A stretch of DNA of 64,000 bases from Antedon mediterranea. Its lineage: Eukaryota > Echinodermata > Crinoidea > Comatulida > Antedonidae. The translations under genes and the position numbers were made by a program. The stretch spans positions 6,267,001 through 6,331,000 of the forward strand of contig NC_092677.1 of the NCBI RefSeq assembly GCF_964355755.1, written 5' to 3'. A model generated the notes under the pieces. The model was not told the origin of the DNA. It saw only the letters and a list, made by a program, of their open reading frames with translations, and made no database searches. Below are positions 1 to 64,000 of the stretch, in pieces; position 1 is the stretch's first letter; each line of letters opens with the position of its first letter.

Positions 1-1130
1 TGTTTCAGTTACGATGCACTGTGTGGGTAGGGCTGCCTATGTCTATTTAAGTAACTTTAATTTCATATTATTTAAATATATACCTTCTTATTGTGTGTAT
101 GACCATTATAAAATCAATCCAAATGATGTTCAGTTTTTTGGGCTGATAATGAACCAGGAATATCATGTTGGGTAGGCCTATATGAAAATCTTTCTTATTT
201 CCATGCATGCATTACAGCAATATGAGGAGAGGAGAGCACCAACCATGTGCTCCTTGCCTGGTGTCCAGCACTGTTGGCCATATGCACTATGAGATTAGGG
301 GAAGCTACTTAACACAATAACAACACACTCTTTTAGATATCGCTTGACATACGAACTATTGCCTACATGATTATAAAATTATGTGATTGTTGACATAGAG
401 ATGTAATAAAAATAAACCACCGTGATCAAGGGAAATAGTTATTGTGTAATTAAAATGTGACACCACCGTAATTAATGGACTCTTCCATAAATGTGTTGCG
501 CTGTGATGCTGCATGCTGCTAGAATACACACCCGCGAGTTCAGAGAGTATTACTAGGCCTGTGTAGAATATCTAATGCGTACTTAACTGTAATATTAATT
601 AATACAGTCGAGGATGACAATTTACCTTAACTAAAAATTCAATAAACTTGTTACCACACTGTGGTTAGACAGGAGTGAGTAACTAGCTAGGCCTACATTG
701 CAGAGTAGTACACTATTTTTAATTAATTTAAATATTAGTAGGTAATTAAATTAATTAGGGTAACATTTAGAGGTCAAATTTGCGTGTCAAAAGTGCGTCT
801 TATACACCGAAATATACGGTAGGCCTACGTACACGTACTAATTTAACTCAGCACCATTTTTATTCAAGTTTACACAGTGAAATTCTTTGGTTTAATGAAA
901 AATATTTCCAGGAAAAAAATAAAAATCCCCAAAAAGATTGAACTGAACTGAACGTGATCTTGTGCGTTCCGAAAAGCCCGGCCGAAGCACGCGATTGGTC
1001 AGTCCATTTTTCTGTCATATTTATAACCGTCATCAACAATCTCTCGATCTCACGCTCAGCAGTGACTTTGACATCGGACAATCTGTATATTCGATCGATT
1101 TAAACATAGTCAATAGAAGTAAAATGACTA
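1..1130. other. gene-free stretch
   Basis: AT-rich DNA with short open frames only; none has recognisable protein features or splice-linked neighbours. Several TAGGCCTA palindromes occur (for example near 173, 684 and 820). I see no RNA gene or complete mobile element here. Confidence 0.5.
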
Positions 1131-1290
1131 AAAAATCTGATATAATTGATAATTAATTGCACGATTTTGGAAGTGGGGCCTTTGTTTTTCAAGGGGGGTT
1201 CGCTGGTAAAAGGGGGGTTCGCGCAAAAGGGGGGGGGGGGGGTTCGCCCGAACCCCAAAAAACCCCCCTGGCTACGGGCCTGATCATAGA
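1131..1290. mobile_element. 3' fragment of G-rich inverted-repeat element
   Basis: Shares with 8520-8726 the block TATAATTGATAATTAATTGC, then a GGGGCCTTTG segment, repeated GGTTCGCG/AAAGGGGG phrases, a G run at about 1230-1243, and the end CTGGCTACGGGCCT. The 8336-8726 copy shows this end is one terminal inverted repeat; the opposite end is not visible here, so this copy is truncated. Confidence 0.6.
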
Positions 1291-4200
1291 GGATTACAGT
1301 GAATTTAATATATTACACTATAATATCTATGGTATCATGTACTGTAGTTTACATTAGGCCTATGGCATTCGATTATTTTTTTCTAGACCACCAGCCGATA
1401 CGTAGGCCTACTCAACTGTATCAATACCACCTATTTACATTGATATATTTAGTTTCCTCAACAAATTGCTGTAAATAAATATAGATAGAGCTATCAGGGG
1501 CGGTCGCAGGACTATTTTAAGAGGGTTGCCCAAAGACTCCAGGGCTGTAGACACTGAGTATTTGAGCAAGCAAATTGTTAAATGACACCCCTAGATGGCC
1601 GCAAATAGTACTCTCGCACGTAAATTTATGATAAATTTTTTTTCGTTCAATGCAAACGTCGCGGGGAAGTCTCCGATTAAGGTACTTTTGGTACGGTAAT
1701 ACATTCTAATAACTGTACTCAATTAATGTAAATTAATTATCAATTAATAATTTTAAAAAGTTGTACAAAAAATATGAAGCAGTTGCTATAAATATATTGA
1801 GCAAAAGGTTAAATTGTATAATTTGGAATTTTAATTCATTTAAAAATGCTAAATAAAGTCAGATGTTAAAACCACATTTTCCAAAAATTCATTTTCATTT
1901 ATCCACTATAAACTTTACAAAAGTGTTGTTTTAAACCACACTCCAAATAAAACAAAGAAAATAATGATAGAAAGAAAGCAAACTTTGCTCTGTTACCGGT
2001 ATAACACGGTTCAAATTTTGGAACGTCTATAAATTACTACGGAAACTCGGCCTATTTACGACGAACGTACGGAAATGAAGATAAATAGGGTACTACACGC
2101 ATCGGAAATACAACACTATACGCACAATTATGATTTGGCCTAAAAATTGGCCTTAGATTATGGAAAACCCCCGGCAAAACGCAATAATTATGGACAAATC
2201 GATTATTAGCCTTGGCAATATGCCTAATATTTAAAAGGAATGAATATAGGCTATATTTCGTTTGTCGATGAATTTTTTAAATCATGTGTGAATGATTGAT
2301 CCATTAGAGGTAATCTGTGATGGTTCTAGTAACACTGCTATGCGTGCGTAATTTGTGAATAACGTAGTAGTATGCTACATACACGAGCCTAGATAGGGAG
2401 GATCTGTACTGTCGTTCATTGCGAGAGGAGGGGGAAGTCCGGTAATGTGTCATGAAAAATGTAACAAGCCAGAGATGAAATAAAATTACTAACATTTAGC
2501 TGATTGTCGTTGTTTTAGTCGTCGTCAGAAGTTTATCGACCGACATCTATTTCTCATGTGTAGTAGAGCGTTTCTTTGATTGAATAATTTTTTTTGTATT
2601 ATAACACAAGTTCATTTTGGATTTTCAGTAAATTACCAATTGTTTATTCAAAGTCAAACTGTAACTAATCCCTCACTATTCAATCAAAATGTTATTATAC
2701 TACTGTATTGTTGAAAAATGGATTGCGTGATATGAAAATAGATTGATAGTAAAGTGTAATAAAGACACGTTCTTGTCTGGTTATTAGGTATGCATGCTCT
2801 GATAAAGCAGTGGATTATTTTTGTAGCGTTCCATTTAAAATAGATTTTATTACAAAGAAATATTTTGGTTGTGAAGGTCGTTTTAACAATTAGGCTAATA
2901 TCAAAACATTCAACAATGATAAAATGCCCTGCAACTCTGTAACTACTTTATGACTTAGCCTATCAAGTTCCGTGTCCGGATGGTATACGATGAAATGGAA
3001 CTCAATTTCAATTTAGTGGCAGAAACAACATTTAGTATGAAATTAAGGCTGTTGCCCGGGCCACAAGGGAAACACAGTGACAGTGGGACAGTGACCCAAA
3101 TACTTAGTGTCCGAACCCCCCTTTGACAGATCCTGGCTACGGCCCTGCTTGCTGTATGTGTGTGTGTGAGACTGAGAATGAAACACAAATATAGATGATA
3201 TAATGATTTGGATAAATATTTATTCTGAAAAGTCCTGTGAGTACGGATCACGGCAAAATAGAAATATATATTAAGTGATTAAGTAGAAAATACTGGGATG
3301 CTACAAGCACAAGCATGCGTTGCGGCTGGCGATGATTTAGAAAAGGGTGAAATGTTTGAGCCGCCAGCCGTGCAAAATGCGATTGGTGTGTGACACCAGC
3401 AATCGGGCGATTTTTTTTTCAGATTTTTTTTTCTACAGAAGTGATTAGCCTGACTACGGTCTATTCGAAGTTTCTGATTTTATTAATCTTCATTTTTCAG
3501 TTTGTTTTTTTTTTGGGTGGGGGGGGGGGGAATACATTTAACAAAACAAACCACAAACTTTTACAAGCATCAAAACATAAATCAATCATTATTGTAAAAA
3601 AAAGAAAAATAATTATGTTTCATAGAAATGTTTCATTTTAGCATAAATTTGTAGTAAAGTTTTTAACGGCCTGTTAGTGGCGATATTTCTCTGTTTGAAT
3701 GTGGACAGGGTTTTAAATAAAGAATAATTAAGGAATTTAAAACAAAAAGTTTTAAAGATGTATTGTTACATACAAGGCACAAACACAAGAGGCAATACAA
3801 AAGATATAGATTATATAATCTAATCTACGTTTTATTCTTCAAACAGAGAAGCAAAAGATAACAAAATCAATTAAATTGATTATAAAGATAAAGATTAATT
3901 AATAATATAAAATAATTATCAAAGCATAAGATGGTGGTAACACACAATCAAAATACATAAAGCAATTAAAGATTTTAAAATATAGCTGAGCCCAACAAGG
4001 CTAATATAAAGCTTTAGCCTACTTCAGTTGTTCAAAACAGTCAAACAGACTTTTAGATACTTCGATAGACTTTAACAGCTTTTAGTTTAGCTATCTCAGT
4101 ATTTGTATCAGGACTCATTAAATATGATTAATGTACCACTATTTATATTCTTATGCAAGATACAGTATATGGGGTGATTGAATGATCTCATTAAGTAAAA

Positions 4201-4400
4201 GGGGGACAATTCTTTAATATTAATCTGATAATGTATTCTTTAACTTTAATCTGATAATGTATTAATATAAATAAGCATGAAATAGAATACACTATATTTG
4301 TTAAAAAATTGCACCAAAGTATAATTAAAAATAAATACATGATCTAATCCCAAACCTTTAATGCAAACCACCCAATTAAAAAATAAACGATCTTTCCAAT
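1291..4400. other. gene-free stretch, 3' flank of aldolase-like gene
   Basis: No coding region recognised. It includes a remnant of the G-rich element near 3105-3150 (CCGAACCCCCC then CTGGCTACGG), a poly-G run near 3518-3530, and probable 3' UTR of the minus-strand aldolase-like gene down to about 3.8 kb. Confidence 0.45.
3831..3836 (-). terminator. candidate polyadenylation signal AATAAA (minus)
   Basis: TTTATT on the plus strand reads AATAAA on the minus strand, about 565 bases past the aldolase-like stop at 4401. It is the nearest canonical hexamer I noticed; a variant signal closer to the stop could be used instead. Confidence 0.35.
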
Positions 4401-7400
4401 TCATGAAGTAAAGTCTCCCTGATATGTGTGCTTCAAGATACGCTTGATTGACTCAAAATGTGCAGCAACAAGAAATCGACTGTCATTTTTAATCTGTTGG
4501 TTAACAAATTTTGCAAGATTATCTGGCAGCTTTGACATTTTTTTACCTGTTGACATGGCTAGTACCTGAAAAAAAAATATTGGTAAAAATAACTTTTAAA
4601 AAAATTACAGATATGTACAATAGCATCACCCTAAATCAAGTTTGAAGTTTATTGTTTCACACAATACAATATACAATATAAAACACAGAAAATAAATGAA
4701 TAAATATAATTGTGTGTGGAGGACGCATTAAAGATAAATATAAAGAGAGTAATCAAAGGCACAGTGTTGAACTGTGAAATGTGCAAACAACCACATTTGT
4801 GCAAACATTTTGCCCTCAATTAATGTGTAAACAACCACATTAAATGTGTAAACTTGTACAAATTCATAATCCAAATGTGCAAACATCACGCCGTCAAACA
4901 ATCAGTTTTGATGTTAAATGTGGAAACGAAATTCTACAAATGTGTAAATAATTTTCTTTAACCAAAACAAAATAACCAAAATGGAAAGTGGGATACAATA
5001 GATACTAATTCTCTGAGGACCTAAGGATACCAACTAACATGATTCTTTGCAAAGAACATAGGCCTACACTCACTTGAAGCTCGGCTGCCTTTTCTAGGTA
5101 GTACGTCTTATCAAAAGCCTCTGCAGTGCTCTTCCCCAAGACAAGTACTCCATGGTTGCCCATGAACATTACAGACTTTCCATGCAGTTGTTGAGCTATT
5201 CTAGGTCCCTCGACACCAGTTGTCGCTAGACCATCATAACCACAATCATATGCGACGTCCTCAAAAAATCGGGTTGAATTCTGATGTATCATATGAAGAG
5301 TGGGGTCTTCGAGACACGCTTGTGAAAATAAATTGAAGTTGAATGATTTGTCGGTTATTATTAACTTAGCATTTTCAAGTTTTATCATTCCATTTACACT
5401 GCCGAGTCAAAATCAAACATGTGTCAAATACAGATACATTTTATTTTTACATTCGATTAAGTAACCACTTACATTTACACAGCCAAAATAGCCACCATGC
5501 AACCTCCCAAAAAAAGATATTCAGTGTTGTTTTCATTGTAAACAAAGATACAACTTGGGGTATAACGGAATTGGCAATGAATATATTTGATATCATATTT
5601 TTAAATTGCACCAAGGAAGATGCCAACAACTTCTGTCGCTGATTAGGCGTGCACTCAAAAAAAAAAGTAAACAAAAAATATATTACTTAAATTTAAGTAG
5701 GTTATAAACAATTTGTCAAATTTTCTAAAAGCCCACCACGGTATAGTTTACACTTTACTGACAGAGATCCAACTTACCCAAAGAAGTAGCATGTGGTGGA
5801 TGTGTATGGAAAACAGACTGTATCGATGGATCAGTCTTGAGTATGTGACTGTGTAAAGCTTTGTGTATCTCTGCTGCTGATGTCTCGGGCTCACCATCAC
5901 CTTCAAGTACACTACCATTTTCAATGTTGATACCAAGCAGGCTGCTGGCTGTAACCTGGAGCATTAAATATACAAACATTTCATCAAAAAGAAAAATCAC
6001 AACGAAAATTGAATAAACTTTCCTGGACTTCTACGATCAAGGAATTTACCCAATCAGAGTATATTAATATACGTCGAGAAAACTATTCAGCACTACAGTA
6101 TAATAATACCACAAACTTTTTACCAACATGTTTATTTCGTCGTGACTAAAGATATTTTTTTTTTTAATTCATATCTTAACATATTCATTTCACATTCATA
6201 TGTTAACAAATTCATTTCACGTTCTTGTCTTAACGTGTTTACACCTTAACGTTCATTTCACATTCATATCTTAACATATTCATTATCTTGGCGTTCATTT
6301 CACATTCATCTCTTAACGTTCATTTCACATTCATATCTTAACATATTCATTATCTTGGCGTTCATTTCACATTCATCTCTTAACGTTCATTTCACATTCA
6401 TATCTTAACATATTCATTATCTTGGCGTTCATTTTACATTCATCTCTTAACGTTCATTTCACATTCATATCTTAACGTATAGGCCTACATAATTTAACTT
6501 ATTCATATCTAAGGTGTTCATATTCCATATTCATATCTCAACATATTCATTACTTAACATGTTCATATCTTAACGTTTTTATATCTTAACATATTCATTT
6601 CACATTTATCTCTGAACGTATTGATATTTTAACTTATTCATATCCTAGGGTGTTTATATCCCAACATTTTCATATCTTAACTTTTATTCATATCTTAATA
6701 TATTCATTTCACATTCATATCTTAATATATTCATTTCACATTCATATCTTAACATGTTCATTTCACATTCATATCTTAGCATATTCATATCTTGACTAAA
6801 GATACGGTACCGGTACCATATCCTAACTTCCGTTTGCTAAAGGTACGGTGCATTACGTCATAATCAGCCAATAGGGTACTGGTACGTGTGTGACGTCATC
6901 GTATAAGCACTTTCTTTTTTCGTATCGCGAAAATCGAAAACAAAGGTGATCAACCGCGTTTAACATTTTCTTGATTCATTTATCGCTAAATTATCGCGTG
7001 TGTGTGACAAAACCTCTACGAAGTAGCCCTAGGCTAGGTCGGTGATTGAAAAGCAAAAAATGTTAATTTCAATTCTTCAATACTGAAAACCGTTTCAAAA
7101 GAGAAGGACTAAGAAACAAAGTGATATGATAGAATCAATATTTCCAAAAAAGGGCTTGCAGAATAATAACTGTGTAATGATTACATATGTTATAACCAGC
7201 ACTCAAGGATCTTTCTCTAGACACTTTATCTGATAGAAGGCGTAATATACAGGTATGCTATAAGTTTGCTCTGAATTCTTTGAAAAGTATTCATTTTGGA
7301 AAATGAATGCAAGTAACATGAAACTACGTGTGTAAAGTATCAATAACCCAAATGCAGAGTTGAAAGCTATAGAAAAGTGCAATCCCATACCATACCTTAT

Positions 7401-9091
7401 CTCGTTTCTAAATGAATAATCATGATGTATTACCCCATTATCAGCGCAGTACAGTTTTCTTTTCTCTTATGTTTCCTTTTACGCTCTTTTCTTATGTCTC
7501 TGTTTTCTTGTTGGTCCTTTTTGGTGGTTTAATTTATCTTTCTATTTTAAGCTAAACTTTTCTGTTCCTGTATATAGTTTTTGGTGTCAATTTTAACCTT
7601 TTATATATATAATTACCATTGGTTTTATACTTTTATACACATTTTTATATTTAGAATATGTAAATATCCTTGTAATTCAGCTAGGCCTAGCAGTGTTATC
7701 AATTATCAAGAGGTTATCACGGGTGACATGCCAGGAAGGAAGTCCTCGGTAGGCTAAATTTGCTTATTATGTATTGTTGTAGGCCCAGAAAAAAGTTTGA
7801 AACAACTGTTTTTAGATTATTTTCAGTTTTGTAAACTTGAAATTGTAGTTTTTTTACATTAGTTGTGTCGATTGTGTAGTAGTAGTAGTAGATCGAGTTC
7901 ATATGTTATTGGTAGACGTTAGTTACAAAAAGCGTTTACAACATGACAATCTCAAATATTATTTCATAATACTGTATACAACATACATTTCATGAAACAA
8001 GTTGTTTCATAGATCTCAATTGCTCTGTTAAAATGCATCGTAACTGCCAAATCGATCACCCTCAGAGAGAGCCGCTTTCGTCCCGATGCCTCGATCGTGT
8101 TGTTGTTTTTGGATGTGGAGAGGATGAAAAAAGCCAAGAAACCGTGCGCCAAGCCTTATACGATGTTGTCATACACATACCAGTACCCCATTGGCTGATT
8201 ATAACGTAATGCAATTTTACTGTACCTTTAGCAAACGGAAATTGGGATACGGTACCGTATCTTTAGCCACAGCGTTTTTCATTTTGCCATTCTCCCCTCT
8301 GTAGTGAAAAGTCTAGCCATAATCTACTCTAGACAGGCCCGTAGCCAGAATGCATCAGACTGGAGGGGGGTTTTGTTGAAACCAATTATTTTGGGGTTCC
8401 AGGAGCCGAGGGGCCCTGTAAGCTTTGGCTCTCAGAGAAATTTCGGTTGTTTTAATCAGCTTACAGAGACATTTTTACCTACTAAATTCCAAGTTATGCA
8501 GAGAAATTATATAATTAAGTATTCTATAATTGATAATTAATTGCACAATTTTGTGGGGCCTTTGATTTTCAAGGGGTGGGGGGGGGGGGGGGGGTCGATG
8601 GTAAAAGGGGGTTTCGCGAAAAAGGTGGGGGGAGATTCGCGCAAAGGGGGAGGGGTTAGCGCAAAAGGAGGGGGGTTCGCCCCCCCCCCCTCCCCCAAAA
8701 AAGAAAAAACCCCTGGCTACGGGCCTAGTAAGTTATATAACATTAGTTTAGGTACCTCTGTCCAGTGCAAGCCGTATTTCACAATTAGCATAACTTCTCC
8801 TTCACCATTTTTTGCAGGAGTTCGTGACGTTAAATGGTTACATACACCTTCGCTCAGTCCGTAGTATGCTAGTCCTCTGTAGGCTGCTGCAAGATCCTCT
8901 CTGTCTTGTCGGTTCTTTTCTATTGAGCTCGAAGGTTTTACCTTATTCGCTTGTTCTATGTTGAGCCACGGCCTATACTTCTGTTGTTGTTGCTGCTTAC
9001 ACAGGCCTACTGTGGATGTTGAGATCATTCGTAAATTATCCCATACAAATGGGAAAAAAGAACGAGAATTTAATGATATACAGTTAAACAT
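4401..9091 (-). CDS. class II aldolase/adducin head domain protein, 4 exons, 307 aa
   Basis: Minus-strand exons 8756-9091, 5778-5955, 5074-5318 and 4401-4565 join in frame (924 nt including stop), each with GT donor and AG acceptor. The fold is the class II aldolase/adducin head: metal-binding HTHPPH (His162, His164, His167), a LACLEDPTL-type segment after exon 2, and GNHGVLV with His227. These are the usual zinc ligands of fuculose-phosphate-aldolase relatives. The family resembles the 'putative aldolase class 2 protein' group, whose substrate is generally unknown. The N-terminal ~45 residues (with a Q5 run at 33-37) lie outside the domain; Met21 is an alternative start. Intron 1 is 2.8 kb and full of repeats. 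The fold is certain; the reaction is not. It could be a lyase, epimerase or non-catalytic homologue. Confidence 0.85.
4620..5000. repeat. degenerate AAATGTG(C/T)AAAC repeats in intron 3
   Basis: Irregularly spaced variants of AAATGTGCAAAC / AAATGTGTAAAC recur between about 4775 and 4950 in the third intron of the aldolase-like gene. They look like a decayed simple tandem array; no coding content. Confidence 0.4.
6150..6790. repeat. intronic minisatellite (CATTCATATCTTAACATATT type)
   Basis: Many variants of TTCATTTCACATTCATATC and CTTAACATATTCATTATC in hierarchical order; a block of about 60 bases is repeated nearly exactly three times between 6255 and 6475, decaying outward. It lies in intron 1 of the aldolase-like gene. 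Copies of GACTAAAGATA stand at both edges (about 6145 and 6794), the right one belonging to the adjacent foldback element. Confidence 0.75.
6797..8265. mobile_element. 1.47 kb foldback DNA transposon with ~112 bp terminal inverted repeats
   Basis: The left end (TAAAGATACGGTACCG..., 6797 to ~6907) matches the reverse complement of the right end (~8155-8265) over about 112 bases with scattered mismatches; shared landmarks include TTCCGTTTGCTAAAGGTAC, ATAATCAGCCAAT and ATCGTATAAG. No transposase frame is visible inside, so it is non-autonomous. A target duplication is not obvious. It sits in intron 1 of the aldolase-like gene. Confidence 0.8.
8336..8726. mobile_element. G-rich inverted-repeat element
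   Basis: Begins AGGCCCGTAGCCAG and ends with its exact complement CTGGCTACGGGCCT. The interior has a G run at about 8578-8594, repeated GGTTCGCGCAAAAGG-like phrases and a complementary C run near 8680. It lies in intron 1, only 30 bases from exon 1 of the aldolase-like gene. Relatives: 1131-1290 and a scrap near 3105-3150. Confidence 0.75.
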
Positions 9092-10081
9092 AGTTAATAC
9101 ACAATAACTGTTACGACAACAAAAACACGTGTCCCCTGTGTGTGGCGAAGCAATTGTTGTTAAATGACACCCGGTTACAACCGAACCGCTAATAATGTAG
9201 AAAACGCCAGTGAATGTCGAAACAACCGTTAATATAAAATGTAGTAAAACCAGTTTGGCCAGCCATTATGCCAGATTATGTTAGAGGGCGGTTTATGTTT
9301 ATATGTAGGCCTAGTACAACAACAAAGTTCGTGAAGCAAAAAAAAAAAGGTCTTCAGGTGTTTTGGCCAAATTGTGCCAGATTGTGTACAAATTATGCCA
9401 GATTTTTTTGAAAAAATATGCCAGATAATATGCTAAATCGTGGAGAATATGCTTGAAAATGGTGAAAATTGCGTTTTTCAAATTATGCCCGATTATGCCA
9501 GGTTTTCTAAAATTATGCCCAGATGGGTCAAAATTATGCCAGAAAATCATACATAAATTATGCCAGATTTGGCAACTATGAGTAAAACTTCAGCTAATGT
9601 AGAAACACCAACAGCTTTTGTAGTAAATAAAAAAAAACACCAGCTAAAATGTATAGAAACGGTCAACAGCTTATTTTAGTAACGGAAATTGCCTCTCAGC
9701 TTCCTAGATATCGCCAGCTGATGTAGAAAATGTTATATATTTTTAAAAAATGTCTAAATCATGTGCAAATGCATCCATCTTTACTTCATTAAAACTCCAA
9801 AATTACGGTCTGAAATCTTTATTTTTCATTATTTTTGGGGGATAATAATAACGTAAAATTTCCATCAGCATAAAATATAAATATGAATTTAATAATATTA
9901 TTTAAAAAGTATAACAACATACAGGTAGCCTACACTGTGCACAGGATTTCCGACTGTACATAATCATTTTAAATTCAAAAGTAATACATGGTATGCGGCC
10001 TACACAAGCTTTGCTAGGCTAGCTATAATCGGACATACCATAAGAAAAGATAGCCCCCTCGTTCGTGACAAAGGGTCGTTC
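9092..10081. other. upstream region of aldolase-like gene
   Basis: No further gene recognised. Transcription of the aldolase-like gene probably starts within the first few hundred bases, but I see no clear TATA box or other decisive element. Contains the ATTATGCCAGAT repeat at 9260-9575. Confidence 0.4.
9260..9575. repeat. ATTATGCCAGAT imperfect tandem repeat
   Basis: At least nine variants of (A)ATTATGCCAGAT occur at irregular spacing of about 12-45 bases. The open frame through it on the minus strand is a product of the repeat, giving recurring HNL/HNF residues, not a gene. Confidence 0.6.
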
Positions 10082-10122
10082 AACCAGGGAAGAGTTAAAT
10101 GTAATTTAACTCTTCCCTGGTT
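10082..10122. repeat. perfect 19 bp inverted repeat, 3-base loop
   Basis: AACCAGGGAAGAGTTAAAT (10082-10100), loop GTA, then its exact complement (10104-10122). A related half-site, CCAGGGAAGAGTAAAATTAC, is at about 20957, and its complement type TTTACTCTTCCCTG occurs as a short insertion in each sulfotransferase pseudogene (near 43080). The sequence is probably the terminal repeat of a short mobile element, here folded back on itself. Confidence 0.7.
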
Positions 10123-10690
10123 CAACAAAGGGCAATTAGGCCGCCCTACTATTGGGTCGTAGACGTCCTAGGCCTAAAATATCTTTAAAATTATATTATG
10201 TTCTTAGAGTAGGCCTATTAGGCGCCGGCCTATTATTTATTATTTAATATGGCACTCAAAAGTTTGTATATTTAGGGTAGACTCATAATCATATACCGTT
10301 TATTTCATATAATAATTAAATTTTAAATTATGTAAAATGCCATTTTTTCGGGCGGGAACCTATAAGATAAGATAATACGATTTATAAAGCGCACACATCC
10401 ACAAAGTGCTTAAGGTGCTTGTAAAAACCATGAAAAATACTAATCTTGAAACTAAAAGTAACAAAACATTTTGCAAAAAAAGAAAACCGGAATAAAAGCA
10501 GACCAATCGAACCCACATCACTGCTTTCGTTTACCAGCAATTTGAGGTGCATGCCAGCACATTACTCACAGGTGTTCACATGAAGCTTTATTTCTCTAAA
10601 ATTGTCTTTGCTCAGCTCAGCCCCAAGCATAAAGGTTCTTATTCATGTTGTTATAAATAAATAATAGATGTCATTGCCGGGGACCTTGCA

Positions 10691-10806
10691 GCTCTATTTT
10701 AAACAGTTTGGTATGTCGTACGTTGTTATGCAAATGAGTTTGTGCGTGTGTATTATGGGGAAGATGATAATTATTATTTATGTTAGTCATTCGCGGTACA
10801 CGCCAT
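10691..10806. repeat. direct repeat partner of ~11678-11775
   Basis: Shared phrases in the same order in both places: GTTTGGTATG(C/T)CGT, GTTGTTATG, a GTGTAGTA/GTGTATTA GGG segment and GTTAGTCATTCGCGGT. Roughly 100 bases, diverged and gapped. It indicates an old duplication or two copies of one unnamed interspersed repeat. Confidence 0.55.
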
Positions 10807-11100
10807 TTACTTTAGAAGATTTTTCAAATCATGTAAATAAAACATTTTCCGGGCGGGAAGTAGCAGCTGGACTTCCCTTTTAGTTTGCAAAAAAAGTAAT
10901 CTCGAAAAGAACTCCATGTGGAAAAGAAGCCCACCCAAGAGTACTAAAAATGAAGGAGCACACGGGCTTCTTTTCGAGGTTTTATGACAGTCTATTTAAT
11001 GGAAAATAATGCCACTTTTTTCCTGATTTTAAAAAAGGTCCACTTGTTCAAAATATCTCTCCAAAATCAAAGAAAAACAATATTTATTTTCAATTCCGAA

Positions 11101-11126
11101 AAAAAAAAAAAAAAAAAAAAAAAAAG
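11101..11126. repeat. A run of about 26
   Basis: Poly-A tract. The sequence to its right read on the minus strand contains GGGTTCGGACC, a B-box-like match, so this may be the T-rich end of a minus-strand tRNA-derived SINE; the A box is poor. Confidence 0.4.
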
Positions 11127-11301
11127 TATCCGTAGAGGTCCGAACCCACTCTAATAGAGCTTAGAGCACCCAAACCTGAGCATTACACCCGTTACTACAC
11201 AAAGTAGTACATGACTGAACAGCTGATAATAGTCTATTTATACGTGTATTACGTAATTCATCATTACGTCATAAATATCCTATTAACCTTGTTAAAACCA
11301 A

Positions 11302-11585
11302 AATGACCAGTTAGCTCAGTCACTTGAGCGTCGTGTTGACAACACGTATGTCGTGGGTTCGATTCTCACGCTGGTTCGGTGGAATAGAGTTAAAGGTATG
11401 CGACCACTGTGTTTGGGGTTCACAGAATTAATACGTCCCCCTTTCCACCACACATCATGAGGCGACAACATCAATGCATCTGGTGATGTGCTGGAAACGA
11501 CCCCAAAAGGCTGTGGCAGGGCCTTAGTGCTGAGGCAGGGAGAGCACATTTGACATCTTTTTTTTTTATTTAATTTTTTTTTCAA
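11302..11585 (+). mobile_element. tRNA-derived SINE
   Basis: The head folds like a tRNA: acceptor GACCAGT against GCTGGTT, D stem GCTC/GAGC, A box TTAGCTCAGTCACTTGAGCG, anticodon loop TTGACAA, T arm with B box GGGTTCGATTCTC at about 11357. About 190 bases of unrelated body follow, ending in T-rich sequence near 11560-11583. The long body and weak stems argue for a SINE and not a functional tRNA gene. Confidence 0.65.
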
Positions 11586-11775
11586 CCTGTAGGCCTATTC
11601 GATTTCGTTAATTTTATGTTTGCCGCCCTCAATTTTAAAAGAAATTAAATTTATTATTATTTTCATCGCAGGTGTACGAAACGGTTTGGTATGCCGTGGG
11701 TTGTTATGTAATGGTTGTGCAGGTGTAGTAGTGGGAAAATGCTATTGTTAGTCATTCGCGGTCAACACGCCACAC

Positions 11776-14700
11776 TGTTAAATTTTGATATTGTATTGTA
11801 ATATGTTATGAATAAACGTTTATGGTAGTTTGTTTGTATGGCCGCACAACGTGGCGCAGACGCTTACCGAAGAGAGTCGATTGATGCCGAAACGAACCGA
11901 TGGAGGAACTTTCGTTTTATGCGAGGCATCGTTTTACCATCATCAAAAAAACGAGCCATTCATTTCCAAAGTGCGCGATAAATTTGGACAATTTTTGCTA
12001 TAAAAGTTGGGTTTTCATAATTAAGTAACAATTATCTACTCTCGTTTGGTAAGTATTTGCAACATTCTGAGTGTCTTGTTTGTTTCCGTTTGGTGTTTAA
12101 TAGGATTTCGGCAGAGGTAAAAAGAGGTCATACTTTTATCGAACTTTTTTTTATTATGATACGTGGACATTTTTATATTTTATTTCCATTGTTTTTAATA
12201 ATGGAACGGTTTTTATATCTTCAGGCACGCCTAATTTGCATATAGTTGGTCTTAGTTCTCCATTAAACACCGATATGTAAAAGCAATAGTTACACAGTTA
12301 TTAAGCAATAAAACAAGTCACGTGGCCAAAAAAATCAAAAGGCCAACATATAAAATAATACTGTACTGTTTGGTATCGTTGGATAGCTTTAAAAAAAAAT
12401 CTGAATTCAGTTTACCAATGTATGTATTATTTTACTCTGCTCTTAGTATAATTCTTTAATTAAATACATTTTACAACGTTACAGGTCTCCATCATGATGT
12501 AAAGATAAACGTAGCTTTTGTTGGTTTTGTTTTTGGCGCTTTATTCAAATTTTTGTAAAGGGTCTAGTAAAAGTGTGATTATATTAATCTTCATTCATGT
12601 TCTTAAAGAACAATATATATCTTATCTTTAACATTTAATTTGTTACCTATAAGTTGTCTGTCTGTGTATGCTTTCCTTTAAAAATTTAATCGCTAACAGA
12701 ATTCATTTCGAAATCAATTTAAGTAGATATTTTTAATGAATATATAACAGTGATTTCAGGATTAACCCGTTTTTCGTTGTGCAATTAACTGTTTGATATA
12801 TTTTCCCTTACCGCATATTTACGCGCTCCATGAGTGGTGCTTGTTCTTTTTCAAACATGGCTTCTGCCTTGTTGCCATGGTGGTAATCAATTAATCCAAA
12901 TTTGTTATTGATACACATAACGATCAATCAAATTAAATTATGTTTTAAAATTTGTATTCACTTTAGGCCTATTTCGTTTAGTTTCGACACAAATGTACAA
13001 TGTACAATGTTTAATGTAGATTCTACTCGTAATAATAAAGAGATGTTTAAAAGCCTCTTCATTTTACTGATAGAACTGAGAATTAAATTTAGAATTTCAG
13101 TTAAGGATCCGCTCAAGTGTATCTTAAGAATCTGGTTCATAAGCATGACTCCCGTCGTACCGTAGTGGCTTCTTTTCGATGCAACGAGACTGGTAATTAC
13201 ACAGACTAGAGGCCGGCGCTTTCGTAATCGGAGTCTGCTTGATTTTTATTGTCTTCCTAAGACTCATCTGTTTTTTTAAATGTTTATTCTTGTAATGATC
13301 GTTTTATTTAAGGACTGTGTTTATTGCGAAATTTGAACCTTGTATTTTGTAATTTTATAATTTATCAGTTATGTTTATTTGATGTTATATCTTTATTTTT
13401 AAAAGGCGCCTTGTTAAACAGATACCATATTAATAATACCGGTCAACACCCATTTGCGCTTGATATTGTATTGTAGATATTTATTGTATTTTTTTTTTCG
13501 ATTTTACAAGCTCAGTAGTATACGTATGAAACGCCTTATATGCCAAAATATTTATCTTTTTACTAATATTAAGTCAAAACTCTACAACCAGATTACATAT
13601 TGACTTTCTATATTTAACATTTTGGTATAAGCATGGACAAATAAGTTATGCTAACTTATTTCTCCATGGTATAAGTATATCGCCCTCATGCATTGAACTA
13701 TTACGCTATTTTATTTGATTATTCTTATTAAATATTTACATTGAGCATTGAATGAAGTCCAAGTTTGTTTGTAGTGTTCTTTATCAAAGCATCATAGACG
13801 TGTTGCATGATCTGAAGGCGTCTGCATGGTTCATTCTATCTGTCAAGTAAAATAGGTGAGCCTATATATTTTTTTAAGCATAAAATAAAATAAATCCGAA
13901 TAATTGTATAGATGTTTTAGTTACTTTAGCCAAGTTGTTCATATTGCCATGCACCCATGTGTGATCCTTAAGTTGAGAGCTAATCACAGTGGTGCACTAT
14001 ACAGTAAAATATACAAATTAAATACCACCAAATATATAGTGTTCAAAAACTCGTGTTTGGTACAATTAGGAAATGTACATACAATGAATGATTCGCGTTC
14101 GGTTTTCGTTTGGGGCGTCTCATTTGTCATTCTCCAGATATCGCCATCGATCGTCGGAGGCGTAAACACAGAGGCATGGGGCCCCCGACTTAATGACCTT
14201 AATTCTAAGTGGCGCTACGTCAACGCTATTAAAGACCTCGTGTTTTTAGCCCATTTACGACATGTTTTAATGCCTTTTGTGCGTGAGCGCCATCCAGTTT
14301 GGCCGTAACGCCACTGCTCATCTTTTGTACCGTTTCAGAATTAATCAATTATCGTTAGTATTATCATCGGGATATTTAGAATATATCCTGTACATTTATA
14401 TATTTTTTTGTGTATAGGCCTAAATATGTTCTAGTGAGATTTATATGTTCATTGACTATACTCATGGCTGGGTTAATTGTGTTTTTGTAAACACAAACAC
14501 TATTTGATAAACCGGATTACATTGGCTGTACTTTGTAGTCATCACGTAGATGCGACAGAACTGTACATAACTGATTGTATAAAATATGACCGTGATGTAT
14601 TGTTGCTGTCACAATGATCGATCTTTATTTTAATCAATCGATATATTCACTGATGATCAATGTAATTTTGTAATTAATCAACTTCTAATCAATTGATAGA

Positions 14701-14812
14701 TTTAGTTGAACGAAGTATTCAATTTCTAGAGACTGTTTGATTGTGTCGTCAAAAAAGCAATATATGTTTGATGTTCTTATATTATTTTTTTTTTAAATAA
14801 AATGTTTTATAA
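11776..14812. other. gene-free stretch
   Basis: Only short unsupported open frames; the longest, 13904-14308 (134 codons), has no recognisable domain. AT-rich with homopolymer tracts; no RNA gene seen. Confidence 0.4.
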
Positions 14813-14971
14813 AGCTTGGTTCCAACTTGAACGCAATGCAACGACGAGGTAAAAAGCAAGTGAGTTAAGCAATTTGACCAATAAGCGACAGTTCGGATGA
14901 TCCATCGCGTTGTGATTGGTCAAATTATTTTCGGTGTGGTTACGTTGCGTCCAAAATGGGAACTAACCTTT
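14813..14971. mobile_element. ~160 bp MITE
   Basis: The left end AAGCTTGGTTCC...ACGCAATGCAACG pairs imperfectly with the right end CGTTGCGTCC...GGGAACTAACCTT. An inner pair, AATTTGACCAATA and GATTGGTCAAATT, strengthens the foldback. No coding content. Confidence 0.6.
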
Positions 14972-15197
14972 GTTAAAATACGCCCAAAAGTCGTCCTGAA
15001 AAAAATTGAAAGGGAGAAGGGCTTGTGTGTGTTTTTCGTAATTGGGCAAAGGCCGATTAGAGTATACAACACTATAATATGAATTGAATTGAAGTACTCC
15101 TTCTTAACGTTCTTTTAGTCTTCCAACATTACGAGTTTCTCCTTTTGTTGTAATTTTGTTATCTCGAGATTCTTTTCTCAATGTTGATTAAAATATA

Positions 15198-15287
15198 AGT
15201 CGCGTGCTCAAGAAGTGTTTACCGACCAACCGACCGACCAACCGACCATTCGACCGACTAAGCTGTAGAGTCGCGTTGCACGCGACT
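15198..15287. mobile_element. 90 bp GACC-containing inverted-repeat element
   Basis: Starts AGTCGCGTGCTCAAG and ends TTGCACGCGACT: AGTCGCGTGC and GCACGCGACT are exact complements. The interior is a (GACC)n-like tract. The same element is inside the sulfotransferase pseudogenes at 42842, 49914, 56264 and 61653. AAAAAG follows the right end at both loci, so the true right boundary may extend a few bases. Confidence 0.75.
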
Positions 15288-17177
15288 AAAAAGTCCTCCT
15301 CAGGATTCATAAACCATCTCAAACTCCTTGCTGTTTATAATACAAGCAGTGAGAGGCGCTTGCGATTGACCAGCACACCGATACATTCAACAGCACATGA
15401 GGCACGGGGTATTCGGCCACTTCCATTGAAATTGTGTTATACCCCAGACATTTCTAGAAGTAGAATGATATATTATATTTTCTCAGACATCAAAAGAAAC
15501 AAACTTGTAACAATGTTGAATTAATGTATTTTATGTTAACCTCAATATAATTCATTACATATTTTGTCGACAGAATACATACATGGAACACAATAACGGT
15601 TGTAATTGCTGATGCCATAAACATAACAAGGGTCGGGGTGAGGGTTAGAATACTATGGCACAGTATTTGTTATTTATTACTATTATATAAGTATTATGAA
15701 TACTAACAAAATGAACTTACAGTCAACCTAGATCATCTGCGACACAGTTTAATAAATGTTATGAATGAAGTAGGCTCATTGTTTGTGGAATAAACTCTCC
15801 AGTGAACTTTAAAAAAATCTAATATCGAAAACTATACAAACAACGTATACAAAAAATGATATATATTATAAATATTAAGAACTTGTAAACCCTTTATTCT
15901 GCTATTAACAAAAGTATGTTACCTAGTATATAGGTTAGTTGTAATCACAACAATCCTTTTGAGACCTTATCAAACTTATGAGAGATGTGTCCTATGGGTC
16001 TTTTACCGTATTAGGCAATGTGTATAGAAAATAGAAAAAAAACATATTAAAAGTCAACCTTTCACAAGACATTATTATTACAGTAAGTGTATTTTAGATT
16101 TACTTTTCTAATCTGTAAAATTCTTATATCTACACAAACTAATCCAAGATTGCGTAAGTAGAAGTCATAATTACTTTATTTTTTATAAACATGATCACCT
16201 TTCGAATATGAAACGATAATCCAGATCCAAATTGACCGACAAATAATATCACAACAAAGAAGAAAATTGATCTATAGTATTAACATTTCCAACTGGCGCA
16301 TATTAGGCTATAAATTACAGTTTAAAAATCGCATATATTTTGTGAATGCAATGCAAGTATACAAAGTATAGCTAGATATGGCATGCTATACGAATACGCC
16401 TACGTGCGAGAGGCAATTGAGTCTAGTACCCTACTCGTTAAACATGCAGTCGGGCTGGATTAATACAGTGCGACGTGGGGTGGGGATGGGTGTTGGATTG
16501 TGTATATCGCCCACTTTCGAAGGAATTATAATGGTTGCCAGTTGAGCAAATGCATTGTTTCAAACATTTTATCGATTTTTTATGATGCGGAAACACGGCC
16601 AAAGAGTAGGCCTAAGTTTATAAATTTTGGTTTGACAATGTTTTGTTGTTTCTATGTGTGAACTAGTCAGTAAGTAAAATTGTAAACCTGTAAGTCTGAA
16701 CGCAATGTTACCAAACTGTATGTTCCTCGTGTTCATCGATCACCTGGCCCCCCGACTGCGTGAAAGAACCTTTACAACGATACGCAATTCAACGTCAGTG
16801 ACAAAAACAAAAATTTATAAAAAACATAGGCCTACATACTTTTTTTCCCTATAAGTAATGTTCACAATATGATCGGTTATTACGCTTTGATCACCCAATT
16901 AAAATGACACTTATGAATGACATAATATCGTGCTGAAAACTAATAAATCAAAATAATCCATCAGTTGCAAATTTGTTCCTGAACGTTTTAATTGTAGGCC
17001 TCATAATGACCTCCTGCTTTATAACATTATTTAATTTTTATTTATAATTTGCCTATGAATTTTAAAGATAACAATTATATTATTAAATCGATCGAGCCCA
17101 GCACCTTCAAGTAATTCTAATTTTTTAAACTATATCCTATTTCTACTATAAAATTCGTAAAACGAATGAGAACGTAA

Positions 17178-17277
17178 AACTCTGCCTACACTATCAAATT
17201 AGTTTGACAACAAAAAATTTGGTGTGCCCAAATATAACATTTTTTTGTCACATAAAGATTGATAGTGTAGTCCGTAC
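17178..17277. mobile_element. hAT-like MITE relic (CTACACTATCAAA family)
   Basis: CTCTGCCTACACTATCAAA at the left and GATTGATAGTGTAG at the right are terminal inverted repeats of the family defined at 21973-22133; the interior shares GTGTGCCCAAATAT. Shorter than that copy, with a degraded right end. Confidence 0.7.
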
Positions 17278-17521
17278 AGCAACACACACTTAATCAAAGT
17301 ATAAAAGCCAAATATCAGCAAAACCATTTATTTTATTACGCAGTGAGAATATTCATCGCAATCAAGTAAAATATTGTATAATGGTTAGAACCTTGTGCGT
17401 AGGCCCTAATGTTAGGCCTATTTATAGAAAGCATGATACGTAATTTTAAAAAGAGAGGCGCCAGCTGGACGGACGTATTGTTGTGGACTTATACAGATAT
17501 CAATATGACCGTTGCACAATC

Positions 17522-17775
17522 CATGGAAAGCTGAAGTCCCCAGATAACACGATGGCCATTATTAATTTGTGCTGGAAATTCATTCAATCATGGACTATCA
17601 TTAAATGTTCTGTAATGTTGTTTTTTATGCTTCTAATTTTTTAAATATTTAATTTGTTATGGCCGTTGAACATGGGAAGCTGAAGTCTCCAGATAATAAG
17701 ATGTCCATTATGTAATTTATGTGCTGGAAATTCATTCAAACATGGACAAACAATGTTCTGTAATGTTGATGTTTT
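17522..17775. repeat. two direct copies, ~145 bp period
   Basis: Both copies contain GAAGCTGAAGTC(C/T)CCAGATAA, GTGCTGGAAATTCATTCAA, CATGGAC and TGTTCTGTAATGTTG in the same order (about 17527-17625 and 17672-17770). An old tandem duplication with no open frame. Confidence 0.7.
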
Positions 17776-20689
17776 TGTTTAATTATTCAACATTTGTTTT
17801 GTATTATAAAAAAAAAAAAATGTTCTAAGAGCAATAAAATCATAATCAATGTTAACGTAATTAAAAACGATTATAATTTCAGTTCAATAATTCACAATGT
17901 ACATAGTTAAAGAAGGTTATAACAAGTTAATAACTCAATGAGAAATAAAAAAGTCGAGTTTCAATGAATGTTTGTATATTAAGTTTTATATCCCTATTAT
18001 ATGTTGTTGTAAATATTCCCTCCATGACGGTTTACGCTATTGAGGAGAATCAATTTAATTATTATAGTAAATATATTTACAAACAAAACATTAACAAAAA
18101 TATACATACAAATGTAGTAGATCTATACTTGATTGAAGGTAATTATAACGGTCACGTGATAACGTTAAAAGTTACGTAATATTATTATAGGAAGAAACAT
18201 ACTGAGGTTCATTTGATATTGCATTATTATTATTTATGCGATTTACTGATTCAGTCCATAGTGAAGACGCGCCAAGCAGATTATGCGAAAGTAGGCCTAC
18301 AAAATTAGGTAGGCCTACATTGGTTTTAAACTTGTTATGATAATATCTCTGTTTTATCATCAAAGAATTTATTTCTCCCTATTGGATCCCCTTTGGTCAG
18401 TGATCCCTTCGAATTTTTACTGGTTTCGCATCGTTTACAACAGGTGTGATGTGTAAAATTCTTAGCATTAATGGATCGATGACAGACTAAAGATATTCAC
18501 GGTTCTCTAAACTAAGAGAAAATTATGTTTACCAAATGCTGCTTTGACACCAACGAAATTCAATTGACACTGATGTTACGTGGAATCGTGGTCCCTTTTA
18601 CTCATATATTTCCTCCTCTCTTTTGTGGCGTGAACTATCAATTTGATTGATTTAGGCCTAATAATTAACAATCATGATCAATAAAATTGTTTAATTCAAT
18701 CTGATATTCTCATATTATGTTCTTGTTCGTCTTTCTTTTCTTGATTTCGTTCTTATATTTCTCTCCTATTCCCTTTCAACACTCTTTAAAATTGTGATAG
18801 TTCTTTACAAATCATGGTTTAATTTTTCAGACTATAAAAACCGCGCGTGGATTGAATTAACACAAAGTACACGCTATAGACTTGTTAGTTATGACACGCC
18901 ATGTATGCCAAATGTTTTTCTTCAAGTAAATCGCCATCTCAAATTATACTATCGACGTTTATATATCCCTGAATGCACATTTGTCATTTTACTGTTCAGT
19001 TTCTGTTCTGAAAATAGAATGAATTTGATATACCATTATTACTTGACAAAATAAAATTTTACTAAGTTAGTACTTGTTTTTTGTAGTAATGTATATTTAC
19101 GAATGTAGACCTCAATAGAATCACGTTTGATTGAAATTCATATCACAATGTTTTCAAAACATTAATATCGTTGATAGACTTGACACGTCAATACACTTGA
19201 ATGAATGCCAGGGTTATAGACCTACTATTATTTATATTTTAACAAGAGTTGTACCTATAAACATTTTCCCCAGAGGAACCAATGTAGGCATGTCTATCTA
19301 TAAGGGTTACAACTACAATTAATCCATGATCTCAGCAACGATATGTTGCTCCGCGTGAGGTGCGTATGTCATAATTAATATAACATTTACATGATTTCAC
19401 CTGTGCTCTAGTTCACCCCGTCTCCCTTGAGGACATGTGGGGATCGGTAACACATGACTTGATGGTATCATAGGGCGGTAATGATGCTAGAGATGAGTTA
19501 AATCTGAGTAGAAATGAAGTTCTTTGTAGAAGAACCTTTACTGAAAATAGTAATTTAATTATAAATTAAAAACAAATGAAATACCAATTAAAACCCGATG
19601 TCTGACGGATTGAATTTAAATTGCTTGTATTTCCAAAGTTAACCATAATAGCCCTGGCGATTATATCTTTCTTCTGTGCCGTTTTTTTTTCAAGAGCATA
19701 CTAAACAGGGTCGAAATAAAATCGATCAGGTTGGCTACGTTCCGAATTTAATAAGAGCATCCAGTCCATCGCATAAGGTACCCTGGAGGTTTTATTCGTA
19801 TGATCTGCAAACCTTGTTTCTCATGATGCGTTTCCTCCATATGACGTAATGCGATGAACGAAAATACATCGCGTGTGATTGGTTAAATTACTTGCGTTAT
19901 CCATAAGTTCTTCCATTGCGTCTTAATTGCGTAAAAAGATTCGTTGCACGTATGTCCCAAGGTTCTGTAATTAGAACATTAACAACAGAAAGAATATTTC
20001 AATGCAAAAGATATATAGTTTAGTAGGCTACTTTTAAAAGTATAATAATAATGCCCGTTTTTATCCTCTGAGCAGGCCCCCGTAAGCTCAAGGCAACTGG
20101 ATTTATTCGGTGAGCGCTCATAGCCTTGAACTTGAATGTTTAGGCCCTCATAACGCTCATTTCAAAATCATGGATCACAGCACTTTATTAACATTTGTAG
20201 CAACCTCATATTTCCAAATCTGCCATTGATGACTTTTGATTATGGCACCATCAAGACTTACAGTACCTAGTTACCGGATAAAGGTCGGTAGTTACTAACC
20301 ATTGAAGTTAGCCCTAATGTTGTACCCGCGTACAAAAGTATAAGCTTTAATAACGGGGATGGTAAAAAGTAGGCATGTTCTGTCTGATCCGTTTGATCTG
20401 TAATCGATGGGCGTCATTTCCTATAATTATTATCCACAAGTGTTCTGAGTAATGATTTCCATAGAACTGTTTCCCTCGAGACGTCTCGACACGCCAATAG
20501 GTCAGGTTACGTACTGTGCATAACAGTACAGTTATACTATGGTAGGTACAATGGATTGATGATTAGCCTACTGATAAAAGAGTATGGGTAGAAGTCTAAT
20601 GATGGATGAGAGAGCAGGGGGTCCCTATGCACTTTTTAAGCTTCTTGGAAGTCAATGAAATAATAGAATAATGAAAACGGGAGTAGGCC

Positions 20690-20875
20690 TATGACATGGT
20701 ATCCTAATGGAGTAATGATAGAAGAGACAGTAGGAGCATACAGTTTTTTGACATCGTAGAATGGAGTTAAATAATGAATGAGTGAGTATGGTGCCTACAA
20801 TTGTTAGGCATTGTAGAATGGAGTAATTATGGATGAAAATTACGGGTGCTTGGTAGCCCAATGGAGTAATGATGA
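20690..20875. repeat. degenerate GAATGGAGTAATGATG tandem repeat
   Basis: Four variants of AATGGAGTAATGATG about 40-57 bases apart, with partly shared sequence between them. Decayed minisatellite. Confidence 0.4.
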
Positions 20876-21814
20876 GTGTGGAGATTTAAGGGGTGTCTTA
20901 ACTTGTTTTATAAGGTTGGACAGGAACAAATACAAAATGGTGGTACAGTACTAGTACCAGGGAAGAGTAAAATTACTTTAAGTTAATTATTTTACGCTTC
21001 GCTGAAGATACATTAACAATTTTCATTTAAAAAAAAAGAAATTTTTTTTAATATACTTTTACAATAGTAGTAGATAATAATTATTTGCTTTTAATTTGTT
21101 TTAGACAGATTTTTACTTGTTTATTTTAATAACAAATGTACGAGAGTTGGATGTGGGGAAGGAGGCTCATTACTTGATCTAAGTTGGAAGCAGTAACCAC
21201 CATTACTGTTGCTCTGTTTTAATATACCCATTAATATGGTTTTCACGTTTAGAAACAATCACTCTGTGATGAACTTAGCAGTATTATGTATATGTCAATC
21301 ATCTCTTCATTCCATTTTTTATTTTTATCAATTCGTCACCATTTATGTCAAAGTCTTGACAGTGTTGAAATTATAGCCCTAGGCGATTGAAAACTTGACT
21401 TTCAGAACTTGGAAATTAGAAATGTTACGAATCAATCAGTAAGATTTTAGGTACAACAAGTTTGGAGCAAAACAGGCAAGAAACTGGATATTTGAGCGGG
21501 TATCGTAAATAGATGATTTAAAAAATATTACGTGAAATATAAATGTAGATTTTGCACTGTATTTGATTTGTTTTATGTTTTTTTATATTGAATTTTGTTG
21601 ATATTGTTGACGTGGGTTTGATTCAGCACATCTGTTGATGACAGTTTTCAAAACGTTTGCTTTACCTCGACAGCCCCGTTTAACTTTTTTGTTTCTGATT
21701 GTTGAAAGATTGAAAATAAATAATAAATAAACGTGATTTTACAAAAATAATTTTCAGTAATGGTATAATATTAAAGGTTAAAATAAAAAAAAAACAACCA
21801 GAAAATAAGGGCCA

Positions 21815-22385
21815 AAGGTAAAAAATGTATAGAGATTGTGTAAGCATTATTATTCATGAAACATTGGATAAATAAAGGTGGTGAACCACAAATGCCTAAT
21901 AATTTTAATTTGCCAAGGAAACGATACGGTAGTCTAGTAAGAACAGCAAAACAAATAATGCTACTTATCTTAAGCTATGCCTACACTATCAAACTAGTTT
22001 GACAAAAAAAGTGTGATGTGCCCAAATATAGTGGTGATATGCACAAGTATGGTAGTGATATGACATCATAATGTCCATATATGGGCACATCACATTTTGT
22101 TGTCACATAAAGTTTGATAGTGTAGACAGAGCTTTATCTTAATATCAAATATTTGATGATGCTTTTATCAATTATAGGCTATCAGACAATCCAATTTTTA
22201 GGCTAAACATACAAGCAAGCGGGGGTGGGTGGGGGGGGGGGGGTAAAAAATGTATGGAAATTGTGTAATCATTATTATTCATGAAACATTGGATGAATAA
22301 AGGTGGTAATGAACCACAAAATATAAAACGAATTATTAAAGTTCTATCATGCCTAATATACTTTTAATTTGCCAAGGGAACGATA
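21815..22385. repeat. direct duplication interrupted by a MITE
   Basis: The segment 21820-21925 (ATGTATAGAGATTGTGTAAG..., ATTATTCATGAAACATTGGAT, TTTAATTTGCCAAGG) recurs at 22247-22385 with small insertions. The 161 bp MITE at 21973 lies between. Related phrases TTATCAGACAATCCAATGTAGG recur at about 22780 and 22878. Confidence 0.65.
21973..22133. mobile_element. hAT-like MITE, 161 bp, complete
   Basis: Terminal inverted repeats AGCTATGCCTACACTATCAA and its near-complement ending TTGATAGTGTAGACAGAGCT. Flanked by the exact 8 bp duplication TTATCTTA (21965-21972 and 22134-22141), the size made by hAT transposases. The interior includes GATGTGCCCAAATAT and GGGCACATCACA. This copy defines the family also seen at 17178, 26617 and in every sulfotransferase unit. 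Confidence 0.85.
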
Positions 22386-22389
22386 TCCT

Positions 22390-22640
22390 AGGTCTTACTT
22401 AATAATAATAATAATAGTTCATTATTATATAGCGCTCTACAAGCAAGCTTCTCTAAGCGCTGAACATTATTACCCCGGTCATTTTTTGGATCAAACACGT
22501 ATGGAAACATACTCCCATAATAATGCAGCTAGTAATCAGCGCAAAGTTGTGTCTTAATCTAACCGGGTACCCATGTATACACCTGGGTAGAGAGAGAAGA
22601 TCAGTAGTCCAACGTCCAACACCCTCACGCCACACGCACT
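22390..22640. repeat. interspersed repeat with TAGCGCTCTAC and GGGTACCCATGTATACACC
   Basis: ATATAGCGCTCTACAAGC, TCTAAGCGCTGAACATTATTACC and GGGTACCCATGTATACACCTGG are typical of a 3' end of a LINE/SINE type common in invertebrates (recognition from memory of the motif, family name not assigned). No open frame. Confidence 0.4.
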
Positions 22641-22962
22641 TACTTAACTATGAAAAATACTCTCTGATTTATTAAGTATTGTTTGCATACTTCAATGCTA
22701 ACAATATTTATTAGAACAACGGAACATTCCTTCAAAACAAATAATGCTATACTTATCTTACTTATTATTATCAATTATAGGTTATCAGACAATCCAATGT
22801 AGGCTGAACATAAATAATGCTATACTTATCTTACTTATCAAATATTTGATGACGCTCTTATATTATTATCAATTATAGGTTATCAGACAATCCAATGTAG
22901 GCTAAACATACAATATTAAAAACAACTTACGATGTTTTAAAAATAAAACAAAACATACACAA

Positions 22963-23203
22963 CTTACGGTAAAGGTGAGTCCCGTGTTCTCTGAACGTAG
23001 GGGAATGAGCTGTTAGGAGCTCATTGTACTAAGCCTCTGCATTATGTGGTAGGGTGGCCAGTTCCTTTCCACGCCGCCTTTTTTCTCCATAGTATTTTCA
23101 ACCAGGTACTCATTACAGCTGAGTGAACTGGGAGTTGTCGGGCATTGAACACGTGTCTATCTGTACGACAGTCAAGTGTCCTAACCACTCGGCTATCCAA
23201 CTC
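22963..23203 (-). mobile_element. full-length tRNA-derived SINE in a 40 bp target duplication
   Basis: Read on the minus strand it begins at 23203 with GAGTTGGATAGCCGAGTGGT (tRNA-like A box), then a B box GTTCAATGCC, then a body with CAGCTGTAATGAGTACCTGG, a phrase shared by many invertebrate tRNA SINEs. The flanks 22923-22962 and 23204-23243 are identical over 40 bases (CAACTTACGATGTTTTAAAA... to ...CATACACAA), marking an insertion of 241 bases. Confidence 0.8.
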
Positions 23204-23741
23204 CAACTTACGATGTTTTAAAAATAAAACAAAACATACACAATTTACAATAGACAAGTATGATGGGAAGGATAAACAACATAACGAAATATCATATAAT
23301 ACCAAAATAATAACCACAAAAAATAAATACAATACACCTTATGTTGGCGTAACTACAATGAACCTATAATGCACCCTACCCTAGACATTTTTATTTACCT
23401 GAAATAAACAAATCCAAGAGTAAAACAAACAAAAAAATGAATTCAATATCGAAACTTATTTCACGAGTCGATCAATGCTGTAAAGATAAAATAAATACGT
23501 CACATATCATTCAACAGTACAATGTGTTAAAGTCTTGTTTTGAGTGATATTAGTATATAATATTATTCATTGGTATTTATTCATAAAACACAAAAGATTA
23601 AAACATGGCAGCAAAATGCTGAATTGTTTTAATTTAAAAAATATGTATAAAATAGGTTAAAATGACTAAAAATGAAACAATTTCTGCTATAGGTAAAAAA
23701 ACCAATTGAACATCAAAATATGTGATGAAGAAACAGTACAA

Positions 23742-24010
23742 CTACGATATTAAAAGGCAAAAGTACAAATTATTCATTGAAAAGTCTAATAAAATATGGA
23801 ACAGGACGGCAAAAATGGCGTTTGGTATCACATTGAGTTTCAACAAATGTGTGTATATGCCTAGTAAAGGAGAAGAGCTGTAAGACAGAGGCTTTTTTAG
23901 TGTTTCAATAAGTGTACCTAAGCGCAGTTCGACCAATTCATCATCGTAGGTTGAACAACCACGGCCCAAAATCATACGACAAGCGCGTTTTTGGACACTC
24001 TCAATGTCAT
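23742..24010 (-). pseudogene. LINE reverse-transcriptase C-terminal relic
   Basis: The minus-strand frame around 23880-24005 reads SVQKRACRMILG and TYDDELVELRLGTLIETL, the QKRALR-x-ILG / YEEALxxLGLxTLxxR region that follows the thumb domain of many non-LTR retrotransposon polymerases. The remainder decays quickly. A partial duplicate of GCCGAACTGCGCTTAGGT lies at about 24048. No intact element. Confidence 0.6.
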
Positions 24011-25507
24011 ATACTCAGGATGCTTAGTTTAATCCATACTGGAACAGGCCGAACTGCGCTTAGGTCAGCAGGAGTGACACCATGACACTTAAGGGTAGGC
24101 TACGTAATGAGATTTATTAATACCCCTGTAGTTAACATGGGTATCCCATCTAACGTCCGATTAAAAAAACACACCAAGAAGTTAAGCAACAACGGTGATA
24201 ATGCATTAACGAACAAAAAGATTTTCCAAAATCAAAAATCTTTTTACTTAAAATATACTGAATAAAAGTAAATGATTGCGGTTGTTTTCTTTTAATTCTT
24301 TAAAATTTATTGAGAGGAAAACCTACTTACCCTATATGTTTGGCCCCGTTACACCGAGATAACTGTTTTAACCTAAGCGAAACAATAGTTTAGCTTGTTA
24401 ATATTGATTTATTGAAATAAGTTTTTTTTGTTTAAACAATCTTGGCCGTGTTAGCCTAATAAAGCTACAGTGTTAGTTAAATTGAATTAAACTAGTTCAG
24501 TGGTACATTTCTACTGATATATAGTAGAGCCGCCCATAGCATGTCGAATAACTGAATTATTTATTGGGGAAATATATAAATCGTATGTAAGGATACGAAC
24601 ATTTCCTTCATAGTTAGAATAAATAAAACATGCCAGGCGGATAACTGAGCTTCAGAAAGGTTAAATTGAAGCCCATATTATAGAAAGCCAATTTAGCCAA
24701 TGTGCTACACAAAACTCACATTCAGAGATAATTAATTTTATCCCATTACGTAAATTGATAATATAATAGTATAATATAACCATATTGGATCATTCTTTCA
24801 TTTTATTTAATTAGTACCATGACAATAACTGGAACATGCTATGTAAATTAATGTTTATTATTTTATTATACTATAATAATTTGGTTCATGACTGTTTAAT
24901 CAATTTATGCCAGGTATGTTAAAGATCAGGGTTAATGATCACCCACAATTTTACTGTAGGCAATTATGACGTCATTGTTGTAGTATATTAAGGTCAGGGT
25001 ATGTTATCCTAATCATACTGATCAATATTATTTCCTATTGGGTCTATAGATAGTTTCGAGCCTAGGTACTTGAAAGGGGTCAGGTCAGGCAGACGACCGA
25101 ACCTACCTTTTACCCAATAGAAATCGGTTATTGTTTATTATAGTATCAATAAAAGGAAAGAGGAGTTGTGTTTACTATTAATATATGCATCCAAGTTAAC
25201 TTATGTACATCGTTAGAAAGGGAAACAATACATATTACCGGATCACTAGATTGGTAGACGCACACATTGTATCGGATCGTAAGTACTTCAAGAATTTTAG
25301 TCATAGTTTTATTTTGGGTAGGCCTACGGCAGACCTACTTAACACGCCCCAATCATTTTCAACATTTAAAGTAATAATTAATTAATGTGTCGTGTCGTAA
25401 CATTATATCTCAGGTTTTTTTTAGTTTGATTTGACCCTTTTGTGGGAAAGCTCTGATAAAAGAGAGTCTGATCTACTACCACTGACACTGGTCATCTACT
25501 GGAGACA
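24011..25507. other. upstream region of SLC6 transporter gene
   Basis: No gene recognised. A TATA-like GATAAAAGAG at about 25456 lies ~50 bases before the SLC6 start codon. It could be the core promoter, or the start codon could lie in a later exon behind an unseen 5' UTR exon; sequence alone does not decide. Confidence 0.35.
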
Positions 25508-28500
25508 ATGGAATCAGAAACATCATCCGTAGAACTGACACGCATGACAAACCTCTATCCAGATCTTCCAAACAAAAACGAAACAAATGGGATAGTCGAT
25601 CCTTTAGAACATGAACAGCCGGATGTAGAAGATGTAGAACGGTATCCAAAAATAAACGGTCAGGAGGAGAGTAAATATATAGATGGTTTTGGTGTTTCTG
25701 AACATGAAGGACACACAGATGGCGTTGAAAGAGAAACGTGGGGAAAGAAGATGGACTTTTTACTATCTGCCATCGGATTTGCAGTAGACTTGTCAAACGT
25801 ATGGAGGTTTCCGTACTTGTGCTACAGAAACGGTGGAGGTACATTATAGTTTTTTTTAACTTTTCATTTAAAAAAATGATATTAGGAGCAAATGTAAATA
25901 AATCATCAGTTGTTTATGTTTTGTAATATAGGTTACTTATCGCTTGAGCTAAATATGTCAATACCCACTTTACCCTTAGTAAAATGAACTCGCCGTACAA
26001 AGTTGCAGGTGCAAAAATAATTTATCAACTGAAATTAGATATTCGACAACAACAAGCAGATATCGATACCATTTCTTTTAAAACAAACACCTTTTCGATA
26101 CAAGACAGGACCAAAAACAGGTTTTTTATTTTACCTCATAATTGTGAAAACATGGGTATGTTGTTAAATAATAAAAAAAAAATTGTGAGTGATGTATTTC
26201 GAACACATTATTTTGTTTGTTTAGGCACAAAGTAACTTCAAAAGAAAATTGTTTAATGTTTGAATAGACATCATTCATCTTTAGTTTAACATATGAAAGA
26301 TAATTAAATCTAAGATCAGAAAGTTTTCCAGAGACCCTTCTCAACACTTGATCCCTCATTCAAGGATTTCTTAGTTATTTTTTATATATAGGTTATTTTC
26401 ATCTTCAATCTTTCCTTCTTTGAAGCAAATGTGTAGTAGGCCTACAATATCAAAATAAAAAAACTAGGACAAGCTATTCTCGAAAATACGAGATTAATTT
26501 ATAACACTCCCAAAGCTAGAATCCGAAAACAAACCAAAAGGTCCAAAATGATCTCAAAATGTATACTTATTATTTAAACAGAATTTTGAAACGTTGCAGG
26601 CCAGCTTTGTGTTTCTTAAGCTCTGTCTACACTATCAAACTTTGTGTGAAAATCAAAATATTATGTGCCCATAGTTGACACGACTTTGTTTTGTCAAACT
26701 AGTTTGATAGCGTAACAAAACATTAGTTATGTTTTATATTTAAATTATCTATTTTCTTGTAGGTGCTTTCTTAATTCCTTATGTAATATTCTTAATATTT
26801 GGTGGTATGCCATTACTGTATATGGAGATGTCTATTGGTCAATATCATAGAGAAGGTGCTATCAGTCTTTGGAAAATATGTCCTCTTTTTGAAGGTAAGT
26901 GCCATGGTACATAACTTACTGAATAATAAAACTCTATCAGAAATAACGCCGCGTGGTATGGCTCACATTTAGTGAAAATTACTAAAGGTTCAGTTAGTTG
27001 AGGCTATCACTTTCGTTCAAACGGAATATAAATAAACAAATTATATTCAAAATAATATAGTATACTGTATATACCTCAGAAAAGGAAACAGTACGATGTT
27101 CGTACGTTACCGATGTTTACCAGCTAGGCGTACAAAACTAAGCCTAAGTTGGCTAGACCTAAAGACCATCCACGATCGGACGAGGTAGTGCATTGTTTCT
27201 CTCTTTAAAAAAAAATCATAATTTACCATAAAACATACATTTAACACAAGGAATGACATTGTTTAATGTTTTTAAAGTAATATATATGCATTATTTTTAC
27301 AAAATGTCATAACTTGTAGGGAATTGGTCTTTAATTAATTTAATTAATGTGCCAAACATTTCAATATTTTGTAAACTTTATGGCAAATCGTAGCATCTTT
27401 GGGAGCTGTTGGTTTTTAAAATAAAAAATGACAATATTTTTAGAAAAAACATTACGCTATTGTTACTTTCTATGCTACTTTACTGGTTGCTTACAGGCGT
27501 TGGATGGGCTGTGGTCCTGATTGCATTCTACGTAGCGTTCTACTATAACGTCATCATTGGCTGGTCTATTTTCTACCTTATCGCCTCTTTCTCAAAGGAT
27601 CTACCTTGGATTGGGTGTCACCATGACTGGAATACGGACATGTGTTACAATGGAACCGACGGTTACGTTAACATTGGTGGTGATCAAGTGTGGATCAATG
27701 CATCAACGGGAGACTCTTCTGCAAGAGAATTCTGGGAGTAAAGTAACACTTTCTTTTCTCAACCGATATTTTACTTAAAAACATAGGCCTACAATGATTA
27801 AGACATCGTTTTCTAATCTATGAATTTTATTAAGTACAGATTCAAAGAAAGTCATAGCAAAGCCATTGTAAATGTTATTGTCATGCATATGATTAACAGT
27901 AGTAGTTTATCATATATATTTTACCATACACCATGGTGCCAGCGTAATAATACGTACTGGGTCTTTTTTTATACTCTGAAAGTTAATTCTTTCTCCCTCG
28001 TGGGGTTTTAGAGATTATCATCCGGATGATTTAGCAAGGTCAATAACACTATAATACTAGCACTTTTGGACCCTCCTCAATACTTATTTTCTATATTGTT
28101 TTGTATAAAAAATTAAAACTTTGATAAGGCTTTCCGAAGTCGCGAGTCATTGTATATATTATAGTAAAAGTCAGTTAGTTGCTGGTCATGTATTTATCAA
28201 ACAATATAGACAAAAAATGACAATATTGTTTTAAGTTTTCTTATAATATAATAATAGAAGAAGAAGTGTTGGCCTAATAACGTTGTGTTTTAAAAAAATC
28301 TAACTTGGACTTTGGTTAATCCCAGCAAACAATTTGTAGAGTAAACAATTAAAGATATAAAGAAATTCTTTTTTTTTTGTTTATTTAGTAAATAAACGGT
28401 AACAGTGACTTGCGCTTTCATAACATATCCATAATCATTTTATTCATAGTGTACAAACGCTTCTTCGATTATGTACTATCGTTAACATAATAGAGACCAC

Positions 28501-31500
28501 AGTTGCACCGTTCGAGATAAAAACTGCAAAATGCTAATATTTACAATTCAGCATCAGCTGATAATGAGATTAATTGTTCTCGCCTGTCATCAATTAATTG
28601 ATATTTCATATTTTAATAGTTTATTCTTTAACATTTTTAGTGGATTAAATAAGTGATTAATAAAATTACATTTTACTTTATAATGTACATTATTATAATT
28701 AGAAAATGGTAATAACCTATAATGAATGTAATAAGCTAAAAGATTCACCTTGAATAAAATATGTTTCGTTTCACAAAGTTTGATATTATTTAAAATATAT
28801 CCGACTCTGTTGTATATATTAAACATTTTGAAAAGTAATCGCTTGACATTTGATCTAATATATTTTTGTTTCAGCCCGGCAGTACATCACTAGAATCACC
28901 TCTGGCAAACTAATATATGTTTCTATATTTACAGACGAAAGGCATTGCAGATTCATAAGAGTGATGGAATTGAGGACTTGGGAGGGTTGAACTGGCAGAT
29001 GGTTTTGTGCTTTGGCGCTGCACTATCTATTGTCTATTTTACAGTTTGGAAAGGAGTCAAGACGTCCGGAAAGGTGGGTTAAGTGCATGATAAGTTATAT
29101 GATTCAATATTTATTTATCTGACCAACGGCAATAATTGTAGCTTCGGGCGTCAGGGTGTTGAGTAATTGATTAGATGTTTTGCTCTACTCTGACGTAATT
29201 TGTACTTTAGGTCTATACTAAGTAGATTGAGAATACTTTCAAACAAATCGAACCCACGATCACTAGACTGGCATTCATACGTCTAGCTGATGGCTAGGGG
29301 TCAGATTCGCAAGTAAGCAGCGCGTACTGCACCAAGAGGATTTGTTTGTAATTATTGTGGAGAAGATTTGCGTCAGGGTGTTGCCATGGCAAAACATCTG
29401 ACAAATTATTCAAAGTATTTAGAGAGTATATTTTAAAATATTTCTGAAATTTGGTTAATGGAAATTCTGAAATACTGTGTGTTCATTATATTAATCGTTT
29501 TATACTAAATCTGCTTCGTATCCAAAGGGTAGTATACTTGAGTAACCAATTTTGCTTAAATGCATGTTTAGGGAAAGTGAACTTCATGCGGAAAAAAAGC
29601 AAAAAGCACTCGATTATCGCATTTTTACTTTAAAGGTCACTGCCATTACATTTGTCAACTCACCTGCGTTACGCTTACGCTCTTCTTCGCAGGCAAGCGA
29701 TTATACCAGTAGCATATAATCTTTTTCGACGAACTGATTAAACTAAACGAATAATTCGTTGTATATTAAATTTGTTTAAATTATAATTCTAACAGGTGGT
29801 ATGGGTGACGGCGACTATGCCTTACATTGTATTGCTTGTTCTTCTGATACGAGGAGTAACGTTACCAGGAGCTAAAGAAGGTATAACGTATTACGTGAAT
29901 CCTGATTTCAACAGATTAAAAACAGCACAGGTAAAATCATCCAGAGTTATAACAACAGTTGTATCAAAAAAGTTTTTCTTCGTAACCTCACTATTCTAGA
30001 TTAATAATTTCTTTTACTCTCATTGTTTTTTCCCACTAAGGACGCTAAAGCAATTGAGTTGACCTATTGCAAGCGACATATCGAATAGTCCATCGCTTAT
30101 GTTATGTTAAGTCGCGTAAGCTCAGCCAATGTCCCAATGAAGTCAAAAGTAGGTTATTTCTTGGATGTGTTACTATGAATTGAGTAACCTTTGGGCCAAG
30201 TATACACATGTGAATATTTGTGATTTTCAAGTTTACTAATATTCTTTTAGAAAACTTCCTGGCCTCGGCACTGTACACCATTACATGTTAGTCATAAAAA
30301 ATGTTCCCATCTTTAATAGGAAAACCTGCTATAGGCCTAATTGTATTTGTAGACTGGAAGACAATACTAGTGAATACTAGGCCTATAGCAAGTTTTAAAT
30401 TCTTAGAGTTTAAAGTTAACTCCTTTAAACATGCCCTGATGATGTGATACATTTTTGTTGGTGTATCGACTAAAATGAATTTAATTTGTGGGCGTTTTAA
30501 CGACAAGCTGGCTAAGTAGGCCACATTATACGCGTACCTTATACTTATAGTTATGGTTGATTCCAGATTTTCCATTTCAAAATTTTCTTTTTCTATTATT
30601 TCAATAATTTATTATAATTAAATAAAAAGATTATAATTATGTACTTGTTTTGAGTTAAAAATGAGAAAGAAATGTAAGCCTATTTCAGAAGTAAATAGTT
30701 ACGTCGATTGTCATGTGAAAAATAATAATATGGTAAAACAATTACAATTACGATAGTTTTATTGATAAAGGTCTGGGTTGATGCGGCTACACAGATATTC
30801 TACTCTATAGGGGCTGGATTTGGTGTCCACGTTGCTTTCTCTAGCTATAATCCGTTTCACAACAACTGCTATTTGTAAGTTGCATTTTCTATTTCACGTG
30901 TTTCGACGTGAAACAATTTTCACTTTCTTAGTCTCATTTAAAGCATAAGGAGCAGTTAAAAGAGTAATGGCATTAGGTCAGGATTGAAATCTAGACTTTG
31001 GGATTGAGAAGCAAAAACTTGAACTACCAAGCTACAGCTTGATCACTATTAATTAACTTATATTAACGATTTCTTTTTAAACCAAATATTATATTAAATC
31101 AAATAAAATAAAAACATTCAGGGATGTATTTATTGCTTTCTCGTATGTTTCAAGAGACTCACAAACGATATAAGACTTCAGAAAAATACTTTAAGAAAAA
31201 TTCATTACATTAAGTATTCATATCACTAATTTATTAAATACGGTTATCTGTATCATTTTCTCCACAGTGACGCGATGTTAACAAGTAGTATTAACTGCAT
31301 GACGAGCTTTTTATCTGGATTTGTGATCTTTGCCTTTCTTGGATACATGTCAGTAAAGCAACAACGTCCAATAGAAGATGTGGCCACTGATGGTAAGTAC
31401 GGTACCGTACACTAATAAACATGATTTCACCCGATTCTACAGATGTCTCCGCCCCGGATGTACAGTAACTGACAATGTCAGTCATCTAGATAGGCCTACT

Positions 31501-33687
31501 ATGTATTATGTATATTTGAACATGTTATGTTTGTTTGGTCGATATGTTATTTCTGTCATTAGGATCGCAGAGATAGGGATAGCATGTATTACAAGTAAGT
31601 GACACCCGGTTAAAGTAGACTCGTATCCAGATGACTGTCAAGAGTCAGTTATAATCTTCCTAGAGACAGCTGCAATTGGGTGATTGTTTTGACTAAATAC
31701 TGTCTTCTGAGTATTCAGTTCATATTGCTCAGAATTTTTACAAAGAAGGCTCTAAATCATTAATGAATTAAATATAAATTTCATTTATTATTGTTTTAAG
31801 GCCCTGGACTTGTTTTTGAGGTATATCCAGAAGCCATATCCACTCTTCCAGGATCCACTGCGTGGTCTATTATTTTTTATATCATGCTTATCACACTTGG
31901 CCTAGACAGTTCGGTAAGTTACCGTTTACCACAATTACAATTACTAACTAACTAACTATAATTGCACAACAAAATACGTTCGTCAGATTGAAAATGTGCC
32001 ACAAATCGAAACCTCTCAAACAATAAAGACCTGAATACAGTATTAAAAATAATTATATAGTTTGTAGACGTTTTTTATCCCCCCGTTTATGTCTTTATAT
32101 TTATGCCAATAACGAAATCAAAAACATAACCGAACGTAGACAAAAAGTGTAATATTGTATTTTAGAAATATTGATGATTATTAGGGCCTACAGACTGCGA
32201 CGAGAGGCACTTGTTGTCAATAAATGTTGTTATATATATAGTAGTTCTGAATGTGCACTGCAGCCTTTTCCTTTTTTTTAGTTTGGTGGTTTTGAATCAA
32301 TAGCCACTGGTCTCATAGATGCGTTTCCTAGGCGCCTAAAAAACAAACGGAAGCAACTTGTGTTAGTAATGTGCTGTGTCGTGTTTCTTGTCGGTCTCGC
32401 CAATGTTTCCTACGGAGGCTTGTATGTGCTGACATTAATGGATTCGTATGTCGCAGGAACATCATTGCTATTTGCAGTGTGCTGTGAAGCTATTGGGATA
32501 TCGTGGTTCTATGGTATTTAAAAAAAAATTAGAATAGAGCCTGGATGCTCTCTCATTTTACAATAAAACGAATAGTAATGGTGAAAGCATAGTACGCCGC
32601 ATTTTGCATCAATAGCAGTTACGGTACTACGAATACAAGTGTTTGGACCAGTTTCCAACACGAACTGTCATTCTCCATTAATAAAGAAGTCAGGTTACGG
32701 CTGATACAAAATGTGATACGTCATAACAGTTTGACGAGTAATTTTCATTTGTGTATGACAGTAGGCATGTGTTTACATTTCATATACATTTAGTTTTCCA
32801 GTCAAAACGAACGTTTTAGGATTTGAAAAACATTATTAATTTACTATCAATTATTATGTATTGTCTGGACATTATTTTTTCTGATTTTCTTCGGTTTATA
32901 AATGTATTAATTCTGTTAAATTAAAGGTGTTTACGTTCTGGCGCCAAATATCGAAGAAATGATTGGATCAAGACCTCAACTTTGGTGGCGCTTTCTTTGG
33001 AAATTCATCTCGCCTATATTTCTATTTGTAAGTTGTGTTAGCATAGTTTTAGCACCCAATACTTATTTATTTCTCATTGAGAGTAAATTCGTGTGTACAC
33101 GTGTTCATTTATTTCCACCTAGTTTAGGGCTAGGCTTAGCCCTCTCTATGAATTAAATTGATATTTATGTTTTTATGTCTCTTTAGGTGATTGTAATTTG
33201 TAGTATAATATACTACGAGCCAATCACATTAGAAGAATACGATTACCCTAAATGGGCTGATGCAATTGGTTGGTGTATGGCCCTATCATCGATGTCACTC
33301 ATTCCGACTTTTGTTGTCTACTCAGTAGTTACAGCAGACGCATCCACCTGGAAACAGGTAATATGCAAATAATTTCATTTTCTGTTTTTTTGAATGCGGT
33401 CATTCCGAAAAGGTGTAATGTAAGCATGTAAAATGTTTCTAAATTGTTTCTACAGAGGCTTGCGTTGGCAATATCACCAAGAAAAGAACACGCTAAAATA
33501 AAAAGTTCCGGAGAAGTAGTCAGATTTAAGGTTAGACAATCTTCCTCTCAGCCATCGTTTTCATCGATTATCGGTACATGTTTGCAATCATGTGTTAATT
33601 CCCAACCTTAAAAATAGTGTAATTAGGCCTATGTATATTTATATATTTCGTTTTCTCTTTTAGGTTAAGCATTGGGTAACTTTCTAA
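25508..33687 (+). CDS. SLC6 monoamine (serotonin-type) transporter, 13 exons, 640 aa
   Basis: Na+/Cl- coupled plasma-membrane importer of the LeuT fold. Exons: 25508-25838, 26763-26894, 27497-27737, 28935-29073, 29796-29930, 30771-30874, 31268-31392, 31801-31913, 32282-32513, 32927-33027, 33187-33357, 33456-33530, 33664-33687; all GT-AG and in frame (1923 nt). TM1 has [13 protein letters not shown] with Asp94, the residue that contacts the amine in serotonin, dopamine and noradrenaline transporters; amino-acid and GABA members have Gly there. Tyr171 (TM3), Gln334 and Ser338 (TM6), Asn370 and Ser374 (TM7), Tyr117 (TM2) fit the substrate/chloride site; Asp438-Ser439 fit the Na+ site. The TM3-TM4 loop has the Cys195/Cys204 pair and sequons at Asn206 and Asn222. 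The TM4-TM5 segment [14 protein letters not shown] is close to vertebrate SERT. N-terminus ~82 aa, acidic. The last exon adds only 7 residues; reading on past 33530 instead would give another short tail. Confidence 0.93.
26617..26716. mobile_element. hAT-like MITE relic in SLC6 intron 1
   Basis: AAGCTCTGTCTACACTATCA at the left, AGTTTGATAG at the right, with an inner ATTATGTGCCCA. Same family as 21973-22133, shortened and with a damaged right end (GATAGCGTA). It ends about 45 bases before exon 2. Confidence 0.7.
29235..29310 (-). mobile_element. possible tRNA-like SINE fragment in SLC6 intron 4
   Basis: The minus strand contains GATCGTGGGTTCGATTTG, a good Pol III B box, preceded by CAGCTAGACG at about A-box distance. 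The D arm is poor and no body is defined. Low confidence. Confidence 0.3.
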
Positions 33688-33975
33688 GAATTCGAATACT
33701 GAGGATTCGTTATTATAGTGAAAACAAACTACGAAAATGGGAATTTGTTTTATGCAAACACAGCCTTCTCTGAGAGAATATATCGTATCACAGCTTCGAC
33801 GTTCTTTTCTTCTACATTTTTAATCTTTTTACGTTACTGAATTATAGCGTATGCATTCACTGTATATTACTGTATATTATATATATATATTATAAAGCTA
33901 TGTAATGTAGAGGTAAGTTTTAACGTCATCTTACTCAACATATAACAATTTGTTAATACTTTGTATAAGGTCCAT
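33688..33975. other. 3' UTR / 3' flank of SLC6 gene
   Basis: AT-rich, no coding content. I saw no AATAAA before the hAT-like element; the first canonical plus-strand hexamer I noticed is near 34573, so an alternative signal or a long UTR running through the element is possible. Confidence 0.4.
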
Positions 33976-34384
33976 CAAAGAACTTGTAACACAAGAATCT
34001 CCTGTTCGTCCGAAGCGCGTAACAATTTCGAAAGGCATTGTGGGATAGAATAGAGCTATGGGTAGCGCCATTGTGAGCCATGGAGTAGGGCGCCCGCATC
34101 AAATTAGAAAGTCAAAATCATAGAGGGGATCTGCTAATGCTCTAGGGGGGATAGAGTAATTGACTGAGGAGTAGGGCGCCCGCATCAAATTAGAAAGTCA
34201 AAATCATAGAGGGGATCTGCTAATACTCTAGGGGGGTAGAGTAATTGACTTCCTAGTTTGGAGGGGGCGCTGCTCCATGCTGTGAAATGGCGTCGCCCAG
34301 TTTGACCTTTTAACCCCGTACTTCCGATATTGTGTTTTGAATGCAAATTGAAGAACAGGAGATTCTTGTGTTATAAGTTCTTTG
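33976..34384. mobile_element. 409 bp hAT-like MITE with internal tandem duplication
   Basis: CAAAGAACTTGTAACACAAG at the left pairs with CTTGTGTTATAAGTTCTTTG at the right; the inverted repeat runs about 31 bases (through GAATCTCCTGTTC). GGTCCAT flanks both sides (33969-33975, 34385-34391); with neighbouring bases this may be a 7 or 8 bp target duplication. Inside, a block of ~81 bases (GTAGGGCGCCCGCATC ... GTAATTGACT) is present twice (about 34085-34165 and 34170-34250). It begins 289 bases after the SLC6 stop. Confidence 0.85.
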
Positions 34385-34523
34385 GGTCCATCCATTTATT
34401 TTATTTTAGTATTTTAATTAATCATGGGATCCGCAAGAGCATTTTAAGAATAATCGAGACCATCAACAATTGAGTGTACGCCTACAATTAAAATATATTT
34501 ATACATATTTTTGGGAACATTAA

Positions 34524-36104
34524 AGGGGGATTCTGGGTTTAAAATTGCTTTTAAATATCGTTTATTTATTAAATAAAAAATATTATAACAATATAGACAT
34601 TTCAGAATGAAGAAGTAATAACGAGAAATTAAAAAAATTAAATTTCATATACATTTTAGGGTAAATTCATGGAAAGTCTGTTTTTTAGCAGCTTAGGGAA
34701 GCTCATTAATATTCATGAGATATTCACAAAATCACGTCACCAGTGGATTCCAAACTCGCGACGTCATGTACGTTGTGTTTGTCAACTAATTTACATCTCT
34801 CTCCCCTGTCAAACGACGACCACCATTGTGATCATTGTGAAATACATTTTTTTGTAGATTTTCTAAGCTAGGCCTAAAGTGTAATAATAACAGTAGTAGC
34901 ATATATTTATTTGACATTTAATGAAATACAAAATTTAGTACAGATACGGAGTCATAAATTATACTATTTTTATACCTCTATAGTACAGATCGTATTATCG
35001 GCTTCACGTACAATACTACTCTAGGCCTAGCCTAATAATAATATGGGCGAGAGCCATTCTGACTAGGGATTCCATGCCACGATGGCTACGTTAAAACAAT
35101 GGGGCCCATGGGCCTAGCTAGCCTACTACTAGACGATTGGCCCATAAATAACAAAACCCATCCTATCAACCAAACTCCTAAACAATCTAAACCTAAAACA
35201 TTCTACAAAATCGGCTGTAAATATTGAAGCAAAACAAGGTCCGATCGCCGTCCACACGTATGGTGTCCCGATCGTCTAAGTAGGCCTAAAATAAATAGGT
35301 TTAGTTTACTCTCCAAAAAAGCGGATACTCGCTCATGCATCAAGCAAGTAGACCAGGTAGTAGGAAGGAGACCTAGCCGATCCGGCCCAGTTAAAATTTG
35401 AGCTAGCTAGTGTAGTAGACCCTATGCGAATTGATACTACCAGGCCTTTTACTATAGGCTGCACTACACAAATATTCCAACTCTCTCATTCGAGCTATAT
35501 TATCTATACCATTCCGGTAGGTCGAGTCGACCTTCAATCAAATACTGTACATCGTTCATGTTGTGATTATAGACGGGGTATACTCGACCCGACCAGTTTG
35601 GTATTGTTGTATCTGCTTATCACGTGACGATGCCAGGCATGGGCAGCAGAGAGAGCACGTGTATCGTCGTCTCGCTCGATCCTCAGCAGGAATGTACATT
35701 ATACGTTACGCTTCATTGATTTTGATTTTTTCCTAAGTCGGTGCGAAAATCGGCAAACGTAAAGTGCAAACATATCTAATTTTTCACTGTTTTGATGAAT
35801 TTTCATAAAAAATTGACTTTATAAATGGGAAGACCGACTAAAATTACATCAGATAAGTATAATTTTACAAAAGTAATTGATATGGTTTATGATAACGAGT
35901 CGTCGGAAGATGGACCATTTCACGAATTTCCTATTTTGTAACCACAGTGTGATTTTGCCGTAGCTGCACTTGTAATCTGGCCTGATTTCACAGCCTTCGT
36001 TCTGCTTCACTGGGCGCTTATATAAATTGAAACTTTTACCGTTCAAGAGACAAACAAATATATTTTACATTTTTTACTATTCATTTTAAACCCGGAACCC
36101 CCCT
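34524..36104. mobile_element. 1.58 kb TTAA-flanked inverted-repeat element (piggyBac-like, non-autonomous)
   Basis: Left end AGGGGGATTCTGGGTTTAAA and right end TTTAAACCCGGAACCCCCCT are imperfect complements, each next to TTAA (34520-34523, 36105-36108). TTAA duplication is the piggyBac hallmark, but the match to piggyBac ends is not otherwise established. Inside I see short frames only and no transposase. Several TAGGCCTA palindromes lie inside. Confidence 0.65.
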
Positions 36105-36108
36105 TTAA

Positions 36109-37517
36109 TAGTGTCAGATTTTATTTGCTTATAGGCCTAATATCCTTTATTCCAAATGATGTACCAGTTATGAAACCTTTTTCATACTAATATTGAAATA
36201 CTGCGTGTACTAATGTGTTATGGTTTTTGCTCACCTCTAAAGGAAATCACAGCAGTTTTCTCAAAATATTTTATTATGTTTAGCGAAAAATCACACTTTA
36301 CTCACTTTATGACACTCACCAAAATAAAATTATGTGTAAATTAGTACCGTATACTTTAGAGTATTTTCTTCCTAAGATCATGTTTAAAAAACACATAAAT
36401 TGTCACATCAGTCGATTTATACTTTTGGCCCACCTTGATTGGTTCTGACCAGCCTACTGTGCGTCGTGAGCGAGGACAGTAGTACCGCATTTGCAGTACA
36501 ATTTCATTTTTTTTCTATAATTTGTAGTAATGATTGCATGGGTCTAGGAGAGACATCAGACAGGTATCATGAGCTCGGGGAATCAAAGTTTACTTATGAT
36601 AAATTACCGGAAGAAACGGGCATCTGTAATTTGTTTATGTAATATAGCTTGTATTATGATTAGTGTAATAATTGATATACTATTAATAAATGTGCTTATA
36701 TGTACGTCAAAATGTCAAAAGACTACAGTTTGTGTATGGTTTTTTTGCAAACCTTTGTATATTGATTTGTTCGATCTAATGACCTATATCACTTTATATC
36801 GTGATACTCGATATATATCGTTTACAAACATTCGTAATTATCACGTGTATAACACAATGTTTGTTTCATTATCTTGTCCCAAACAGCACTCCATAGTTTG
36901 TAAAAGATTTTTGAACTATCATCGTGTTGATTCTACAAATAAGATTTCCGCGTAAAAACAAATTTGTTTTCTTTTATTAATTATCGAAAATAAAATTATG
37001 TTTTGTGAAATTGATCCTGAATATACAGTACATACATACCTTTTGTGCTTATGACGTACAAAATTGTACATACCGCCCTCATGATGATGGTACGCTCTAC
37101 AAGAAGATCGGAACGACAAAGTAGCTGCTATGGTGAGTACCTGCTGCTGTTTACTTTGTGATAAAAAGACACTCTATCGGTAAGTAAACAATGATTTCGA
37201 TCGATAATCAAAGACTTTAGAGCAGTGTTGATATGACCTTTTAATTTGAAAATTGTACCTAAAATATACTCATTTCTGGCGCCAGCTCACAGCCTCTTAC
37301 TTAACTGTAAAATGAATATAATGTCTGTGTGAGATTGGGGACTGCTCCGCAGCTATCCAATATTGATAAATGCCTCCAATGTATTGGCCGTGTGAAACAA
37401 ACAACTAATTTAAATGGAAATGACTGTAATCGATGTGTGTTGGAACAACCCGAAATTAGGCCTAATGTAGCTGGCTACATTGGCTTACTACTGCTTTATA
37501 GGCTAGTAGGCATAGGC
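36109..37517. other. gene-free stretch
   Basis: No recognisable exon or RNA gene. The longest plus-strand frame (36569-36955) is AT-driven and shows no domain. Confidence 0.4.
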
Positions 37518-37858
37518 CCGGGAGCGATTTTTTTTTCGTACATAAGTTGGGGACCCCATGTGAAAGATAGCCGAACTACTTCCTAAATATAACCCTCCAA
37601 ATAATCTCTCTCTCACTATAAAGTAAAAGAAGTAGCTCATGGGAGTCGAACCCGATACATCGACATGTAAAGTCCATAGTCTTATCCACTCGACTACACA
37701 GACGGCTCGACAGAAATCGTTTGCATTAGCGAATTGTAGTTAGTTGAATTCCTACGTCACACCTTATGGATATGATTAATGAATATTCATGTTTATTTTG
37801 TGACGTTTCACGAGGGGTCCCCAACTTATGTACGAAAAGAAATATCGCGGTCCGGGAG
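37518..37858. mobile_element. ~340 bp inverted-repeat element with tRNA-like insert
   Basis: Left CCGGGAGCGATTTT then CGTACATAAGTTGGGGACCC; right GGGTCCCCAACTTATGTACG then AAATATCGCGGTCCGG. The inverted repeats total about 45 bases. A tRNA-like segment sits in the interior. Confidence 0.75.
37620..37706 (-). mobile_element. tRNA-like segment / SINE head
   Basis: The minus strand reads GTAGTCGAGTGGATAAGAC (A-box-like, Ser/Leu style D arm) and, about 35 bases later, TCGGGTTCGACTCCCA (strong B box). The acceptor stem does not pair convincingly and it lies inside an inverted-repeat element, so I call it a SINE head and not a working tRNA gene. Confidence 0.5.
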
Positions 37859-38143
37859 TAGGCCTAGCTGTGAAAATGATTTTCTGCATGCAACGCATTA
37901 ATCCCCGAATAAATCACATAACTGACCGAACCGGGACAATGCAGCACAATTCTGGCCGAAACGTCAAACTTCTATTCTATACAAAACCATACTGATTGAT
38001 AATATACATTTCTGTGGTATTTGAACCCTTTTAATAACATATTTTTACTGATGTTTCCAATGTTGATATATAATAAATTACTAACAAACGTAATAATATG
38101 CACTTATTATTTCGAAAATTTAATTCATGAATTCCTCGACACA
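37859..38143. other. left flank of tandem array
   Basis: Sequence not shared with the other unit boundaries. Homology to later units begins at about 38144 (AGACGTCATTTGTTTAC, compare GGACGTAATTTGTTTACG at 50567). Confidence 0.5.
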
Positions 38144-38357
38144 AGACGTCATTTGTTTACATCGTTTGTGTGGCATAACAAATTCGGTGATTTTTTAGGC
38201 CATAAATAAAGACAAGTAAGATTTGTTATAGTTTTTGCATCGCTTTATTATCGATATCCCTAATACCACAGTCTCTCTGAAAACAAAACAATATTAAACG
38301 TTATCGATGAATGTATTATTAGGCCTATGTTTATAATATGCATAAGTTGACAATATA

Positions 38358-38445
38358 ATGGGGCCGAATCGTCTCTGGCCCGAATTGTAGTCTCTGGCCC
38401 GAATTGTAGTCTCTGGCCCGAATCGTCTCTGGCCCGAATCATCCC
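38358..38445. repeat. GTCTCTGGCCCGAAT short tandem repeat, unit 1
   Basis: Four copies of TCTCTGGCCCGAAT here, against two in unit 2 (43709-43752), two in unit 3 (50779-50824) and three in unit 4 (57127-57185). It is about 0.5 kb beyond the 3' end of gene A in each unit. Confidence 0.8.
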
Positions 38446-38749
38446 GGGTCGTACTGTCACTCTAGGCAGAATCGTCCGCTACCGTGCCAATTGACATCTT
38501 TGGCTAAGAAGTGAACATGTTGTTGATATCAAACTATAATACAACTGAACTCAAATTATTAAATAGAAACCCACAATGTGAACATGTCACAATAATTTAA
38601 TTTCACTATAATCATGTTTTTACATTTCACCATAATAATGTTTTCACATAGGCCTACAGATTGCAGTACAGTAACAGCAATTATTTGTAAGTGTATTATA
38701 CTTATAGCAAATCGATTGTTGATTTTTGGTTTAAATTAGATTAATAATC

Positions 38750-38755
38750 TTTATT
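38750..38755 (-). terminator. polyadenylation signal AATAAA, gene A1
   Basis: Minus-strand AATAAA 154 bases after the gene A1 stop, conserved in position in all four units (for example 44062-44067). Confidence 0.5.
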
Positions 38756-38909
38756 ATTTCTAGTTTAATATTGAATGTCTACTTAAATACCTATCCTTTT
38801 GTTAAGGTACTTATATGTGCCATTCCTCTAAGGAGTCAGTTAAAGAATGTTGGTGACTATATACTTCGTTTATGTCCATCTCACATGCACACTTAGGCTA
38901 GGCTAGGCT

Positions 38910-39803
38910 TTATGTAGATTCAGTTGATTGTAATCTAAGGGCGTACATTTTGTTGTAATATGGAAGAGCAGTGTCTATACATGTGTTAATATCATCGTCG
39001 AGTTCCGATCGGTTTGGCTCTGGTTTGGAAGTGTGGAAGTTTGAACTGGCAAATGCTTCTTTGAATAAGTCTGCCTTTTTGTTTCCTTTCACTGTAATTG
39101 TCGATGACTTCCAGGCCTGGGCTACTTCATCGCCCGGTTGCCAATTTAAGAGTTTATCGCTATACTTAATTCCAATACGCTCACAGAACTGCTTCATAGT
39201 TGACTTTGGGTTTGCAAGCAGATCGTCGGAATCTATGATCACTGGGTTTTGTTCAATGTTGTTTTTAACTAAATGCTCGTAAAGTTGAAAACTTTCTCCA
39301 AATCCGTAATGTTCTGGAATCCATTCGGTAATATCAAGTTCAAATTCTCTGTCTCTTTCTTTTAAAAATCTGCTTAGCATGGCTTTCCACGAGACAAACG
39401 TCTTGACGGGGTTTCGAATTAGAAACGCATGACGGTAACCCATAGGTAACATATCAAGTTTACCTGTAATAGCAAATGCCATGTCTTTAACGAAAATCAC
39501 CTTCTTTTCGGTGTATTCTGCCTCCATTACATCTTCTTTAATAAATGTATATGTTGCCGTTTCATACTTCCAGCCTGCTTGGTAATCCATCTGAACTGCA
39601 TCTATTGTTTTAATAAACTTATCATTGTCTCTCTCTACTTGGTCGTTGAAATGTATTTGCTTATCTGGTCCATAAAAATATACACTGGTGTAAGGCTCAT
39701 TGATGATTTGAACATCATCTAGATTACTCATAGACTTTGTGAATGCAGTAGAAACTGTACGAGGGATACTCCAAAGAATTACACGAACCTGCTTGTCAGA
39801 CAT
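38910..39803 (-). CDS. sulfotransferase-like P-loop protein A1, 297 aa, single exon
   Basis: Intact intronless frame; start context GAAACAATGT has A at -3. Residues 7-25 (RVILWSIPRTVSTAFTKSM) fit the 5'-phosphosulfate-binding loop of PAPS sulfotransferases, in the PR-type form; 129-138 (IRNPVKTFVS) fits the 3'-phosphate loop with Arg130 and Ser138; 188-200 (VIIDSDDLLANPK) followed by the CERIGI segment is the usual C-terminal half of the fold. No signal peptide or membrane anchor, so probably cytosolic. Such proteins are widespread in marine invertebrates and often carry the misleading name 'branched-chain aminotransferase-like'. The acceptor is unknown. Compared with copies A2-A4 this one has Lys4, Asn60, Phe154, Asn181, Thr237 and Leu246. 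Alternative: a P-loop protein without sulfotransferase activity. Confidence 0.85.
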   Translation of the reverse strand: MSDKQVRVILWSIPRTVSTAFTKSMSNLDDVQIINEPYTSVYFYGPDKQIHFNDQVERDNDKFIKTIDAVQMDYQAGWKYETATYTFIKEDVMEAEYTEKKVIFVKDMAFAITGKLDMLPMGYRHAFLIRNPVKTFVSWKAMLSRFLKERDREFELDITEWIPEHYGFGESFQLYEHLVKNNIEQNPVIIDSDDLLANPKSTMKQFCERIGIKYSDKLLNWQPGDEVAQAWKSSTITVKGNKKADLFKEAFASSNFHTSKPEPNRSELDDDINTCIDTALPYYNKMYALRLQSTEST

Positions 39804-39978
39804 TGTTTCAATTGTGAAACGTGTTAGTTGAAAAGAAGAATAATTAATTTATCCTCAGACGTTCTGCAACCTGTTTTGTATTCCCTATAAAGATAATAAA
39901 ATTAGTATAGTCATCGAGGATGAGGAAAATATACATCGTTGTTACACGGACGGTATCAACAGATATGGCGTACCGGTA

Positions 39979-39990
39979 ACGCATGCGCGT
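39979..39990. promoter_or_regulatory. NRF-1-like motif upstream of A1
   Basis: ACGCATGCGCGT, one mismatch from the NRF-1 consensus YGCGCAYGCGCR, about 176 bases before the A1 start codon. GGTAACGCATGCGCGTAG is kept in all four units (near 45280, 52357 and 58678). Suggests a TATA-less proximal promoter. Confidence 0.4.
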
Positions 39991-40118
39991 AGTTTCGGAA
40001 AGCAAAGAACCGCTCGTTCTACTGTACCAATGAAGCATACACGTAGAAGTTGATGGTAATTTAAGCAGTTTGCAGCTCCGAAAGTGTCAACTAAACAAAT
40101 CTAGGCTAGGAATAAATT

Positions 40119-40808
40119 ATGAGAGCTTACCTTGATTGATTATTAGTTAAATACACCAATGTGGCAGATACAATAATGGCTTGTAAAGTTTTGCTTGTAG
40201 TTATATCGAGTTATATCCACTAGGACCCAGTTATTAGAGCTTACCTTGATTGGTTGCTAGTTAAAAATACTAAAATGGCTTTTAAGTTTTGCTTGTAGTT
40301 ATATCCACTAGGCCTCGGTTATCGGAGCTTACCTTGATTAGTTACTAGGTAAATACACCAATGTTGCAGATACTATAATAGCTGTTAAGTTTTGTTTGTA
40401 GTTATATTCCGTAGGCCCCAGTTATCAGAGCTTACCTTGATTGGTTACTAGTTAATTACACCAATGTTGCAGATACAATAATGGCTTTTAAGTTTTGTTT
40501 GTAGTTATATCCACTAGGCCCCAGTTATCAGAGCTTACCTTGATTTGTTACTAGGTAAATACACCAACGTTGCAGATACAAAAATGGCTTTTAAGTTTTG
40601 TTTGTAGTTATATCCACTAGGCCCCAGTTATCAGAGCTTACCTTGATTGGCTACTAGTTAATTACACCAATGTTGCAGATACAATAATGGATTTTAAGTT
40701 TTGTTTGTAGTTATATCCACTAGGCCCCGGTTATCAGAGCTTACCTTGATTGGTTATTAGTTAAATGTGGCAAATACTATAATGGCTTTTAAGTTTCCAG
40801 AGCTTACC
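40119..40808. repeat. 103 bp minisatellite, unit 1 (~7 copies)
   Basis: Monomer landmarks: CAGAGCTTACCTTGATTGGT, TACACCAATGTTGCAGATAC, AATAATGGCTTTTAAGTTTT, AGTTATATCCACTAGGCCCC. It begins ~310 bases upstream of gene A1. On the gene-sense (minus) strand most monomers carry AACCAATCAAGGTAAGC, that is a CCAAT box overlapping a splice-donor-like AAGGTAAG. Confidence 0.88.
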
Positions 40809-40882
40809 TCGTGGAAGAACAAATTTTGTTTTGAACGAGCCTCCGTTTTAAAATAAAGATTCTATTATTATTATTGTATGTA
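40806..40882. mobile_element. LINE/SINE 3' tail with (ATT)n
   Basis: GAACGAGCCTCCGTTTTAAA, then AATAAAGATTCTATTATTAT: a typical non-LTR 3' end with a short ATT microsatellite. It abuts the last partial minisatellite monomer. Copies at about 46828-46907, 53175-53250 and 59600-59680. Confidence 0.6.
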
Positions 40883-41213
40883 TGTGGCAGATACTATAAT
40901 GGCTTTTGTTGTGCTTGTATGTTAGTTATATCCCGTCAGTGACAGCCCTTTAGATACAATAAGTGTTATCTTTGCCTTTATTGAATAAAATATCTCAACC
41001 ACGAGAGTCGTGTCGTAGAAAATAAACACAAATGGTACACATCAGATTACTGTTGTAACTGTGATTACATTCAACTTTGGCTTTTGTGTATTTTGTTGTA
41101 GTCCAGAGATATTATGGTTCACTATGTAATTTTATGAAAATGAAATGAAAAATGTATTAATGAATTGATGAAAAAACACCAGACATTATAGATTAAAGTT
41201 AAATAGTCTACAC

Positions 41214-41331
41214 TATCAAACGTTATGTGATGTGCCCATATATGGACACGATGATGTCATATCACTATTATATTTGAGCATATCACTGCCATATTTGGGC
41301 ACATCACACACAAACTAGTTTGATAGGCCTA
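41214..41331. mobile_element. hAT-like MITE, unit 1
   Basis: GTCTACACTATCAAAC at the left, AAACTAGTTTGATAGGCCTA at the right, interior GTGATGTGCCCATATATGG. Family defined at 21973-22133. Present at the same place in units 2-4 (47234, 53584, 60012), so it inserted before amplification. Confidence 0.75.
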
Positions 41332-41697
41332 TACAACAAAATGTTTCTAATCTTCAAATCAAATAAAAATTGTTTATTTGAAACAATCAAAAATCAATAA
41401 AAGAAAGGGGCAATATTTAGAGATGTAAAGGAAACACGTTACCAACTCAAGATAGATAGATTGTGTACAACTAACTATTAGTTGTATAAACGTAATCTTA
41501 ACTATCTATTTAAAATTTAACCACTATATTTTTTTTGTCCACACATAATTATAATCGATTAAGCGCCCCATTCAAAATTGACCCGCATACACAATTACAC
41601 ACATACATTTACGTTATTATGCCTACAACAGCAACTTGTACTGTGTATCTGTACTAAGATTAAGTTGATAATAAAACTATATTATTACCAAGATCTT

Positions 41698-41888
41698 AAT
41701 TCAATCTTTGATTTTGGTTCGTTCGTTCCAAAAAGAGAACTTAAATTTAATATATATTATTTATGAAGGTATATCTTTGATTTTGTTTCGTTCGTTCCAA
41801 AAAGAAAACTTAAATTTAATATATATAATTATGAAGGTACTATATATCTTTGATTTTGTTTCGTCCGTTCTAAAAGGAGAATTTAAAT
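41698..41888. repeat. ~61 bp tandem repeat, unit 1 (3 copies)
   Basis: TTTGATTTTGTTTCGTTCGT, TCCAAAAAGAGAACTTAAAT and a TATATAATTATGAAGGTA end repeat three times here and in unit 4 (60510-60700), four times in units 2 (48715-48970) and 3 (55066-55320). Confidence 0.8.
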
Positions 41889-41899
41889 TTAATTTTTAA

Positions 41900-42340
41900 T
41901 AGACGTTTTAGTAGATGTAAAGAAAAGGTTAAATGTAATTTGTTCAGGTCGTTTGGTACTAATCTGTACTGTTGTATGTTATGGTCTGACCACACTGTTC
42001 AGAATATTAAATCTTTGGAGGTGTGCTACAACAACTCATTGAGAATGTTGCTAGGCTTATCTAAGCACTGTAGTGCTAGTAATTATGTTTGCCACGAGGA
42101 GAATTCCCTCTTTCTAAGAGCATGTACGCAAGTGTGTCTATGGCTTTAGATTAAGAATTGTGAATAGTGAAAACGATCTGGTTAGGTGTAGGCCACCACG
42201 AACTATTTGTTCCGATATTCAAATCTCTACACCAAGTAAGGAAAACTCCTATTTTAGTTTGATTTTTCGGTTTTCTATTATTTGTTGTTGTATATATAGT
42301 ATGTATGGAATATTTATTCTGAAATAAAGTGATCAAATCA
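41900..42340 (+). mobile_element. non-LTR retrotransposon 3' end, unit 1
   Basis: An open piece reads FRSFGTNLYCCMLW ... NNSLRMLLGL, resembling the post-polymerase region of LINE ORF2 (typical YC..LW and N.A.R.LLGLP motifs), then decays. The 3' end is TTTATTCTGAAATAAAGTGA followed by an ATCAAATCAAATC tail. Copies at about 48980-49410, 55325-55770 and 60720-61150. Confidence 0.65.
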
Positions 42341-42428
42341 AATCATATCAAATTCATATAATTATAAAGGTAGACTTAAACTCAGCCGGTAGTTTGTTGT
42401 ATATAATATGAACAATAAGAATGTTTCA

Positions 42429-42457
42429 CTACACTCTAAACCACATTTAGAGTGTAG
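42429..42457. repeat. perfect 12 bp hairpin
   Basis: CTACACTCTAAA, loop CCACA, TTTAGAGTGTAG. An outer pair, AATGTTTCA and TGAAACATT, encloses it. Conserved in all four units, between the LINE end and pseudo-B. Confidence 0.75.
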
Positions 42458-42676
42458 CGCATATTAAAAATACACTGTTTGAAACATTGTGGTCTTCAAT
42501 TGCTCAATTTAATGTTTCATTTAGAAGGTGCTAGAATATTGGAACAGTCTACTATAGTTTATAGCAAAATTAGCCTCAAAGAAACGTTACCTAGAACAAA
42601 CATGATTATTTTTTATATTGAAACACGCTTAAGATGAATAACATTATACCAACGTTTAATATCGGTCTAATACGTC

Positions 42677-43165
42677 TCTGCTCTACATAAACAAAGATAG
42701 CGAAAAATGGTAAAGATCGGATGGTTGCTTTGGTGCAGTCCACGTAGTACATGGATCCCAGCAAAATATGGATTAGCAGAACGTTTAGAATACCACCATT
42801 TAATTTCATTTGGTATTGAACAAGGCCATATACATGGCTGCAGTCACGTGCTCAAGTTAGTGTTTACCGACCAACCAACCGACCGACCGACATAGTGAGT
42901 TCTAGAGTTACGTTGCACGCGACTAAAAAGACCCGAAAATTTTAGATGCTGATGATCTTCTTGCAAATCCTAAATCAATTCTGAAACATTTGTGAACGCA
43001 CGCGAATAGGATACACCGATGAGGTTGTACAGACGTGGAGTCATCTAAGATGCTCATGAAAGAATATAAAGCGTGTGTACATTACTTTACTCTTCCCTGA
43101 TATTACAAAACTGAATTCTTAAGTACAGTTTTCTTCACTGTAAAACCCGAACCCAGATTTATCAT
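42677..43165 (+). pseudogene. broken sulfotransferase-like gene B, unit 1
   Basis: Aligns piecewise to the intact gene B at 62790. The start codon is lost (AAGATAGCG for AAGATGGCT); after CCACGTAGTA about 420 bases (roughly residues 21-160 of B) are missing, rejoining at the CCAGCAAAATATGGATT segment; the GACC element (42842-42924) sits after the TTTGGTATTGAA segment; a ~30-base deletion follows GATACACCGATGA; and a short insertion containing TTTACTCTTCCCTG interrupts the region after GCGTGTGT. Homology ends near the AACCCGAACC codons. All four units share these lesions. Not translatable as a sulfotransferase. Confidence 0.85.
42842..42924. mobile_element. GACC inverted-repeat element inside pseudo-B, unit 1
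   Basis: AGTCACGTGC ... GCACGCGACT with internal GACCAACCAACCGACCGACC. Unit 1 alone has A for G in the left repeat. Same element as 15198-15287. Other copies: 49914-49996, 56264-56346 and 61653-61735. Confidence 0.75.
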
Positions 43166-44221
43166 CTTTAAGCATTATTATTATTTATTGAGGCAATTAA
43201 TATACATTTTACAAAACATAATACAAATTAAACAAACACAACGTAAGAAGAAAATAATATATAATTATAGTCACTAGCTGCTAGGAAGGCACAAACAGCA
43301 TAAGCTACTGTCACCAATAATTAATGATAAATTACTAAAAGTTAAAATATTAAAAGAATTATATTAAGACTATAGTTTATGTAAGTGTAAACTTAATAAA
43401 ATTGTACATTTAATATACAGTACATACAATTTTTATTATAATATAGGCCTAATAACCAATTATTATGAAGAAACAACTTTAATTATTACACACAGGACGT
43501 AATTTTTTTACGTCGTTTGCGTGGCATAACAAATTCGGTGATTTTTTAGGCCATAAATAAAGACAAGTAAGATTTTTTATAGTTTTATCGCTTTATTATC
43601 GATATCCCTAATACTACAGTCTCTTTAAAAACAAAACATTATTAAACGTTATTGATGAATGTATTATTAGGCCTATCTTTATAATATGCATAAGTTGACA
43701 ATATAAAATGGCCCGAATCGTCTCTGGCCCGAATCGTCTCTGGCCCGAATCATCCCGGGTCGTACTGTCACTCTAGGCCAAATCGTCCGCTACCGTACCA
43801 ATTGACATCTTTGGCATAAGAAGTGAACATGTTGTTGATATCAAACTATAATATAACTGAACTCAAATTATTAAATAGAAACCCACAATGTGAACATGTC
43901 ACAATAATTTAATTTCACTATAATCATATTTTTACATTTCACCATAATAATGTTTTCACATAGGCCTACAGATTGCAGTACAGTAACAGCAATTATTTGT
44001 AAGTGTATTATACTTATAGCAAATCGATTGTTGATTTTTGGTTTAAATTAGATTAATAATCTTTATTATTTCTAGTTTAATATTGAATGTCTACTTAAAT
44101 ACCTATCCTTTTGTTAAGGTACTTATATGTGCCATTCCTCTGAGGAGTCAGTTAAAGAATGTTGGTGACTATATACTTCGTTTATGTCCATCTCACATGC
44201 ACCCTTAGGCTAGGCTAGGCT

Positions 44222-45115
44222 TTATGTAGATCCAGTTGATTGTAATCTAAGGGCGTACATTTTGTTGTAATATGGAAGAGCAGTGTCTATACATGTGTTA
44301 ATATCATCGTCGAGTTCCGATCGGTTTGGCTCTGGTTTGGAAGTGTGGAACTTTGAACTGGCAAATGCCTCTTTGAAAAAGTCTGCCTTTTTGTTTCCTT
44401 TCACTATAATTGTCGATGACTTCCAGGCCTGGGCTACTTCATCGCCCGGTTGCCAATTTAAGAGTTTATCGCTATACTTAATTCCAATACGCTCACAGAA
44501 CTGCTTCATAGTTGACTTTGGGTTTGCAAGCAGATCGTCGGAATCTATGATTACTGGGTTTTGTTCAATGTTGCTTTTAACTAAATGCTCGTAAAGTTGA
44601 AAACTTTCTCCAAATCCGTAATGTTCTGGAATCCATTCGGTAATATCAAGTTCGCATTCTCTGTCTCTTTCTTTTAAAAATCTGCTTAGCATGGCTTTCC
44701 ACGAGACAAACGTCTTGACGGGGTTTCGAATTAGGAACGCATGACGGTAACCCATAGGTAACATATCAAGTTTACCTGTAATAGCAAATGCCATGTCTTT
44801 AACGAAAATCACCTTCTTTTCGGTGTATTCTGCTTCCATTACATCTTCTTTAATAAATGTATATGTTGCCGTTTCATACTTCCAGCCTGCTTGGTAATCC
44901 ATCTGAACTGCATCTATTGTTTTAATAAACTTATCACTGTCTCTCTCTACTTGGTCGTTGAAATGTATTTGCTTATCTGGTCCATAAAAATATACACTGG
45001 TGTAAGGCTCATTGATGATTTGAACATCATCTAGATTACTCATAGACTTTGTGAATGCAGTAGAAACTGTACGAGGGATACTCCAAAGAATTACACGAAC
45101 CTGGTTGTCAGACAT
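44222..45115 (-). CDS. sulfotransferase-like protein A2, 297 aa, single exon
   Basis: Same protein as A1 with Asn4, Ser60, Cys154, Ser181, Ile237 and Phe246 (shared with A3 and A4), Gly77, a private Lys255 and Gly295. Phosphosulfate-loop residues 11-19, Arg130/Ser138 and the 188-200 segment are unchanged, so it should be as functional as A1. Flanks are conserved for >1 kb on both sides: the AATAAA about 150 bases after the stop, the NRF-1-like motif ~165 bases before the start (near 45280) and then the minisatellite. Confidence 0.85.
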   Translation of the reverse strand: MSDNQVRVILWSIPRTVSTAFTKSMSNLDDVQIINEPYTSVYFYGPDKQIHFNDQVERDSDKFIKTIDAVQMDYQAGWKYETATYTFIKEDVMEAEYTEKKVIFVKDMAFAITGKLDMLPMGYRHAFLIRNPVKTFVSWKAMLSRFLKERDRECELDITEWIPEHYGFGESFQLYEHLVKSNIEQNPVIIDSDDLLANPKSTMKQFCERIGIKYSDKLLNWQPGDEVAQAWKSSTIIVKGNKKADFFKEAFASSKFHTSKPEPNRSELDDDINTCIDTALPYYNKMYALRLQSTGST

Positions 45116-45418
45116 TGTTTCAATTGTGAAACGTGTTAGTTGAAAAGAAGAAGAAGTAATTTATCCTCAGACGTTCTGCAACCTGTTTTGTATTCCCTAT
45201 AAAGATAATAAAATTAGTATAGGCTTCTAGGATTAGGAAAATATACATCGTTGTATCAACATATATGACGTACCGGTAACGCATGCGCGTAGTTTCGGAA
45301 AGTAAAGAACCGCTCGTTCTACTGTACCAATGAAGCATACACGTAAAAGTTGATGGTAATTTAAAGAGTTTGCAGCTCCGAATGTGTCAACTAAACAAAT
45401 CTAGGCTAGGAATAATTA

Positions 45419-46826
45419 TGAGACCTTACCTTGATTGATAACTAGTTAAATACACCAATGTGGCAAATACAATAATGGCTTTTAAGTTTTGCTTGTAGTT
45501 ATATCCACTAGGCCTCAGTTATCAGAGCTTACCTTGATTGGTTACTAGTTAATTACACCAATGTTGCAGATACAATAATGGCTTTTAAGTTTTGCTTGTA
45601 GTTATATTTCGTAGGACCAAGTTATCAAAGCTTAACTTGATTAGTTACTAGGTAAAATACACCAATGTTGCAGATACTATAATAGCTTTTAAGTTTTGTT
45701 TGTAGTTATATTCCGTAGGCCCCAGTTATCAGAGCTTACCACCTTGATTGGTTACTATAGTTAATTACACGAATGTTGCAGATACAATAATGGCTTTTAA
45801 GTTTTGTTTGTAGTTATATCCACTAGGCCCCAGTTATCAGAGCTTACCTTGATTGGTTACTATAAATACACCAATGTGGCAAATACAATAATGGCTTTTA
45901 AGTTTTGCTTGTGGTTATATCCACTAGGCCTCAGTTATGAGAGCTTACCTTGATTGGTTACTAGTTAAATACACCAATGTGGCAAATACAATAATGGCTT
46001 TTAAGTTTTGTTTGTAGTTATATTCCGTAGGCCCCAGTTATCAGAGCTTACCTTGATTGGTTACTAGTTAATTACACCAATGTTGCAGATACAATAATGG
46101 CTTTTAAGTTTTGTTTGTAGTTATATCCTTTAGGCCCCAGTTATCAGAGCTTACCTTGATTAGTTACTAGGTAAATACACCAACGTTGCAGATACAATAA
46201 TGGCTTTTAAGTTTTGTTTGTAGTTATATCCACTAGGCCCCAGTTATCAGAGCTTACCTTGATTGGTTACTAGTTAATTACACCAAATGTTGCAGATACA
46301 ATAATGGATTTTAAGTTTTGTTTGTAGTTATATCCACTAGGCCCCAGTTATCAGAGCTTACCTTGATTGGTTACTAGTTAATTACACCAATGTTGCAGAT
46401 ACAATAATGGCTTTTAAGTTTTGTTTGTAGTTATATCCACTAGGCCCCAGTTATCAGAGCTTACCTTGATTTGTTACTAGGTAAATACACCAACGTTGCA
46501 GATACAATAATGGCTTTTAAGTTTTGTTTGTAGTTATATCCACTAGGCCCCAGTTATCAGAGCTTACCTTGATTAGTTACTAGGTAAATACACCAATGTT
46601 GCAGATACAATAATGGCTTTTAAGTTTTGTTTGTAGTTATATCCACTAGGCCCCAGTTATCAGAGCCTACCTTGATTGGTTACTAGTTAATTACACCAAT
46701 GTTGCAGATACAATAATGGATTTTAAGTTTTGTTTGTAGTTATATCCACTAGGCCCCAGTTATCAGAGCTTACCTTGATTGGTTACTAGTTAAATGTGGC
46801 AAATACTATAATGGCTTTTAAGTTTC
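45419..46826. repeat. 103 bp minisatellite, unit 2 (~14 copies)
   Basis: Monomer as in unit 1, spacing 103-104 bases in the homogeneous middle part (46141, 46244, 46348). A variant monomer with CAAAGCTTAACTTGATTAGT (near 45630) is shared with unit 4 only. Roughly twice the array length of the other units. Confidence 0.88.
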
Positions 46827-47233
46827 CAGAGCTTACCTCGTGGAAGAACAAATTTTGTTTTGAACGAGCCTCCGTTTTAAAATAAAGATTCTATTATTAT
46901 TATTGTATGTATGTGGCAGATACTATAATGGCTTATGTTGTGCTTGTATGTTAGTTATATCCCGTCATTGACAGCCCTTTAGATACAATAAGTGTTATCT
47001 TTGCCTTTATTGAATAAAATATCTCAACCACGAGAGTCGTGTCGTAGAAAATAAACACAAATGGTACACATCAGATTACTGTTGTAACTGTGATTACATT
47101 CAACTTTGGCTTTTGTGTATTTTGTTGTAGTCCAGAGATATTATGGTTCACTATGTAATTTTATGAAAATGAAATGAAAAATGTATTAATGAATTGATGA
47201 AAAAACACCAGACATTATAGATTAAAGTTAAAT

Positions 47234-47352
47234 AGTCTACACTATCAAACGTTATGTGATGTGCCCATATATGGACACGATGATGTCATATCACTATTAT
47301 ATTTGAGCATATCACTGCCATATTTGGGCACATCACACACAAACTAGTTTGA
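47234..47352. mobile_element. hAT-like MITE, unit 2
   Basis: Orthologous copy of the unit 1 element at 41214; GATAAGCC replaces GATAGGCC at the right end. Confidence 0.75.
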
Positions 47353-47495
47353 TAAGCCTATACAACAAAATGTTTCTAATCTTCAAATCAAATAAAAATT
47401 GTTTATTTGAAACAATAAAAAATCAATAAAAGAAAGGGGCAATATTTAGAGATGTAAAGGAAACACGTTAGCAAGTCAAGATAGATAGATTGTGT

Positions 47496-48468
47496 CCCTC
47501 AATGTTAAAGTTTATGATAACGTTAGTAGCATACCGTAATAAAAAAAAATAAATAAAAGGCATCCACTCCATAGTAATTATCAATGGTCAAGATCTGAAA
47601 GGCATTTGAGTACTGCTCTAGGTAGAACAAAACGCTTCCTTTTATATCCTTATATTACTAACCTTCAACTAATTTTTAGCAATTGTATGTCAACATGAAT
47701 TTTCTTTACTACAAATTAAATAAACTATTCACTATGAAGATTACGAGAAAAACAAAGTGAAATATTTTTATTGTCAACAATTATCTTACTTACAGAGTAT
47801 AAAAAAAAAGACTTAACAATGTACATCCTTTATCGTTCAAACCATTTACAAAAAATCATCATATAACCTTATTATCATATAACGTAAAGCTGTCCTGATA
47901 TAAAACATAATTTTCATAGTTAAAATTATATTGGGGTATTGCCAATCTGTAAAATTCTACCTATTACTTACTTTTTGGTGCTTGCTATCGTATTGCCTCG
48001 TTCAAAAGAATAATAATTTTAAAAAAATGGATATTTAATTGTTGTAATTGTGCGGGTTATATAAAATAATATATTCAACGGAGGACATGTTTATTTCATT
48101 ACCATCTGTTTCGTTTGCTTGGTCTGTTTTCTCATCTGCACAAATTTTAAAAGGAAAATTTTTTGGTTCTTACTCAGAATTATAATTCGATTAAAAACAA
48201 ACACCCAAACCACCACCACAAAAAAAAAAAAAAAAAAATTATATCGATTTAAACAAAAATATTTAGATAGATTGGCGCGCCTCCCGTTTACGAGAGTCAA
48301 TTTCCAATGTATGTTTAATCAATATAATTATTATACTATTATTTTTTTTTAACAAGAAGTAATTTTTAATTATCTCGAAAGGCTACAATGCGACATATTT
48401 TTGTATTAATACTGATATCCATAGAATGATGATGTGATAAATTGCCAATACATTCAGATTACGTTTGT
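47496..48468. other. 973 bp segment present only in units 2 and 3
   Basis: Lies between GATAGATTGTGT and ACAACTAACTATTAG, which are directly joined in units 1 and 4. No gene recognised. Its right edge contains the left arm of a palindrome (48457-48499: GATTACGTT and ACAACTAA facing TTAGTTGT and AACGTAATC) that is cut in units 1 and 4, so loss from those units is more likely than gain here. The equivalent in unit 3 is 53847-54822. Confidence 0.8.
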
Positions 48469-48979
48469 ACAACTAACTATTAGTTGTGTTAACGTAATCT
48501 TAACTATCTATTTAAAATTTAACCACTATATTTATTTTGTCCACGCATAATTATAATCGATTAAGCGCCCCATTCAAAATTGACCCGCATACACAATTAC
48601 ACACATAGGCCTACATTTACGTTATTATGCCTACAACAGCAACTTGTACTGTATATCTGTACTGCATAAGATTAAGTTGATAATAAAACTGTATTATTAC
48701 CAATATCTTAATTCAATCTTTGATTTTGGTTTGTTCGTTCCAAAAAGAGAACTTAAATTTAATATATATATTTATGAAGGTATATCTTTGATTTTGTTTT
48801 GTTCGTTCCAAAAAGAGAACTTAAATTTAATATATATAATTATGAAGGTATATCTTTAATTTTGTTTCGTTCGTTCCAAAAAGAGAACTTAAATTTAATA
48901 TATATAATTATGAAGGTACTATATATCTTTGATTTTGTTTCGTCCGTTCTAATAGGAGAATTTAAATTTAATTTTTAGT

Positions 48980-49410
48980 AGACGTTTTAGTAGATGTAAA
49001 GAAAAGGTTAAACGTAATTTGTTCAGGTCGTTTGGTACTAATCTGTACTGTTGTATGTTATGGTCTGACCACACTGTTCAGAATATTAAATCTTTGGAGG
49101 TGTGCTACAACAACTCATTGAGAATGTTGCTAGGCTAATTATCTAAGCACTGTAGTGCTAGTAATTATGTTTGCCACGAGGAGAATCCCCTCTTTCTACG
49201 AGCATGTACGCAATGTGTGTCTATGGTTTTAGATTAAGAATTGTGAATAGTGAAAACGATCTGGTTAGGTGTACCACGAACTATTTTTTCCGATATTCAA
49301 ATCTCTACACCAAGTAAGGAAAACTCCTATTTTAGTTTGATTTTCCGGTTTTCTATTATTTGTTTTTGTATATATAGTATGTATGGAATATTTATTCTGA
49401 ATAAAGTAAT
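48980..49410 (+). mobile_element. non-LTR retrotransposon 3' end, unit 2
   Basis: Copy of the 41900-42340 element with small indels; preceded by four ~61 bp repeats at 48715-48970. Confidence 0.6.
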
Positions 49411-49747
49411 CAAATCAAATCAAATCCATATAATTATAAATGTAGACTTAAACTCAACCGGTAGTATGTTGTATATAATATGAACAATAAGAATGTTTCA
49501 CTACACTCTAAACCACATTTAGAGTGTAGCACATATTAAAAATACACTGTTTGAAACATTGTGGTCTTCAATTGGTCAATCTAATGTTTCATTTAGAAGG
49601 TGCTAGAATATTGGAACAGTCTACTATAGTTTATAGCAAAATTAGCCTCAAAGAAACGTTACCTAGAACAAACATGATTATTTTTTATATTGAAACACGC
49701 TTAAGATGAATAACATTATACCAACGTTTAATATTGGTCTAATACGT

Positions 49748-50230
49748 CTCTGCTCTACATAAACAAAGATAGCGAAAAATGGTAAAGATCGGATGGTTGC
49801 TTTGGTGCAGTCCACGTAATACATGGATCCCAGCAAAATATGGATTAGTAGAACGTTTAGAATACCACCGTTTCATTTCATTTGGTATTGAACAAGGCCA
49901 TATACATGGCTGCAGTCGCGTGCTCAAGTTAGTGTTTACCGACCAACCAACCGACCGACCGACATAGTGAGCTCTAGAGTTACGTTGCACGCGACTAAAA
50001 AGACCCGAAAATTTTAGATGCTGATGATCTTCTTGCAAATCATAAATCAATTCTGAAACATTTGTGAACGCACGCGAATAGGATACACCGATGAGGTTGT
50101 ACAGACGTGGAGTCATCTAAGATGCTCATGAAAGAATATAAAGCGTGTGTACATTACTTTACTCTTCCCTGATATTACAAACTGAATTCTTAAGTACTGT
50201 TTTCTTCACTGTAAAACCCGAACCCAGATT
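49748..50230 (+). pseudogene. broken sulfotransferase-like gene B, unit 2
   Basis: Same lost start, ~420-base deletion, GACC element insertion (49914-49996) and downstream deletions as the unit 1 copy. Differs by point changes such as GTAGAACG for GCAGAACG and CATAAATC for CCTAAATC. Confidence 0.85.
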
Positions 50231-51298
50231 TATCATCTTTAAGCATTATTATTATTTATTGAGGCAATTAATATACATTTTACAAAACATAATACAAATT
50301 AAACAAACACAACGTAAGAAGAAAATAATATATAATTATAGTCACTAGCTGCTAGGAAGGCACAAAGCAGCATAAGCTACTGTCACCAATAATTAATGAT
50401 AAATTACTAAAAGTTAAAATATTAAAAGAATTATATTAAGACTATAGTTTATGTAAGTGTAAACTTAATAAAATTGTACATTTAATATACAGTACATACA
50501 ATTTTTATTATAATATAGGCCTAATAACCAATTATTATGAAGAAACAACTTTAATTATTACACACAGGACGTAATTTGTTTACGTCGTTTGCGTGGCATA
50601 ACAAATTCGGTGATTTTTAGGCCATAAATAAAGACAAGTAAGATTTGTTATAGTTTTATCGCTTTATTATCGATATCCCTAATACTACAGTCTCTTTAAA
50701 AACAAAATATTATTAAACGTTATTGATGAATGTATTATTAGGCCTATCTTTATAATATGCATAAGTTGACAATATAAAATGGGCCGAATCGTCTCTGGCC
50801 CGAATCGTCTCTGGCCCGAATCATCCCGGGTCGTACTGTCACTCTAGGCCAAATCGTCCGCTACCGTACCAATTGACATCTTTGGCATAAGAAGTGAACA
50901 TGTTGTTTATATCAAACTATAATACAACTGAACTCAAATTATTAAATAGAAACCCACAATGTGAACATGTCACAATAATTTAATTTCACTATAGGCCTAA
51001 TCATATTTTTACATTTCACCATAATAATGTTTTCACATAGGCCTACAGATTGCAGTACAGTAACAGCAATTATTTGTAAGTGTATTATACTTATAGCAAA
51101 TCGATTGTTGATTTTTGGTTTAAATTAGATTAATAATCTTTATTATTTCTAGTTTAATATTGAATGTCTACTTAAATACCTATCCTTTTGTTAAGGTACT
51201 TATATGTGCCATTCCTCTAAGGAGTCAGTTAAAGAATGTTGGTGACTATATACTTCGTTTATGTCCATCTCACATGCACCCTTAGGCTAGGCTAGGCT

Positions 51299-52192
51299 TT
51301 ATGTAGATCCAGTTGATTGTAATCTAAGGGCGTACATTTTGTTGTAATATGGAAGAGCAGTGTCTATACATGTGTTAATATCATCGTCGAGTTCCGATCG
51401 GTTTGGCTCTGGTTTGGAAGTGTGGAAGTTTGAACTGGCAAATGCTTCTTTGAAAAAGTCTGCCTTTTTGTTTCCTTTCACTATAATTGTCGATGACTTC
51501 CAGGCCTGGGCTACTTCATCGCCCGGTTGCCAATTTAAGAGTTTATCGCTATACTTAATTCCAATACGCTCACAGAACTGCTTCATAGTTGACTTTGGGT
51601 TTGCAAGCAGATCGTCGGAATCTATGATTACTGGGTTTTGTTCAATGTTGCTTTTAACTAAATGCTCGTAAAGTTGAAAACTTTCTCCAAATCCGTAATG
51701 TTCTGGAATCCATTCGGTAATATCAAGTTCGCATTCTCTGTCTCTTTCTTTTAAAAATCTGCTTAGCATGGCTTTCCACGAGACAAACGTCTTGACGGGG
51801 TTTCGAATTAGGAACGCATGACGGTAACCCATAGGTAACATATCAAGTTTACCTGTAATAGCAAATGCCATGTCTTTAACGAAAATCACCTTCTTTTCGG
51901 TGTATTCTGCCTCCATTACATCTTCTTTAATAAATGTATATGTTGCCGTTTCATACTTCCAGCTTGCTTGGTAATCCATCTGAACTGCATCTATTGTTTT
52001 AATAAACTTATCACTGTCTCTCTCTACTTGGTCGTTGAAATGTATTTGCTTATCTGGTCCATAAAAATATACACTGGTGTAAGGCTCATTGATGATTTGA
52101 ACATCATCTAGATTACTCATAGACTTTGTGAATGCAGTAGAAACTGTACGAGGGATACTCCAAAGAATTACACGAACCTGGTTGTCAGACAT
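51299..52192 (-). CDS. sulfotransferase-like protein A3, 297 aa, single exon
   Basis: As A2 except Ser77 (shared with A4) and Asn255; Gly295 is shared with A2. Both phosphosulfate-binding loops are intact. Proximal promoter with the NRF-1-like motif near 52357. Together with A4 it forms the closest pair in the array at the protein level (A3 and A4 differ only at residues 39 and 295). Confidence 0.85.
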   Translation of the reverse strand: MSDNQVRVILWSIPRTVSTAFTKSMSNLDDVQIINEPYTSVYFYGPDKQIHFNDQVERDSDKFIKTIDAVQMDYQASWKYETATYTFIKEDVMEAEYTEKKVIFVKDMAFAITGKLDMLPMGYRHAFLIRNPVKTFVSWKAMLSRFLKERDRECELDITEWIPEHYGFGESFQLYEHLVKSNIEQNPVIIDSDDLLANPKSTMKQFCERIGIKYSDKLLNWQPGDEVAQAWKSSTIIVKGNKKADFFKEAFASSNFHTSKPEPNRSELDDDINTCIDTALPYYNKMYALRLQSTGST

Positions 52193-52495
52193 TGTTTCAA
52201 TTGTGAAACGTGTTAGTTGAAAAGAAGAAGAAGTAATTTATCCTCAGACGTTCTGCAACCTGTTTTGTATTCCCTATAAAGATAATAAAATTAGTATAGG
52301 CTTCTAGGATTAGGAAAATATACATCGTTGTATCAACATATATGACGTACCGGTAACGCATGCGCGTAGTTTCGGAAAGTAAAGAACCGCTCGTTCTACT
52401 GTACCAATGAAGCATACACGTAAAAGTTGATGGTAATTTAAAGAGTTTGCAGCTCCGAAAGTGTCAACTAAACAAATCTAGGCTAGGAATAATTA

Positions 52496-53180
52496 TAAGA
52501 CCTTACCTTGATTGATAACTAGTTAAATACACCAATGTGGCAAATACAATAATGGCTTTTAAGTTTTGCTTGTAGTTATATCCACTAGGCCTCAGTTATC
52601 AGAGCTTACCTTGATTGGTTACTAGTTAATTACACAAATATTGCAGATACTATAATAGCTGTTAAGTTTTGTTTGTAGTTATATTCCGTAGGCCCCAGTT
52701 ATCAGAGCTTACCTTGATTGGTTACTAGTTAATTACACCAATGTTGCAGATACAATAATGGCTTTTAAGTTTTGTTTGTATTTATATCCACTAGGCCCCA
52801 GTTATCAGAGCTTACCTTGATTGGTTACTAGTTAATTACACCAATGTTGCAGATACAATAATGGATTTTAAGTTTTGTTTGTAGTTATATCCACTAGGCC
52901 CCAGTTATCAGAGCTTACCTTGATTAGTTACTAGGTAAATACACCAATGTTGCAGATACAATAATGGCTTTTAAGTTTTGTTTGTAGTTATATCCACTAG
53001 GCCCCAGTTATCAGAGCTTACCTTGATTGGCTACTAGTTAATTACACCAATGTTGCAGATACAATAATGGATTTTAAGTTTTGTTTGTAGTTATATCCAC
53101 TAGGCCCCGGTTATCAGAGCTTACCTTGATTGGTTATTAGTTAAATGTGGCAAATACTATAATGGCTTTTAAGTTTCCAG
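52496..53180. repeat. 103 bp minisatellite, unit 3 (~7 copies)
   Basis: Same monomer family. Its distal end, GGCTACTAGTTAATTACACC then CCCCGGTTATCAGAG then GGTTATTAGTTAAATGTGG, matches units 1 and 4 but not unit 2. Confidence 0.85.
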
Positions 53181-53583
53181 AGCTTACCTCGTGGAAGAAC
53201 AAATTTTGTTTTGAATGAGCCTCCGTTTTAAAATAAAGATTCTATTATTATTATTGTATGTATGTGGCAGATACTATGATTGCTTATGTTGTGCTTGTAT
53301 GTTAGTTATATCCCGTCATTGACAGCCCTTTAGATACAATAAGTGTTATCTTTGCCTTTATTGAATAAAATATCTCAACCACGAGAGTCGTGTCGTAGAA
53401 AATAAACACAAATGGTACACATCAGATTACTGTTGTAACTGTGATTACATTCAACTTTGGCTTTTGTGTATTTTGTTGTAGTCCAGAGATATTATGGTTC
53501 ACTATGTAATTTTATGAAAATGAAATGAAAAATGTATTAATGAATTGATGAAAAAACACCAGACATTATAGATTAAAGTTAAA

Positions 53584-53703
53584 TAGTCTACACTATCAAA
53601 CGTTATGTGATGTGCCCATATATGGACACGATGATGTCATATCACTATTATATTTGAGCATATCACTGCCATATTTGGGCACATCACACACAAACTAGTT
53701 TTA
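53584..53703. mobile_element. hAT-like MITE, unit 3
   Basis: Copy of 41214-41331; the right end has AGTTTTATAGG for AGTTTGATAGG. Confidence 0.7.
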
Positions 53704-53846
53704 TAGGCCTATACAACAAAATGTTTCTAATCTTCAAATCAAATAAAAATTGTTTATTTGAAACAATCAAAAATCAATAAAAGAAAGGGGCAATATTTAG
53801 AGATGTAAAGGAAACACGTTAGCAACTCAAGATAGATAGATTGTGT

Positions 53847-54822
53847 CCCTCAATGTTAAAGTTTATGATAACGTTAGTAGCATACCGTAATAATAAAAAA
53901 ATAAATAAAAGGCATCCACTCCATAGTAATTATCAATGGTCAAGATCTGAAAGGCATTTGAGAACTGCTCTAGGTAGAACAAAACGCTTCCTTTTATATC
54001 CTTATATTACTAACCTTCAACTAATTTTTAGCAATTGTATGTCAACATGAATTTCCTTTACTACAAATAAAATAAACTATTCACTATGAAGATTACGAGA
54101 AAAACAAAGTGAAATATTTTTATTGTCAACAATAATCTTACTTAAAGAGTAAAAAAAAGAAAGACTTAACTATGTACATCCTTTATCGTTCAAACCATTT
54201 ACAAAAAAATCATCATATAACCTTATTATCATATAACGTAAAGCTGTCCTGATATAAAACATAATTTTCATAGTTAAAATTATATTGGGGTATTGCCAAT
54301 CTGTAAAATTCTACCTATTACTTACTTTTTGGTGCTTGCTATCGTATTGCCTCGTTCAAAAGAATAATAATTTTAAAAAAATGGATATTTAATTGCTGTA
54401 ATTGTGCGGGTTATATAAAATAATATATTCAACGGAGGATATGTTTATTTCATTACCATCTGTTTCGTTTGCTTGGTCTGTTTTCTCATCTGCACAAATT
54501 TTAAAAGGAAAATTGTTTGGTTCTTACTCAGAATTATAATTCGATTAAAAACAAACACCCAAACCACCACCACAAAAATAAAACAAAAAAAAATTATATC
54601 GATTTAAACAAAAATATTTAGATAGATTGGCGCGCCTCCCGTTTACGAAAGTCAATTTCCAATGTATGTTCAATCAATATAATTATTATACTATTATTTT
54701 TTTTAACAAGAAGTAATTTTTAATTATCTCGAAAGGCTACAATGCGACATATTTTTGTATTAATACTGATATCCATAGAATGATGATGTGATAAATTGCC
54801 AATACATTCAGATTACGTTTGT
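53847..54822. other. 976 bp segment, unit 3 counterpart of 47496-48468
   Basis: Colinear with the unit 2 segment, with small indels in A tracts. No coding content recognised. Confidence 0.8.
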
Positions 54823-55324
54823 ACAACTAACTATTAGTTGTGTTAACGTAATCTTAACTATCTATTTAAAATTTAACCACTATATTTATTTTGTCCACGC
54901 ATAATTATAATCGATTAAGCGCCCCATTCAAAATTGACCCGCATACACAATTACACACATACATTTACGTTATTATGCCTACAACAGCAACTTGTACTGT
55001 ATATCTGTACTGCATAAGATTAAGTTGATAATAAAACTGTATTATTACCAATATCTTAATTCAATCTTTGATTTTGGTTTGTTCGTTCCAAAAAGAGACC
55101 TTAAATTTAATATATATATTTATGAAGGTATATCTTTGATTTTGTTTTGTTCGTTCCAAAAAGAGAACTTAAATTTAATATATATAATTATGAAGGTATA
55201 TCTTTAATTTTGTTTCGTTCGTTCCAAAAAGAGAACTTAAATTTAATATATATAATTATGAAGGTACTATATATCTTTGATTTTGTTTCGTCCGTTCTAA
55301 AAGGAGAATTTAAATTTAATTTTT

Positions 55325-55770
55325 AGTAGACGTTTTAGTAGATGTAATGAAAAGGTTAAACGTAATTTGTTCAGGTCGTTTGGTACTAATCTGTACTGTT
55401 GTATGTTATGGTCTGACCACACTGTTCAGAATATTAAATCTTTGGAGGTGTGCTACAACAACTCATTGAGAATGTTGCTAGGCTAATTATCTAAGCACTG
55501 TAGTGCTAGTAATTATGTTTGCCACGAGGAGAATCCCCTCTTTCTACGAGCATGTACGCAAGTGTGTCTATGGTTTTAGATTAAGAATTGTGAATAGTGA
55601 AAACGATCTGGTTAGGTGTACCACGAACTATTTTTTCCGATATTCAAATCTCTACACCACCAAGTAAGGAAAACTTCTATTTTAGTTTGATTTTCAGGTT
55701 TTCTATTATTTGTTTTTGTATATATAGTGTTATATATGGAATATTTATTCTGAATAAAGTAATCAAATCA
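55325..55770 (+). mobile_element. non-LTR retrotransposon 3' end, unit 3
   Basis: Copy of 41900-42340, preceded by four ~61 bp repeats (55066-55320). Confidence 0.6.
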
Positions 55771-56097
55771 AATCAAATCCATATAATTATAAATGTAGAC
55801 TTAAACTCAACCGGTAGTATGTTGTATATAATATGAACAATAAGAATGTTTCACTACACTCTAAACCACATTTAGAGTGTAGCGCATATTAAAAATACAC
55901 TGTTTGAAACATTGTGGTCTTCAATTGGTCAATTTAATGTTTCATTTAGAAGGTGCTAGAATATTGGAACAGTCTACTATAGTTTATAGCAAAATTAGCC
56001 TCAAAGAAACGTTACCTAGAACAAACATTATTTTTTATATTGAAACACGCTTAAGATGAATAACATTATACCAACGTTTAATATCGGTCTAATACGT

Positions 56098-56578
56098 CTC
56101 TGCTCTACATTAACAAAGATAGCGAAAAATGGTAAAGATCGGATGGTTGCTTTGGTGCAGTCCACGTAATACATGGATCCCAGCAAAATATGGATTAGTA
56201 AAACGTTTAGAATACCACCGTTTCATTTCATTTGGTATTGAACAAGGCCATATACATGGCTGCAGTCGCGTGCTCAAGTTAGTGTTTACCGACCAACCAA
56301 CCGACCGACCGACATAGTGAGCTCTAGAGTTACGTTGCACGCGACTAAAAAGACCCGAAAATTTTAGATGCTGATGATCTTCTTGCAAATCCTAAATCAA
56401 TTCTGAAACATTTGTGAACGCACGCGAATAGGATACACCGATGAGGTTGTACAGACGTGGAGTCATCTACGATGCTCATGAAGGGATATAAAACGTGTGT
56501 AAATTACTTTACTCTTCCCTGATATTACAAAATTGAATTCTCAAGTACTGTTTTCTTCACTGTAAAACCCGAACCCAG
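56098..56578 (+). pseudogene. broken sulfotransferase-like gene B, unit 3
   Basis: Same set of lesions as units 1 and 2, with the GACC element at 56264-56346. Point changes: GTAAAACG for GCAGAACG; CTACGATGCTCATGAAGGG, closer to intact B than the unit 1 and 2 copies at that place. Confidence 0.85.
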
Positions 56579-57619
56579 ATTTATCATCCTTAAGCATTAT
56601 TATTATTTATTGAGGCAATTAATATACATTTTACAAAACATAATACAAATTAAACAAACACAACGTAAGAAGAAAATAATATATAATTATAGTCACTAGC
56701 TGCTAGGAAGGCACAAAGCAGCATAAGCTACTGTCACCAATAATAATGATAAATTACTAAAAGTTAAAATAAGAATTATATTAAGACTATAGTTTATGTA
56801 AGTGTAAACTTAATAAAATTGTACATTTGATATACAGTACATACAATTTTTATTATAATATAGGCCTAATAACCAATTATTATGAAGAAACAACTTTAAT
56901 TATTACATACAGGACGTAATTTGTTTACGTCGTTTGCGTGGCATAACAAATTCGGTGATTTTTTAGGCCATAAATAAAGACAAGTAAGATTTGTTATAGT
57001 TTTATCGCTTTATTATCGATATCCCTAATACTACAGTCTCTTTAAAAACAAAACATTATTAAACGTTATTGATGAATGTATTATTAGGCCTATCTTTATA
57101 ATATGCATAAGTTGACAATATAAAATGGGCCGAATCGTCTCTGGCCCGAATCGTCTCTGGCCCGAATCGTCTCTGGCCCGAATCATCCCGGGTCGTACTG
57201 TCACTCTAGGCCAAATCGTCCGCTACCGTACCAATTGACATCTTTGGCATAAGAAGTGAACATGTTGTTGATATCAAACTATAATACAACTGAACTCAAA
57301 TTATTAAATAGAAACCCACAATGTGAACAATAATTTAATTTCACTATAATCATATTTTTACATTTCACCATAATAATGTTTTCACATAGGCCTACAGATT
57401 GCAGTACAGTAACAGCAATTATTTGTAAGTGTATTATACTTATAGCAAATCGATTGTTGATTTTTGTTTTAAATTAGATTAATAATCTTTATTATTTCTA
57501 GTTTAATATTGAATGTCTACTTAAATACCTATCCTTTTGTTAAGGTACTTATATGTGCCATTCCTCTAAGGAGTCACGTTTATGTCCATCCCACATGCAC
57601 CCTTAGGCTAGGCTAGGCT

Positions 57620-58513
57620 TTATGTAGATTCAGTTGATTGTAATCTAAGGGCGTACATTTTGTTGTAATATGGAAGAGCAGTGTCTATACATGTGTTAAT
57701 ATCATCGTCGAGTTCCGATCGGTTTGGCTCTGGTTTGGAAGTGTGGAAGTTTGAACTGGCAAATGCTTCTTTGAAAAAGTCTGCCTTTTTGTTTCCTTTC
57801 ACTATAATTGTCGATGACTTCCAGGCCTGGGCTACTTCATCGCCCGGTTGCCAATTTAAGAGTTTATCGCTATACTTAATTCCAATACGCTCACAGAACT
57901 GCTTCATAGTTGACTTTGGGTTTGCAAGCAGATCGTCGGAATCTATGATTACTGGGTTTTGTTCAATGTTGCTTTTAACTAAATGCTCGTAAAGTTGAAA
58001 ACTTTCTCCAAATCCGTAATGTTCTGGAATCCATTCGGTAATATCAAGTTCGCATTCTCTGTCTCTTTCTTTTAAAAATCTGCTTAGCATGGCTTTCCAC
58101 GAGACAAACGTCTTGACGGGGTTTCGAATTAGGAACGCATGACGGTAACCCATAGGTAACATATCAAGTTTACCTGTAATAGCAAATGCCATGTCTTTAA
58201 CGAAAATCACCTTCTTTTCGGTGTATTCTGCTTCCATTACATCTTCTTTAATAAATGTATATGTTGCCGTTTCATACTTCCAGCTTGCTTGGTAATCCAT
58301 CTGAACTGCATCTATTGTTTTAATAAACTTATCACTGTCTCTCTCTACTTGGTCGTTGAAATGTATTTGCTTATCTGGTCCATAAAAATATACACTGTTG
58401 TAAGGCTCATTGATGATTTGAACATCATCTAGATTACTCATAGACTTTGTGAATGCAGTAGAAACTGTACGAGGGATACTCCAAAGAATTACACGAACCT
58501 GGTTGTCAGACAT
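57620..58513 (-). CDS. sulfotransferase-like protein A4, 297 aa, single exon
   Basis: Differs from A3 by Asn39 (Thr in the others; it lies in the EPY-T-SVYF segment that follows the first loop) and Glu295 (as in A1). Binding-loop residues are intact. The 3' flank is shortened by about 40 bases near 57575; the AATAAA position is retained. NRF-1-like motif near 58678. Confidence 0.85.
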   Translation of the reverse strand: MSDNQVRVILWSIPRTVSTAFTKSMSNLDDVQIINEPYNSVYFYGPDKQIHFNDQVERDSDKFIKTIDAVQMDYQASWKYETATYTFIKEDVMEAEYTEKKVIFVKDMAFAITGKLDMLPMGYRHAFLIRNPVKTFVSWKAMLSRFLKERDRECELDITEWIPEHYGFGESFQLYEHLVKSNIEQNPVIIDSDDLLANPKSTMKQFCERIGIKYSDKLLNWQPGDEVAQAWKSSTIIVKGNKKADFFKEAFASSNFHTSKPEPNRSELDDDINTCIDTALPYYNKMYALRLQSTEST

Positions 58514-58815
58514 TGTTTCAATTGTGAAACGTGTTAGTTGAAAAGAAGAAGAAGTAATTTATCCTCAGACGTTCTGCAACCTGTTTTGTATTTCCTATAA
58601 AGATAATAAAATTAGTATAGGCTTCTAGGATTAGGAAAATATACATCGTTGTATCAACATATATGACGTACCGGTAACGCATGCGCGTAGTTTCGGAAAG
58701 TAAAGAACCGCTCGTTCTATTGTACCAATGAAGCATACACGTAAAAGTTGATGGTAATTTAAAGAGTTTGCAGCTCCGAAAGTGTCAACTAAACAAATCT
58801 AGGCTAGGAATAATT

Positions 58816-59610
58816 ATGAGACCTTACCTTGATTGATAACTAGTTAAATACACCAATGTGGCAAATACAATAATGGCTTTTAAGTTTTGCTTGTAGTTAT
58901 ATCCACTAGGCCTCAGTTATCAGAGCTTACCTTGATTGGTTACTCGTTAATTACACCAATGTTGCAGATACAATAATGGCTTTTAAGTTTTGCTTGTAGT
59001 TATATTTTGTAGGACCCAGTTATCAAAGCTTAACTTGATTAGTTACTAGGTAAAATACACCAATGTTGCAGATACTATAATGGCTTTTAAGTTTTGTTTG
59101 TAGTTATATTCCGTAGGCCCCAGTTATCAGAGCTTACCACCTTGATTGGTTACTATAGTTAATTACACGAATGTTGCAGATACAATAATGGCTTTTAAGT
59201 TTTGTTTGTAGTTATATCCACTAGGCCCCAGTTATCAGAGCTTACCTTGATTGGTTACTATTTAAATACACCAATGTGGCAAATACAATAATGGCTTTTA
59301 AGTTTTGTTTGTAGTTATATCCACTAGGCCCCAGTTATCAGAGCTTACCTTGATTAGTTACTAGGTAAATACACCAATGTTGCAGATACAATAATGGCTT
59401 TTAAGTTTTGTTTGTAGTTATATCCACTAGGCCCCAGTTATCAGCTTACCTTGATTGGCTACTAGTTAATTACACCAATGTTGCAGATACAATAATGGAT
59501 TTTAAGTTTTGTTTGTAGTTATATCCACTAGGCCCCGGTTATCAGAGCTTACCTTGATTGGTTATTAGTTAAATGTGGCAAATACTATAATGGCTTTTAA
59601 GTTTCCAGAG
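58816..59610. repeat. 103 bp minisatellite, unit 4 (~8 copies)
   Basis: Proximal monomers resemble unit 2 (CAAAGCTTAACTTGATTAGT near 59030, and ACCACCTTGATTGGTTAC near 59137); distal monomers resemble units 1 and 3. A mosaic array. Confidence 0.85.
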
Positions 59611-60011
59611 CTTACCTCGTGGAAGAACAAATTTTGTTTTTAACGAGCCTCCGTTTTAAAATAAAGATTCTATTATTATTATTGTATGTATGTGGCAGAT
59701 ACTATAATGGCTTATGTTGTGCTTGTATGTTAGTTATATCCCGTCATTGACAGCCCTTTAGATACAATAAGTGTTATCTTTGCCTTTATTGAATAAAATA
59801 TCTCAACCACGAGAGTCGTGTCGTAGAAAATAAACACAAATGGTACACATCAGATTACTGTTGTAACTGTGATTACATTCGACTTTGGCTTTTGTGTATT
59901 TTGTTGTAGTCCAGAGATATTATGGTTCACTATGTAATTTTATGAAAATGAAATGAAAAATGTATTAATGAATTGATGAAAAAACACCAGACATTATAGA
60001 TTAAAGTTAAA

Positions 60012-60130
60012 TAGTCTACACTATCAAACGTTATGTGATGTGCCCATATATGGACACGATGATGTCATATCACTATTATATTTGAGAATATCACTGCCAT
60101 ATTTGGGCACATCACACACAAACTAGTTTG
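60012..60130. mobile_element. hAT-like MITE, unit 4
   Basis: Copy of 41214-41331 with GAGAATATC for GAGCATATC inside. Confidence 0.75.
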
Positions 60131-60719
60131 ATAGGCCTATACAACAAAATGTTTCTAATCTTCAAATCAAATAAAAATTGTTTATTTGAAACAATCAAAA
60201 ATCAATAAAAGAAAGGGGCAATATTTAGAGATGTAAAGGAAACACGTTACCAACTCAAGATAGATAGATTGTGTACAACTAACTATTAGTTGTATAAACG
60301 TAATCTTAACTATCTATTTAAAATTTAACCACTATATTTTTTTTGTCCACACATAATTATAATCGATTAAGCGCCCCATTCAAAATTGACCCGCATACAC
60401 AATTACACACATACATTTACGTTATTATGCCTACAACAGCAACTTGTACTGTGTATCTGTACTAAGATTAAGTTGATAATAAAACTATATTATTACCAAT
60501 ATCTTAATTCAATCTTTGATTTTGGTTCGTTCGTTCCAAAAAGAGAACTTAAATTTAATATATATTATTTATGAAGGTATATCTTTGATTTTGTTTCGTT
60601 CGTTCCAAAAAGAGAACTTAAATTTAATATATATAATTATGAAGGTACTATATATCTTTGATTTTGTTTCGTCCGTTCTAAAAGGAGAATTTAAATTTAA
60701 TTTTTAATAGACGTTTTAG

Positions 60720-61150
60720 TAGATGTAAAGAAAAGGTTAAATGTAATTTGTTCAGGTCGTTTGGTACTAATCTGTACTGTTGTATGTTATGGTCTGACCA
60801 CACTGTTCAGAATATTAAATCTTTGGAGGTGTGCTACAACAACTCATTGAGAATGTTGCTAGGCTAATTATCTAAGCACTGTAGTGCTAGTAATTATGTT
60901 TGCCACGAGGAGAATTCCCTCTTTCTAAGAGCATGTACGCAAGTGTGTCTATGGCTTTAGATTAAGAATTGTGAATAGTGAAAACGATCTGGTTAGGTGT
61001 AGGCCACCACGAACTATTTGTTCCGATATTCAAATCTCTACACCAAGTAAGGAAAACTCCTATTTTAGTTTGATTTTTCGGTTTTCTATTATTTGTTGTT
61101 GTATATATAGTATGTATGGAATATTTATTCTGAAATAAAGTGATCACATC
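60720..61150 (+). mobile_element. non-LTR retrotransposon 3' end, unit 4
   Basis: Very close to the unit 1 copy (same GTAGGCCACCACGAAC variant, absent from units 2 and 3), preceded by three ~61 bp repeats (60510-60700). Confidence 0.6.
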
Positions 61151-61487
61151 AAATCATATCAAATTCATATAATTATAAAGGTAGACTTAAACTCAGCCGG
61201 TAGTATGTTGTATATAATATGAACAATAAGAATGTTTCACTACACTCTAAACCACATTTAGAGTGTAGCGCATATTAAAAATACACTGTTTGAAACATTG
61301 TGGTCTTCAATTGGTCAATTTAATGTTTCATTTAGAAGGTGCTAGAATATTGGAACAGTCTACTATAGTTTATAGCAAAATTAGCCTCAAAGAAACGTTA
61401 CCTAGAACAAACATGATTATTTTTTATATTGAAACACGCTTAAGATGAATAACATTATACCAACGTTTAGTATCGGTCTAATACGTC

Positions 61488-61960
61488 TCTGCTCTACATA
61501 AACAAAGATAGCGAAAAATGGTAAAGATCGGATGGTTGCTTTGGTGCAGTCCACGTAGTACATGGATCCCAGCAAAATATGGATTAGCAGAACGTTTAGA
61601 ATACCACCATTTAATTTCATTTGGTATTGAACAAGGCCATATACATGGCTGCAGTCGCGTGCTCAAGTTAGTGTTTACCGACCAACCAACCGACCGACCG
61701 ACATAGTGAGCTCTAGAGTTACGTTGCACGCGACTAAAAAGACCCGAAAATTTTAGATGCTGATGATCTTCTTGCAAATCCTAAATCAATTCTGAAACAT
61801 TTGTGAACGCACGCGAATAGGATACACCGATGAGGTTGTACAGACGTGGAGTCATCTACGATGCTCATGAAGGGATATAAAGCGTGTGTACATTACTTTA
61901 CTCTTCCCTGATATTACAAAACTGAATTCTCAAGTACTGTTTTCTTCACTGTAAAACCCG
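61488..61960 (+). pseudogene. broken sulfotransferase-like gene B, unit 4
   Basis: Same lesions, GACC element at 61653-61735. The 5' part resembles unit 1 (GCAGAACG, CATTTAATTTC) and the 3' part resembles unit 3 (CTACGATGCTCATGAAGGG). It stands ~0.8 kb before the intact gene B on the same strand. Confidence 0.85.
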
Positions 61961-62299
61961 AACCCAGATTTATCATCTTTAAGCATTATTATTATTTATT
62001 GAGGCAATTAATATACATTTTACAAAACATAATACAAATTAAACAAACACAACGTAAGAAGAAAATAATATATAATTATAGTCACTAGCTGCTAGGAAGG
62101 CACAAAGCAGCATAAGCTACTGTCACCAATAATAATGATAAATTACTAAAAGTTAAAATATTAAAAGAATTATATTAAGACTATAGTTTATGTAAGTGTA
62201 AACTTAATAAAATTGTACATTTAATATACAGTACATACAATTTTTATTATAATATAGGCCTAATAACCAATTATTATGAAGAAACAACTTTAATTATTA

Positions 62300-62789
62300 A
62301 TAAATTTTTTTATTTACATTAGGCCTATATCCATTTAAAGACTGTTCATTAATGAATTTTTTGTCATTAAATAGTAATTTTATGTATTGACAGACGTTCA
62401 ATAGTGATAATAAACAGATTAATTAAATGAATCTTTGCTACATGATCATAACAACAAGAATGAGCTAGGCCTATGTTCTATCAATGAATAACCTTGATGG
62501 TAATAGTGTTAAGGGTTGTAGTAATAAGAATAATAAAACGTATTGTTTTAGCAAAATACTTGCTTTAGCCTCTCGTTTCATGACAGCCATCAAAACGGGC
62601 ATTAAAACTTTATTTAATTTATTCAGCGGGTAGATATGTAAGTTAATTTCCATCTAGGCCTATTTGGTGATCAATACAATAACACATTTTTATAACCAAT
62701 ATCTACAATATATAACTAAGAAGTTTAACAAGGAAAGCTTTTCGAACGTCTGATATTCCTCAGAAAACATCGCTGTTCTGCAAACAAAG
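62300..62789. other. right flank of array and gene B upstream region
   Basis: Unique sequence relative to the units. Contains the candidate gene B promoter described separately; no other gene. Confidence 0.5.
62694..62715 (+). promoter_or_regulatory. candidate core promoter of gene B
   Basis: AACCAAT at 62694-62700 and TATATAA at 62709-62715, 75 bases before the start codon. A TATA box at this distance would give a ~45-base leader. The CCAAT box is unusually near the TATA box, so it may be chance. Confidence 0.35.
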
Positions 62790-63677
62790 ATGGCTGAAAA
62801 CTTTCAAGCTCGGGTGATGCTTTGGTGTATTCCACGTAGTATATCCACGGCATTCACTAAATGTATGAGCCACCTCGATGACGTGCAGATTATAAGTGAA
62901 CCGTACGCTAGTGTATATTTCTGTGGACCTGATAGACAATTGTTTGCTAAAGATGAAATAAACAAGGACAACGACAGTTTCCATGAACTTGCGAACGCTG
63001 TTGAGATGGACTATCAAGCAGGTTGGAAGTCGGATACTGCCACCTACAAGTTCATTAAAGAAGACGTTTTAGAGAGAGAGTACCCAGATAAAAAGGTAGT
63101 TTTTGCCAGAGATATGTCATTTGGAATTACAGGGAAGATAGATATGTTGCCTAAAGGTTACCGCCATGCATTTCTAATTCGTAACCCTACAAAATTGTTT
63201 CCATCTTGGAAAAAAATGCTGAAAAAATTTCCAAATAAAAGTGGCAAAGAAGTAAACTTTGATACAAGTGGATGGCTTCCAGCAAAATATGGATTTGGAG
63301 AAAGTTTAGAACTTTACGAACATTTGGTATCATCTGGTATTGAAACAAATCCAGTCATTATAGATGCTGACGATCTTCTTGCAAATCCTAAATCAATTCT
63401 AAAACAACTTTGTGAACGAACGGGAATAGAATACACCGATAAACTGCTAAGCTGGGATGGAAATGATGGTGTTGTTCATACGTGGAAATCTTCTACGATG
63501 CTCATCAAGGGAAATAAAGCGTGTGACTATTACCAAAACGCGTTTTCAAGTACCAGTTTTGCAACTCCTAAACCCGAACCAAACCGAGCAGAACTCGATG
63601 ACGATGTTAATGCATGTATCGACGCAGCACAACCATATTACGACAAGATGTACGCACTCAGAGTAAAGCCTGAATAA
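62790..63677 (+). CDS. sulfotransferase-like P-loop protein B, 295 aa, single exon
   Basis: Intact intronless paralogue of A1-A4 on the opposite strand; well over half of the residues match A by eye. RVMLWCIPRSISTAFTKCM (8-26) is the phosphosulfate-loop region, LIRNPTKLFPSW the 3'-phosphate loop, VIIDADDLLANPKS the later conserved segment. The KEPNR-like C-terminal part (PKPEPNRAELDDDV) is shared with A. ATG context AAAGATGG has A at -3. A polyadenylation signal follows at 63758. It is the nearest visible relative of the four pseudogenes. Likely a cytosolic PAPS-dependent transferase of unknown acceptor. Confidence 0.87.
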   Translation: MAENFQARVMLWCIPRSISTAFTKCMSHLDDVQIISEPYASVYFCGPDRQLFAKDEINKDNDSFHELANAVEMDYQAGWKSDTATYKFIKEDVLEREYPDKKVVFARDMSFGITGKIDMLPKGYRHAFLIRNPTKLFPSWKKMLKKFPNKSGKEVNFDTSGWLPAKYGFGESLELYEHLVSSGIETNPVIIDADDLLANPKSILKQLCERTGIEYTDKLLSWDGNDGVVHTWKSSTMLIKGNKACDYYQNAFSSTSFATPKPEPNRAELDDDVNACIDAAQPYYDKMYALRVKPE

Positions 63678-63757
63678 TAATTGTTAACATTACAGATTCG
63701 AATCCAGTCGACAACGTGGTGAAGATTTTATGTCTAGAAATGTCTAATACTTTTGGA

Positions 63758-63763
63758 AATAAA
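63758..63763 (+). terminator. polyadenylation signal AATAAA, gene B
   Basis: AATAAA 81 bases after the gene B stop codon. Confidence 0.6.
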
Positions 63764-63842
63764 TATATATAATGTATTATAGCTAATGTTTTACCATATA
63801 TGTTAATTAATTCTGAGTTTTTTTTTCTGGTGTCAAATATAT

Positions 63843-63992
63843 AATGTCTTCGTCCGGACAATTATGCGGCTTTTGGTTAGTATATTATTTTTAGATCTGC
63901 TGATCGTTTTTCTAAATGTCTTCGTCCTGCCACAATTATTAGCCAGATTTTCGCGACTTTTGGTAATGAATATAAAATCTTGTTTTTAGATC
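63843..63992. repeat. degenerate direct repeat, two copies of ~75 bp
   Basis: ATGTCTTCGTCC, an ACAATTAT segment, CTTTTGGT and TTTTTAGATC occur in the same order at about 63843-63897 and 63917-63992. Noncoding; may continue beyond the window. Confidence 0.5.
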
Positions 63993-64000
63993 CTAATTAT

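What the first reader, a model, noticed from the sequence alone, without database searches (positions are those of the whole stretch)
38144..62299. Four-fold tandem amplification of an intronless sulfotransferase-like gene
Four direct units of 5.35-7.07 kb each carry an open 297-aa gene on the same strand with the same flanks; proteins differ at about ten positions in all (4, 39, 60, 77, 154, 181, 237, 246, 255, 295), none in the phosphosulfate-binding loops. Keeping four copies open while the neighbouring pseudo-B stays broken suggests selection for dosage or recent birth. Echinoderms and other marine invertebrates make many sulfated small molecules, so a lineage-specific expansion of sulfation capacity is a reasonable but unproven idea.
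Basis: partly seen in the sequence, partly recalled or inferred. Interest (0 to 1): 0.72.

Follow-up and report, generated by a model that had tools for sequence, protein, structure and literature searches.

The report
Recent four-fold sulfotransferase gene amplification
An animal genome carries four nearly identical neighbouring copies of an intronless gene for an enzyme that probably adds sulfate to small molecules; they are the youngest burst in a gene family that this animal has expanded repeatedly, which is an ordinary way for genes to multiply.

Summary
Four head-to-tail units (38139-62299; 5.35, 7.07, 6.35, 5.39 kb) each carry an open 297-aa gene, with ten variable residues in all. Profile and fold comparisons place the protein in the PAPS-sulfotransferase fold (Pfam Sulfotransfer_5; nearest solved structures: CurM and olefin-synthase sulfotransferase domains). 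Of 52 family places examined in this genome 46 are open single frames, 31 of them within 50 kb of another; intronlessness is thus a family trait. The four copies are the youngest burst found. They are a recombination mosaic, as unequal crossing-over or gene conversion would leave. Coding sequence varies less than its flanks (15/894 vs 43/995 sites; 0 vs 12 indels), so the genes are constrained, but the signal comes mainly from unit 1 versus the rest. Selection for dosage is not shown, and pseudo-B is no evidence for it: its shared stops predate the amplification. Each gene has a 103-bp array about 300 bp upstream, with no other match in the genome search. Copy number was not checked with reads; the species was not identified. 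Ordinary overall, with a modest substrate lead from bacterial operons.

The parts
38139..43488 (.). Unit 1 (5350 bp), left edge copy, most diverged in its left half
43489..50560 (.). Unit 2 (7072 bp), has the 977-column segment and the longest 103-bp array
50561..56906 (.). Unit 3 (6346 bp), has the 977-column segment
56907..62299 (.). Unit 4 (5393 bp), right edge copy, lacks the 977-column segment
38910..39803 (-). gene A1, 297 aa, Sulfotransfer_5
44222..45115 (-). gene A2, 297 aa (not itself scanned against Pfam)
51299..52192 (-). gene A3, 297 aa (not itself scanned against Pfam)
57620..58513 (-). gene A4, 297 aa, Sulfotransfer_5, modelled
40117..40796 (.). 103-bp array upstream of A1 (5 full copies plus partial ones)
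45416..46825 (.). 103-bp array upstream of A2 (12 full copies plus partial ones)
52493..53176 (.). 103-bp array upstream of A3 (6 full copies plus a partial one)
58814..59604 (.). 103-bp array upstream of A4 (7 full copies plus a partial one)
42746..43157 (+). pseudo-B remnant in unit 1
49824..50157 (+). pseudo-B remnant in unit 2
56174..56579 (+). pseudo-B remnant in unit 3
61557..61968 (+). pseudo-B remnant in unit 4
47496..48465 (.). segment (977 alignment columns) present in units 2 and 3 only; its first 246 bp match dispersed repeats, the rest matched only units 2 and 3 (40 of 73 candidates scored)
53847..54819 (.). the same segment in unit 3
62790..63677 (+). intact gene B, 295 aa, about 63% identical to A

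Best explanation
Gene A encodes a soluble, probably cytosolic PAPS-dependent sulfotransferase of Pfam family Sulfotransfer_5 that moves a sulfuryl group from PAPS to a small acceptor (fold and donor-loop motifs shown by comparison; activity, location and acceptor inferred). A segment holding A, its 5' minisatellite and an already dead B copy was duplicated in tandem (no long homology seen by eye at the ends), then raised to four by unequal crossing-over and homogenised in patches by recombination (inferred from the mosaic). It is the newest burst found in a family that this animal expanded repeatedly. The four genes together show purifying selection; whether the extra copies raise fitness through dosage is open.
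For: Pfam Sulfotransfer_5 44-46 bits against a cut-off of 23.2 in the three window proteins scanned, A1, A4 and B. A profile of 4 window proteins and 26 bacterial relatives finds CurM sulfotransferase at 2.3e-08 and the olefin-synthase domain at 3.5e-04, the only 2 PDB sequences passing 0.01. The A4 model (mean pLDDT 77.5, pTM 0.82) aligns to both at Z 14.0-14.2, and all 50 rows shown are sulfotransferases. P14 and R15 are invariant, and S18, T19, R130 and S138 are in 90% or more, of 23 family rows from this genome; R15, R130 and S138 are invariant in 4 window plus 26 bacterial rows. The first strand is residues 6-12, which leaves no room for an N-terminal membrane anchor. Amplification. Mosaic: 35 informative sites with 5 switches, 0 of 20,000 shuffles as few. 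Youngest burst. Constraint: 15/894 vs 43/995 variable sites, p = 0.0008; 0 vs 12 indels, p = 0.0006, or 0 vs 7, p = 0.016, without five indels at the unit edge, in a T run or in short tandem repeats.
Against: No single protein reached a sulfotransferase structure by sequence alone: phmmer's 10 listed hits for A4 were unrelated, E 0.5 or worse. Foldseek TM-scores (query) are only 0.30-0.48. R130 is lysine in two of the 23 family rows, L036 and L044. dN/dS within the array is 0.25-0.99 from few changes, and nonsynonymous 11/715 against synonymous 4/177 is not significant (p = 0.51), so constraint shows only with the flanks as yardstick. Copy number rests on one assembly.
Confidence: 0.8

Rival explanations
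1. Neutral recent duplication: the four copies are open mainly because they are young, and copy number drifts.
For: A2-A4 differ by only 3-5 nt in the CDS and the CDS-flank contrast within U2-U4 is not significant (6/894 vs 13/995, p = 0.25). Unit divergence of about 1-3% is what alleles show in many marine invertebrates (recalled). A1 carries 8 amino-acid differences from each other copy, with dN/dS 0.39-0.66 against about 0.1 for A versus its relative L001 (that dS is saturated).
Against: Over all four units the CDS has fewer variable sites than its flanks and no indels. At the flank rate about 38 substitutions were expected in the CDS (my arithmetic; 15 seen), and 5% of random changes would be nonsense.
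Confidence: 0.4
2. Assembly artefact: two haplotypes, or a misresolved repeat, were laid end to end and the true array is shorter.
For: Copy divergence (0.3-1.5% in the CDS, up to about 4.7% upstream) is of the order of allelic divergence (recalled), and one assembly without reads was available.
Against: The grouping of the units changes along their length instead of giving two haplotype pairs throughout; flanks are not duplicated; among 46 open family members no pair outside A1-A4 is above 96.5% identical, so uncollapsed haplotigs are not seen at these loci. No N in the window. A misresolved repeat inside the array is not excluded.
Confidence: 0.1
3. Adaptive dosage amplification: more enzyme A is favoured and the 103-bp array in front of each copy is part of the tuning.
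For: Four open copies, constraint on the CDS, and an array that the genome search matched only upstream of these four genes and that differs in length (5, 12, 6 and 7 full copies).
Against: No expression or population data; one base of the CCAAT-like motif in the repeat is altered in 9 or more of 30 copies, so no constraint on that motif is visible; arrays also drift in length neutrally.
Confidence: 0.15

Closest known systems
Pfam PF19798 Sulfotransfer_5 (bacterial small sulfotransferases)
   Same: The three window proteins scanned pass the curated cut-off; same donor-loop residues as 26 bacterial relatives
   Different: The window proteins score 44-46 bits, the 4 bacterial members scanned 46-192 bits; in the alignment the animal form has about 20 extra residues near 65-84 and about 15 near 150-165
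CurM and olefin-synthase sulfotransferase domains (4gbm, 4gox)
   Same: PAPS-sulfotransferase fold, Z 14, profile match
   Different: 11-12% identity; those are domains of larger biosynthetic proteins (titles; their role recalled), A is free-standing
Cytosolic SULT family (PF00685), including the 83-gene scallop expansion (PMC5700196, passages seen)
   Same: Small-molecule sulfotransferases that expand in lineages; this genome has its own PF00685 cluster at C7:4.57-4.67 Mb
   Different: A1 and A4 score below the PF00685 cut-off (20.4 and 18.7 against 22); most PF00685 rows listed here are exon-sized pieces, A is one frame

Membership tests
Sulfotransfer_5 (PF19798) | Score above the curated cut-off | tested here: met
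   44.3, 45.5 and 46.1 bits against 23.2 for A1, A4 and B; A2 and A3 not scanned
Sulfotransfer_5 (PF19798) | Donor-loop residues PR..ST near the N-terminus and R.......S after a later strand | tested here: met
   P14, R15, R130 and S138 invariant, S18 and T19 at 90% or more in 30 rows; their role in PAPS binding is recalled
PAPS-dependent sulfotransferase fold | Structural match to solved sulfotransferases | tested here: met
   50 of 50 rows shown are sulfotransferases, Z 14.2-9.3; Foldseek 28 matches at E <= 0.001
PAPS-dependent sulfotransferase fold | PAPS binding and sulfuryl transfer | not testable with these tools
   needs protein
Cytosolic SULT (PF00685) | Score above the curated cut-off | tested here: not met
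   20.4 and 18.7 bits against 22 for A1 and A4; no match listed for B
Golgi tyrosylprotein/heparan sulfotransferases | N-terminal membrane anchor before the catalytic domain (recalled) | tested here: not met
   the modelled domain starts with strand 6-12; no anchor predictor was run
Adaptive dosage array | Expression or fitness rises with copy number | not testable with these tools
   no reads or population data
Assembly duplication artefact | Duplicated flanks or haplotype-paired units | tested here: inconclusive
   flanks not duplicated and units not paired throughout, but read support could not be tested

The most novel reading that the evidence does not exclude
The locus is a self-tuning dosage module: each copy carries its own expandable 103-bp promoter-proximal array, copy number and array length vary between individuals, and together they set the output of a single-frame sulfotransferase making a lineage-specific sulfated small molecule of the amino- or organic-acid class hinted at by the bacterial operons.
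Probability: 0.08. Interest if true: 0.5.

Novelty: new member of a known kind. Interest (0 to 1): 0.25.

Why it matters
It is a clean example of tandem amplification caught young, with edge-copy divergence, patchwork recombination and a dead passenger gene whose lesions order the events. The family looks little studied: a full-text search for Sulfotransfer_5 or PF19798 returned 2 papers; in the one opened (PMC11625862, passages) the domain is only listed, and the other (PMC12506393) was seen as a listing. A search on echinoderm sulfotransferase families returned 2 papers, listings only. The conserved bacterial operons give a first handle on what it may act on.

Tried and rejected
Phmmer of A4 against the PDB gave only unrelated hits at E 0.5-1; a profile was needed. 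NCBIfam gave nothing for 4 animal proteins and nothing for 2 bacterial relatives. A COX1 search to read the mitochondrial code found no match, so the phylum was not fixed that way. An innexin search gave only two weak matches (34.1 and 31.2 bits, cut-off 25); most protostomes have many strong innexins (recalled), so this mildly favours an ambulacrarian but proves nothing. Contig lengths (C1 41.4 Mb and seven others; C11 at least 22 Mb) suggest about 11 chromosomes; two paper searches to name the species found nothing usable.

Considered and rejected: CCAAT-box constraint in the 103-bp repeat, since 9 or more of 30 copies are altered at one base of it; a GGTAAGC (splice-donor-like) motif in the repeat is a bare observation without RNA evidence. 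The 977-column segment as a clean transposon insertion: most of it matched only units 2 and 3, so deletion from U1 and U4 is as likely. Preferential gene conversion of the CDS: synonymous sites are not significantly below the flanks (4/177 vs 43/995, p = 0.30). Literature searches gave nothing on this family in their listings.
Full report
Observation. The window lies at G000:C8:6267001-6331000 of a 354-Mb assembly in 18 contigs. Self-comparison and a four-way alignment of 7161 columns show four direct units, 38139-62299. Each carries one open 297-aa frame on the - strand, a 103-bp tandem array about 300 bp upstream of its start codon, a broken B copy on the + strand and, in U2 and U3 only, a segment of 977 alignment columns. 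An intact B follows at 62790-63677.

Identity. A1, A4 and B pass Pfam Sulfotransfer_5 (A2 and A3 were not scanned). A profile of 4 window proteins and 26 bacterial relatives matches two solved sulfotransferases, CurM and the olefin-synthase domain; phmmer with A4 alone had found only unrelated chains. The AlphaFold2 model of A4 (mean pLDDT 77.5) aligns to both at Z 14.0-14.2 over 226-234 residues, and all 50 rows listed are sulfotransferases. Foldseek query TM-scores are low, 0.30-0.48; of its 50 rows shown one is a deoxycytidine kinase (rank 34) and one a retinol dehydratase (rank 27), the rest sulfotransferases. The residues expected to hold PAPS (R15, S18, T19, R130, S138; role recalled) are in 90% or more of the 23 family rows aligned, though two rows have lysine for R130, and none of the ten variable positions falls in these loops. 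The donor fold is well supported; activity and acceptor are inferred.

Family. A search of the whole genome with A4 lists 76 matching stretches. I cut out 47 places, leaving out several short or broken fragments (for example on C8 near 16.03 Mb, C1 near 19.644 Mb, C3 near 28.223 Mb). With the five window genes 46 of 52 are open for 240 aa or more; the other 6 (L018, L022, L024, L027, L046, L047) are short or broken. Of the 46, 31 lie within 50 kb of another open member and 15 are alone; three more genes and fragments lie just right of the window. All 46 read as a single frame; introns in untranslated parts were not tested. The Pfam Sulfotransfer_5 model itself rings only 15 times in six frames, so it misses many of these diverged members. 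In the tree A1-A4 form one clade (support 1.0), next to B plus L001 (0.987); some other nodes are weak, down to 0.07. Outside A1-A4 the closest pair is L030-L038, 96.5% identical, dS 0.118, against 0.006-0.029 within A. So the four-fold array is the latest burst found among these genes, and the single-frame structure is older than it.

How it arose. By eye the unit ends share no long homology: AATTATTA joins CACACAGGACG at the first two junctions and CATACAGGACG at the third. Along the unit the relationships change. In the left part U1 is the outlier, with 18, 9 and 12 private differences in the 3' flank, CDS and upstream 300 bp. From 41442 to 42802, 26 sites group U1 with U4 and U2 with U3 (one further such site lies at 38920). 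From 43048 to 43120 four sites group U1 with U2. Shuffling the 35 informative sites never gave as few switches (0 of 20,000). This is the footprint of unequal crossing-over or gene conversion, with the left edge of the array least homogenised. Unit lengths differ mainly through the 103-bp array (5, 12, 6, 7 full copies), the 977-column segment and a 67-bp repeat.

Selection. The CDS has 15 of 894 variable sites and no indels; the adjoining flanks 43 of 995 and 12 indels (Fisher p 0.0008 and 0.0006). Five of the 12 indels lie at the unit edge, in a T run or in short tandem repeats; without them p is 0.016. Split by branch, U1 versus the rest gives 9/894 vs 30/995 (p 0.002), U2-U4 only 6/894 vs 13/995 (p 0.25). 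Nonsynonymous 11/715 versus flank p 0.001; synonymous 4/177 versus flank p 0.30; nonsynonymous versus synonymous p 0.51. Pairwise dN/dS is 0.25-0.99. So A is constrained by the flank yardstick, but nothing shows selection for more copies. Two stops are shared by all four pseudo-B copies, and a third by the three rows that reach it, so their decay came before the amplification and is no contrast to A. The unit-4 pseudo-B is 73-81% identical to B and 69-82% to L001 in the pieces aligned.

Bacterial relatives. A family profile finds 64 relatives, 21-41% identical in the best segment, by record title mostly Alphaproteobacteria and Gammaproteobacteria with some cyanobacteria and others. Grouping flank ORFs by blastp, in 44 of 64 an arylmalonate-decarboxylase-like gene lies next to the sulfotransferase on the same strand (23 of these 44 also with a Rieske oxygenase within the 3-kb flanks), in 13 of 64 a class IV aminotransferase, in 7 neither. 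The families were named from 2, 1 and 3 representatives; the decarboxylase match is weak (27.9 and 33.5 bits, cut-off 25.9) and fails the NCBIfam equivalog. This suggests small organic or amino acids as the ancestral substrate field. It is a lead, not a result: the animal enzymes are far diverged.

Limits. No reads, no RNA, no relatives' genomes and no named species. The left flank query (36600-38100) matches elsewhere only through a dispersed repeat, the right one only through family members, which speaks against a doubled haplotype; a misresolved repeat within the array is not excluded. Of papers I saw search listings, and passages of PMC5700196 (scallop SULT expansion to 83 genes) and PMC11625862. 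The finding is real and ordinary: a recent tandem burst in an expanded enzyme family.

Noticed in passing
40117-40796, 45416-46825, 52493-53176, 58814-59604: 103-bp arrays about 300 bp upstream of each A gene; the genome search matched only these four places. The consensus holds a CCAAT-like and a GGTAAGC motif, and copies fall into at least two sub-types.
   Followed up: partly
L051-L114: Bacterial Sulfotransfer_5 relatives sit in two conserved neighbourhoods: arylmalonate-decarboxylase-like (44 of 64) and class IV aminotransferase (13 of 64).
   Followed up: partly
G000:C7:4.57-4.67 Mb: Cluster of exon-sized matches to classical SULT (PF00685) in the same genome.
   Followed up: no
25472-27738: Two exon-like matches to a sodium:neurotransmitter symporter (PF00209) on the + strand.
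   Followed up: no
5008-6030: Two exon-like matches to class II aldolase/adducin on the - strand, with a third below the cut-off at 8720-9265.
   Followed up: no
37513-37869: Dispersed repeat of about 340 bp with inverted ends (37507-37565 / 37806-37866); 39 further copies at 91-96% identity among the 40 of 1263 candidates scored.
   Followed up: no
15198-15296: About 100-bp repeat that also lies inside all four pseudo-B copies (e.g. 42842-42933).
   Followed up: no
G000:C10:4916006-4937557: Only two weak innexin matches listed for the whole genome, in open frames of 305 and 328 aa.
   Followed up: no
11305-11377: tRNA-Val (GAC) gene.
   Followed up: no
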